From NCBI GenBank assembly GCA_026874595.1, contig CM049311.1, forward strand, positions 60,640,453 to 60,704,452: a stretch of 64,000 nt of DNA, in the 5' to 3' direction. The position numbers and the translations under genes are program-made. The notes under the pieces were generated by a model that did not search any database, was not told the DNA's origin, and saw only the letters and a program-made list of their open reading frames with translations. Of this stretch, positions 1-64,000 are shown piece after piece; position 1 is the stretch's first letter; every line of letters starts with the position of its first letter. This stretch comes from Sipunculus nudus. Taxonomy: Eukaryota; Annelida; Sipuncula; Golfingiida; Sipunculidae.

Positions 1-39
1 CAAATATTTATCTGTAAACCACAAGTTTCCTAACAGTAA

Positions 40-373
40 GGCCAAAATAAAAAAAGTATGGTTCTCAGGCACTTTTTTTCCGAAATCAATGCGGCGGGCG
101 GTTTTTTGTTTTTGATTTTTTAATATTTTTCGATAAAAATGACAAATGATAAGGGAAAAGCATGATAATAACAGATTTAAAAAGTAAAAGTAAAAGCATT
201 ACATAACAAAGGAAATTGTATGATTTTATCTTCTTGAAAGAAATGTCCGAGCAGCTGCAGCTCAAAAATGGTTAGTTTTAATGAAAATCAAAATAAAAAA
301 AATTTCATTCGGGGGTTTAAAATTGATGCGGGCGGTGCCTGAGAACCATATCTTTTATTTTTATTTTTTGGCC
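40..373 (+). mobile_element. 334-bp MITE, family A copy 1
   Basis: The two ends are inverted copies of each other over about 33 bp: GGCCAAAATAAAAAAAGTAT at the left and, on the other strand, the same string at the right, followed inward by GGTTCTCAGGCAC. TA dinucleotides flank it (37-38 with one extra A, and 374-375), as expected of a Tc1/mariner-type target duplication. Two more full-length copies (43798-44133 and 47367-47696) and a truncated inverted copy (33684-33854) occur in the window, so the boundaries are set by comparison. The interior has no reading frame, so it is non-autonomous. The superfamily is inferred from the TA flank only. Confidence 0.85.
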
Positions 374-948
374 TAATGCAACCTTCTTTTCGAGCTAAAA
401 ATTACCTACAAATTGTCAGTTTTTTTTCATATTCACACTGAGGAGTATGGGAACTCGTTCAATGGCCGATACTCCATTATCACCGTCTCCGTGCGATGGC
501 AGACATCTTGTGTTTATCTTCTAATCTATTTAAGCTAGTGGTCAACATATGCCTAGAGAGCGGATTCATTCTTATATAGGCATGAAGCTCTCTCTATTTT
601 CTGTCCGCATTAAGAAGTGAAGATAATTTGTAGATGATGGAGAGGTTTTACCTTTTGAAATTCGGAACCTTGTGAACATAACGATCCATCCAGTTCTACG
701 TTATCGTGGCTGAGAATGATCTGAAAGACTTGTTACCGCAGGGGAGCTGAAAATGTATTTAGGAGGCATTGGTCAGCAGCGTCGTTGTGAATCATCTCGT
801 AATGAGTTTTACAATAAGGAAGGAATATTTCTTCTACACATTATTGAGGATGAAAATTGTCATATTCAATATATTTTTTATACTAAATTAAAAAGGAAAA
901 TATGACATAAAAGACTTCATTAAACATTTCAATACATAAGTGAAATAA
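374..948. other. no recognisable feature
   Basis: AT-rich single-copy-looking DNA between the MITE and a Helitron-like 3' end. I see no gene, RNA gene or repeat in it. Confidence 0.6.
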
Positions 949-1065
949 CTAGAAAGCCCTACCAGTGTGCATACCTCCGCCAAAATCTTGCCTGGTCCTT
1001 AACCTGAGCCGCTCCAAAATTGATTGAAGCGTAATTCGTTTTGATTTACTTTTATAAGAAAAAGT
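949..1065 (-). mobile_element. Helitron-like 3' end fragment (family H1)
   Basis: Read on the minus strand it runs TTTTGGAGC ... GGCGGAGGTATGCA ... TTTCTAG and stops at CTAG followed by TT. A second copy of the same 3' end is at 33151-33240, also on the minus strand. There the segment before CTAG forms a clean hairpin (TGCATTC/GAATGCA). Here the hairpin has decayed. CTRR preceded by a short hairpin is the known 3' signature of Helitrons. No 5' end was found, so this is a fragment. Homology with the second copy runs to about position 1060. Confidence 0.5.
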
Positions 1066-3788
1066 TGCTACGTCTTCCTCATTAAATTTACAGAAAACTT
1101 TTGGTAATACTGACTACACGGAAAGCATTTGGTTCCAGAGTTTTTCAGCGATTTCTGAAAGCTTGATAGCTGGTCTCAGTGATATTTCTTTTTTAACTCA
1201 CTCACAGTCCGGTGGTCTGTTAGCTTTCCTTTACGATGATAAAACCCTATCCGATAAATGTAGCTCTTTTGATTTTTTATATGACGTCATTGCTATGATA
1301 AGAATAACCGGCATTACACTAGTATAATGAGGAATAATATTAAGTCTTCTGGATTCCATGTTCTATATGCACATATAAGTGTGAAATATGCAAGTCATTA
1401 TGTCATTATGTGTCATTTAAACACAATGGCGAATCTTTAAGTTCTTGCGAAGTTTTCTGATTATTTTTGGAAACACTGGTTACATCAAAGATCCCAGACT
1501 ATTGTATACAAAAATTCAACCCCATTTATGAAGGTCAGGGTTCCTGGTCAATCCTGAAACAACTGCATTGGTACATTTAAAAGCTGCTGATTGGCTGTTT
1601 AGTGTCGTATATATTTTAAAAAAGGTAACTATCTAAGTGAGGCTGGCAATCAATGACAGACCCCATGTCATTTGGCCATAGGATTAAGAAGGACCAGAAG
1701 GTTGCGAAATATAAATGTTGTTTTCTCGTTTGATATATATTAGCTGTTTCCTATTTCATCAGCCTTAAAATTCAAATAGTTTTATTTCGTGTGATCATGT
1801 ATATTGAAGTTTAAGCGAATAATCGCAGTGGGTACATACTGGTAGAGCAGACCGTAGTTTTCTCTCCTAGTACATCAAACTCTAAGAAATTTGAAAGACC
1901 TATGTGTTTCGTCCCATTATTGGAAATGTGTAACAATGCCTGAGGTATAAACGACAACTTCCTGTGTCGGTCAGTTCATTAATAAAATAACAAGAGGCAC
2001 CGCAGGTGACACAGATAGTGGTCCAGGACCAATTATGAAAATTCTTCGTGAATTGACAAGGCTTCACTAGGGCTCGGCATGGAAGCGGCTGAGAAGAAAC
2101 GCTTGATTCCGGGTCACGTGGTCACTTCCAGAGGCGTCACAGCAGACGAAAGTATTACATGAAAGGAAACAGAAGCGTAAACCTGTGGCATTTCTGCCTC
2201 CTATCATTCAAACTCCAGTGGTCTCCCCAGCTGTCGGCATTAGCATGAAACGCTCAGAGGGGTTCACAGGAAGTTAAAATGGTGTCCTGGAAGTGTGCGG
2301 CATTTAGATAAACAGCCTCTGATCTTAGAGTTTATTTTGGTTTGCCCTTATTGATTGACTTGACAGAGAATTGCTTCGAGGCGCTGTTCTGCCTGTCCAA
2401 GATTGATTCACTTGTAGGGATTTTTGGACTTCCCGGGGTTAGAAAGAAACGTTTTCTCGTAAACAAGACTTTACTGGTCTGTCGTCTTATTTACCTGTTA
2501 TAATGTGTAAGCTCCGTCTTTGGGAAAGAGTTGTTTTTAATGAAGAAAAATGCATCATATATAATAATAGTTTTTATATAATTAAAAAAATAATCCTTCA
2601 GTTTTTTAATCTAAAATGTCTTTAAGCTAGGAAATATTTAAACGACACGTTGTTCATGTGAGGCAAAGTAGAAACGTCTATATGAACATTTTGTAATAAA
2701 GTATTAGAATTGTTAAGCATTTATTCATTGAATATGAAGTGGTGAGACAATTTTGGACTGAAGGGTTTCAACTAGCAGATGACTTTCAGAACGAAAGATT
2801 TCAAAGATTAGGATAACTGAAGAGTAAATGCCTTAACTGTGGCTAGCACTCCATACCCACTATTTATCTATAAAAGTAAATTTACAACACTGAATCCACA
2901 TTGTGGAATATTTGAGAATTAAATGTATTAGTGACGTCTTCATGGAGGTGATTAAGTAGGTTAAATCACATTCAATGAACTTCTAAAAAAGGGGTTACCC
3001 AATTTTACGTCATCAAACTCGGTATTTCCAAACAAAACAAGTGCATCTAGTAGGCTACTGACTGTCTCAGTTTTCTGGTAGTTCATCCATATTTTGAGGT
3101 CACACGTAATCATTTCGAAATTCAGTCAAGTAGTCAGTTTAACTAAACCAAAACAGAGGCGTGGACGAGATTATGTTTCATTTAATATCTTAGTCATAAA
3201 CATTTGTCGGGCCACTTAACCTGAGACGCCATAGGTAAATGATATTCATGTACAATATACATTTTATGTGTAATATATGATATATAATATAAAACAAACA
3301 ATATATATAAATATATATTACAATATGTAATATAAAATAAAACTATATTAACCTCAAACAGATTAAGGTAAATTGGTACAAAAGAACAAACCAACGACTC
3401 AAAATAAAAATTAAAACTAATTTATTGCTTAAACATTGGATTATGAGCAAAGACCATATCCCATCAGAATTTTGATTAGGCCTGCCCCTTCCGGTGTCGT
3501 CATAACATAAAAAAATATATAGTTAAACTTAAACAGAATATATTGCAAGTTTATACTTACAAATTAGGAACCTCTCCGAAACCATTCCATTCTTTGATTC
3601 GATTGTCTACCTGTGTTTTATGATTGATATCCCTGGGCAGAGAATTAATTTTCAGCAACATAAAAATATAATTAATACTTCTTTTCTCCATTCTGAAGGC
3701 CAATCGACTGTTCCTTGTCTGGCACATTAGAACATGATAGACAATCTCTAATGGTCGATACCGGTCATTTACTGAAGACGGAGTACAA
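1066..3788. other. no recognisable gene; AT-rich single-copy DNA
   Basis: Long stretch with only short stop-rich frames in all six readings. An A/T-rich patch at about 3240-3340 is low complexity. I see no splice-bounded open frame, tRNA or repeat. It is probably intergenic or intronic. Confidence 0.6.
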
Positions 3789-3796
3789 AAATAACT
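3789..3796. repeat. 8-bp target-site duplication, left copy
   Basis: AAATAACT directly outside the left hAT end; identical copy at 5744-5751. Confidence 0.85.
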
Positions 3797-5743
3797 CAGT
3801 GGCGTACCTAAGGGGGCGGCAGGAGCGGTCCGCCCCGGGCTGCACATTTTGGGGGGCGGCATTTCGGGGAATTAGAATTATGAGTGGCAAAAGGAGTTCT
3901 TCAAAAAGTCCAAAGTTGGCATTTTTTCCCCATTTCAAGTATTCCAGGGATTATAAACTGTACAGTGGAACCTACCGAATGATTAGCGAACGATTTGTAC
4001 ATTTTTGGGGGCGGCTTTCTGGGATTTAGTATAATCAGTGGCATAAGAAGTTCCTTAAAAAGTTCAAATTTGGCCTTTTTGTCCCTTTTCGAGAATTTCA
4101 TGGATTAAAAACTGGGCAGTGGAACCAACCGCATTATTTGCGGACGATCTCTATAGAGGCAAGCTATACGCAAAAAAAAAGAAAACATATCTGTAGTTAT
4201 TCTTTGTTAGATAAGTGGTCTTGCAATGTCAGAACGCCATCGACAAACTGACAAATCATGCAAAATGCCTGCATTTCAGGACGGTCGTAGTTTACAGAAA
4301 TCCCTAGAAGCACCTGATAATCACAAGGGAAAAACCCTGCCAGAAGACCAATGGCCCCCGGTGGTGTGGGTGGGGTGTCTGTCGTACACATTGTGCGAAT
4401 TGTGTTGCTCTTTCCTTGGAAAGTATTAAGAATTTCCATTCTTGAACCCTTGAATTCCCGAAATTCCAGGATATTTAAACAGCCTGAAACAACCTGAAAT
4501 GTCCTTTTCCATGATTCTTCATACTCTTACATCAATCTTGTTAAAATACAGACGTTTACACTATCGTGTATATAATGAGTACTACCAAAATACCTGTGTC
4601 TTTTGATTAACCAATATGACCTGCATGATCTTATATGTAACGTGAATAAAAACAATAAACACCAAGACCTATGTAGGAATTATTTTAACTTTAAAATATA
4701 ATTCTATTTTAACTGTCCGGCAGGATAAATCCCCCTGGCCGCTTAGCCACATATTCAATATACGTATCAAGTATCAGTTTTAACTGTTAGAGTTCAAAAC
4801 TTAAATTAAAGATATATTTACCTGTACTATTAATTCTGTTGTTAACAGTTTAATGATCCGCTACCTACAGACAATTGTTGTATATTGTGACAAATTATTT
4901 GAAATTAAATTTTAATATATATTTAAATTATATCATTACTTGAAATTTATTTAAATACTTTATTGAATAACAAATAGTCATAAGTTCATTAATAAAACCT
5001 CGCAAAGTGCATAATCACTATAATTCTAAAATGATTTTGATGTAGCCTTGAATTAAAATATGCTTTTAACTTTGAGGATATTTTAATTAAACAAAGTCAG
5101 TTTGTCCAAACAGTGAATTTTTTATGTGAAAATAATAAACATGCCCTGCCTACATATATATATAAGCTTAGCTCATAAATTACGCTTTTTTAGTAAAGAC
5201 TAAAATACTTTGCATGCAGCAGCACCATGCATATATCAATAGCTCTATTAGGTGTACCTGCTGTCAACAACAAGAGGTGGAATTATAGATGTGACAAGGA
5301 ATTTGTATGCGTTGAGAATGGAATAACGCTCACCAAATAAAGTTTTTCCCCCAAGTTGAGTATAAAGTAATCATGAATCGTGTTAACATAAATGATGAAA
5401 GATCAAGTTCTCCCATAATATGTGTATCCTGCACTGTAATATGTTTATAGTTACAATTTTTTCGTTTTATTCCATTCTATTCACTTCATAATGAAATATA
5501 CTTGTTTGAGCTTCGAGCCATCTTTTGATTTAAATTAGCAAAGAGATGTCTTCTCTTTAATATGTGGCGGAAGAATTCCCTGCCAGGTAATCCATATAAT
5601 TGATTTGTTGTCAAATACAAGCCTGTAACAAGGACATTTGACACGATATGTTTCAATATGTAATCCAGTTTTGTAATGTTTTGTTAGAGCGGCGCCAATT
5701 TCTAAGACCGCCCCGGGCGGCAATGAGGCCAGGTACGCCGCTG
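3797..5743. mobile_element. hAT-type non-autonomous DNA transposon
   Basis: The left end reads CAGTGGCGTACCT and the right end, on the other strand, CAGCGGCGTACCT: a 13-bp terminal inverted repeat with one mismatch. Both subterminal regions contain GC-rich GCCGCCC/GGGGCGG blocks. Immediately outside is the exact 8-bp direct repeat AAATAACT (3789-3796 and 5744-5751). An 8-bp target duplication with CAGNG-type ends is the hallmark of the hAT superfamily. The 1947-bp interior has no frame long enough for a hAT transposase (usually about 600 residues) and no recognisable dimerisation domain, so it must be moved in trans or be dead. The perfect duplication suggests the insertion is not very old. 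Confidence 0.87.
3841..4147. repeat. 155-bp tandem duplication inside the hAT element
   Basis: Two diverged copies, 3841-3995 and 3996-4147. Each runs from TGYACATTTT and a G-run through GGCGGC and GTGGCA, then the AGTCCAAAGTTGGC / AGTTCAAATTTGGC block, to GCAGTGGAACC or ACAGTGGAACC, then CGGACG or CGAACG. The units differ by scattered substitutions and small indels, so the duplication is old. It sits in the left subterminal zone, where hAT elements commonly carry repeated transposase-binding motifs; that function is inference. Confidence 0.75.
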
Positions 5744-5751
5744 AAATAACT

Positions 5752-6820
5752 CCAAACCTGCACCGATTTTGCAACTACTAATCATAGCAGCGTATGAGCG
5801 GTAACGTCAATTTGTTTTAAATCGCTTTTACGGTAACATTAGTCAGTCTTTTCGATGCAGTTGTCGGGACTGACGCAACATCCGTGAAATACAAATGAAC
5901 TGTTAAAACTACAATAGAAATATAGACAGGTCTTTTTATTGAGTGTCATCACTTTTTGAGACAAAAAATGATACAGCATGGAAATATGGAAGGAATGAGA
6001 GAATTGGAAAAAGATTTATCTGAGATTGGAGCATTCTTTCTCCCTATCAGAGCTGTGAATGTTCCTGGTAAATAAATTCTAATATATCGTCTAATATATA
6101 TCATTATACCAAGTGAAAGAGAAATACAACAACATGTTAGAGTCATGTCTTACATAATTACATGCTTTTCAATCCTGTGATGTGTTCATTTCAGCTGATA
6201 CAACACTGTGAAAATTGTAAAGTGTAACAGCTATTAGGTGGATGAGCGGACAAGCAGGGATATATTTTATAGATAAGATAGGCGACAGACCTTTCCCTAC
6301 TCATTAGTAACCCCTGTCGGCCGTTACTGAAATTGTATCCTTGGGCCCGCATAACATGTTTAAGAACGGTCACTATTTGTTATATCCAAAGTAAGAAGGT
6401 AATAAAATATAAATAAATAAATAAGGGTATAGATAGATGGGGTACCAAGGCTGGTCAATGTGAGTGTTTAAAGCTGACTGTTTCTTGCTCCTCTAAATAA
6501 AATATATTCAAGTAATGCTCGACTTATTTGCGAGACAGAATTACATTGCTGCTTTTTAACATATCCTTGGTAACTTCATGATCTCAAAATTTAGAGAGCC
6601 CACTATTATCTTCAACTGTCTTTATTGAAATACATTGTATAAGATAAACTTAAACACCGGCGCTCGCACTGCTTTGAATATACATTTCAGCTTAGTTTGT
6701 CATTTTTCTGGGTAAATCCAGGATAAATTTTACGTATTTGGCGTTGATATGCTCCTCCTGGTATAATATTATCATAAATCTGAAAAAGGCAGGAAAGCCC
6801 TTAAATGGAAGTACGAAGAA
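5752..6820. other. no recognisable feature
   Basis: AT-rich sequence between the hAT element and the 40-bp minisatellite. Open frames are short and composition-driven. Confidence 0.55.
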
Positions 6821-7120
6821 GATTGGCTGAAGCGTTGTTTCGCCACGAAAGTATGTACATGATTGACTAAAGCGTTGATGCTCTGTGAAAGAATGTAAAT
6901 GATGGCTGAAGCGTTGTTGCTTCAAGAAAGTACGTACATGACTGGCTGAAGCATTTTGCTCCACAAATGGAATTTCATGATTGGCTGAAGCGTCGTTGCT
7001 CACGAAAGTAATTACATGATTGGCTGGAGCGTTGTCGCTCCATTTAAAAAGATCGTACATGATTGGCTGAAGCGCGTTGCTTCACGAAAGTACGTAAATG
7101 ATTTGCTGAAGCGTCATTGT
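6821..7120. repeat. 40-bp degenerate minisatellite, about 8 units
   Basis: Units start with variants of GATTGGCTGAAGCG at 6821, 6861, 6901, 6940, 6979, 7018, 7061 and 7101, giving spacings of 39-43 bp. Each continues as TTGTTGCTYCACGAAAGTA then CGTACAT. A minus-strand frame of about 120 codons crosses the array, but the unit length is not a steady multiple of three and the units carry indels. I therefore treat the frame as a by-product and not a gene. Confidence 0.85.
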
Positions 7121-10100
7121 TCTATGGCTGTCTGACCTATATTTGGGCATTAGCCATATTTTTCTATAACTCATGAGAAATTCGACACACTTTCAAGACA
7201 GGATTATCAGAAACTACAAACTGTGGGAATCCAAGACTTAAACTCGGTTCATGGTCAATCAGTCCCTGGGACCTGTGGACCAGTCTTAGCACAGGAACGG
7301 GTCATATGCTAACATATATTATACGATAACAGAGAGAGCATATCGTGTCAAATAGTAAAAAAAACAATCTGGAAATTTAACGAATAAAATTAAAAATTTA
7401 TACAAATCGAAAATTTTAAGCCTGTCCCCTAAAAAATTAACTAGCTCAGTAAGTCAGAATATTAAAGAAGTGTTACAAATGCACATGCAATTAAGTCACG
7501 ATAATAAAATAAATTGTTTCTGCTGAACTTTAACTGGTAAGTTAATTTAATCCTTAGAACTTCCCGTTACGGCCTTACAATGAATTTAGAATAAAAAAGG
7601 AAAATATCAACCTCTACACTTATCCTGCGATAGAGGTAAGATGTTTAAGATGACGCGAGGACAGCGACTCAACTGCATCTCCCGCTCGTGGGCAAAGTGT
7701 ACCTTTACTTCGAATTTAAATGTTTACTAAAACATTACGATTGTGTCAGAAATGAATAACTTATTACCGAATCCATGGAAAAAAAGTGTCTTGACCATGC
7801 GCCTTTTTGTTAATGATTAAACATAAATATCCAAACTGTCACCGTGGGAATCAGTCTTGCTATGTCCATGCTGACATAAGCACAGCCGTCTGTCACTCTG
7901 TTTTCGTGATATTAATTAGTTCTCTCTTTGCGGTTATGGCGTCCTGCAATATCAGCTAAATTGAGATGAATGATTGGCGTTTCCGGCATTTCTGTTAATG
8001 AGAGAAGCTACATCAATCTGCGACTCTAATCTGTTTCGATGTATTCTGTATAATGCCGGAGCGACCGGGATTAATGACTGGCAGTCAGAATTACATGATA
8101 TAATCCCATGGTACGATGTCACACGAACATTGTCGAAAACAAGATTAATTGCTAACTGCGAAGATTTGAGTAATTTTTATCAATTGAAAACTTATATTGG
8201 TATTTAGATTATCCATTCCTAGTTTGCCTCATCCAGTTTTCAGACAGATGCTTGCGCAGTATCAAAGAGTAATATATTAACACAGACATCAGTATTACCC
8301 ATAACATGAGGGAAATTTCTGTGGGTCGATGAAAAGATGCTCAGATGCAATAATGTTCAATAGGGGCCTTGACCACCTTTTCCGACAAGTATAATGGTGA
8401 AAACGTCCGGTTAATATGAACTGTGCCTACAAGATTTGTACCTCGCGCTATTTACCCATAGTCAATCAGAACGATTTAAAACACCAGTCCGTATCAGCGT
8501 TGGTTACCAGTTCAGATTACGTCATTTGGGCATTTTATATTTCGTCTTTGCCAAATTATTTGAATAATTTTTGCCACTCATGTCCTCCACACTTTTGCCT
8601 GTGCAATTGTTATATGATCAGTTTTTCCCTGTGCTGTGTTTGTATATTTATATAAGTTTTATATAATGTATATAAGGTTTGCATATGGCTTTTTCGGTGG
8701 CAGATTTGCATATACAGATTTTGTTTGTTCTACTTTACTCTCTGCAACTTTGCCTGCATGCGGCATTTTACATATGTTATATTGTATGAACTATTATCCT
8801 GTGCCAGGCATGTTCACACTCTTTTGTATGTGTCATTTATCTTTATTAACTGCGTATTTTATCTGTGTTGTTTTGTTCCAGGATTGTCACAGAGAGAGCT
8901 CTGTGTTAGGTCTCGCATCCTCGCTGCCGTTTATGTGTTTAAGAACCACGGCTGATTGTTTTCGTATTTTTTATTATATTGCCTTGTTTTTACTTTTCCT
9001 TTTAAAGTTTAGCAGGATAATATATATTTTTGTGAGAAATATATCAGATGTGACGTCACAGTAATCTTACCAGAGGTTCGCTGGACTTGCAGATGTGTTT
9101 ATCCATCTGTTCACCTTAACAAACATTACATTTGAATTGAAAGTACCAGTTGATCAAAAAGTGGTGTTCAACCTGCGTTACCCTGCAATGGATCTTCAGA
9201 AATGCAATCGTACACCTACTGAACTTTAAGTGAAGATAATATTCCCGGATATAGGAGTATTTACATTGCGAGACTTAATGATACATAACTGTACCTATTT
9301 GTTATGATTACAGTTTAGGTCGCTGCAGCTAGAGAGGAATCCAGGTACCTTCAAAGTACATATTTTTGTATTATCATGTTAAATGTAGTATTATACACTT
9401 GTTTATTTCAAACTGTCTTTGGTTGTTTTTTTATTTGTGTGTGTGATTGAGCTAACAGTAAGCTTGGAACAAGCCCGGATAACACAAGGAAAGTAGTCCT
9501 TGACTAAACATTTTTTTTACGAATCCAGGTCAATCACAGACGTCAAAGTATTGTGAGAGATCACCAGAGGAGGTAGATAGAAAAGGCTTTGTTTTCAACA
9601 AAAACAGTAGAAAGTGGAAATTGGATACGAGAGCTATGATTGTTCGGGGTGAAATGCTCGCTTTTGCAAAATTACTTTAGGTGACTAATTCATAAAATAA
9701 CGTTTTATCAATGCAGAATTTGCAACAATTTTTACTTTGCTTGGGTATATTAAGAAGAAAATGAGGTTTGTTTCTCATGATCTGGGTATTATTAAATTAA
9801 GGTATCTCATAATAACCTATAGCCAAAGTCTTTTTACTGGAGTGGCTTAGCTTTTAACTTACACGTTTGTCAACAGTTGATGATATTTGACCTGAACTAA
9901 TGAACACGCCTTCCCTGGTTACAGTGTTTTAACTCTACATGATATGGACAAATATCAACCGAACACTCATATAGGACTCCTTATAAAAAACTCTCAAAAT
10001 AATTTTCTCCTTTTTTGTATAAATAATATTTATGGAGTTTAGCACACGTGTAATCCTCGATCCCTTGAGATTCTTACATCAGACAAGGTATTCTTCCACC

Positions 10101-10439
10101 CATCTGTTATAAATCCACATTGCACAAGAAAATAAACATGAAAATTGATATTTATATGGCCATACCATTTGAAAATAAAATATGAAAAGTTATTTTATTA
10201 GGATCAGAAGTCTGTTTTCTATCATTATTGGTCCTTATTATATATTTAGAACCTAGAGTATTGGTAGACCCCCTTGTGATGTATTGTAAAGTAATGGAAC
10301 ACTGATTAGCCTTTAGCGTTGCCCCTTTGGGACTGTACTTCGTGATTTTATGTCTTGTTGACTGCACCGGGGAGAGTCGCATAACTTCCTGTGAAATTTC
10401 AATGAAGCAGACAGCGCCTGTCGAAAGAACCAATGGTGT
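7121..10439. other. no recognisable gene; scattered hydrophobic short frames
   Basis: Stretch of AT-rich DNA. Frames at 8416-9064 on the plus strand translate to Phe/Cys/Tyr-rich strings typical of T-rich noncoding DNA. Two TTTGCATAT strings (about 8680 and 8705) resemble POU octamer sites but are expected by chance. I see no repeat or RNA gene. Confidence 0.5.
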
Positions 10440-11117
10440 CTAGAAAAAGCTCCATTTTGTAGGCACGTTTCTGAAGGCGCAAAAACCTGGATATATTCGA
10501 TGGACGGTTCTGTCAGCGCCCAGTCAGATGGAAGCCGGAAGTATCGCCTGGTAAGCCTCGCAGCCGGTGGTATTGATGGGCTTAGCAGGTTTTCGAGAGG
10601 GCTTACATGATTTTGTTGATTATACTAACACCAGGTCGCCATCATTTATCTGAAAGCCGCATAATTGATATGCCATTTTGTCCAAAGATCCGTGTGACCA
10701 ATTAGAAACCTTATAAGGCTAAAACAGGACAGTGCTTCACAAACGCGCAAGCCTGTTCAGCAACAGCAAACCACCAGTTGCAGCAGACGGTAACAGCAGC
10801 CTCTCTTTCGCGGCAGCTTAAGCCTGCGACCGCGTATAGCCCGCGTTACATAGCAACGCTGAAGCGCCTCCCGCGTTCTGCGACATCATCGCAACTGACA
10901 ACAATCAATGTGTTCAGACCTACGTCCCTAAAGGCCCCCGACATATCGTTAATTGATTAATATCGATTCATTGTGGTAGTTTTGCGCATTAGATGGGTCT
11001 AGGTGTTGCAAAAGACAACCATATGGTCCAGATTTTAGGCTGAGGACTCGCAGCACTGGACGCGAAACACAGATCGATCAAGAAGCCGGTGTTTGGAGGA
11101 GAAACTTTAAGGCACAG
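10440..11117 (+). promoter_or_regulatory. CpG-rich patch, possible promoter and first exon
   Basis: This block is visibly richer in G, C and CpG than the surrounding several kilobases. It contains CCAAT (about 10698) and a TATAAG box (10712-10717). From about 10740 a CAG/CGC-rich stretch follows, and at 11117/11118 a near-consensus splice donor, GGCACAG followed by GTGAGT. One frame stays open for about 45 codons up to that donor. A second donor-like string, CGCCTG followed by GTAAGC, lies at 10549. The CCAAT and TATA spacing is tighter than usual. I recognise no protein, and the promoter/exon reading is inference. Confidence 0.28.
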
Positions 11118-11930
11118 GTGAGTGAGGCACTTATCTCTATCAGCCGCCCACGCTAATGAGCACTTCATCTCCAACGCTTATCAGTACCAGTCGGTTTAAT
11201 GCAGGGCTTTCGGCAATCCCCCGAGCGCTTGTGCGTGACCCGGGGATTCATATTATTTTCATTCCTATGAAATAAATAGTATATGGGAATACTATGTGGC
11301 CAATCGAACATATGTTCCACAAAATTTTGATAAGTAGATAAGTTCCCGCCTCTCCAAAGGAAATATCTGAACCACATTATTCATTAGTAAAAAGAATTGT
11401 AAATAAAAAAAGTTGGTAAATATCGTCATTCATTCAGACGTCAAATGATCATTAGACCACGACATGTATATATGTTGTGCTTTGATAATTCCTCAATGGT
11501 TGAATGAATGACAATGTAAACACCCTTTATTCCCTAAACAGCCATACATAAAACTTTCCGTTTCACGCTTTCTGTCTCACTGGTTTTTGGACACTCAGAA
11601 CAACGTATTTTGTGCAAATCACAAAGCACATGCACTGCTGAACGTTCATATAATTTTATCTACTTTTTTTTGGAAAATGTATTGATGAGAAAATTCAAAT
11701 GTCTTTGTGAGGGTTCTTTTTAACAATAATATTATTTATATTAGTCTGATAAGAAGATCTAGCGAGATTTGAAGACAAATCATTTAAGAGCTGCCATGAA
11801 AATACACACATACGAACATAGCCATCTGGTACATTTATTTTTTGTTGATAATATAAATGAAAACAAAAATATATAGGAAAACATTGTGCATACATAATTG
11901 TTTATAAGGCTTATATTAACACACACACAC

Positions 11931-11991
<61 letters not shown>

Positions 11992-14140
11992 GATCGAGGG
12001 TTCGTTTTCAATATTTGTGATTTTAAATAAGGTAAGTGCAATCAACAAAAACATGGTATTTATATTATGCTCGTGACACAATAGTCACTTGATAATCCGA
12101 CACCAATGGTAAATGTGATATTTATGTCGGATTATAAGGTTGTCGTTTGTGAAATCACGAGATGGTATTGGAAGCGTATTTTCTCAGAAACTGATGTCAC
12201 TAGCGCTAGAATTTGCACCATATATTCATGCATAAGTTATAAGCAGCCAATAAATATATATATTCCTTACAGCATTTTATTTTTATATTCATCATGATAT
12301 TTATTTTTAAAACATGTTTTTGTTTGAGCACGAAACACCGAGTGAAAATAGTATATGCATAGTTCACATTTTCTGACACCCAGTTACTGGTTCCAAATGA
12401 TTACCGAGGTCGAATCAATTTACAGAAAATCCATATATACTGTAGGGGGGAATGTGTGTTTACGGTTATAGTAAATTAATTACGTCAGCTGGAAAATAAG
12501 GGAGGTCCACAATGTTTGTTTTCATCACAATATCATTTAGACATGCAGGGTGCCACCTTGCCGAACCATGCGCTCAGAAAAGGGATTAAACGTTTTTACC
12601 TATACCAAAAAAAATGATACAAACTTACCTTAATTATTAAGGTATTGACTGAAGAATCAGCAGCCTTCAACCAATCGTCACACGTCAAAGGTAAATGAAT
12701 AATAATGTGTGACAGCTGAGTCATATTCGTCTTAATCCTTATTTGTGTCATAAAATATCACGTCGGAGTGGGAACAAAAGGCTGTCGGATTGTCAAAAGC
12801 TTTTTTTGTGGGATCCTTTTGTTGTTTATTAGATACCATCGGTTCGCCTGTTTTTTTCGGAATGTCAAAGGTCTGAATGTCAAGACTCAGCTATATTTAA
12901 TTCTCTGACAGACGGGTAGCCAGTTAAAAAATAGTGTAACACAAGCATTATTTGAACTAGCGCTCAGGTTAGGCGGTACCATTATAGGCAAATTAAGCAG
13001 CCGCCTATAGGACACGGACTTCAGATTGGCGCAGTACTTTAAATATGGAACTTGGTGAAATATTCGACCCCATTTGTTGTTTGTTTTCATCATCCTTCCC
13101 ACCGTACTTATCATAGCGAAGGTATTGTGTTTGAAAATAGAGGAAATAGTTCTTGAGATATCAAAACAAGATGATTTAAACTTTTGGCCCAAATTTGGCG
13201 TCCGCCTGACCATTTGGGAATGAGAAAAGGGAAAAGGGAAAGACAATTATCCAGCTGTAAGGTTCCCGGTGAAAAAGGATAACTAAAGATTTTTATTATA
13301 TTTATTTTTGCATTTTACCAATTTTTTTACAAAATAAGTTTCAGTGCTCTTAGGGATAAATTAATTTATAATTTTTATTAAACCTAATTGGGCAATTAGG
13401 TGTACGTCGGTGGGAATGGGATGGGGGTTTAAAGTAAATACATGTTTAGCAAGTCGTCTGACTGTAGGTCGTGTTAATAAACATTTTCCATGTATCTTCC
13501 TAATGTAAGACTGAAATTCTCAGGTAGAATATACCGGTAGTTTCTTATATTCAAATACATAAATGAATCAATACTACAACATCTGTCCCCTTTCTTTCTG
13601 TATTACGTCATGCCCTTAAAAAAGAAAAAAAAACATAAGGAATTGTTATGTATTTTCTTATATAGGACATAAAAATCACGTCTATTGACAGATATATTTT
13701 CCCGTCCCTAAATAACAGAAAACATTGCTGTTGTTAGCTGCCCCACGTGTTCACTGACAGTATAGTAAAATTAATTGAATAATGACTCTTTTGGAATATG
13801 ATTAGTACTTTGAATGTTTTCATCGTCGTGAACAATGACCTGGTACTTTTTTGTAGGCTTACACAGTGTTTCTGTTCCTTTGACCGGTCTCGTTTCATTC
13901 TTCAGGCAGACATAACTCACGATCAATTCTCGTGTAATACAAACAAGATGACGTCATCAAAAAACTCTTATTCAATGAATGAGCGAAAAAAAAGATTTAA
14001 TAAGCCCAGACCAACATTCTTTGTTTGCAACTTTAATCATCTTTGTAGAATCAGGGCAAATTTGAAGTATATTACAAAAGTATTTTAGAGTTGTCTTTTA
14101 CACCTACGCAAACATGATGTGGTTATATTCGTGTTAGACT
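11118..14140. other. no recognisable gene; one (TA)n tract
   Basis: Possibly intronic if the 11117 donor is real. Apart from an (AC)n(TA)n microsatellite at 11919-11990 I see only AT-rich unique-looking DNA. Confidence 0.5.
11919..11990. repeat. (AC)n then (TA)n microsatellite
   Basis: About six AC units followed, after GTT, by roughly 28 uninterrupted TA units. Confidence 0.97.
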
Positions 14141-14643
14141 ATTAAGGGTTACATTCTGCTGAGAATATTAAAGTTCTGCTTAAATGCGTAAGATTATTAA
14201 AGGTCATATTCGGGTGAGATAATTAAGGGTTATATTTAGTTGAGCTTATTAAGGGTTACAGTCGGGTGAGATTAATAAGGGTTATATTCGGTTGAGACTT
14301 TAAGGGTTACATGTGGATGGGATTAATAAGTGTAACATACAGATTAGATTATTAATGGTTACATTCAGATGCATGAGACTTAAAGGATTACATTGGGGTG
14401 GGATTATTAAAGGTTATATTGGGGTGGGATCATTAAGGGTTACATTGGGGTGAGATAATTAAGGGTTACATTCGGGAAAGACTTTTACGGGTTTCATTCG
14501 GGTGAGACTTTAAGGGTTACAATTGGATGAGATGAATAAGGGTTACATACCAATGAGATTATTAAGGGTTACAATCGGGTAAGACTTTAAAAGTTACATT
14601 TGGGTTATCCTATTAAATGTTTCATTCTGGTGAGACTATTAAG
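14141..14643. repeat. 26-bp degenerate minisatellite, about 19 units
   Basis: Unit approximates ATTAAGGGTTACATTCGGGT plus GAGACT, repeated with many substitutions and occasional 1-3 bp indels. GGGTTA occurs in most units but is spaced about 26 bp apart, so this is not telomeric repeat. Some neighbouring units share variants (three in a row with TTGGGGTG, about 14391-14450), suggesting local duplication by unequal exchange. Confidence 0.9.
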
Positions 14644-14863
14644 AATAATTTTGTTTATAATTACAATGTCCGATTAAGAGGGTTTGCAGGGATAGGAGCC
14701 CCTCTTTTTTTTATTAAAATCAATTAAAATAGAATCAGAGTAGGTCCTTATTTTGAGTCTCGCATCGTTTTCCCAAATTTTCTTAATGCCGGCTAGAGAT
14801 GTATATACTAGCAATCGCGGCTTATATTTTATTTATATACTTATTTCATTGCGTAAATATGAG

Positions 14864-14889
14864 CCCCCCCCCCCCCCCCCCCCCCCCCC
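14864..14889. repeat. poly-C run, 26 bases
   Basis: Uninterrupted C tract followed by G. Its length is likely to be unstable and prone to assembly error. Confidence 0.97.
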
Positions 14890-15088
14890 GCCTTCATTGA
14901 TACTGTAAACGATGTAATACTTTTTTATTCTAACAGGATGTAACAATAACCAGAAAATGTTTGGTTTAGCCTTGGTGTGATATTCCGTTACCATGGCGTG
15001 CACGAGATGGCCCGGCTTGCTGACCTCGTATCCTGGCCACTAATATTGCTTCTATAGCGTTCTTTGTCGCTTACTTGATCCTGCATAG

Positions 15089-15298
15089 TCAGAGAGCGTA
15101 AAGCACAAGAGACCAGAGGAACGTGCTGCGAATAACGGCTCCGACGGAGGACTCCAACATTATCACATCACCAATGTAGGGACGGTATCAATATCCAATA
15201 TTGTGGATACAGGATTCGGAATGTCTCAGGATGGGGTACGGGACACGCAGGGGTTTTTGGGTGCTTTGGCCCCACTCAAGACCTTATTTATCAACTGA
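15089..15298 (+). other. 69-codon open segment without ATG start; possible exon
   Basis: After a TAG, the plus-strand frame stays open to a TGA at 15296-15298 in a patch richer in G+C than its surroundings. Just upstream is a pyrimidine-leaning stretch ending CCTGCATAG or CATAGTCAG that could be a splice acceptor. The translation is varied, with charged residues early and Gly/Asp in the middle, but I recognise no domain. A 70-codon gap between stops is not rare in a 64-kb window, so this is only a candidate terminal exon. Confidence 0.15.
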
Positions 15299-16241
15299 GA
15301 TTGGCCAATAGAACTTTTATTTATATATCTGGGACCGGTACCCTCGGCATTGGAGGAATAACTGTAACGGTCAATATACAGAGTATATCTTTAAATAAAA
15401 TATATCTAGATGAAAAGCATGTGGGTTCTTAAAAGAACAATCAAGAACCCTTTTTTTCTTAGAGTGTATAGATGACATAGAGTGAAGGGTCCCTATATCT
15501 TTACCTTAAATTATATGTTGCTCTCCTTCAAATTGCGATTATATGTAAAATCGATGGATATCAGTGTTAATGAAGTATAGGTCATAGATTAGAGAAAACT
15601 GAGCACACAGACAAAACAAATGAGGTAGTAAGGTGATTGAAACTCCCCCCATTTTACCTTTAACTTGTGTGCAGAACTATGTTTATTTCCTCAAAAAAAA
15701 TAACGTTAATAATAGCGTGGAAGTAAGTTGAGCTGGACTTAAGACGTTAGTACAGGAAATATAAATTATCGTGGTCACAAAGACCTTTTTATTTATACAG
15801 AGGTTACTTTATCTGTATATTAAAGTGAATTGTTTTTCATGTCACAATCACATATGAACCAGTATATTTCACAGGCCGTAAGTTTTATTTAGATAATTTG
15901 GCCGATGAAGATCGTGTTTGCTCGTTGAATTAACATGGATCAGATAATGCTGGATTTCTAACTGTATCGTAACTTCTACATGCGTTAGCTGTAAAACACC
16001 ACTGCTGTCTCTTCCAACGAGGTTTCGTCGTTGATTTGTTGATTTGACGAGATACGGACTAGAGAAGACCGCATTTATTATGAGCGGATCAGGATAGATA
16101 AGAGTGTAACACGGGCCGTGTTAGCTGAGAAACAGTGAGGGGATATTTAAAAAGTGTATCCGCCCTGAATTAGGACACCCCCTCAAAATCTCCTCTCAAC
16201 AACTCCTATGGCAAATAGATAGGGCGTCAATATAAGGGGAT
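15299..16241. other. no recognisable feature
   Basis: AT-rich unique-looking sequence without convincing frames or repeats. Confidence 0.5.
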
Positions 16242-16308
16242 GGGGGTATATACCCCCCCCCCCCACCCACACACATTTTGGCAAGGGAAGGGTTGGGGAG
16301 GGGGGGGG
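16242..16308 (+). other. G/C-tract palindrome and G-quadruplex motif
   Basis: GGGGGTATATACCCCC (16242-16257) is a perfect 16-base palindrome running into a C tract. At 16285-16308 four G runs (3, 3, 4 and 9 bases) are separated by AA, TT and A, which fits the standard intramolecular G-quadruplex pattern on the plus strand. The C tract and the G runs could also pair with each other as a hairpin. Confidence 0.75.
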
Positions 16309-17299
16309 TGATCTGTGTAATCATTCCCCTCCCCCGCTATACAGAAATAATATTTACACCAAAGTTACACCACAGGCCAGGCTTTTCCGCCAGAATACAG
16401 GAATCCGTATTATAAGTGACATTAATGCAGATTGCACACAGGGGATAACTTAACTCCGTTCGAAATTTACACTTTCTAATTTTCTCTTAATTAAATATAC
16501 ACCATTGAATTAAATAATAATTATATAATTAAGTGCCATTGAATGTTGATGGTCTCACCCTCTTCAAAGAAATAGTTTACTATGTAAAAAATCCTGGATC
16601 CGTATATGTTGATCGACATTACCTAAATAAAATTGACTTTAATGTATCAAATTTCATAAACATTGATATAGTTTATAATTAAAAATGTTATTGTTCATAT
16701 TTTTTATTTCTTAGTGTATGCTGGAAAAGTTTCCACTATTTTTTTCGGTAAATGAAAAATAAAAAATAAAAAATAAGCCTCCTCCGTATATTTGGGCCTG
16801 AGAGTCCACAGAGTAATCTACTCTTTTGTGTGGTATAATGGGATACGTATTAGTCTATGTTTCCAACCTCATTTTGTTTTATGTAACAGACACTCGCTTA
16901 TAATGCCAGTCGAACTGACGCCCGACGAAACCCAACGCACGCTGTCTCCAAAATTATAGTGATGTGAAAATTAGGAAGGATTAACGTATATAAATGTCTC
17001 AGAGTAAATCATCTCAGATAAGGCCAACCAGGGAGTTTATAAACCGCTTGGGCCCACGTATGTCATATGTATATTTTAATTACCTGTATTATTCATATAT
17101 TGTCTTAAGTATCACGTATACAGACCTGGCCAGTGATGTCTACAGCTTCACACCAAACTGATCTTCGGTTTCAGTTTACCATAATTAATATATAAAAGAC
17201 AAGAAATTTCTAAAACATTGTAAGTTTAAAATTCTTGTTATCTATATTAGCATCGATTGTAATCCCATTGCACAAATCCAATTCCATTTCTTTTATATG
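16309..17299. other. no recognisable feature
   Basis: AT-rich sequence up to the pogo-type element; nothing supported. Confidence 0.5.
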
Positions 17300-18429
17300 T
17301 ACAGTGGAACCTCTCCTAATGGGCACCTCTATAAAGTGGGCACCTCTATAAAGTGGGTACGCTCCTGAGGCAGCGGAAATCTTACGCTTCTAAAGAAGCA
17401 ACTGATTTTCACGCTGCCAGCTTTGACCGTTTATAAAATATTTAGACACCAGATGGCGGTTCGTTGTCCGCTGAACAAAACATGTGTATGATGTGACAAG
17501 CAGCCAACCAGATGCAAATAAACAAACACGCGCAAGACATCCTGGCTCCGCCCATAGCTGCGCTTCAAGCGCCGTTTGAAGACAAGTTTACATTCGAATT
17601 TTAATCGCTCCCTCTGCATTCTCGCATCATCGACCGATTCGATTCTGACAGTATGACTGTATTAGCGTAGCCATGTGTCTGGTGTCTGCAGAACTGAAAC
17701 TAGCCAGCGAGGTGTGCACGCAGCCTTTGTTGTTACGTTTCTTTTGAATTACAGCTCACCACCGGGCATCCTATGTGCCCTAGGCCCTAATAAACCACGT
17801 CTGCGGCAATTCTCTCTGAGCCTGAGGCCTGTTTATACGTTTACCGGGCCGATGACCTGTCACACACACAAAAAAATGAACATGATTGGCTCCGTGTATT
17901 CCTCGTTTGGCCGTGTCTTCCAGCACAAGGTCCCATCTGATTGGACAAATATACAGTGCTCCCTCTGGTGTAGCAATTCAGGATACGAGGTCATAACAAA
18001 CAGCGCTTACCATATAGGAAGTAGACCTAGGGTTAAAGCGCTGTGTAAAGAGCGTATAAAGTGGGCAATTTTGGGCAGTCCCCGTTTTTTCTTCTCTTTA
18101 TTATGTTTAGCTAATGTGGGCACCTCTATACTGTGTAAAGTGGGCAGTTTACCAGAGCTAATATGGGCACTTCACAGATTTCCTAACAGCAACTTTGTAA
18201 GCATTCTTTATAGTGCATTTAAAGTTATTAAGATAATTTTAATTCTTGATTATTTATTAATAATAATTAATAATCTGCATATTAATAATAAAAATCAAAA
18301 CATATGAACCAAATTTAGAGGTGTACAAGTTTACATTGCATAATACAGATTATAATCTACTTGACTCATGACTAAGCTTGGGATGCATGCATACTAATTA
18401 GATTAACATGCCTGCATCGGCTCAAGTCA

Positions 18430-18560
18430 GAGATCCCTCTGACAGGAAGCCCTGCTCATTCAACAAATTAATACTCAGTGATGAGGTGACACAGCTAAAT
18501 GCCCCACTGGTGGATCACAGGTAGTCAGGTACATGCCCACTAGACCAGGGTAGTGTTTAT
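18430..18560 (-). repeat. possible tRNA-derived SINE remnant
   Basis: On the minus strand TGGTCTAGTGG matches the pol III A box. No convincing B box follows at the usual distance. It may be a decayed SINE head carried inside the pogo-type element, or chance. Confidence 0.2.
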
Positions 18561-19067
18561 TTAATAGATGTTACATAACGATTCATACTGTTGAAATGGT
18601 GTTCAACCTGGACTTTCTAAAAGCAACTGCACAGCTACAACGTGCACTTTTATTGTCCAAACAATATACAGTCACAGACTTTTTCGCCAAGAAATGAGAA
18701 TTATGACAATTTAACACATTCAAAGTGTATCACACACTTCGAATGTTTTATGGACTTCCAGTGACTGGATTAATGTTTTTGTTTTACTTACTTGTCAACT
18801 TGATAAAGAATGAAAGATGACAGTATTTAGATTAGTGACGTACAGTTTTTACTGTTTTACTTGTGTATTTTTTATCAGAAAAGTAATAGATTTCAAAGAA
18901 TATATTAAGAGTTATTACTTGCCATGACAATGCTAAAAACCGTATGCTGCTTTGCCATTTCGTGCTTATAAAATATAAAAAAATAAATAAATACATATAT
19001 ATACACACACATATATAATATATATATAAATATATATGAGTTTAGCTATCTAATAGACCATCTGCAC

Positions 19068-19375
19068 ACAGCTTCCTTTTATTGTGCTAATTTTTTTCCA
19101 AACTTTTATGTAATAAAATACGTATTTTCTTACGTCTTAAAAATGTCTTAAAAATTAAAAACAATTGTAACTGAAAACTTATCATTAAATAAAGAGAGAT
19201 GATACATGAAAGAGTTAATTAACAGCTTCCTTTTATTGTGCTTATTTTTTTCCAAACTTTTATGTAATAAAATACGTATTTTCTGACGTCTTAAAATGTC
19301 TTAAAAATTAAAAACAATTGTAACTGAAAAACTTATCATTAAATAAAGAGAGATGATACATGAAAGAGTTAATTT
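19068..19375. repeat. 154-bp recent tandem duplication
   Basis: Two nearly identical copies, 19068-19221 and 19222-19375, starting ACAGCTTCCTTTTATTGTGC. They differ by a handful of single-base changes and 1-base length differences in A runs. The high identity contrasts with the decayed minisatellites elsewhere, so the duplication is recent. It lies inside the right half of the pogo-type element. Confidence 0.93.
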
Positions 19376-19526
19376 AGTAATCTCAAAACATGGGTAAATA
19401 TAGCAATATATCATACAAGGGGGCCGCACTCTACGTGCTGGCCATTACCTACATATAGTGGGCACCTCTATAAAGTGGGCACTTTGGTCCAGTCCCAAGG
19501 GTGCCCACATTATAGAGGTTCGACTG

Positions 19527-19556
19527 TATATATATATATATGAATCGTTATAGCTG

Positions 19557-19594
<38 letters not shown>

Positions 19595-19611
19595 CATATC
19601 AGCTATAACGA

Positions 19612-19663
<52 letters not shown>

Positions 19664-19670
19664 TATATAT
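19527..19670. repeat. (TA)n tract with embedded perfect 24-bp inverted repeat
   Basis: Arms at 19541-19564 and 19592-19615 are exact reverse complements of 24 bases (core CGTTATAGCTGATATG). A TA-rich loop separates them and (TA)n flanks both sides, which extends the pairing. The whole block can fold as one long hairpin or cruciform. It starts exactly at the TA duplication of the pogo-type element. Confidence 0.93.
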
Positions 19671-20091
19671 ATGAATATTTACTATAAGAGAAGAAAGGAA
19701 ATTAATCAATAGTTTGTAAATAAAATAAGAAAGAAAGGACTCTGTAGATAAGATATGCGGTTTCAAGATAAAGGACAGGCTCCTCCCCCGCAGCGCATAT
19801 GCCTGACTGGTAAAAATGTCATATAGTTAATCAACCCTGACATTTACAATCCGGCACGAGGCGACTGTTCTACTAAATATGTTCTATTGACGTAAATGGG
19901 AAGTTCCTGATATCTTTTTAACACGAGATTGTTCACTAAATGTTACTTTAAGGCCTCCTCTTTATTTACTTGTTGGCAGCGCTTTGTTCGTGTGATTATT
20001 CAATGATTTGAATATCAAGTCTATCCATAGAATTCCGCCAGTTACAATAAAACAGGTGCGTAAGATTTCAAGAGTTTTCTTATTAGGGCGC
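19671..20091. other. no recognisable feature
   Basis: Spacer between the palindrome and the next repeat element; nothing supported. Confidence 0.5.
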
Positions 20092-20700
20092 CGCTTGAAT
20101 ATGCAGTGCCCTATAGGAAACACCATGTCTGCCTATCCGTCAGTCCGTCCACACATTCGTTTCAGGATGACAACTCCAGTTTAGATCGACATATGGATTT
20201 TAAACTTGACTTATTTATTGCCCACCAAAAGAGTAAGAACCATATAGATTTAGGTGTCATGAGGTCAAAGGTCAAGGTCACAAGACCCTCAACTTGATAA
20301 GATTGTGGATGCATTTTTTGCCAAACTGTTTATCCCTAACCTATTAGTTACCTTGCACATATAGCTCCCTGCCTATAGGGGAAGATTCCTGTCATTTGCA
20401 CAATATGTCCACAAATTTGTTTTCGGATGATAACTCCAGTTTGAATTGACATGTGCCTTTCAAACTCGAATTATAGTTGGAAAACTACAAATGATAGAAC
20501 TCTTTCAAGTTCGGAGTCACGAGGTCACAGGTGAAGGTCACTGGACTCACATCTTTACACAGATCGTGGAGGCATTGCAAATGTTTCATTCAAATTTTTC
20601 ACTTTTGGGTTACCTAACAATAGAAGAACCATATTGATTTGACATCACAAGGTCAGAGGTCATGGTCACAGATCTATCCTACTGATTTATATATGCTGAC
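20092..20700 (+). mobile_element. hairpin/TCCGTC/tandem-unit element, family T1 (3' end unclear)
   Basis: Begins with a hairpin (TAGGGCGC near 20092, complement GTGCCCTA near 20113), then a short CCGTCAGTCCGTCC microsatellite. Degenerate tandem units of about 258 bp follow: GGATGACAACTCCAGTTT at about 20166 recurs as GGATGATAACTCCAGTTT at about 20426. GGTCAAAGGTCAAGGTCAC recurs three times (about 20265, 20522 and 20650) in variant form. Units of this sort with AAGGTCA blocks are common in mollusc genomes. No CTAG-type 3' end was placed, so the right boundary is approximate. Confidence 0.6.
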
Positions 20701-20920
20701 TAGGCTATACATCAGATGTTGCTTTGGATGGCCCACTTCTAGACCTTTATACGCAACTATAACTGATTCAAATCATGCCATTTTGTTTCAGATGATTAAA
20801 TATACATTTTTGGTCAGTTCTCTTTGTCTCTGCATGTGATTTTTTTCAAGCATCACTGAGCCCGCACTGGAAGTGTATGGGCCTTTGCGTTAATTGCACA
20901 ACCTCACATGTCAGTATTCT

Positions 20921-20921
20921 A

Positions 20922-20967
<46 letters not shown>
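20921..20967. repeat. (TA)n microsatellite
   Basis: About 23 uninterrupted AT/TA dinucleotides. Confidence 0.97.
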
Positions 20968-20970
<3 letters not shown>

Positions 20971-21346
20971 GATGGGACTTTTTTAAATCGGTAATGTCCT
21001 CCTCTATATATACAGTTGTACTTAGATATGATTCATATTTGCGAGGGTTTCAATTTATGAAAAACATTATGAATAAAAATATATCATGTATGTTCAAAGA
21101 TTAATTTTTTAATGGTATCACATATTTCCAATTGTCTGCCATTAACGAACTATGTGATTTGTCAATAAGATTTTGTGCACATATTATTTGATTATTTAAT
21201 GCACATATTAAAAAATTATTTCACTGTTTCTTTTTTGTCTATTGTATTGTGAGATCGCAAAAATGGATCCCTCACGAAACACTGAAATGGTGAAAATTTT
21301 AACCCCGCGTATATGAAGCCAACCACAGTATATGCACAGTATATAT

Positions 21347-21348
<2 letters not shown>

Positions 21349-21405
<57 letters not shown>
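21349..21405. repeat. (GA)n microsatellite
   Basis: About 28 uninterrupted GA units. Minus-strand frames reading Ser-Leu repeats across it are artefacts. Confidence 0.97.
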
Positions 21406-21409
<4 letters not shown>

Positions 21410-21660
21410 TCTCTGTTAGCAGGGCTTTGGTTATCATTATAAAACAGTATATTTATCGGGAAGAAAGGGTTATTAACAGTAAGGTATCCTAATTGAAAAG
21501 CCGTCAAGTCACATATTATCTGCCTTGTGCAGCACTGCCTGACATGCCGTGGATGGATGACTGAGGCCAACATGATTTACTGGAGAGGGGAGCAGAGCGC
21601 CGGAAGCTGCAGACTCTACCCATGAACGCCCTCCAAGCATGAAACGGAAGTGTGATACGG

Positions 21661-21868
21661 CATATAATATGTGAGCAAAACTCGTGTGGGAAAGATAGTC
21701 AGGTATGCCGGGTTGAATGAAGCTACTGATATAACATATTGCACAGGTTGTGCTTGTATACGTTATATAATATGCGAGCAAAACACATGTGGGAAAGATA
21801 TTCAGGTAAACTGGGTTGAATGAAGCTATTGATATAACATATTGTACAGGTTGTGCTTGTAAACGTTA
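21661..21868. repeat. 103-bp tandem duplication
   Basis: TATAATATGTGAGCAAAAC at 21663 recurs as TATAATATGCGAGCAAAAC at 21766. The copies run through TGGGAAAGATA, GGGTTGAATGAAGCTA and ACAGGTTGTGCTTGTA. Roughly one base in ten differs. Confidence 0.9.
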
Positions 21869-21938
21869 CATTGTCAGTGCTGAAGGATGTGTACAATAGT
21901 ATTCCTCCCAACGACCACTCAAGCAGCAGGTCCATCCC

Positions 21939-22112
21939 GTGATCACGACCAATCCAGTAACAGGACCACGAGCGATGACGACCGCTCCAGTAAAAGGGCC
22001 ACTCTTGATGACCATAACGCCGGTAACAGGACACTTACGCTATGATGACAACCCGGTAACGGGGCCACTCCGCTATGAAGACAAGCCCAGTAACAGATCA
22101 CCCCAGTACCTA
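21939..22112 (+). repeat. 33-37-bp minisatellite, 5 units, translatable
   Basis: Units start at 21941, 21974, 22007, 22044 and 22078 with GATGACGACC-like strings followed by CCGGTAACAGGACCACTC-like strings. The first three units are 33 bp, and the fourth gained 3 bp plus one, so a plus-strand frame of 63 codons reads through as a Thr/Pro/Gly repeat. No upstream or downstream coding support is visible. Confidence 0.8.
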
Positions 22113-22635
22113 TTTTATTTTGTCATGTGAGATTGTAGAAAACAGTTAAATTTTGTTGAACACCAAACAAGCAAACTATGCAATTTTGGTAGAATTTATT
22201 TTCAGTATATAAAAATATAAACATATCTTTACCTATGGCTTTTTTATACATTTACTAATATGCCAATATTACCACAAATTAAACATACATGCACACACAA
22301 ATTAGGCCAGGTCCCCGTTAAATTAATTGTTCTACATAGTCTGAGAACAAAAATGATCGGGCGAACTAGCCACTTTTTTAATTCATCGGTCAAGATACAT
22401 TAGCCTACATGGAATTTTACAAGCTCGTCAGGAAAAATACAAGAACTCGCTTCAGTTCTGGAAATGGTGAATAATGGAAAGGCAAGGTCTTGAAAATCGT
22501 GCCGATAAACACTAAGAATGTTGTTTGATATAAATAAAAAATAGTACTTCTGTCATTTTTTCGTGGAATTGAACCCAAACAAGAGTGTTTTATATCTTCA
22601 TACTCCTACAGGCCTTTTGAAAGGTATTTTCCTAA
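22113..22635. other. no recognisable feature
   Basis: AT-rich spacer; nothing supported. Confidence 0.5.
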
Positions 22636-22795
22636 GGTTTAATGCACGGTCTGTACACAGTTTTGGCCTTAGCAGCTCTAGAAAATATATGAAGCTCTTA
22701 GTGGAGTTTTTGGTTTAGTGTATGGTGTTGTATTCTACACGTTTTGAACATTAGCAGCTCTAGAAAAGATTAGGAGCTCGTACTGGAGTTTTTTT
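22636..22795. repeat. 82-bp tandem repeat, left part (interrupted by the element at 22796)
   Basis: About two units of AGCAGCTCTAGAAAAGATA, GAGCTC, GGAGTTTTTGGTTTAGTGTA, then GGTGTTGTATTCTACACG. AGCAGCTCTAGAAAA is at 22671 and 22753. The same units resume at 24876-25040, after a 2.08-kb element that split the array within a run of T. Confidence 0.85.
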
Positions 22796-22904
22796 ATGCC
22801 CCCGCCACAAAGTGGCCGGGGCATATAGTTTTACCCATGTCCGTCATTCCGTCATTCCGTCATTCTGTCATTCCGTCATTCCGTCATTCCGAAATCAAAC
22901 AGTT

Positions 22905-23804
22905 GTACGGACTTTTTTTCGCAATGCCTGCAGATATTGGCCTGATTTTTTGTGTGTGGGCAGATAATGACCAGTTACAGATCGAGTTCGTGTTTCGTCC
23001 CGGTTGACCTACTTTTGACCGTTTTACGGCTCCTAAACTTAGAAAATTTCATGAAAAATAGAAATTTTCATGACAAATACACATGTACGGACTTTTTTTC
23101 GCAATGCCTGGAGATATTGGCCTGATTTTTGGTGTGTGGGCAGATAATGACCAGTTAAGGATTTAGTTCGCGTTTCATCCTGGTTGACCTACTTTTGACC
23201 GTTTTACAGCTCCTAAACTTAGAAAATTTCATGAAAAATAGAAATTTTCATGACAAATACACATGTACGGACTTTTTTTCGCAATGCCTGGAGATATTGG
23301 CCTGATTTTTGGTGTGTGGGCAGATAATGACCAGTTACAGATCGAGTTCGCGTTTCGTCCTGGTTGACCTACTTTTGACCGTTTTACGGCTCCTAAACTT
23401 AGAAAATTTCATGAAAAATAGAAATTTTCATGACAAATACACATGTACGGACTTTTTTTCGCAATGCCTGGAGATATTGGCCTGATTTTTGGTGTGTGGG
23501 CAGATAATGACCAGTTACAGATCGAGTTCGCGTTTCGTCCTGGTTGACCTACTTTTGACCGTTTTACGGCTCCTAAACTTAGAAAATTTCATGAAAAATA
23601 GAAATTTTCATGACAAATACACATGTACAGACTTTATTTCGCAATGCCTGCAGATATTGGCCTGATTTTTGGTGTGTGGGCAGATAATGACCAGTTACAG
23701 ATCAAGTTCACGTTTCGTCCCGGTTGACCTACTTTTGACCGTTTTACGGCTCCTAAACTTAGAAATATTCATGAAAAATAGAAATTTTCATGACAAATAC
23801 ATAT
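22905..23804 (+). repeat. 180-bp satellite array, 5 units
   Basis: GTACGGACTTTTTTTCGCAA recurs at exactly 180-bp spacing (22905, 23085, 23265, 23445), and with small changes at 23625. The inner units are almost identical, while the outer ones are more diverged, as expected when arrays are homogenised by unequal exchange. Two decayed further units, about 24490-24840, lie beyond the nested insertion. Each unit contains ATGAAAAATAGAAATTTTCA, itself partly inverted. Confidence 0.97.
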
Positions 23805-23818
23805 GTACAGCCATTTTT

Positions 23819-24489
23819 AGCCCTCAGCTCATAGGCTGATGGGCTATTTTCGTCACCCAAACTGTCCGTCTGTCCATCTGTCTGTCCGGTGTCTGTCCGT
23901 CCGTCCGTTCTGCGTCTGTTAACTTTTACCTTGTGAGCGGGATATCTCTAAAAGGATTCACTGTTGGAATTTTATTTCATCAGTGAAGATGTATATCGAT
24001 AAAATCTCGGTCAAGTTCGAAGATGGGTGACCTTGACCCATTTTTCTACATTTTATAGCTGATTATAGAAAAACACTCAGAAGTTTATATCTCAGGAACC
24101 ATTGTGTGGATTTTCACAAAACTTACTATGATCATTGGGACTGATGGTCTGTATGTGCTGCACAATTTTGGTGGCGCCACCTGCAATTTCTGATTTTTTT
24201 ATTAAATTTTATCGGATTTTTTCAATTTTGGCCTTTTGTGCAGGATATCTCCAAAGGTATTCAACACAGGAACTTCATTTCTTCAGTGCTATTGCATTAC
24301 ATTTACAAAATCTTGGTCAAGTTCAAAGATGGGTGATCTTGACCTACTTTTCAAGGTCACAGAGCTTAGTATAGAAAAAAACTTAGGAGCTTATTTCTCA
24401 GGAAGCATTTGGTGGATTTTTATGAAACATGGTATATGCCTCTCCAATTTAAATTTATAAATGATTATCAACTTTTGCTAATATTCTAG
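23819..24489 (+). mobile_element. nested hairpin/tandem-unit element, family T3
   Basis: Starts with hairpin AGCCCTCAGC-TCATAG-GCTGATGGGCT (23819-23845), then CTGTCCGTC-type microsatellite. Two tandem units of about 302 bp follow: GGATATCTCTAAAAGGATTC near 23939 and GGATATCTCCAAAGGTATTC near 24241, each with GGTCAAGTTC(G/A)AAGATGGGTGA and a CTCAGGAA block. It ends CTAG (24486-24489) followed by TT. It interrupts a 180-bp unit of the surrounding element in its T run: upstream is GTACAGCCATTTTT, downstream TTCGCAATAC. The 3' hairpin is weak. The layout matches family T2 but the sequence differs. Confidence 0.68.
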
Positions 24490-24875
24490 TTTCGCAATAC
24501 AATGCTTACAGATACTGGCCTAATGTTAGGTCTGTGGGCGCATAATGACCACTTACAGATCGAGTTCGCGTTTCGTCCCAGTTAACCTATTTTTCACCAT
24601 ATGACAGATCCTGAACATAGAAAATTTCATGAAAGACAGAAATTTTCATGAAAAATGCACATATGTGGACTCTTTTTCACAATGCCTGCAGATACTGGCC
24701 TGATTTTTGGTGTGTTGCTTGATAATGACCCTTTACAGATCGAGTTTGCATTTTGCCCTTGTTGACCTACTTTTGACCATACAACACTTCCTGAACTTAA
24801 AAATTTTTACAAAATTTAACAAATGTTTCTAATTTGCCCCAGGCGGGGGCATTCGTGTCGTTCCGACACATCTAG

Positions 24876-25045
24876 TTTTTTTTTTGGTTTAGTGTATTGG
24901 ACAGCAGTTTTAGGAAAGATATAGAGCTCGTTCTGGAGTTATATTGGCTGAGTGTATGGTGTTGTATTCTACACGCCTTTGACATAGCAGTTTTAGAAAA
25001 GATATGGAGCTGGTACAGGAGTTTTCTTGTTTTATTATATAGCCT
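24876..25045. repeat. 82-bp tandem repeat, right part
   Basis: Continuation of the array at 22636-22795, with AGCAGTTTTAGGAAAGATAT at about 24902 and AGCAGTTTTAGAAAAGATAT at about 24986. Confidence 0.85.
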
Positions 25046-26000
25046 GGATAAAACGTGTTCTTTTATTTTACAGTGTTATTTCTAGACAGCACAGTTTGCG
25101 ATGGTAAAAGTAAAAGAACTATTAATTTGAAACATAGATTATCTGGATATTGAAGGATACCAAAAAGGCATTGAAGACAAATTATGAACATAATTTTCGG
25201 CCTGCCTTTAAAAAATATATATTTTTTCTAAATTTTGGTTTCCATATAATCAAGTTATTTTATTTATTACATTTACTTCTGAAAGCACCATAGATTTAAA
25301 AGGACCAGTTGAACACATGGCCGAGCTCCCAGTTTGATTTAATGCATCAAAGCAAACTTCTCTTAGAATAGGTATAGAATAATACCGTATGTATGAGGCT
25401 GTAAATACCGAACATTTATGTGACCATGGTAACGCCATAAAACACAGGAGCGTATCCAAGATCTTTTGAATCGACCGCACTGCGCAGTGATTACACGCCA
25501 GAAAATTAGTCTCCATATGGACTTTTTTAGTTTTAAACTACAATTTACCTCTATTTAACTAAATTTAGCTCCCCCTGCATGATTACTTACCATCGCACTT
25601 GGTGACACTGGGACTATGAAGCAAAGATTTAGCTACGCACATATTATCTGGGACTTAATTCACACATTTAATTTCTTTCTTTGTTTTTTAATTTTTAGTA
25701 TTCCCTGTTTTTGCTTTTTCCATTCATGTAGTAATTCATTCATTTATTACTTCATTTACTTCTTTTTTTAACTGCTTCCTTTTTTTATTTATTTCCTTTT
25801 TTTCTTTTGATTTTTTAATTATTTATCAGCACTAAAAAAACTAATGATCTCTTCCTGATGGTGCACAAGTTGTAATGCGATGTGCGGGATGCCATTTTGA
25901 AAAAATGTGAGACCTAAAACCGAAGTGGAATATATATATATATATATATATATACGCATGCGTTACCACACCACAACTGTTTTAGTGGACACGTCGCTTC
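25046..26000. other. no recognisable gene; T-rich tract and (TA)n
   Basis: Contains a T-rich low-complexity patch (about 25670-25830) and a (TA)n tract (25931-25954). Nothing else is supported. Confidence 0.55.
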
Positions 26001-26050
26001 ACGCAGTGTGTATATAGTCGCAGAAAAGATCAATTTGCTGCGCCTTAGAC
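25960..26050 (-). other. candidate exon 3 of a minus-strand gene
   Basis: Follows a strong acceptor (CTTTCTGTTCATTATAG, AG at 26051-26052). Joining the single T left by exon 2 to the first two bases (GT) gives a Cys codon. The frame then stays open for over 30 codons, running into the (TA)n tract. The intron before it would be only 52 nt. No domain is recognised. The 3' limit is unknown. Confidence 0.18.
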
Positions 26051-26102
26051 CTATAATGAACAGAAAGGTGATTTAATATATTCAACAAAATATGATACTT
26101 AC

Positions 26103-26160
26103 AGTCCCTCAGTAGGTAGATCAGCTCCTTACAAAGTGGCACAAGCTGATTTATATAGTC
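26103..26160 (-). other. candidate exon 2 of a minus-strand gene (58 nt)
   Basis: Bounded by acceptor TTTCATTTCCATAATCAG (AG at 26161-26162) and donor GACT followed by GTAAGTAT (GT at 26101-26102), both close to consensus. Phase 0 at its start gives 19 open codons plus one base. The peptide begins DYINQLVPLCKEL and looks like an amphipathic helix. The phase matches candidate exon 1 across a 98-nt intron. I recognise no family. Short exons with good sites can arise by chance. Confidence 0.28.
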
Positions 26161-26258
26161 CTGATTATGGAAATGAAATAACTTCCCTCTCTCTCAATGT
26201 GGAAAAGCTATAATTAGCAGATGAAATCAAAACGCGAGTACTATTCATACGATCTTAC

Positions 26259-26302
26259 CTGCTGCAGAAGTTTAATTACCCTGAAGCCACTGTCAAAAGC
26301 TT
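26259..26302 (-). other. candidate exon 1 of a minus-strand gene (44 nt)
   Basis: Ends CTGCAGCAG followed by GTAAGATC (donor GT at 26257-26258). The frame open into this donor reads ...AFDSGFRVIKLLQQ and continues in phase 0 into candidate exon 2. The acceptor is less certain: AG at 26303-26304 after a pyrimidine-leaning stretch is my choice because an in-frame TAA lies just before it. A stronger CTGCAG acceptor lies further up (about 26356) but its frame breaks. Confidence 0.25.
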
Positions 26303-26450
26303 CTTAACTCCGGGATAAAATAGACAAACGGCTTTACGGAAATTAATAAATTGCCTGCAGCGAAAAACAACACTGGATGACTCTGTTCTTGTGGGCGCTT
26401 CAAATTACATTATTCCTGCCTAGATGGTCTGTCTTTGCTGTTCCGGTTAC

Positions 26451-26535
26451 CTTCTGCCGCTTGTCTGGCTTCCCTTGTTCTGGCTGTCCCTTGCTATGCT
26501 TGCGCTCATATAAACCAAGGGCTGTCTCTACGTTG
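26451..26535 (-). other. open minus-strand segment with splice-like ends
   Basis: Acceptor-like CTGCAG (AG at 26536-26537) and donor-like AGAAG followed by GTAACC (GT at 26449-26450) enclose 85 nt with one 28-codon open frame rich in Lys, Gln and Gly. Its end phase does not fit candidate exon 1, so if real it belongs to another transcript or an exon is missing. On the plus strand the same stretch has TATAAA (about 26509) and ATTAAA (26596), the layout of an LTR. Neither reading is proven. Confidence 0.15.
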
Positions 26536-26599
26536 CTGCAGCCCCGAAGAACTACTATTAATCTCTAAATAATTTTCTTATGTTTCTTGTCCAAATTAA

Positions 26600-29500
26600 A
26601 GAGTTCGTTTATTTCCAACACTAATGTCCTCTCAATACTCTTTTTCTCCAACGTTCTTTAAAACTTGCAAGAACTCAGTTCGCCGCTGCAGTATTCTGCT
26701 TGCTGATTGGGATATGAAAAGTATATTCTCTTAGATAATTTCTTAGCAGTGAATTTTTTTTATATATTATGTTTAAAAATACATGTAATTGATTCGGTGT
26801 CTTTACAACTAGTTCTAACAAAGTTGTATCCGTTTCAAATAACACATCTTTAGGTATTCAACCATCAGCAGGTGGCGCACCTGGATGACCGGTCACATGA
26901 CCAGACGTTTTGCCGTTACAGTTGAAATAAGTGATTTAAACTATATAGCTACAATTAACTTTTACTTGTGATGGTGTATATTGTTCTGTAATGCTACGGA
27001 ATGATTGTGTTGCACTACCACTATGCATTGAACATCAGTCATAATGTATAACTGATACAGACGCTCATTGACGTCTTCAGTGTAGAAAAATAAATGAATA
27101 TTCGAAATAGATGTCGAACTAACTAACACAGTATTTGAATAATTCGAAAGGAGTCGCACTTAATTATATTATAACCTCGTATGGATAATATACTCATTTA
27201 GTGTACTGTCATCGCAAGATGATTATCGTTCTTTAAAAACTAGGACGAGCTCCGCTTTACAGATGTTATACGTTGTAGCCAGTTTTCACTTTAAGGCTAG
27301 ATTTAATGTACTCCATTCCACCAACCTGTGTCCGACTGTTTTTCTAGATAATTTTTTGGAAGTTTATATATTTCAAAGGTGTATATATGGAAGTGACAGC
27401 CTAATACAGCAATTAAGAGATTTACTATAAATCTCAAGTTAATGTATCACAACTGTTTACAACAATCTGACATAACAGATGTCCTCATGCACCAGTAGCC
27501 TGTTTTGTCTGGTTATATTTCTTAGAGTGTTTACATGACACCATCCCGTCCGCAGCTGTCTATTGAGGCTCTTTTTGCATGTGACCAATGACCTAGACTG
27601 CCATAAGTGGGGCTGATATGTTGTAAAATGTAGACTGATTTCTCATCGTTTTAAATAATTCTGGTTCTAAAATAAGGTGGAAGGTAGGTATATATTAACC
27701 TTGTTGAAAATAAGCCCTAAGCTCTATAAGCACGATCCGCACATACTGATGATACGCTCTTTATTTATTTTCATATGTTTGTTGTAAGTGGAGCGCTCAG
27801 TCATGTCAGTCTCCAGAAGCATAATCGGATCATACAAATTGCAATATTTTACTTATAACACATACATTTGCAATTTTTTAAAATATTAAAACATCATTAT
27901 CATCCGGTGATAGTAGTTTTGCACATTATGACTGAACTTATGGGAAATATTAAATCATTTTTTATCCTAAAGAAAATAAAATTATCTTTTACAAGCCAAA
28001 TAAAATTGTATGACGTAGGAAGTTTATGTTCAGGTTTATGTAAAGGTTTATGCTTGGTCTATTTTTAGATTAAGCTATATAAAGCGATGAATCATGCAGG
28101 AGCTGGATTGAACATTTTTTTCATGGTTACATAAACCTCCTAGGTAAATCCTGATGTCAAATATACATGTTCATGCCAGTACCATCATAACCCTTTAACC
28201 AATATAATTAACATTATAGTCACTCTCTCGGTGTTGTACACAAGGCTGGAACAGTCAAAACATACTGAAAGACAGAGAGGCAAACAGAAATAAGTAAAGA
28301 AATATGGTGAATGTAAAAAAAAAGAACGTTTTAGTATAATGGTCTTTTGACATATTACTGATATTACCAACATCTTAGCCAACAAGAAGTGCACCCTATA
28401 TATACCCCCACAAAGTTCAGTTACCAGCTGTTACTCAACCTAATGTATGTGGAGACAAATGCTTTTTTTTCTGTACCTGGCACTACCAGAAGTTAATATA
28501 TATTGCTTTCAAGGAAACTGTAAAGTCCCCGTCAAAGTAATAACACTTTCTCTCTCCAATTCAAAGGAGTATATGTCACCAAAAGGTCGTGGGCTGCGAG
28601 GCTTCCCGGAGATTTCCAGTCCAGCGTGGCCTTAAACTGCAGCAGTTCCATTGCTACGGGGAATCATATAATTGGTTTATCACTTGGTGGTACCATGAAA
28701 CTAACATGAAATATTCATTACAAGGATAGTTTTATTTTCTTCCTAGGGTTCTAGGTTTTTTTCGGATGCCTATAGCTCTCCTTTTTTGGCAGTCTTGAAT
28801 GTGACGAATGGGGAGGGACATATTGACTTGCACTATGGGAAATTTATATCCTGGTTTAGTTTCATTAAGTTAATGCGGAGCTGGAACTGCTGGTTGTAAC
28901 ACACATTTTATTTGTCTCCTTATAATTAATATATGCCTTTAAATTACACAAATGACTATATTGTTTACACTTTCTAAATGGTTGTGGATTTGCTTTGGTA
29001 TTTAAGAATATAAGAAGAGACCAATAAAATCACAGTAGGTAATGCCACATTCAGTACATGATGGTATAGAAGTTATTATTTAAGGGTTAACCTCGCCTTA
29101 TTTCTGGCCTGTTGCCTATGCTTAAAATCTGAATTGAACTCCTCAGGACTCGATGGCCACTACAGTGGAGATTCGAAGATATTCATGAATATTCATGACT
29201 GGCAACATAGCGTGTTGTTTAATTGGATGGTGTCAAAGTTTGAACAGGTGATTTCCCAGGTTGATTCAGATATGTGGACCATAATATTATACGAGAGACG
29301 AGCCTGTACGTGCTGTAAAATTTGCTGGGTTTTTTTTAAAGGCTTCCACAGGGAATAATATAGGATAGTTGCAGAGCAATTGCTTCAAGTTAAATTAATG
29401 ACTGGTTGATTGAGCAAGAATATGCAAATTTTTTTGCCATGGTAGTTAAGGAAATTTCGAATAAAAACACTGAAACTTTTAATAAACAGGAGGTTAAAAA

Positions 29501-30009
29501 GGAAAGAAGGGAATCAGAAAATGGTCAATATCTGCCAAAAAAAACCTTAGTCTTGAAAGGTAAAAAATTACAAATGCTCCCAAGGGGCGTCTCAAATAGC
29601 ATACGTGCCTTAGTGAGCAAACGCAGAGCGTAAAACCTGGCGGATTTGATACGTTAATAACAAAGTTAATATTCACTTACCATCGCTGGGTTTATATCCA
29701 TGGGTTTATGTCGTAACATGTCACGTGGGGTATATCACAAAGAGACACCCACTCGGCAATTCTACACATGGATGACAGGTATTGATAAGCTGAACACCAC
29801 AACATCACGTATTCTGGATATTTCATAGGTCCAATGATGAGAAATATGTTCTCTCATGTGAAAATGTCTAATTATATGCAAAGCTAAAAAGATGTGTCTT
29901 TAGTTTCTTCTTGTAACTAGCTAAAAAGGTCGAAACAAAATGCGGTGCATGTCAAACATGTTAAAAGATTTGAACTCCCAAACACAAACAAGATATATTT
30001 ATATGATTA
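26600..30009. other. no recognisable gene or repeat
   Basis: About 3.4 kb of AT-rich sequence. Short frames at 29134-29358 and 29406-29633 have no recognisable domain or splice support. Minus-strand donor-like strings such as GCGATG followed by GTAAGT (25587 and 29678) lack a convincing exon. Confidence 0.5.
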
Positions 30010-30038
30010 CAATAATAATAATAATAATAATAATAATA

Positions 30039-30082
<44 letters not shown>

Positions 30083-30083
30083 C
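30010..30083. repeat. (AAT)n(ATT)n palindromic microsatellite
   Basis: About ten AAT/ATA triplets switch abruptly near 30040 to about fourteen ATT triplets. The two halves are mutually complementary and can form a hairpin. Confidence 0.97.
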
Positions 30084-30134
30084 ATAACATATACAGCAAA
30101 CTGTGAGTATAAAAACATAAATAACTTTTTCCCA

Positions 30135-30183
30135 CCACACACACACACACTCACACACACCAACACATGTACATGCACACACA
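30135..30183. repeat. imperfect (CA)n tract
   Basis: CACACACA with T, CT and AAC interruptions. Confidence 0.85.
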
Positions 30184-33150
30184 TACGCCAAGTTGAAACA
30201 CAGTGGATACTGGATAACATTATCAGTTCATGTTTGCGGGCAGTTAGAAATTTCCTTATGTTTGTTTCTAGGTGTTTTATCCAAAAAGTATGTAATTTTT
30301 CAGATTTGATTTAAACGAAAAGCACAGTGAAAAGCAAGCGACATTGATCTGTCATCTATTGTTTGTGGTATCAGATCAGAATATCTTATTCCGCAGCAAA
30401 TTATTTTAATGATACTAGACCGCAGCAAATGTTGTTACCTGATACACGACAAATAAAATTAAGTGTGTAACAGGACAGCAGATTCAAGTTAAAAACGCAC
30501 TGGCGATACAATGGCCTTGGAAGAAAGAGTGACCTTTACGCTGACCTGATAGGAAGTTAGGATAAAAGATAACCATGGCAACCGTTCTGTCCAGCCGAAC
30601 CACCGGAAATCACATTTTCCAATTTGCGAATGATCGATGAATGGGGGTTTCACCCTTCCTACTGGACTAGATTTCGTAAAAACACTTCGCATCTTCTGGC
30701 AATGGCCATGTTGGACTTGGCTTGCCTTTTAGTGCAGGCTAAAATGGCTCGGTTAATTTTCTGCCTAAAAGACCTTTCGGTTTTGCGAGGAAAACTTCAT
30801 TACCCAGAAGCACTACTATTAAGTGCAGGCTACACTGATTTTGTCAGTCAGCCACTGCCACTGATGGCAAATGGCCAGAGTGTTCGCCCAACAAATTTTC
30901 CCTAAATTTTGTTGTTACTCAAGACAAATGATTAGCTAGCACCTGAGTTGGCTGTCGTTTTGTCCCTGAAGATGTTTATAACGAAACCTTAAACTGTTTC
31001 TACTATTTTTTTCTACTTGGACGGGTGATGAGCAAGGTCATTTGTTTTGTTTTATTTCTGGGTATGACAGTTTGCCGCCTTACTATCACATTGTATAAGT
31101 ATTATTTACTCTTATGTTATGCTGTGTCTGTAACACTAGTGTTTCCAAGGCGTTACTCTGGTCCTGCTGTCTGGATGAAAACATTGTGCGTACCCGTCAT
31201 CCCCAGTCATCCAGTGACTGTAAACTAACACCCTCATCCCCATTTAGGAACGAACATGTCCCAGACCAGAAAACTCAACTCGCAAGTATAATAAACGCTG
31301 GCTCATACAAATGTGTGATCAGAATCCTGTTAATATTCCGGGTCTTTTCATTCTTGGAATTCAGAAAGTTTGAGGAGGTATGCAGTCGCCTAGTGCTTTC
31401 TAGTTGTACCGTAACATTACACAAAGTAAATCGATTTCTTTATTATTCCAAAACCAATATATTCGGTGTCCTTATCATACTGTATTGTGTCCGAAGCGTT
31501 GGAAATTTTTTTCTTAAAGATAACGACTGGTTACAGATTTACTGGCTGGGGCGCGGAGTTGGTGAACAGTGATCCTTAAGGACAGACTCGGTTTTCCTAT
31601 GGCCTTACAGGATGACGCGACCTGTGTGTTTCATAAATTATTTACAAGTAGTGTTTGGCCGAGTCATGGCTTTAATGCATCATTGGACCGGCCGGGGGCT
31701 GCATTCACCGACCTATTGTGTCGGCAGCAGCGATTTACTGGTTCCAGGTCCACAAGGGGACGTGTGATAGTGGTAACTGCTGTCCTCACTGAACAATAAT
31801 GAACAATATTAATAATCCACAGGATTATTATCTCTGCTGAAATCAATAGAAATTTCGGAGGTTATGTATTCACCAATGGGTGTTATGGTTCTGTGTGTAA
31901 GTATACATGCTTGTCAATTTACTATACGATCTCGCGCATGCGCGACAACTCCCATACAAGAGGATTTAACATAAAAGAGGAAGCACAGAAGAAATATCGA
32001 TTGTAAAAATTAATCGCGCTATGTTTATATTTAAAACCATTAATCGCGCCTGGTACACGTTTATTCCCACTTGTCTATAAGAGTAAGCCAACGGTTTTTT
32101 AGAATGAAATATTGACACATAACATAGCATTTCAATGATAATTTACTCAATTTCGTGTATATTTAACATACCTGGTATGTGAATAGGTCAATCTATTTAA
32201 TGTAAATTTGGCGCCTGCGTATGTCTGGCTTTTATCTGATAAATGCATTGCCGGACTTGAACACCTGGATGGTGACAGTCTGCACACGAAGCAGAGCTAA
32301 TCGTTCATTATGCCAACACATTCTAATCGTAAGGGAACCCTGCCTCTTGTATTTAAATAACAAGTGGCTGTATTAACAATTCTAATAACTCCCAGAGCAA
32401 GGTGACACAGGGGTAATGGACAGTTCTGCCTGTGATGCGTAGACTCGTGGAGGGAGACAAGATGGTGTCATTTTCGTTGGTGGAGGGGAACAAAAGTGTG
32501 GCAGCCGATAATTTAGACACACAGAGAGACGTCTGGGAGGGTGATAATGAAGCTGGAGTCGTATTGTTAACAGATTGAATGGTGAAGCTAGATACATGTA
32601 GGACCGTCGGACGCTCTCCTCATCCTGTACTGCTAGGACCCACTGCGTCTGCAAGAGGGCACGGTTATTATTAACGATGTCGGACTATGTTTATATATGC
32701 GCCCAAGCATGTTTTATTTAGGTCCATCTGTCTTTGTGCTCTATATGTACAAAAAAAGTTCAGAATGACTTTTAATCACATTTACAGTGACGACGGACTT
32801 GAGGCAAGGACTGATGTGTTCCTTATGCAAATATATTTCAAATTCTGTACTCTTTTTTACATTTTATTATATATTATATTGGAAGAGGCGTGCGCTCTCA
32901 GGTTGCTCTCTAGTTTATATATGGATTTATTAGAATTTTCCGGCCTGGTTATATTGCTATGATCCTTTCACCTTGGTGCAGCCTTTTTTCGTTAATCCAT
33001 GATGCGGACAATCTTGGGAACACCAGTCAGTCTTATAACATTATCAGTCTTGGCGATCTAGAAATTCCTGACACCATATGGTTGGTAGTTCTGACGATTA
33101 CTGATGATGTAATTTCGAATATTCCAACATGTTGTTAATCCCGTTATAAT
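30184..33150. other. no recognisable gene
   Basis: The longest ATG frame of the window (31114-31572, plus, 152 codons) lies here. Its translation is Cys-rich at the start and hydrophobic at the end, with no domain I recognise. The other frames are shorter. Nothing is supported as a gene. Confidence 0.45.
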
Positions 33151-33240
33151 CTAGAAATCTGCATTCTGAGGAATGCATGCCTCCGCCATGATGGTGTCCC
33201 TATTATGGGATGCTCCAAAAACTGTGTTTGATTTACTTAT
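33151..33240 (-). mobile_element. Helitron-like 3' end fragment (family H1, second copy)
   Basis: On the minus strand: TTTTGGAGC ... ATGGCGGAGGCATGCATTCC ... TTTCTAG. The bases just before CTAG form a clean hairpin, TGCATTC / GAATGCA (33160-33177), placed as in Helitron 3' ends. It is homologous to the fragment at 949-1065. CTAG occupies 33151-33154. No 5' end is visible. Confidence 0.55.
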
Positions 33241-33683
33241 TTGACCCATATTTCGTGGTTCATTCGTACATAAGTGAATGTACTTTTGGGAATATTCCTT
33301 GATGACGTTCCTAAATCAGGTGCCGGATAGACAATCGAATCGATTCTTTATTGGCCAATACCCGAAATGTCCTAAAAATATCATGAGATTTCGTTCATGA
33401 TTGCGTGAGTGTGAATAAACAAAGAAACACACACGAACGGGGATGAACGATGTCCTCCTGGCGGTAGCCATGATAACCCGACAATGATAATTTGGCTGGT
33501 AAGACAGCCAGTGAGCTGGTCGTATACTCTCTCATGTCAGACGGCAGGAATGGTGTTGTCCTGGCGGAGGCAATGACCTAAAAACACCATACTCATAAGT
33601 TCTCGTCTTATCCCGCCTGCGTCACTATTAACCCCTAACAATTTTATTTTTATTTTCATCTTTCACGATTTTGATAAGTTTTC

Positions 33684-33854
33684 CTTTGTTATGTGGTGCC
33701 TTTACCAGTTTAGGAAAAAATTATGTCAATATCATGCTTTTTCCTTGATCATAGGATATTTTTTTTCGAAACTTACAAAAAATAGGTAATAAAAACCTAC
33801 CGCCCGCACTGATTTCTGAAAAAAAGCGCTGACAACCATACTTTTTTGGGGGCC
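33684..33854 (-). mobile_element. truncated MITE, family A copy 4
   Basis: Inverted relative to copy 1. From GGCC at 33851-33854 (followed by TA) it matches, on the minus strand, the terminal repeat (AAAAAGTATGGTT), GCGGGCGG, AAGGAAAAAGCATGAT and CACATAACAAAGG. The second half of the element is missing, so it lacks one terminal repeat. Confidence 0.75.
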
Positions 33855-34097
33855 TAATATTACATTTTTATTGCGACCTTCTCCAGCCGGGAAACGGTCA
33901 GGTGAGCCGAGCGAAGTGTACCGCAGCCGCCGAAATTTCTCACGCTAAACTGAGCCATTGTACAAATTAATATATATTGCGATTCTCTTAAAGAAGAAAG
34001 CCAAAGATAGCCCTAATTAATAGTCTGTATTTGCACTTTTGATATTTAGGTAGTCCGGTAGTCAAGCATGATTGTAAGGTCGATTGTATTTCTCCGC

Positions 34098-35025
34098 TAG
34101 AGCCCCGTGCAGCCGTCATTTTGCGCCGCAGCCAACCGTGTTACGATCGAGCCGAGCTGAACCGCTGACATTCATTAAGCCCAAGTGAGCCGATTTTGTG
34201 CAGCCCAGTTTGGCTTGGAAAGAAAATACAAAAAGATAATTCTTTTATAATTAAGAATGCCTGAAACAAATGTTGAGGTTTTGATATTTTAGTTTCTGGT
34301 CCACCAAAGGAAACGGTGTGATTGTTTAAAGGGACATAATCAGGAGCAATGTTATGCCTATTCTTTCACATTTACAGTTCATTTTTGCTTCATACAAAAG
34401 TTTCCCAACAAAACTCTTCAGCACACAGTCTCAGTACCTCGCATACGGCTGTTTTACATTTTATGTTGGTAAACACACTCCACGCGTGTATGTTTACCGT
34501 AACAAGGCTGCATGATCGGAAGTCCTATTGTGAGCGGCAACACGCGGTATTTAAGCCAGCGGGAACATGTATCACATTTTTTAGGCAAAGTCAGTAAGGG
34601 CATGTCCTGATTGACAAGTGCAGTGGCTCCGCAATGCATACGGTCCCGAGCCCTGTGTTTATGATGACACCTGTGATCGCGCCCGTCCACTGCTTTTAAC
34701 ACTCGTTTACAGGAGTAATTTTGGCAGGTACCAATTCATTTTAAAGGGAAGAAGCTATTTTTCGTGTTAATTCAACATTCTTTATTGGTGATTAGGCCCC
34801 TTTAGTATGATAGTGCTGGATTATGAACCAACCAGGATAAACATTACCCGATATTTAATCATAAACTAGTTGAATGTAAAATGGAGTAATATGTCACACG
34901 GAATATTATGCCAGCCAACATTTTGCAAGCCGAGGAGAGTCACGAAACACGGCATTCTACTGAAGTAAGCCATCTTTTTGTCCAAGCAAGCCGCATTTGT
35001 GTGGCTTCCATGGCTCCGGGCTCTA
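34098..35025. mobile_element. hAT-type non-autonomous element with AGCC-rich ends
   Basis: Left end TAGAGCCCCG; right end, other strand, TAGAGCCCGG. TAGNG ends fit hAT. Flanking 8-mers TTCTCCGC (34090-34097) and TTCTCCAC (35026-35033) match at 7 of 8, as for a hAT duplication with one mutation. Both subterminal zones hold many (C/A)AGCC copies, resembling transposase-binding repeats. No transposase frame exists. A TTAA-flanked MITE (34326-34805) is nested inside and makes up about half of the 928 bp. Confidence 0.65.
34326..34805. mobile_element. TTAA-flanked MITE, family B copy 1
   Basis: Starts TTAAAGGGACATAATCAGGA and ends GGCCCCTTTAG, where the last TTAA has mutated to TTAG. Full-length homology to the copy at 54627-55132 (inverted) and a deleted copy at 37325-37440 fixes the ends. 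A TTAA target with AGGG ends suggests a piggyBac-like mobiliser, though that assignment is inference. No coding capacity. Confidence 0.75.
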
Positions 35026-35462
35026 TTCTCCACTAACGTCCAGCCCCCTTGCTGACAAATCGTGCTGACAGGCCAAAATTAGAACATAAACAACGTTAGC
35101 TAGGATATGATATTATGTGGTCCCCAAGATTGAGGTTCCTATTGGTCACTGACAATGTCTGTTTGTGTGTTAACATTAAGGGTGACATTTACACTTTTTG
35201 TGGAACCGGATATCAGAATAGGCGGGATTTTTAAAAATAAAAAAAATGTTGATTTTTTTAACTATTAATTTATGTTTTGCTAGCGTGTTTATTCGAATAC
35301 GAAGGGCAGACGGACAATAATACCAGCAACATTGACTCAAAACCTAGTTATTGACATGGTGGATAAAATCACCTACACTTACCAACTTTAAATTAAATAT
35401 TCATTTTGCAACATCGCCAGATTGACGTTGTTTATTTAAAATCATTTAAGACGCATAATTTT

Positions 35463-35563
35463 GCAAAACCAAGTCAAGCCACGGAAGTCGTCTGCCGACC
35501 AAAGTCAGCCAAGCTTTATCCAAGCCAGCCGGAAATGGGTGGCTGACACGACTCCGGGCTCTA
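35463..35563. mobile_element. solo right end of a related hAT-type element
   Basis: CAAGTCAAGCCACGG ... CCAAGCCAGCC ... GACTCCGGGCTCTA repeats the right end of the element at 34098-35025 (GGCTCCGGGCTCTA). It lacks a matching left end and target duplication. Confidence 0.55.
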
Positions 35564-36508
35564 TATCTTATGGTTAGTTGGTTTTGATGTGTCTAACATG
35601 ATTATTTTTAAAACCCTACCATATTAGCAGGATAAAATGGGCAGAATTTGATTAATTCCTGTATAATCTATATTTACTTGGGAATCATAACAGCTTTACG
35701 CTAAGTTTCATCCGATCTCAGAAGACCAATCATAATAAAAGCAGACGACATCCCATATAAGGGTTGTTTCCCGCCAAAAGTTTTGTCTATCTCGGAGCTC
35801 TTATCACGGAGTCTTCTGGCCCGGATATGAAGGTCGTGAATGCATTACTGGGATTACAGCCATATATCACTTCTCACCATCGAGTTTAATTTCACTCGGC
35901 TTTTACAATCAGTGCAGCAGGCTTGTATTTATGCAGCGTTAATGCTTCTCTCAAGGAAATGTCGTCTGCGTGCTTTCGTTATAGCGCATGGAGGTAGTTT
36001 CAATTAATCCAAGCCATCATCATGAGGTAATATGTTCCCATCATCAGAAAAAAACCAAGATTTCCTCCAGAATGGAAAAGAGGTTTGATCAGTTCGTACA
36101 ACACAATATAGCAACAAATTAATCCCACGCAGCGTTGCTTTAACACATTGTATATCTGTCCCGGGAGATTATTAAATATTGAATGTTATGCAAATCTTCC
36201 AATTCCAATTTTAAAATATGTGGCGACAGAACATTTATCATTCTTAATTTTTATCATTGATTTTCATATCAGTAGAGGTTGTGTAATATATTTTTTCAAT
36301 CTTTGCCTGAGGTATGTATAAAGGTAGTATCCAGAACGCATGCAGCATGTAAGCATTTGGGAAAACCTGTTTGATAAAAGATAAAAAGGTTCTCAGTATC
36401 AATGATAGCTTGTTTTTTTTTTTCTTTTCGTAACTTTTATTTTAACTATTCGTAACCAATAATGTGTATAGTATGACGGTCTGTTTAGTGTAACACAACG
36501 AGTTCTGT

Positions 36509-36571
<63 letters not shown>

Positions 36572-37324
36572 GGTGCGGCAGCGCTGTGTTCGAACTGTTT
36601 TCCCGAGACAGCCAAAGTTCAGTGACGTTTGGACGGAACACAGTGGAAATTTAACTAAATTACACTGGTGCGCTGCTGTGTCAAAACAGCAAATTATGTT
36701 GTTGTGGCTATGCCTACGACCATATAGAAAAAATAAAATTAAGGTAATTGATGATTGTGGCGATCCTTATATTTTGAATGATACCATTTTCCCGGGGGCT
36801 TATGTATCAGGTATTCAAAAGGCAAGGTTCTCGAACAGATATGCAAACCCTTGGTAAAAACTAGATTAAACAAAACTTTTAATAACAGGATAGACAATTA
36901 ACAAAATTAAACTGACCAAGCCTATAGGAAGCTGACAGTCATGTTTGGCACGGCGCTAATATACACGGCTCCCCCAGTAGTGGTCTACGGCAAAAGCTCC
37001 TTGTGGAAGCAATGGTAGAATGAATTTATTTGATGCATGCTTACCTAATGATTGCTACTGCATTAAATTCCCGTGATTTAGATATGTGCTGTTTTGTTTT
37101 AAGTTAAAGCGAAGAAGGTTCCATTGTCATTTTTTATTCTTTAAATTTTCCCATATAAATGATATGTTTACTGTTTATATGCTTCATGTATTCAACAAAA
37201 CTACATAATTTTTCATATCTCTTTTGTTAAATGAATGAAATTGGTTACATATATAGTTGTTTTTGGTGAGAGCATATCACGCGATACAATCTCTTGTTAT
37301 TTACAAAACTCAGGTTCTTCTGAT
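35564..37324. other. no recognisable gene; one (TA)n tract
   Basis: A (TA)n tract occupies 36516-36568. Frames across it are artefacts. Nothing else is supported. Confidence 0.5.
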
Positions 37325-37440
37325 TTAAAGGGACATAACGGTTTCAAGGCCATATTTTGGCAGGTTCAGATTATTTTAAAGAGAATAAGCTATTTTTCGT
37401 GTTAATTCACCATGCCTTATATGTGATTGGGTCCCTTTAA
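37325..37440. mobile_element. TTAA-flanked MITE, family B copy 2 (internally deleted)
   Basis: TTAAAGGGACATAAC at the left and GGGTCCCTTTAA at the right, with intact TTAA on both sides. It is only 116 bp and keeps the block TTTTGGCAGGT ... AAGCTATTTTTCGTGTTAAT found near one end of the full copies. It looks like a short derivative able to keep both ends. Confidence 0.8.
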
Positions 37441-38098
37441 GATCGGCAGCCATGTTAGCTGGCCCCTACATGTTATCAAAACTCGGTTTGAAACAAAACG
37501 GACAACCTGTGCACTGTAGGATAAGCGCTTTGTTGTCTATTTTATAATAGGAGTATCTTTAAAGTATCTTTATTTAATACACGCCAGACAACGGAATGGA
37601 CCCCTTTAAGCACGTCAAATACATAAAGTCTGTCTATGTTATGATTATCTTCTTTATCTAAATATCTTGTGTTCCCATGTGCATTTTCATGTGTATGTGA
37701 GGCCTGATATCATTTTTTTTTTCCTGCAAAAAAAAAGTTTTTCTTGCGTTTTTCCGCAAGATTCTAATAAGCAGTTAAAATTATCTACACCAAGCTGTAC
37801 ACTAGTTGGTGTGTCAGCCATCGAATCAGCTGGAGAGTACAAAATGAAACCATAATACAAAGTATAATTTGCTATCACAGACGTCTTCTGTCATTATCTT
37901 ATAAATGAGTTTGTATTATATTGAATAATATTCATTATTTCTCTTATCACTGATGTTGTATTACTTCCATACATCACTGAGCCTGTGTAATATTATCAGA
38001 TGGTTCTTATCTTATCGGTCAAAACATGTTACGGCTCCAATCCAATGAAGCTATATAATTTCATTTCCATCACTTATCGGCGAAGATTAAAATGTCTT
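37441..38098. other. no recognisable feature
   Basis: Unique-looking AT-rich DNA; frames at 37667-37878 have no support. Confidence 0.5.
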
Positions 38099-38493
38099 TA
38101 GCTCATCCGGCCATACGCTCGATGATCTTATGCCATGGCGATGTGGCGTCTGTCTGCCCATCACAAAAAAAGGCTGCACTGGTCAGTTTTGATTATTTTG
38201 TTTCTGATAGGGATAGTAGTGGCCTCTTAAAATTCTAAACAGATTTTTTAACTTATTAAAAATTCAAATGTATGCAATCTTTTCAAAATCACACCAAAGT
38301 TTCTTGACCAATTTTGAGTCTGCTTAGTTTATCTGATTGAGCTTGGAGCATCCTTCTAAGCCTGTACATATAATTTTGAACTTTCATGTGGGGGCTACTG
38401 AGTTATCAAATTTATGCGATGAAAAACATATCCACCATCCACCTAGTGTAAACCCTATAATTTTATGTTGGGGCGGTGCCGGATGAGCACTAC
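38099..38493 (+). mobile_element. short hairpin element, family T4
   Basis: Begins TAGCTCATCCGGCC with a nearby imperfect complement ATGATCT, then a GTCTGTCTGCCCATC remnant of the TCCGTC-type microsatellite. It ends GTGCCGGATGAGCACTA, whose GCCGGATGAGC is the inverse of the 5' GCTCATCCGGC. This is the same general layout as families T1-T3 but without evident internal tandem units. Confidence 0.55.
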
Positions 38494-40758
38494 GTTAATG
38501 ACCTTCTGCTTTTAACCTTATCAGGAGATCTATCAACGATATATCAAAAATTGTTTTTTTTTTTCACAGAAAGAGACATTTCAACACATGCAAAATTAGC
38601 CAATATAACAGTCGCCATCTAAATGAGAACAGCTGTTAACATGATATGCATAGTTTATATTTTCAGTTTAATATTCAAATAATTACACACATGCAACCAC
38701 ATGTGTATCTTATGAATTTTCACCACTGCAGGTGAAGAATCGGTTAGAGTTTGGTGTGGCACCGGCTCATGATCCGGATTCAGGAAGGACTTCTTTATGT
38801 ATTCAATGTACAGTCACATATTTCAGATGAAAAAGGGAATATGGGCCGAATAAGTAATGGCAAACACTTGTTGGGGAATATATGATACTGGAGCCCTGGG
38901 AATAAAGGCCGATAAGTGAATGTAAACACATGCTGCGGAGTACCTTCTTTCCTGAGAATGCATATTTTGGTTTACACATGAATAGGGCATTATGCTTCAC
39001 CGCATTCACTATTAAATATTTTATTTTTGCCAATCACACAATGCTCAAGGACATTTAAGGCAGTTGAATTGAAAAGTTGGCACAGAATAGAAATAAAATA
39101 TGGCCGCCGGACAGCGGTCTCAGAATTCCTTTCCCTCGCATCAATTCAAGAACCACTCGAACAAGTTTCATGTAATTTGACTTTAAAGCGGACCCCATTG
39201 AGTCGATATTTCGAATTCAAAACAGAAATTCTATCCATTCATTTAGGAATTTCATTCGCCTGACCTTAATTTGACCCCTAACTCAGGTCTTCACGATTAA
39301 TGTCACTTTAAATTGCATATTTAAAACAGTATTGGTTAGGTAAAAGACAGCAGGGTCAACTCTATTCTATTTCATATTGTGTTTTATTGTATTCTTCTTC
39401 CTAAATATGGTGACTTGCTGGCTGGCTTTCCCAATGAGTATTAAATATACAAGATACCGGTATTCCGAATGCATATGGTTCGTTTGTATTGCTGAAAGGT
39501 CCCTGGGTGGCCATCACTCTTAGACATTGTCAGTAATCAAAACTGACGAGCGATTAACTTATTTCAGCTGGCAAAAAGAAGCAAGGCTTTCGAATCCACC
39601 CAAGCAGTCGTCCCACAATGCCATGCGCGCGGGTGTTACCAACGTCGCCACAGAGAAATCTGGCTTTATTACCAGCCCATGGGTAATTTGTCTTAAAACG
39701 TACATAAACAGCCACGTCGCATTAGGTCGAGATAACGGCTGCCACCTGGGTCTGACAGAACCGAATACCGGATGGCCCTGATGATTCACACCTGTCATCA
39801 AAGTCACGCCTTGTAACACGTACTTGGAATTAAGGCAACACCCAATTATAAATGAATTTTGTTCTGCCGAATCTTCGATCAATATTGAAAAAAATGCAGA
39901 GGGTGAGGAATATATTTGTTTTTGATATTGTCTAGTCGAAATAAAATATGGCATGAACTGTTGCCAGTTTATATGATGGATACATTGCTTCTGCTCTGGA
40001 ACTGTCTTTGGTATAAAGGATGATAATTGCTGCCCTCAGCTGAATCTTTTCAAAATGATGCAAAATTTCATTTATAAAAGAACTATGGAAATAAATATGG
40101 ATTAAACATCAAATGCACCATTTTAAGAATGTTATACATGTTTGTATCATTCTTCTAAGTTGGAGAAATTTCACGACCGGGAAATATCAAATGAAATCTC
40201 CCTTGCTCTCTCCTTTTTCATGGTCACAGAATCCTAGAACCATTTCTTTGACCTTGTGACTCGTCGCCCAAGGTCGATTTTATACTCATTGGTTGATATC
40301 TCGAATTCTGGTAACAAGTCCGTAATCATTTAAACCTCATTCATTTAAACAACTTACCACAGTAGTGACACCTTTTGGCAACGAATAACACTAAACGTAC
40401 GGGTTCGTTATATTGATACAATAAGATTATGTTTTGTGAAATCCCATATGGTTAAAGTAAAAAAGCCTGTTTATTGTTAATGGCAAAAAAAACTCCTGTT
40501 GGAGGACCTGACCTGCATCTGACGTTGAGATAAAGTAACATCGCGAAAAATCCTGCGTTATCATCCAAAAAAGAAGTATACAGATGTAATGAAATTAAGA
40601 GTAAACTCTTTTCTGGTCCAAGGTGCCGTGTGCAAGGCGGTGATTCTGCTACAAATACTGTGTTACTTCACCGAGTCACTATCATCCTTTAATAATTAAT
40701 CAATCTTCATTGCCGTTCATGGAGTTTAAAATTCCGTCATGTTTGACACTATTATACA
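38494..40758. other. no recognisable gene
   Basis: Contains TGACCTT/AAGGTCG-type strings near 39260 and 40250 that may be decayed units of the mollusc repeats. Opposite-strand overlapping frames near 39527-39954 have no recognisable domain. Confidence 0.45.
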
Positions 40759-41390
40759 CTAAAATACAGATTTGCGAACTTTGTAATGCAATTTTTCGCT
40801 TAGAAAAAAATATATCTGCACAAAGCACGTAGGTTGCATGAAAAAGCACAAAGGATTCAATTTCCAGGTCAGTAGCGACAAAGGGGACAAAATATCAAAG
40901 GTGCGGGTATCCTGTGAGGCTTCAGTAAGGTTAGACTTAGAAAGGCGTGCGTCATCAAGCCAAGAATACAAACAATAACCATTTGGACAATGCTGCCCCC
41001 AGGATAAGCCCCGGATGAAACCAGCAAGACCCGTTTCATCCGCAACTCCTGACATTGCCAATGTTGCCGCCGCCTTCCCGATCAAACGGATCAGGACTGC
41101 TGTTTGCGGCTTATTGTCAAACAAAGTAATTTCCTGGCAAGGTTCCGCTAAAGTAAAAGGCTCCAACCTGCTTTTGAGTTCTTGGTACTCGGTTGCTGGA
41201 TGTATCAGACGTCATTAAAGATGAGGACACCTTTCAATGTGCCAAAGGGTCGTTTGCAGGTGAGATCTGTAAGTAGAATATTATGAACTCTGTATGAAAA
41301 AATGGACGCCAACACTTCAGATTGTTCTTCATCTCTAGAGATCACATTAAGACGGTCCTTCAGACTACATAGTAGATTGTGCAGTATCAA
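40759..41390 (-). other. minus-strand region with two adjacent long open frames, unknown
   Basis: In a patch of higher G+C, the minus strand is open for at least 135 codons ending at 40759, and in another frame for about 61 codons ending at 41205. The plus strand is also open for 67 codons at 41015-41218. A plus-strand segment ends TCGTTTGCAG followed by GTGAGA (41259), a usable donor. Overlapping open frames on both strands usually mean base composition, but this is the longest such block in the window. No family is recognised. Confidence 0.2.
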
Positions 41391-41460
41391 TAAATAATCC
41401 TGCTTGTGACTCGTCGCGCGATATCTAGGCCTATATATATAAACTAGGGTTGGCTCAATG

Positions 41461-41465
<5 letters not shown>

Positions 41466-41524
<59 letters not shown>
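41466..41524. repeat. (TA)n microsatellite
   Basis: About 29 uninterrupted TA units. Confidence 0.97.
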
Positions 41525-41525
<1 letters not shown>

Positions 41526-43253
41526 TAATCAATATACTGATAGATATATTTATAAATCGTGAGCGTGGTTCAAAAAGGGTAATTCCTCTTTAACTTTGCC
41601 AACACACGACCCTTGCCACCAAACTCTCGCCAATGAAGTTTCCATTGTACACTGTCCACGGAGTACATGCCCACCCCTTAACGAATCCTGACAGGTCTTT
41701 CTTGTGCGGTCTTTTCTCACAGAAACTGGCTGCAATCTTTCGTACCCACTAAAACCAGATATCACAGAGCGCATGTCGACATTATTGATATACCTGTAGA
41801 CTACATAAAGCTACTATATAAAGCGATTTTATATTTGTTATTGTGGTGTTAACATACCCAGATTAAAGGACAGGAAATGTGATTTTGCACTGCAAAGAAA
41901 AAGGTGTAACACCATATCGGCCCCCTCGCTTTACGACCAGATTACAGGCTGTCAGAATTCCTTTACATCTAGGTCTAAGGAACGCATTTCAAGTCCGTCT
42001 GAGGATGCAAATATTTTCGTCATTTTTGACAACGCCTCATTGATTACCGGTATAATGTTAAGTAAAATAAACCACACTAATCGTTAGCATTTAGTGTACT
42101 TTTTAACAACACCAAACATGAGCGAGAGAAGTTCAGTTTTAACTCAGCATATTGATATTTCCCTCTGCGTTTTTTTTTAATTTTTATTACTGACCGCTGC
42201 ATGCAGACATGGCTCATACGGGTTACTGGGTGCAGTCAACTTGTACTCGATACAGGAAACGATTCGTTACCATAGAGACAGAGTTTTAGTTTTTGGTTGT
42301 GAGTTCACATGGATTCTCTTGTGTTGCTTCATCAGTCGAAGCATAATGTTAATATGATGGGCTGTTTACAACGATATGAATACAACATTATGGAAGACCA
42401 CTGCGATGCATTCCTTGATGTTGCTTGGATCACGACCCAAGTAGGCTTACCAGCCCTATTGTCATTGCCTACTTAGTCGGGTTGCCATAGCTAGACAGGG
42501 TGACGCATGTCAGTGATAATAGATGAATGTTTCAAATATCTTTAAAGTCGTCATTGATGAAGTTGATCGTTACATATTATTTTGCAACTAATTAATTAGA
42601 TATTTCCAATTTAATATTATGTGATCCCAGTTGGATATGCATTTTGCTTTGTTATCTATTATTTATATTTTATAAACACTCTATCACCTGGGCTTTTAAC
42701 TCGGAAAATGAAAGACAAAGGAAAATACAAGACAAATCGTCAATATGTATCTGGTATTGTTTTTAGTACTTGCAATATGTACTGTACCTTAATACCCAAT
42801 CCTAGTATAAACATTGCCTTGCCACTGAAAAACCCAGATATTTGCCTTTCAATATACTAGTAATCCTTTTGCTAATAAACAGCAGATAAATTAAAAAAAA
42901 AGATGGCATAAAAGGTTTCGTACTATAAGATCACCGAGTGTAATGCGATTTAAAACGTAGATTTCCTGGCCTAAATAGGGTCTGATTATACCTGGAGCTG
43001 GTATCAGTAGCTTGTGGTAAGGTAACACCACAGTTATATGCCCCGGCCCATGCATGTTATGGTGAGGATAAACTTTCCAGACAATAAATATCTGGTAGAA
43101 CAATTATAGTTTGCAATTAATTGTCAAATCAGGAAAGTATCAGTCATGTTTACATCAGTTTTCATTACTTTACACTTTAAAATGAAATTACTTTAACGGA
43201 GAAAGAAATAATCCCGAAGTATCTTTATCTGAATTGTTTATGATACCTTATGA

Positions 43254-43255
<2 letters not shown>
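41525..43255. other. no recognisable gene
   Basis: A small inverted repeat, AAGTAGGC ... GCCTACTT (about 42438-42474), could form a hairpin of 8-12 bp with a loop of about 20. It is too weak to call an RNA. Confidence 0.45.

Positions 43256-43303
<48 letters not shown>
43256..43303. repeat. (TA)n microsatellite
   Basis: About 24 uninterrupted TA units. Confidence 0.97.
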
Positions 43304-43306
<3 letters not shown>

Positions 43307-43797
43307 TTTATTTAATGTATATTTATGTTAAATGTTAAATAAATGTTTAATTTATATTTGTTATTAATTCTTCTGAATATACAAGGCACAAAAATATATC
43401 ACAGGCAACATGAACTTTAAAGAATTATCCAGAGCAGTGAATATTTTATGAACAATTTACGGACCGCTAATGAATCCATTAATAAAACATAGGTTAAGGC
43501 ACTTGATCTGACAGTTACAACAGGAAAGACAAAACCTACACACTAGGGCTATTTCACGAATGGGCCAACATTGTTGTGTTCATTCAATTAAATTATTTAA
43601 TTTTGAATGCAGTTTGGCATATAAGTATAAAAATTCATCATTTGTATTAGCAGGCAGGTGTCTGCACAGAATGTTACATGATATGTTACATGAGGTCTGT
43701 TCAGCGTTACCTGTGTGCTGATAAGAACAGATTTATAGTAGTCCCATGCAGGACAAGTACTTGTTGGAACTACACAAACTCTATTTAATAGGACCTA

Positions 43798-44133
43798 GGC
43801 CAAAATAAAAAAAGGTATGGTTCTCAGGCATTTTTTTCAGAAATCAGTGCGGGCGGGCGGGTTTTTTATATTTGATTTTTTGGTATGTTTCGATAAAAAT
43901 GTCAAATGATAAGGGAAAAGCATGATAATAACATATTTATTTTGCTAAACAAGTAAAAGCACTACATAACAAAGAAAACTGTATGATTTTATCTTCTTGA
44001 AATAAATGTCCGAGCGGCTGCAGCTCATAATTGGTAAGTTTCTATTAAAAATCAAAATAAAAATGTTTGATGCGGGAGTTTAAAATTTATGCGGGCGGTG
44101 CCTGAGAACCATAGCTTTTATTTTTTTTTGGCC
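43798..44133 (+). mobile_element. 336-bp MITE, family A copy 2
   Basis: Full-length relative of copy 1, same orientation, with both terminal repeats (AGGTATGGTTCTCAGGCA and GCGGTGCCTGAGAACCATAG). TA flanks at 43796-43797 and 44135-44136. Internal block AATGATAAGGGAAAAGCATG is shared with copy 1. Confidence 0.87.
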
Positions 44134-47100
44134 CTATCCATATACCAGGTATGTTGAATATACATTGATCAGACATGGGGTCTATTACAGGTGTTCTATT
44201 ATCATTACTATTAATACTAATTTAAATTTCTGATATTACTATTACTATTACTATTACCACATTTTATCTTCTATTACTATTCCTGGGGTATCTATTTTTA
44301 TAACTATTACTAATACTTAAACTGATGGGAGGATTTTAGACCCTGCGCAGCCAAGAGTGCTTTAAACTAGCAACTAACATGTTTAAATAATATAACAAGC
44401 GCCTAAATAACTACACAATTTTCTTGTGTAATTAATACAGAAAGCCTAATGATAATTATATTTTGAAACCTCAATGATCGTTATTGGGGTATATCAAGTA
44501 GAAATTATATAAGATAACTGTATGAACTCCTGAATACATGTTATTTGAAACCAACCAATTGTAAAGGCCCTGCCATATGTGAAATATTGATTTATAATTA
44601 TATGCATACTTATACATTTTTTCTTCATATATATATTTCACATAAATTTATTGGTATTATATTACATACTTCCGTTTAGATTCAATCTTCTTTCTCGTGA
44701 TTAATAGATAAAAATTTTCAGTGTAACTTAAATTATTCATGATTATTGCATATTTTATTTAGTATCAAAGCTAACAAATCAGTCCTTTATGTATGTATCA
44801 GGAGAGGAATTTATGTGTCCTGTTTCCCAATTCTTATTAAAATATCCAATAAAATACTGTTTACTTCAATATTTTGGACAGAACCAAACTGGAGACAAAA
44901 GTATCCCATCTTCTCAGGTGTATATGTTCATTTGGATGTCGTGCCATGTATAGTACATCTTGAGAGTGAACAGAGAGGTGATAGACTTTATAATATTGGT
45001 AGCATGCATGGCCTTTATTCTTCAGGCTTGCCCTTCTTCATTGCAGCAAAACCAGCAAAGGATAATTTAGGAATATGGAGAGATATTAAAACATTTAAAT
45101 CAATTTTACAATTGTGTGAGCTTATGGACACAAAACCAGAGCTCACTAATGAGGTGCCAACAGCCTAATGATAAGGACACTTAGCCAGTCATCAAGTAAT
45201 GTGGAAATCTTCCTCACCTTTCATGGGCTACTTTGAGTTAGTTCTTATGATCCACATATAAATTTTCAAAATGATTAAACAACTAGAACAACAAGATTAA
45301 ACTGGCACTGCTCGAAAATTTAGGCACATCCTGGGCAATCACTGGACAAGAATTATATCTGATCAGCATTATTTGCTGATATTCCTAATGATCAAGGGGC
45401 TCACTCGAAGTAATAGAAAGTAATATGTATTACTCTATTACTTTGTCTTCTGTTTCTGTGTTTGTTTTTTACTTATCCTTGTTTGGAAGTTGTCGCGCAT
45501 GCGCAAGTTCGGGTCTCTGGTGTAGTCTTTAGTCATGTTATGGCTGCGGCCTGTAGATACACCCAGATATATAACTACGTAAAAATGTACGTAATAAGTG
45601 CGTGTGCTGCGACTGTTTTGTTGAGAGTTTTATGTATTCAGCCAAAATGAACTAATGGCGTGATATAATGTACTTTTAAGCGTTCCTTGGTTAAATTGAA
45701 ATTAGGTCGAATGGACCAAACTATAAAGGAGCCGAAGGCCATGTGATCAGTGTCATCAGTGACGTAGGCCTCTAATTTTAAGTTCACACACGTCAAAGTG
45801 AATACACTTTCATTTTAATAAAAATCATTGGCATTATTAATCAATTATGAATAAAAATATGACCAATTATCACCACAGAGCCAGTTATTTAGGTGTTTAT
45901 GTTAAATATCAGTATCAATAAAATCCGATTATATTCACTCATTGGTATAAATGAGTTTTTCCAGTCTGCGATTAGAACAAAACTGTCAGTTTTATAAATA
46001 TACAAATCCGGGGTTTCAACTGCAAGTTTTGTTTTTCATTTACAATTGCACAAATAGAGAGGCAAAACATTTTAGAGTAGGTCTATTTTGATGTTGATAC
46101 GGTTGAAAAGGTGGATAAAATATAATGTATTTGTTTTTGCAGCGGTATACACTCATAAGATTATCATCCTAGTTTAATACTACTTAGCTTGGTGCGCTGA
46201 CATCATTTTAACATATCTGAGTCCACTTGTAAGTAATGACAGACGGGTACTCAAGCTTAAAGCCGAGCGTGTTCCCCATAAGGACTATGCATGAAACGGA
46301 GCGAAGTGCTGACGGAATATGGCGTCCCATGAGTGGGCGTTTATGCGGCAAAAGATTACAGCAGCCATTGATGAGGATACCAACATTCCGGGAACTGTTA
46401 AGTGACCGCCGTCACTCAATGGCTGTACTCTGTTCAAACAGAGTGAGTTTGCCTTATTTGATCAATGGGGAACAGCTTTTGTCGATAAAAGCTGGTAATG
46501 ACCTCCCTGAATTGACTTTATATTGTCGAATTTTGTAATATTGTCTACTTTAACTAGAATTCCCGTGGTTCATTGCATGATTATCTTGTCTCTTCCACAG
46601 GTTTAATACTGGAAAGGCTGGATTGGTTCGCTGACCCCGGAGTGTACGTGTAGAGTCACTGCATCCATAATACTTCAGGAAAACACTAATTTTTACAAAT
46701 AGATGGTGTAATGTTGCATGTTGTGTTGCGACCACATGTTTCCGCAAACTTTATGACATAAAACTAAGAATAACTTATCCGAAATCCGAACTCGTATTTA
46801 AATAAAGCTTTGCCAGTTCCCAGTATGGGTAGTTTAATGACTGCGCCGTTTCGTGAGGAACCTAACAATATCATCATTCATCAAAAAATGAGTTATTTTC
46901 GGGTGCTGTGCGCGGAAAGCATTAGCCTACTATCATTGGCACGAACATGTGCAATAATCCTTTGGAAAAAAGTTGAAATATGACTATCGATTTCCCAAGT
47001 TTATTTTTTATACTTGAAACGCTCGCTTCAATATCATATGAAATAATCGACACATTTACTTTGTTTAACAAAATTGATTATATATATTTTTGTTACGATA

Positions 47101-47366
47101 CAACAAGACCTTGACTGACAAAATGGTAAGTGTCTTTGTGAAACGAGTGAAACGAAATGTTTCCGTGCTAATTTAACTCCTGACAATATTCTGAACTTAC
47201 CATGATCAAGAAACCTTATAATTGTAAGAGTGGTGTAAAAAGCACCCACAACTATAAAAAAGGGGAGGGCAATGGTAGCTCACTGTATAAAATGTGCAAT
47301 ACATTTAGTGTTCCTTGAATTACTAAATGCTAGCTCTGGTATGTGTTTTACTCTGTGTACATATTA
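44134..47366. other. no recognisable gene
   Basis: ATT/ACT-rich low complexity at 44235-44325. Frames at 44746-45168 (140 codons) and 46236-46538 (100 codons), both plus, show no domain I recognise and no strong splice sites. They could be exons, but nothing argues for it. Confidence 0.45.
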
Positions 47367-47696
47367 GGCCAAAGTAAAAAAGGTATGGTTCCCAGACACT
47401 TTTTATCAGAAATCAATGCGGGCGGGCGCCTTTTATATTTTAATTTTTTTGGTATGTTTCGATAAAAATGTCAAACGATAAGGGAAATGAGAATAACAGT
47501 TTTATTTTGCTAAATAAGTAAAAGCACCACAAAACAAAGGAAATTATATGGTTTTATCTTCTTGAAAGAAATGTCGGAGCGGCAGCAACTCAAAATTGGA
47601 AAGTTTTTATTGAAAATCAAAATAAATATGTTTGATGCGGGGGATTAAAATTGATGCGGGCGATGCCTGAGAACCATACCTTTAATTTTTCTGGCC
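47367..47696 (+). mobile_element. 330-bp MITE, family A copy 3
   Basis: Full length and same orientation as copies 1 and 2, with TA at 47365-47366 and 47698-47699. It has more substitutions in the left terminal repeat (GGTTCCCAGACAC) and a short deletion in the AAGGGAAAAGCATGATAATA block. Confidence 0.87.
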
Positions 47697-47788
47697 TTAG
47701 ATATGTTCTTATAAAAAGGAGAAAGTGGTTAGAATGAAGCTTACGGCGTGGTGTGAAAAGCCGAGAATTTACGAGATGATTTACGAGG

Positions 47789-47796
47789 ATATATAC

Positions 47797-47853
<57 letters not shown>
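47789..47853. repeat. (TA)n microsatellite, slightly interrupted
   Basis: TA repeats with ACA and AAA interruptions at the left. Confidence 0.95.
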
Positions 47854-47856
<3 letters not shown>

Positions 47857-50800
47857 GTAGATGTAGAGGGGGTGTTATTTTAAACATTTCGGAAACCTGA
47901 TAATCTAACCCCTGTATTTATGGTCCTCAATGCAAAACCGCAGTAAATTGTTTTTCTTCAGAATTTTCTTTCAAGTGTTACCCCCTTTACACCCCCTCTG
48001 ACGTTTAAGAAAAACATAAAAATTTAAAAATGCCAATTTTCTTTATTGTAACATATATGCAACAAGTTTTTGAGAACCAGGCATTTAAAAGATATGCAAG
48101 TTGCTCTACGGTACACTCACACAATCATATTAACCGGTATTGATAATTTATTGGCATATTACATAGATGTGATTAGTGTAAGATCTTAAAGTGCCTAAAA
48201 AAGAAAAGATTGCAAACGATATAGAAAATCATATATCTGTTCATCATGCTTTGAGGATACTGCATGGATCCAATCAAAATATTCACTGGTTGTGTCAGAA
48301 CCATTCGATTAACAGTGTAATTGTTCGCCTCCTTCGAGTGGTTAAATATGTTTTCAACAGTTGTTTTCCTTCGAAAGGTCAGATAGTTTTAACAACTGGA
48401 AACATTTAATTGGACGAAAGACTGGTGAATAAGACATAAAAAAGGCTTATATGTGGTACAATTGGCGACCCAGTTCTTTCACGTCCACAGCATTTGATTC
48501 GATGTGGCGCCGCCCCCTTTGCTTTCCGTTTAGCTTGCGGGTTTGAAAGCCCATTGTCTGCGATGAGGGTCCCGCAGAACAACATTGGAAATTAAACCAA
48601 AGAAAGCCTTATCATATGGTCTGTGATCAGCATGCTCCAAGAGTAGAGTCGAAATTACCGCGTCGCATCGCCAAAACACCCAGAGGGTTCTGAACCGTAC
48701 CACGGGTCGCGTGACACATGCGCTTATTATTAATTCTGGAGAAAGGGTGATAGAGTGCTCCTAAATAACACGCTACAAAAATAGCCAGCCATGAATGGTT
48801 AGATGATGAGAATCCACAGTCAGCAGACGAACATTAGCTTGAACTGCGTGGGTGCTTTAGAAAGGTGTTCATCAGCTGCAAGCAAGGTAATCTGGTTTAT
48901 GTACACGGTGTTTTGTCACACTAACATTGTTGACCACTTTCATTTCCTCATCAGGTAAATAATACGCTTTCAGGTTTTAACTGTCATTTTCCAATTGTTA
49001 ATCATGTTGTTTTACGTCATCACTGGGATATCCATGAAATGAAATATATCTATTTACGTTGTACACTAGCGTTCAAACTCACAAAGTTGGTTTCAAATCG
49101 TGGGTGTAGATGGTTTTATATGATTTATAGATATGGATCTGAAATTTTCAACAAGTCATGTTTCAATATATTTTGTCTCTATATTTTTTGTTTCAATTCA
49201 TAGTAAAAGGCCATAAACAAACTAAGAATGCAGAAAATAAACATGAATCCACAATGCCGTAAACATATTTACAGAACACATTGCGGATACATTGTGTTCC
49301 CGCCTCGAGCCTCTTGATGACATCTGACGTCTATTAAATGAAGACGAACATTTGTATCTTTTATAAAATTACGCTAGAAAACACCGATTCCACAGGCTGT
49401 TCTTTTTGTTTATATCCACATGTTAATAACATGTTGGGCGCAAAAATAATCCAACCACGTTAAAAAAAGACGTTTGACGACTAGTCAGGCGAACCAGAGT
49501 TTCGCAGAGTTTCGTTTTGCAACTATTGACTTTTCAAAGTCGGCACATCTGCAAATAACCACCTAAGGTTACATGTTTTTTTTTTGTTTGTTTATCAACA
49601 TTGACGCATTTATCGTGTATATTAAGGGCTTTTTTAGAGGCGTCGCAGAGGCGTTATAAGAACTTTCCTAACAGGAATCACCTACAGATCATTAATATGT
49701 TGGCAGAGTAATTCAGAAATCACATGAGCTCTACAGAAAGGGTTAATGAATAGCTGGCTTTAAAAAATCAAAAATCTTCGGGTCAGGTACTTCATACTTC
49801 ATTAGACTACAGCATTATAGCATCCTCTCGACAGGTACTAATAACACCAGTGTACTTGCTCAGTTTTCTTTCATTAAGTGTCAGTGAATCAACATTAATT
49901 GGTGAACACTTTCTACAGAATATAGATACAGGCCCAATGCCGCTTATTTGGGTTAACGTTTTTAATAGACATTTTTTACGAGTAATGGTGTCTGTTTTCT
50001 CAGGTCCCTACTTGTCCGCATTGCATGATTTGTTAAATTAAACCAGATATATTAAAAAAAATTCACGATTATTGTCAATACAACAAACCCGAACATTTAG
50101 TGTCGCACGTCGCCGATAGATGTAGATAATTCCTTATGAATGATCTTGAACTTGTCTATTCTTTCCAGACACAGATATTCTCGTGGAATGTGAAGACGGC
50201 TAATAACCTCTACATATTTCACATAATATATGTGGATATTTAGACTTCACTGGTAGATTGGTTTGGCTGAACGTTATAGGTATATCTGAGAGGTCATGAA
50301 AACTGGCACAGAGAACGTATGTAGTGATACCACATGTTGATGGAGTCCATTGTAGTTCAGGCGTGTATAAATGCTGTAGCCTATATAACACAGAATAGGT
50401 TGAATTGCATAAATTACCTGACACATTTTAATGGAATTTGCGGGTACAGATAACTCACTGGACCAGCTGACCAGACTGAATACGAGGGGGTGGAGAACTC
50501 AGGCCGAAGGAGTCGTTTTGTTTACTCAATTTTCTTGATAAAAATTACTTCACACTAGTTTAAATAATTACCTGATCTACAGATCTGCTGTATGTTCTAT
50601 TATTCTGCTGTAAAGTTCAACAGTTTTACTATAGCTATGCGGAGGGTATGTTTTTACCCGTGTCTATACATCACAGGGGTGAATCTCGGAGTTATTTTGT
50701 GGAAAGTTTTTCGTTTTACCACTGAGTGCGTACACTCAACGCAATTTGGAATTGATGACTGCTAGTTACTTGATGTTTTGAGCTGATTTACAGTTGAGTT

Positions 50801-53487
50801 AGTGGACTCTGAGTAAAAAAAATTGTAGATATTGCACATGTGTATTTTTATGTGTACAGGGACAAAGCGAGAGAAAATGCTCTGTAATACCAACTATTCA
50901 CTTGGTATTACCTGTAAACATTTGGATAATTCTTTTAGTTCTGTAAGAATAATATATGTGTGGGTTTGTGTAAATATTCGTATATTTTGTTGAAGATAAT
51001 GAAACGTAACGACGTGTTCATTATCGTAATAAGGAGATTCCATAAGTTGATATGGCCATAGTTTGCAAAATATATCGTTAAGGACATCGAAAACAATCAC
51101 AGTAAACTGCAGAGTAAACCATTTTCTTCACCAAAACCTAGCTCATGATCATTAAACTTAAAATCATCAGCGGAATTAGTTAGATTCGCGTGACAAGTAG
51201 GTAATTCAAGATAATTATTTCTGATTGGTGGAACCATAATAAACTGCGAAAGCCCACTTCTGATGAGACTCAAGCACACATTCCTCTGTTTGCCATAAAC
51301 CAAATGGAAAAAGAAAACCATATCACAGTGGCAACAATGGGGGTTTGTGTTGAAATCAATTTGCTCTAATTATTTTGTTAAAGTGTGCCAAGAAAGTGTG
51401 GTTGGCGTCTTAGTAATTTTTTTAGTACTCTACCCTAAGCTGAAATTTATATCTCCGTTGCGCCTTAGAATAACATGGTGTATTTAAGACTGATTGACGT
51501 ATAAGTTGGAAGAGGTTTATTTTACAATTTATGCCATTCATCCAAAGAAACATTTCAGGGCGTCAGTACAGGGGATGAGGTCAATGTTATCCCCCCATGC
51601 ATCCGATAAAGCCGGCGTTTAATGTGGCAAAATTATAAAACAATACCAGAACCATGGATATTCCCGATATCCCCTTGGAATAACTTTGGTATTTGAATTC
51701 GATAAACTGGTTTGGAAACTGCAGCTTCACTTCTCTATTCGTGATCTGTCTTATTTACTGTTTTGGAATAAAGTTTCTCAAAATACAAGGTACCACTTGG
51801 GTGTTCGTGTCGGTGTGGCACGCCGTCCCATGATGCATCAGTCGCACAGCAACAGCTATTGTTTACGCCTCGATTTTTTGTTATTTTTGCTGTTGAAATG
51901 ATATCCCCATCGAGAGGGCATTGAGATATATATCACCGACTGCATACGTTGAAAACGACACCACGGAAGCTGGCTTAAATGCTATATTTATACCCATGAC
52001 GTCACAAGCGTTGCCACTGTAAATGTATAAAGAATACAGTGGGCCTAAAACTGATATTTATATGCATGTATATTTACATGCACCTTTCCTGACATATCTG
52101 TACTTCAATCTGACGGAAGTGTTCCTTAAAACGTTTTCGGGGAATGAAATAATAATCTCCATGAGGATTGTGGCCACCAGATGGCGTTGACGGGATTTCA
52201 ATGTATTTCAGTTATATATGATACACCTACAAGTTGTTCAATCTCAAGTTAATCATTACAGCATATTTCTCAGGGGGAGAAATAGAATACACATGTATAT
52301 AACGCTCTAGTTTTTTCTAGCTTTTTTCACTTTGGGGCATGACAGATCTGCAGCAGCTGGTAATTGTTTATTATGTTCCATATTCATGGAATAATGACTT
52401 GGTATTAAATTTTTGCCCCGCTTTTTCTATTTCCTTCTCAGGGATCTCATTAATGTGTCTGCTGCCTCACTATCAAGATAGGAAGAAGCGTTGTTTGTCC
52501 TATCTGACAATAACATTTCCGCGTCTAACAACTGACGGTGAACTTGAATCCTGCCCGGCTCATTCACACTAATAGCCCCATAGATGACGTCATCGCAGTC
52601 AGCGTTTCCATGGGTTTTACATCCATAATCGTGATTCTCTCCGACCGAAAACGTGAGCTGGGTAATCACGCCGGGGTAAAGGCCAATTAAGCCCATGAAA
52701 AATGTGGTCCTTTATCCTGCTGATTGTGGAAGTGTTATTCTTGGTTCCTAGAACATGACGGGAACCAATTAAGGACACTGAAATAGGACTTGACCATTTA
52801 GACATCATGTGGTGCGTTTCCTGTTACATATGCGATCTTAAGCGTTTTAAAGCGTGCGTCGTCATTGGAAAAAGCAGCGGGTTTTAAGGCATTTCCGACG
52901 CTGAATAAAAGACATACCTGAACCGCAAGAGGAAATCCCTCTACAGACGGACTCCAATCCCGCAATCAGACTAGATTAAAATGGAACTCACGCGTGTTTA
53001 CTTTTAATATTCACTTTATACTTAATAAAGAACACCACAAGACATTTTTTGATTGCTCTTAATATATGAAAATGAAATGCATATATCTAAAACTAGAAAC
53101 ATCCAGGTGGTACATTAGATACAGTTCACAGTCTTGATGACGTCATAAATCTTCAGACTCAGACTGTGTCTCTCTCGATATATATATATGTGTGTGCCCA
53201 TGTATATTCATGTTTGTATGTATGTTTGTACATACGCTGCGAGTTTTTTTAGGGGAAAATTAAAATAAAATATTGTACCTACGTGAAATCAAATATATAA
53301 GATCAAACCCTTCATATGCTCTTGGTCAAAGTGTTAAAATATCGGGTTATTAATTGTACATTTATTAGCATGAACGACAGAGTATATAACCCACCAGCGA
53401 CATATTAAATATATTCAAATATATTTATAATAATAAGTTAACTCATCCCTTAATTGTGATTTCATTGTATATCACCCACCAGTTAAA
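47854..53487. other. no recognisable gene; moderately GC-rich patches
   Basis: A GC-richer patch at 48480-48900 ends with a donor-like GCAAG followed by GTAATC (48887), and two frames are open for 15-20 codons before it. Another open patch is 52427-52696 on the minus strand (89 codons). Neither has recognisable domains. The rest is AT-rich and unique-looking. Confidence 0.4.
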
Positions 53488-53575
53488 ACAAGGGACCTAT
53501 GGGTCACTGTGCTCAGCTGAAGTTGACCTTGAAGGAGAAAATCTAAAATAATATGAAATGGAGATAAAGTCTGAG
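53488..53575 (+). repeat. possible 5' end of a mollusc-type repeat element
   Basis: CAAGGGACCTATGGGTCACT (GACC/GGTC mini-hairpin) followed by GTGCTCAGCTGA and GTTGACCTTGAAGGAG resembles element starts common in bivalve DNA. No far end is visible. Confidence 0.3.
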
Positions 53576-53811
53576 AGGAAAAGTTAAATTAGGCCATGGC
53601 TGGTTGACATGATTGGTTTGTATTGATGAGTAAGAAATTGTTGCAAAAACTATTTTTTGACCAACCATGCATTTCCTGAAGTTAAAATTGAAAGATGTGA
53701 GCAGTTTGTGACCATACGATGTATATTATTACCATTATCGTTGGTTGGCTTTTTGATAAATTGTTGACAGTTCAGTAATTTACACATTTGTTCAACAGGA
53801 TCTATTTTTTT

Positions 53812-53814
<3 letters not shown>

Positions 53815-53852
<38 letters not shown>
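53815..53852. repeat. (TA)n microsatellite
   Basis: About 18 TA units. Confidence 0.96.
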
Positions 53853-53854
<2 letters not shown>

Positions 53855-54159
53855 AAATATATCAATTTTTTATTTTTATAAAATGTATACAGTTGAAATA
53901 TAAGTAATATTCCAAGTCCACAGATACAAGAACTTGGTGGTGGTGGTGTGTGTGTGCTAATTACAAATTCTAATATGTTCAATCCCATAACTTTTAGAAA
54001 ATACACTTTACAGTTTTAATTTCTGGCATGTATATAGGAAATATATAGGAGAATACTCCTGCTTAATATTAAGAAAAATGGGTAAATGGTTTTGATATTA
54101 GACAGTCCTGAAGTGTGATAATAGGTTTTTAATGGAAATTTGATTTTTTTTTTCTTAAT

Positions 54160-54358
54160 TTCTCCAAGGAACGAAGTCGTAGTGACTCAGGGGATCTTTG
54201 GTTTGGTAGGAGATCTTGGGGACATCTAACAGTATACCGAATTTAGGATTCGTAGGTCAAACAGTTTCAAAACGTGCTAGTCTAACGGGGAGACGGACGG
54301 ACAGACGGACAATGGACCACGATTATAGCTCAGACGACTTACATTCTGCTGAGCTAAA
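54160..54358 (-). mobile_element. 5' part of a hairpin/TCCGTC element, family T5
   Basis: On the minus strand it starts TTTTAGCTCAGCAGAATG, forms a hairpin (TAGCTCA with TGAGCTA, fwd 54325-54357), then GTCCGTCTGTCCGTCCGTC microsatellite, then unique sequence. Same order of parts as families T1-T4. The 3' end at lower coordinates was not found, so the extent is approximate. Confidence 0.5.
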
Positions 54359-54414
54359 AGTCTGGTCCATCATTTTACGGTTAAATGTTTCCTTTGTGTT
54401 TTCAACATGGAAGC

Positions 54415-54418
<4 letters not shown>

Positions 54419-54507
<89 letters not shown>

Positions 54508-54560
54508 GACACACACATATCTCTCTCTCTATATATATAAGGAGAGAGAGAGAGAGAGGT
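54419..54560. repeat. compound (CT)n(AC)n(CT)n(TA)n(GA)n microsatellite
   Basis: About 37 CT units, then AC/AGAC units, a short CT run, TATATATA and an AGAGAG run. The last CT and GA runs are complementary around the TA stretch and can pair. Confidence 0.97.
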
Positions 54561-54626
54561 TCCCATTCATCAAACATCTGGGAAATATATGAACACAATC
54601 AAGGTTCTGGACCGACTCTACACAGA

Positions 54627-55132
54627 TTAAAGCGGCCCCATCACCTTAAATGCAATTTTAATTAACACGAAAAATAGCCTCTTCCCTTTAAAATGAATTG
54701 GTACCTGCCAAACTATTGCCGTGAAACCGTTTGCTTACTCTGGTTAACGAATTTTAAAAACAGTGCACCGGGCGGGATCACAGGTGTAAACATAAACACA
54801 GCGCATGCATCGCAGGGCTACAACACGTGTCATTCTGGAGATTTTCTGACTTCTTGGCCCAAAAAATGAAATACATGTTCCTGCTGGCTGAAACATCACG
54901 TGTTGCGGCTCACAATCGGACATCCGGTCACGCGGGACTTTTGGTAAACAAACACACGTAGACTGTGTTCATCAACACGAGGAAGCCATGACAAGGTGCT
55001 AATCCGCCGTATGCGAGGTACTGATTCTGTGTGCTGGGATATTTTTGCTGGTCGATTTTTTTGTATAAAGCAAAACTGAACTATTGGTGTGGAAGAGTAG
55101 GTAAAATATTGCTCCTGATTATGTCCCTTTAA
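54627..55132. mobile_element. TTAA-flanked MITE, family B copy 3
   Basis: Inverted relative to copy 1. The ends TTAAAGCGGCCCC and GATTATGTCCCTTTAA carry intact TTAA on both sides. The interior matches copy 1 along its length, for example GTACCTCGCATACGGC on the other strand, and the block around AATAGCCTCTTCCCTTTAAA. 506 bp. No coding capacity. Confidence 0.82.
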
Positions 55133-56375
55133 CGACGAATAAGTTTCTCTTGTGACAGAAAACAATTGAACTCCAGCAGGATATGAAATAAATTAATTTT
55201 TTTTTTGCTGGAATGTTGTTAATACATTATGACAGGGAGAGCTACATAACAGGGTCGGTTTTGGTCGCAGTATTGGTTTTTTTATTATTACAATGCATTT
55301 AACTCTCAGGAGAATTTTATGATAGATGGTAGAAGCAGTTCTTCATTGGGTCGTTACATAGCAAGAGCTTGTAAGTAATACAGTAATACTAAGTTACGCT
55401 AGTCCACGTTTCCAGGTAATTAACATAACGCTGATGACAAATACAATTTCAAGCGGAAAGTTTTATCAAGTTCCGTGGTGGTACGAAATAAATAGATTTT
55501 CTCCCAGAAAAAGAACACATCTGGGAGTCCTGATATTTCTTGATGAATGAATAGAGAGTCATCAAATAGACGTTAACCGTGGAGCAGAACAAGTTGTAAT
55601 CCCGGACGAGCCCCCTGTAGGCGTGAATGTGTGGTATCAACTTTAAAGTAAAGACAGCGAGGCAGTGTACGTGAGAGACCCTGAGCCCGGAGGCAGTTGG
55701 CTTAAACACAGCTCCGAATACGCCATTAACCACTACGTGTTGTTAAAACCCAAGGTACAGCTCTATAAAGGGATCTATGTGACTGGTATTTCTCTTTTAA
55801 AGTAGCGTTCGGGACAATGAATGAATCTGTCTTTGGGATCTGGACCATCAATTTTGTTGTATCGGACATCAGTTTGTGTGGCTAGTCTATCTCCACTGCC
55901 ACAGAAGTTAATGGGCCAGTGTCACCACCAAGAGTATCTTGCTACAATAGAACAGTTGTGGTTCTTGTCCAGGCTTTCCTATATACGTTATATTTTTCTC
56001 TTTTAAAAGCGGAATGTATTCTTAACACTATTTGCGTGGTCGTTTAATATTCCTGGCTGTGATAGTGGCTGTGTATAACCACCAAGCAGCGGGAAAATGA
56101 TCAAATATTTTGACAAATCAAAGAGACAATTCATTGACACATATACAATCAGATAAATCGTTGAATTACGATAGATTAGGATCGATATAACGCAGATGAT
56201 ACAGAGTAAAAATCGTCTGACGAAGACCAGTCCTACATGGACACCCAGCTCTCTACACTGACGATTTTGGTCCTTAATATGTACTGACAACTTCTGAGAC
56301 ATGTCAGATACGACTATACGAATGCATGACCCAAGATCCATGGATCTCAGTTTGGCGCGGTATCACTGTACCGGA
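55133..56375. other. no recognisable gene
   Basis: Frames of 94 and 112 codons on the minus strand (55449-55733 and 56003-56341) lack recognisable domains. Confidence 0.45.
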
Positions 56376-56396
56376 GGGGTGGGGTTGGGGGTGGGG
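56376..56396 (+). other. G-quadruplex motif
   Basis: Four runs of 4-5 G separated by T, TT and T: loops of 1-2 bases, the most stable class of intramolecular quadruplex pattern. Confidence 0.8.
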
Positions 56397-56689
56397 TTGA
56401 CCAGGAATGAGTCATCTCCTCTCTTTATACGGTGAAAGTGGAACATGGCTTAAATCTCAAAATTGACGAAAAAGATGTTTAAAAAAAAAGAACATTTGAA
56501 GAGTTTATAAAACATTCAAATTAATGAAGATGTCTACAGTACATTCATGAATCTTAACGATGTATGTATACACTTATGGCACATTTAAAACAATTTCTTT
56601 CTTGTTTTTTCCTGTATGCAAACTTATCAGTAATATATAAAATGATTCAGTCGCAGTTTCTTCGCAGATAAGGCAACATTTTTGTTTAC

Positions 56690-56719
56690 CGCCTTCCCAC
56701 TGTTCTCTCCTAGGTAAGC
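56690..56719 (+). other. possible recursive splice site (ratchet point)
   Basis: A pyrimidine tract, CCTTCCCACTGTTCTCTCC, ends in TAG at 56711-56713 and is followed at once by GTAAGC. An acceptor abutting a donor is the known form of recursive splice sites in long introns of flies and vertebrates. Which gene it would serve is not visible here. Confidence 0.25.
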
Positions 56720-57054
56720 CCCAGATTTTAATCTTCATATTTTAAATAAAATTAACGAAATTTGTCAATACTGTGTTTGGCTTTCTGCTCTCGAAGTTTT
56801 CCAATTGGCCAAGTATCGCGAAAATTAAACCTTCATGAATATGACGAAGTCATTTATATTATACCATCATTGGAATCGCATATATACATTTATACGTTAT
56901 GATGGCATTAATTGTCGAAAGATAAAAGACAAAAGTTGGTTATAATAAATAAAAATATATATTTTATGTAACCTTTAAATTAGTGACTGATATCTTAATT
57001 TAATTTAAATAGTTTCTGTAATTGTAAAAATTAATAGTAATTGTAAAAGCTTCA

Positions 57055-57059
<5 letters not shown>

Positions 57060-57103
<44 letters not shown>
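57060..57103. repeat. (TA)n microsatellite
   Basis: About 21 TA units. Confidence 0.97.
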
Positions 57104-57104
<1 letters not shown>

Positions 57105-57294
57105 GATATGTCTCGTCCATGTCCATCTCGCAACGAAATAATTTGTGTTTATGATTGGTTGCTGGGTTGTGAGATCACGAAAAAGGTACTCATACGAATC
57201 ACTGGCAATGGAAAAGTCGCGAAAATATAACCTCGCCAATCTAAATCAAACCACAGAAATAAAAAAAAACACGAGAATTATGGGACTGTGAAGC

Positions 57295-57470
57295 TGCAGT
57301 GCGCTCAGCCGGTATGTAACTATGACACTTAGTATCATGACGCAGGTTTATCCATTAGAGCTAAAGCGGATCACAAATTCACCTTGTACCTTGCAATGTC
57401 TAGGATTTCACCCGGGACCTGCAGTTCCCAAGTCTAATGCCCAAACCCGGGTTTGTCTCGCTCTAACTTA
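57295..57470 (-). mobile_element. tRNA-derived SINE
   Basis: The minus strand reads GGGCATTAGACTTGGGAACT then GCAGGTCCCGGGTGAAATCC (about 57403-57442). This is the anticodon-to-T-arm part of a tRNA-like SINE head, whose B box GGTTCGAATCC has become GGTGAAATCC. The A-box side is replaced by a CCCGGG palindrome. Downstream a second A-box-like string, TAGCTCTAATGG (fwd 57355-57366), suggests a dimeric or composite SINE. It is not a functional tRNA because the acceptor arm and A box do not pair. Confidence 0.55.
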
Positions 57471-60439
57471 ATCAGCACCCGTGCTGTTAATGTATTGTTA
57501 CCGACAAGCGTCAGTTAGGTATGTGACATAAATCCGTAAGTGTTGAAAGATGATTATTTCTCTGAATAGGCTTTGTAAACCGGAGCCGGGCAATGTTTTA
57601 CCATGCAACAGATGTATTCTTGAATTAAAGACAATGGTTATCAACTAAAGTTCTGTCTCAATATTAAACAGGATAACGTTAGTTCCTGAGAGTGATTCAG
57701 ATATAAGATGATGTATTGTGTTATCTTTTTCACAAAGCCGTAAAATGTGCCATCGATAAATTATCAAGTGGTACAGGATCAGTTCACTCGTGCTTTAACT
57801 CCGAACTTCCTGTTTTTGGGTGCACCAACCGAGTCTGCCGCACTGTTATTGTGGTTTTTACCATGGACATTATTTTTGACATTATATATTATTTCGTGTT
57901 GGATCCTTGGTTCGAGTGAATATATTCCGAAAAGCAGGGACAAAAACCCGTTTGTCAACATTCATAATTAAAACCAGTTTGTTTCAAATTATTTTATACA
58001 GTTTTTACAATTTTTTACTCAAAAAATAATCTGTAGTGCAAAATGTATGCTGAAGTCATGAATGCTATTGCATAGCATTTATAACGTGTTCCTAATAACG
58101 CAAAATACGAACGAGAATCGATTAAATCTCCATGAAAATTCGACACGTATTCTGATGATAATCCGCGGTTTAGTAAATAAATACCATCTTGTGCGTTGGG
58201 GGGGGGGATCGCTCGTCTAGAGCATTTTGGTCATCGTGTGTGATACATAACTGGGGATAATACTGGCTGTATAGGGTGACAGACAGTTCCATGCAGGCAG
58301 ATGCCAGAGACAGAGTCAATATGTCTGCGACCGTGTAGCGTTCACCTAATTGAAGATAATAAGTTGGGTTACTGAAAGAGAACGTCACATCGCGTGACGA
58401 TTGATAAAAGCGTGACGATAGGATTTGAGTAGCTCAGACTACGGTGGCCACAGCTGAATCAAATATTCATCAGGGTCCGGATTGTTGCTTTGTGGACCTG
58501 AAATGCTGCTCATTAGAGTTCAGGCCCCGTTGGTGACACAAAATGGGGAAACACCACTGTCAGTGTATGGTCCATACATATTAAACGCTTTATCTATTCC
58601 GTGTTTAAGTTTAGACCGAGATAAATAGGTTGTCTTCCCGCTGGCACAGGAGCGAAGCTTATTTTGTGAAAATGAAAACTTGTTAACTCATAATTATTTC
58701 GAAACATCTTAAATAAATGATTTGCCATAACCTGTTATCATGAAGACGAGACGTACAACATGTATTGTGCAATGTATGAATGATTCATATGATTATGAAC
58801 GGTTGTAGTTACTAAAAAGATTAATGCTTTATCTAAATGGACGATAGTTTTTTCTTAAATACATTTTGCTGATGTGGAATAAACATGCCTAATATATACC
58901 CAAGTCATCGTGAATTTCCGGTTCACATATTTCTTTATTACCAAATATGCAGAATATGAATATGACCTTCAAATGTTATTTATTTTTTATTATTATTATT
59001 TCTTTTACAAACTGTCACGGGCAAAAGGAAAGGATTTTTTTATTGATCAGAATTGCGATTTGAATGACAAAAAGGATCCATTCATTGTAGAATCAACTAT
59101 CTGCATGCTATATCATACGAACCCTTACTCATTTTAGAACGTGTGTCAATTTAGCTTGAAGTGCTGTCTCTCACCGCCGCGGTTCTGTTATTCCCGGGGT
59201 TACTACTTTCAGATGGATTGTTTGATGTTAGCCACGTGAATTCAGTAGAGCTCCTCTAGTACCAGTATTGTGACTCAGTAAGCGTGTTTGTTTTAATTAA
59301 TGGCACCGATCAGTGATTAGAGCCACTCCACACTTCAGCGGGGCAGATACAGAACAGGATTTGACATGGCAACCGGGAGAAAGGAAGTGGTCGTGGATAG
59401 TGTAGTGCAGTCAGCCTCATGAAAACTCCGTCCACGCAGTCATTACTCCGTGAGCGTACACGTACCTGTCACGATAAGATCTCGGGCGATGTATTTCACA
59501 CAATAAACGAGGCTGAGAATAGAAGTATTTAAATTTTTACTGCCAAACCACTGTGCCTTTCACGAGTAGAGCTTTAAGCCTCGTTGCCTTGTGATTATGG
59601 CCACTGTCTGCGGGTGCCTTCATTGGGTGATTTAGTCTAGGAGTAATGGTGCTCCCACATAAATTTTCCACCAAAGAACCCAACATTCAGGCCATGGTTA
59701 AATATGAATCATACCCCGGGAATAAGGCTCGCGTAATCCTGACAGACGTGGACTGTACGGTTTATGTTAACGACAGCTGGGTTTAAACTACGTTTCATCA
59801 ACCAATGTTCTTATGCAGTTAAACGGTTAATTTTCTGGAAAAAAGGCTTATATTTTCCTAACCTGATCGAAACCCACATATAAGAAGGTGAGCCTAAAAC
59901 AACATTAAAGATTTAATAATTAAATGCAAGATTTACAATTTACTCTTGACTCTTTCTTTTGAAATGACGACATGTCACCCTTTTGTATGAAGGCACCTTT
60001 CTTTTAAACTGAACACAGGTTTCAAAAGTGTTCTTTCTATTCTTCAAATATTAATATTTATTTTTTTCCGACAAATTCATTCCATATAAGATAGATGGTG
60101 CTGCAAACGATAGCCGGGTGAAATTTAGAGCTAGATGGCGCTGCGATAACTACTCTCGAAATAATGTCTTGTTTATGGAACTATGAACGATGACCTCCTT
60201 AAGACATTTGGCTTTATATCATTTGCTTTACAAGAATATTAAATGTCGAAGCATCTAATTTATTATCTGTTAGGAACTGTTTCGATAATAACTAATGTTT
60301 TTCCAAATCAAGGGGGAACTCATTGCCGGAACGGACTTTAACCTTAACAAGGACTTACATGCGTATTTCAAGTTAGTTTGGTTTGACTTAATTGTATCCG
60401 TAGTTTTGCGGACACTATGTGTTTAGCCGGGTTCGTTTT
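57471..60439. other. no recognisable gene; poly-G at 58198-58208
   Basis: AT-rich DNA with scattered short frames. There is a G run near 58198 and T/A-rich low complexity near 58980. Nothing else is supported. Confidence 0.45.
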
Positions 60440-60985
60440 CGGAGAACTCCTCTTAAACCGCTGGACGAATTATCCGATACCTGTAGGGTCATATGGGAAA
60501 TGGCGTTTAACAAAGACTGGTGGCGTCATCTACAATCGTATTTGCGTGTAACCATGCGTCTGTTAACATAAATGGTTGGTGTTTTGGCCTTAAAGTTTGC
60601 AGGTCCGTCCATCTTAGATAGTTTTCCAATAGACAAGACAAATGGCCCAATTCATGAATTTATCTCAGGAGCGGTATCACATGTCAGCCTAAATTTGAAC
60701 ATGAATCTTGGGTGTCTTTATCTCAAGATATGAGTGGCGGTGCCACTTGGAATCGTGTTCGTGTGGCTTCCATCGGTGCGTCTGATTTTGGTGAAAATCA
60801 CACCTCAGAGGTCGTTTGATGTATCTGCTTAAAATATATTATTACATCTCAATACAGGTTGTATCGCTTTCTCATACACAAAACTGGCGGCGAAAATACA
60901 TTCACATTTTCGTAGAATACATTGATGCCCTTATCTCAGGAATTGTTTGACGTATTGGCTGGTATTTTGTATACAAGTATCCGCA
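60440..60985 (+). repeat. degenerate internal units of a mollusc-type repeat
   Basis: Four spaced relatives of one sentence: CTCCTCTTAAACCGCTGGAC (60447), TCTCAGGAGCGGTATCACAT (60662), CCTCAGAGGTCGTTTGATGT (60803) and TCTCAGGAATTGTTTGACGT (60935). Spacing is 130-215 bp and irregular. It looks like an old tandem-unit element whose ends are no longer visible. Confidence 0.45.
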
Positions 60986-62641
60986 CCAAAATGTAATAGC
61001 ATGTTGAAAAGCCCATGTCCCACTCTTCCACAACATTTCATGGTAACCTTTTGTATTTTTCACAAAGTTTGCTAAAGGTCAATCAAATAAACTGAAAAGG
61101 TAATATAATAGACTTAAAGGTTTACATTGGTACACATTGACCAGGTTAACAAGGGCAGCTTTTTTAATTAAATTCTTAATGTAAGCCTACACCGTTATAT
61201 CATGATAGCCGATGATCATGTAATAATAATTAATTATAATAATTATATAATAATAATTCAATCATAATAATTATATAATATTGATAATATTATTAAAAGT
61301 TTAATTTGATAATAATGATGATATAATGCCCCAGTCTTCTCTGATTGATATCAACAGCAGACATGAGTAATGGCGGGGGGGGGGGGATATACACTTACTT
61401 TATTTGAATAGAAGACACCCAGCAGGGAACGGTTTTGGAAATAAAATGCCTGCTGGGATATGATCTGCCTGAAAGGTTAAATATGACAGGAGTCAGGTGG
61501 TCCAGCTGATGAGAGGTTTTATCTCACAAGGGAACAACATCTATATGTATCATAAGAATTTCCTATGATACATTCAATTGTTTAACTTTATTCCGGATAT
61601 ATCCTTGGTAACTGGATAAAATAAAAATCGCGCTGGGAAAACGAAATGTATACCAATAAATAATCATGATTTCCTTCCTAGAGTTAATGGCTCAGCTGGA
61701 TTAATTACTCCAACATTTCACTAGGTTGGTTTTACATTCATGGTAAAGACCCAGTTTGCATAACGGTTGGAGTGTTTTGTTACGTTAGTTTATATATCCT
61801 AAACGGGTATTGCGTCAGAAATGACATTTATCCGTGGGTGTTTATATCATATGTGAATATCAGGAAATTTTTAACTTTATAAGACATGGAATACGATACA
61901 AAATTGCGAAATTCTCTTCAAGTCAAAGCGCGGATGATAAGGAATAGAATGTACTAACAGTAAGAGAGATTCAGGTTTTGCCAATTAAAATTAATGGTCC
62001 CATATCAAAATCAAACTAGGAAAGAATTTAACACGAAAAAAGAGTGTCTATATAGCATATAACGATGGAAGACTCATAGATTTTTTTTAATGTTAATCGA
62101 AACATAATGACCATATAGGGTACGAACGCCTTCACCTCTTACTCTTTATAATTTGAAGAATACTTTTACCATATTAAATCTAATTATCATTTACATGTAT
62201 TTATCGTTAAAATGTCCATTGAACATGTCGGTATTAACACATGAACAAAACTGTAAATCCTATTTATATGATAGGGATATGAATATTAGCAACATTATTC
62301 GCTTGGCTCCAGTTGGGTTAAATTTTTTTCCAGCATTATCGCTGAAAGGTTTTCATATTTCTGTAACCGACTACCTGAACCAAAGAGATATTAATAAACA
62401 ACATAGTAAGTTAATGTATTGAAATAAACAATGTCGATGGAAGTCATTTTAAAACTGCTCTTCCTACATTTGACGTACCTAACAGCTTTTACTTTGGTAC
62501 TCTAGAGGTGTACATTAGCGTTAACTGATGACAGTTGACACGGCTACCACTAACACTTGTCACCCGCATAGGACCACACGCTGCGAGAGAGGGCGCGTAT
62601 CAGGCACCGTCAGTGTCGCAACGGTTGCCATGACTCCACCT
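60986..62641. other. no recognisable gene; low complexity and poly-G
   Basis: AAT/ATT low complexity at about 61215-61320 and a G run at 61375-61387. A frame at 62153-62422 has no recognisable domain. From about 62560 the sequence becomes more GC-rich. Confidence 0.45.
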
Positions 62642-62655
62642 GTTCCCTTGGAAAC
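62642..62655. promoter_or_regulatory. X-box-like motif
   Basis: GTTCCC-TT-GGAAAC fits the RFX X-box pattern RYYNYY-N(1-3)-RRNRAC. It lies in a CpG-richer patch about 130 bp upstream of the candidate exon at 62789. A single match of this length is only suggestive. Confidence 0.25.
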
Positions 62656-62788
62656 CTGATTTATAATGGTCAGTAAGAGTGTGGCCGTTATGGCATACCG
62701 TCATAAAACCTTGTATTGCTTTGACCGGATCTTAATTTCTCTTAACTGACACATCGCATTACTGACGCCAACGTTGTTTCTGCTGCAG

Positions 62789-62868
62789 GAACTTGCCAGC
62801 CAGGCGGCAGAATTGAAGCGGCAATAACAGACATCTCCTTATCAAACTTTACCCTCATCGAAGTACAG
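62789..62868 (+). other. candidate internal exon (80 nt)
   Basis: Preceded by a good acceptor (AACGTTGTTTCTGCTGCAG) and followed by a consensus donor (GTACAG then GTAAGTGA). Of three frames only one is open: two bases completing a split codon, then 26 codons. The peptide begins TCQPGGRIEAAITDISL and looks globular and secreted-like, with a Cys, Gly-Gly and alternating hydrophobics. Two other frames have stops. I recognise no family, and partner exons would lie outside or go unrecognised. It could also be a noncoding exon. Confidence 0.35.
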
Positions 62869-63885
62869 GTAAGTGACTCTGTTCTCTGCCTTTTAACTCA
62901 CGCTCTGCAACTGTTTTCTGTGGTGGCCCGTAAGTATCATCTCGCGCTCCGTATAGCTTGCTCTGTAATATAAAGGTTTCCTTAGGCCTATGAAGTTCCA
63001 AAGCTTCCGTGATTAAATTTGATGTGCTTTTTCGCGTCAGACCCAATATGCTTAGGCTTAAAGGTGCTCATTCACCTACCTTTTGAAAAAGAATTTATGT
63101 GACTTATGGCTTTGTCTGTGTATATTTTGATGATCTAAGGGTAATTCTGGTGTTGAAAAGTTCTTATAAGGCCTCTGTGAGGGATGCCTAAACTTGTTTA
63201 TCAACATGATTGTAAACACAGTCATGTTGACAAACGAAAAAATGTAACCTAAGGTGGTAGTTTGCATATGTGCGGAGGTAGAAAGGTCACGTGTTGCAAA
63301 ACGCCATTTGTAAAGCTCCGGCTTATCGGACTTGCCGCCAGATGCCCTTGTTCAATTTGTTTTTATTATTTTGGCGGGTCCCCACATATTACAAACATGT
63401 TGATATAAGCAAAACAAGAAGCCGTTGTTCGGTGATATCCACGTTTTCTTGCCTATTTATATAAATGCTCCAAGGGATTACCTTTAATTGGGCCCTTCAA
63501 TATTGTACCTTGCATATTCAATGAAAAATTTAAGTTTCTTCTTATGTCTACTCCAACCAAAAACCATCTGCATTACAAAACGGGTAATTTTTTTTAGTAT
63601 TGCAGTGTTAAATTTGAAGCATATTCTTATTTTTTGTCCAATTTTTTCAAAATAAAATAAATAATTTTAATTTTCATTATACTTTTAAAATTATTTTTAT
63701 TGATAATTATTGCAGTGTAATCGGTTGTTTACGGGAGATAATAAGGTAACCCTGAATTGATATGTTTGTAACTAAATTTAATGTGTTACAAACAATTCCG
63801 AGAAGATTTATGTATATGTTTGGCGTAATGGCTCATTTAAATATAAAACAATCTCATGTATTGAATTTCTGGCCGGGGGGTCTCA
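62869..63885. other. no recognisable feature; would be intron if the exon is real
   Basis: AT-rich DNA. A minus-strand donor-like string at about 63071 lacks a clear exon. Confidence 0.45.
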
Positions 63886-63901
63886 TATATATATATATAT
63901 T
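63886..63901. repeat. short (TA)n tract
   Basis: About eight TA units. Confidence 0.9.
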
Positions 63902-64000
63902 GATAATTTAATATGTTTATTAAATAAATACATCCTCAGGCTTGCACAATACATTGGTAGATAATTAAATCAACATATTCTTTTGACCTGTATGAACGTA

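Follow-up and report, generated by a model that had tools for sequence, protein, structure and literature searches.

HINEs, which are non-autonomous Helentrons, are already on record from flies, mites and oyster. In the sections of PMC4067079 and PMC7492417 used here, their anatomy comprises a 5′ subTIR with its inverted copy, a GTCY microsatellite, central repeats, a 3′ subTIR, a palindrome and T-T insertion without target duplication. Culex HINEs are more than 95% identical to their partner, according to the section of PMC4067079 concerned. The window, the whole stretch of 64,000 nucleotides of Sipunculus nudus DNA analysed here, shows the same anatomy in its repeats (Table 1). It very probably holds several unrelated HINE families that are mobilised in trans by Helentron enzymes. 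The layout of F1 to F5 is of the known Helentron-associated type, hence not new. The preliminary description had linked the elements to Helentron-derived HINEs, which is supported by the anatomy, by T-run insertion, by CTAG ends in two families and by the fact that target duplications of fixed length were not seen. It had regarded the group as yet to be defined; the sections cited above already describe it, microsatellite included.

Table 1. Repeat elements of the window and their parts
Feature	Position	Strand	Remarks
F1 hairpin	20084-20113	+	weak fold in window copy, kept in other copies
F1, old HINE	20085..20923	+	diverged ~260-bp units; decayed 3′ end ..GTCAGTATTCTAAG
F1 short tract	about 20131-20150	+	
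F2, HINE, carrier of F3	22796..24875	+	5′ ATGCCCCCGCC, 3′ GGCGGGGGCATTCGTGTCGTTCCGACACATCTAG
F2 5′ terminal hairpin	22796..22824	+	-12.3 kcal/mol, z -5.0
F2 TCCGTCAT microsatellite	22840..22891	+	
F2 180-bp tandem units, 5.0 copies	22904..23808	+	further diverged units beyond F3
F3, HINE-like, nested in T run of F2 unit	23819..24489	+	two diverged ~303-bp units; CTAG followed by TTT
F2 3′ subTIR GGCGGGGGCAT, palindrome TGTCGTTCCGACA, CTAG terminus	24842..24875	+	
F4, decayed HINE	38100..38488	+	5′ AGCTCATC, weak tract
F4 3′ subTIR-like GCCGGATGAGC	38478-38488	+	true 3′ end not fixed
F5, HINE	53489..54355	-	5′ AGCTCAGC..CTGAGCT hairpin; 3′ CAGCTGAGC + GTGACCCATAGGTCCC + CTTG followed by TTTT
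F5 tract	54308-54292	-	

A GTCY-type tract preceded by a 5′ hairpin, proposed earlier as a layout common to five families, is found in all five, although in the window copy of F4 the hairpin is decayed. Tandem units, said to be usual at 180-300 bp, occur in F1 (about 260 bp), F2 (180 bp) and F3 (about 303 bp); none were detected in F4 or F5. The starts of F2 (22796) and F3 (23819) stand, whereas those of F1, F4 and F5 are now placed at 20085, 38100 and 54355 (minus strand). Tracts of at least three units number four in the window, against a mean of 0.13 in 30 simulated windows of equal dinucleotide make-up. Three of the four belong to F2, F3 and F5, with F1 and F4 under the threshold. A perfect 8-bp hairpin lies upstream of two (F2 and F5) and of none in the simulations; the fourth tract, at 27541, has no such hairpin upstream. 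Compared with shuffles, folding of the 5′ hairpin gives z values of -5.0 (F2), -3.2 (F3), -3.1 (F5), -1.6 (F1, weak) and 0.06 (F4 window copy, where the hairpin is gone). In F4 (seven matches, the window copy included), the stem AGCTCATC..GATGAGCT is recognisable in four other copies (L106-L109) and is uninterrupted, at 7 bp, in L108 only.

At the 3′ side, folding gives z values of -3.1 (F2), -1.2 (F5) and 0.27 (F3). A 3′ subTIR followed by a palindrome is present in F2, F5 and, at the family level, F1; F4 has only the subTIR-like stretch, and F3 shows neither subTIR nor palindrome, its 3′ end being without a fold. The subTIR pairs are ATGCCCCCGCC/GGCGGGGGCAT and GCTCAGC/GCTGAGC. F1 has 42 matches, the best other long match being 80% identical; among the copies compared (L062-L080), its 3′ end, read by eye in four and variable, is GCGGGGCCCT + CTGACCTGTCAG + TATTCTAG. 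The F5 element ends ..GTCCCTTG at 53489, and seven such 3′ ends and five such 5′ ends occur in the fetched DNA. The elements are ordinary HINEs, yet very abundant. Genome matches amount to 624 candidates for F2 and 2,439 for F5 (40 scored in each case), and the exact 3′ terminus of F2 occurs 1,999 times genome-wide. The exact 21-base F5 terminus GTGACCCATNGGTCCCTTGTT occurs 16,769 times.

Insertion between T residues without target duplication, which the preliminary description had named as a test, is borne out by F2 flanks, the F3 empty site and two one-sided sites; this evidence is drawn from F2, F3 and F5-like copies. Of 30 F2 loci, 27 have the start ATGCC immediately after a run of five or more T; L017, L019 and L030 do not. 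These loci are partly non-independent, with common flanks in L008/L022, L010/L011 and L012/L015/L016, and L002 is the window copy. The F2 3′ end is CTAG followed by two to eight T in all seven loci where it was located; ends were located by the motif GACACATCTA, which differing ends would escape. No target duplication beyond T was seen, by eye, at the seven F2 loci with both flanks. One-sided insertion sites are provided by an F2 copy within Helentron coding sequence (L058 compared with L060) and by an F5-like copy within an F2 T run (L030). The only two-sided empty site is that of F3: the F2 unit reads GGAC-T7-CGC, against T5-F3-T3 in the filled state, which is evidence of one ancestral event only. 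Two families with CTAG then TT inside T runs had been noted, and these are F2 (22796-24875) and F3 (23819-24489); F5 terminates in CTTG.

F2 and F3 form a composite. Of 30 F2 loci, 17 have F3 inside an F2 unit with an identical junction, as do all ten further F3 matches fetched, and its 3′ end is CTAG then TT in the nine fetched F2 loci that cover that end. F3 is accordingly an old passenger of F2, and five independent families, as had been supposed, are not shown. F3 would have entered the 180-bp unit of an ancestral F2 once and then multiplied as part of it. A separate F3 family is rejected for the close copies. One diverged F3-like stretch (82%) was observed in L019 at 410-620. The nesting of one HINE-like element in the repeat unit of another goes beyond the published descriptions, in the sections compared. 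A nested element fixed within an amplifying composite is one route to mixed repeat content.

Helentron enzymes are present in this genome. Of the 30 Rep loci fetched, 26 carry the Helentron-type Rep signature (RxEFQxRGSPHxH). An open frame of 2426 codons combines DUF6570, OTU, Rep, PIF1 (helicase) and Exo_endo_phos (endonuclease), and around Rep two more loci match it at 99% identity. No autonomous Helentron with HINE ends was found among the fetched Helentrons, whose own ends lay beyond the DNA compared. The one read at length, a 19-kb stretch around a long-frame Helentron (L081/L082), was screened for inverted repeats of at least 12 between its two sides, for a palindrome with CTAG, CTTG, CTAA or CTGG, and for T-run hairpins. 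It contains no GTCY tract, palindrome-plus-CTAG end or T-run hairpin; nine inverted matches of 12-13 bp were A+T-rich or weak and were taken as chance. A second copy, 99% identical around Rep and 96-98% in the outer stretches, aligns along the entire fetched span; the ends of this Helentron therefore lie outside it. For a second Helentron group, represented by L105, no clear terminus was recognised on the 3′ side; near position 380 of L105 lies a possible hairpin, GGGCTAAG..CTTAGCCC.

By the mechanism we propose, Rep/helicase would nick at the HINE 5′ end, and a single strand would be displaced and copied as far as the 3′ palindrome, the stop signal for the enzyme. The strand would then be inserted into a T run, with T on either side and no duplication of the target. 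These rolling-circle steps, and mobilisation in trans, are inferred. The hairpins may play their part by analogy with Helraiser, for which the section of PMC4778049 used here describes the 3′ hairpin as a transposition terminator.

Other origins were weighed against this reading. The identical order of parts at 20085, 22796, 23819, 38100 and 54355 could suggest five independent HINE families that converged on one design, with the enzyme recognising the layout itself. This is improbable: F3 lies within F2 units at the loci counted above, the subTIRs are family-specific and conserved between copies, and the F2 tract is not constant in length. Its length is 41 bases in 12 loci, 49 in 9 and 57 in 8, out of 29 parsed (30 fetched, one unparsed). 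Since it varies from about five to seven units within F2, a fixed-length signal is disfavoured, and the GTCY tract is most probably a microsatellite of variable length.

Canonical Helitrons, with 5′ TC, 3′ CTRR and A-T insertion, would account for the F2 CTAG end with its 3′ hairpin, which is compatible with CTRR, and a Helitron-like L signature is present in one of the 30 Rep loci (L032). They are nevertheless very unlikely as a source, as the 5′ ends follow T and begin with AT.. or AG.., not with TC at an A-T site, insertion is into T runs, F5 ends in CTTG, subTIRs exist and the Rep loci are predominantly of Helentron type. Mobilisation of MITEs by a TIR transposase is very unlikely as well. 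Both ends do carry short inverted repeats, and the related Pearl element was initially classed as a MITE (PMC7492417, section used here), but the 3′ inverted repeat is subterminal with a palindrome after it, and none of seven F2 loci, inspected by eye, has a fixed-length target duplication. Helentron-derived HINEs remain the preferred reading.

An unplanned and unexpected observation was that F2 and F5, although unrelated, share orientation. On contig C1, exact 3′ ends of F2 were paired with the nearest exact 3′ end of F5. Among the 29 pairs less than 100 kb apart, 27 share a strand (18 of 20 with the first 3.6 Mb left out). Agreement falls to 13 of 21 pairs at 100-300 kb and to 23 of 50, near chance, beyond 300 kb. 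Co-orientation of two unrelated HINE families within about 100 kb may be new. Target availability was considered as the cause and rejected; T5 and A5 runs upstream of F2 number 176 and 136 (30 loci, some duplicates), an asymmetry too weak for roughly 90% strand agreement. As to a non-HINE repeat as control, none was recognised in the fetched DNA among the repeated words listed (the first 40 of 22 bases and the 34 of 16 bases); all that could be assigned by eye were F1-, F2-, F3- or F5-like, and some 16-mers were unplaceable. One tentative explanation, which we consider possible rather than likely, is that the HINE strand is set regionally, over about 100 kb and across unrelated families, with single-stranded DNA entering T runs that are single-stranded on one strand at a replication fork or transcription unit. 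Orientation tied to replication direction has been reported for bacterial IS200/IS605 elements. If strand choice is regional, HINE orientation would preserve, as a fossil map, the direction of replication (or transcription). If controls uphold the co-orientation, Helentron strand choice becomes testable against replication and transcription maps.

Lepidopteran MITEs, in the work of Coates from 2011, reportedly carry hitchhiking (GTCY)n microsatellites. Their likeness to the present elements, a GTCY tract adjoining a terminal inverted repeat, is inferred from the title of that work and a review table (Coates 2011). Helraiser, in the section of PMC4778049 used here, likewise has a 3′ hairpin close to its CTAG terminus, where it is the transposition terminator; unlike the elements here, it is a canonical Helitron with a TC start and an AT target. 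DINE-1 and HINE-Mo and their Helentrons, as the relevant section of PMC4067079 presents them, share subTIRs, microsatellite, 3′ stem-loop and TT insertion, and the Helentron Rep signature and endonuclease are present in this genome too; unlike the Culex HINEs of the same section, no partner link was found here. The Cg_HINE elements of Crassostrea gigas, compared by anatomy, share the following parts, according to the section of PMC7492417 used here: a 5′ subTIR with complementary inverted repeat, a 3′ subTIR with palindrome, a microsatellite (GTCY, GTCC or GTCK in several Cg_HINE), central satellite-like tandem repeats, an oligo-T target and no TSD, with no autonomous partner linked to the elements in either case. 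They differ in that F4 and F5 have no detected tandem units, and in the F2-F3 composite, where one HINE-like element is nested in the unit of another.

The elements of the window are ordinary HINEs (non-autonomous Helentron-derived elements), and the preliminary description was correct in recognising them as Helitron/Helentron derivatives. For F2, 30 loci were fetched, 40 of 624 candidates having been scored. At the 5′ end, 29 of these loci begin with ATGCCCCCGCC and L017 shows a single base change; at least five T residues immediately precede this end in 27 of the 30. The 3′ end, GGCGGGGGCATTCGTGTCGTTCCGACACATCTAG followed by two to eight T, was read in the seven loci carrying the downstream motif GACACATCTA, by which these ends were located (differing ends would escape detection). 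Among the sequences examined, window included, the F5 5′ end AGCTCAGC.. occurs five times and its 3′ end CAGCTGAGC..GTGACCCATRGGTCCCTTG, before T, seven times, once with changes. The 3′ end of F1, compared by eye in four varying copies, has the subterminal inverted repeat (subTIR) GCGGGGCCCT, the palindrome CTGACCTGTCAG and TATTCTAG. In L058, an F2 copy interrupts the coding region of a Helentron within an A/T run, and L060 is the corresponding empty site (5′ side only). Three F2 copies (L012, L015, and L016) share an identical 5′ flank at a spacing of ~2.1 kb and are tandem copies of F2 plus flank.

The window, on contig C6 of a 1.43-Gb assembly that seems mollusc-like by its repeats, contains four CCGTC/GTCY-type tracts with at least three CCGTC/CTGTC/CCATC units, against a mean of 0.13 in 30 simulated windows matched to its dinucleotide make-up. 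A perfect 8-bp hairpin lies upstream of two of them (F2 and F5) and of none in the simulated windows; the tract at 27541 lacks one, and the tracts of F1 and F4 fall under the three-unit threshold. The order of hairpin and tract proposed for all five families was recognised rightly, with F2, F3, and F5 folding clearly better than shuffles and F1 weakly so, but tandem units were detected in F1, F2, and F3 alone. The 5′ hairpin of the F4 window copy folds no better than shuffles, and this copy is decayed. The F4 stem AGCTCATC..GATGAGCT is discernible in four other copies (L106–L109), with an unbroken 7 bp in L108 only. In an Rfam search of positions 1–64000, no family reached the gathering score.

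F3 is a passenger of F2, one nested HINE-like element amplified as part of another. The junction between the F3 5′ end and the 180-bp unit of F2 is identical in 17 of the 30 F2 loci, including the window copy, and in all 10 additional F3 matches (chosen among the 20 best of 40 scored). Five independent families are therefore not supported. On the 3′ side, nine of the 10 matches run on into the F2 unit (eight with CTAG, one with CAAG) and one diverges. The empty unit reads GGAC-T7-CGC, whereas the filled unit has T5 before and T3 after F3; F3 thus entered the T run with no duplication beyond about one T. An F5-like element occupies the same T run in L030 (5′ side only). Four complete F2 copies are without F3 (L012, L013, L014, and L017); they differ by one base before the 3′ subTIR, GCCCAAGG as against GCCCCAGG in those copies that carry F3 and whose 3′ end could be read (L004, L007, L023, and the window).

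Coordinates of the elements and other repeats
Feature	Location	Strand	Remark
F1	window, start 20085	plus	
F2	window, start 22796	plus	
F3	window, start 23819		
F4	window, start 38100	plus	
F5	window, start 54355	minus	
Tandem array	window, 14121-14643		26 bp, 20 copies, diverged
F3-like stretch	L019:410-620		diverged (82%), upstream of F2 copy, beside F2-like unit sequence
F2 tandem copies	C11:67.33 Mb		
First 100 listed F5 sites	G000:C1:64036-3232311	87 minus, 13 plus	3.23 Mb
69-bp tandem repeats	L081:2409-3276; L082:408-1092		5′ part of long Helentron frame
149-bp tandem units	~4.6 kb after this frame		

F2 and F5, two unrelated families, tend to be co-oriented over short distances. Genome-wide there are 8,358 + 8,411 exact occurrences of the F5-type terminus and 993 + 1,006 of the F2 terminus with its T-T; backwards controls gave 0. 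Strand analyses used the first 100 sites listed per terminus, all on contig C1. The start of C1 is enriched in F5-type 3′ ends (100 in 3.23 Mb, about 38 expected from the genome average). F2 sites there match the strand of the nearest F5 in 10/10, even where the strand changes to plus at 3.22 Mb; given so strongly skewed a background, this agreement on its own is modest. Neighbouring F2 sites (0.2–48.4 Mb) agree in 21/24 below 100 kb, 12/19 at 100–300 kb, and 26/56 beyond (59/99 overall, permutation p 0.039), the bins having been chosen after this list was seen. A thinner F5 set drawn afterwards, with one base added to the terminus (1,231 sites, first 100 listed at 0.1–87.6 Mb), gave 21/23, 11/19, and 28/57. 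Between families, F2 and the nearest F5 share a strand in 27/29 pairs below 100 kb (C1, about 0–88 Mb), 13/21 at 100–300 kb, 12/23 at 0.3–1 Mb, and 11/27 above 1 Mb (23/50 beyond 300 kb). With the first 3.6 Mb left out, 18/20 of the pairs below 100 kb agree. The binomial tails are 8e-7 (27/29) and 2e-4 (18/20), but the pairs are not independent, since several F2 sites have one F5 site in common and there are recurring clusters. Of the fetched 3.1-kb loci, 16/17 hold a further family in the same direction (duplicates L011 and L022 and the mixed L074 omitted; L027 opposite), which is partly expected, as nesting in the T runs of another HINE forces one direction (L023 and L030). In the window, F5 lies 15 kb further along, opposite in strand to F1, F2, and F4.

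Several causes of the co-orientation are possible. Strand choice at replication forks may be one, with a precedent reported for IS200/IS605 (PMC5371812); transcription is another, as is a segmental duplication carrying F2 and F5 together. Loss of inverted pairs, discussed for human Alu (PMC3215922), might also contribute, but should not act between unrelated families. Availability of T runs could likewise set the strand, although it is weak at F2 sites (176:136). Among the papers listed, titles and abstract openings yielded no Helitron orientation domains, which is no proof of absence; such domains of HINEs merit proper study.

The Helitron_like_N family has at least 143 matches in the genome. 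The Helentron signature RxEFQxRGSPHxH is present in 26 of 30 fetched Rep loci; the remaining four comprise one Helitron-like L form, one W form, and two without a match. One open reading frame, with 2426 codons between stops, was searched as two pieces (1107 and 1304 aa) and encodes DUF6570, OTU, Rep, PIF1 helicase, and Exo_endo_phos domains; it is matched at 99% identity across ~3.6 kb by two other loci. HINE ends common to any Helentron were not found, the ends of the long copy lying outside the span examined. The group suggested as worth defining was already defined in oyster: PMC7492417 describes HINE-type elements with the entire layout, several with GTCY-type microsatellites, so the design is not new; it leaves their autonomous partner unresolved. 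The domain set of the long frame here fits that of Helentrons (PMC4067079).
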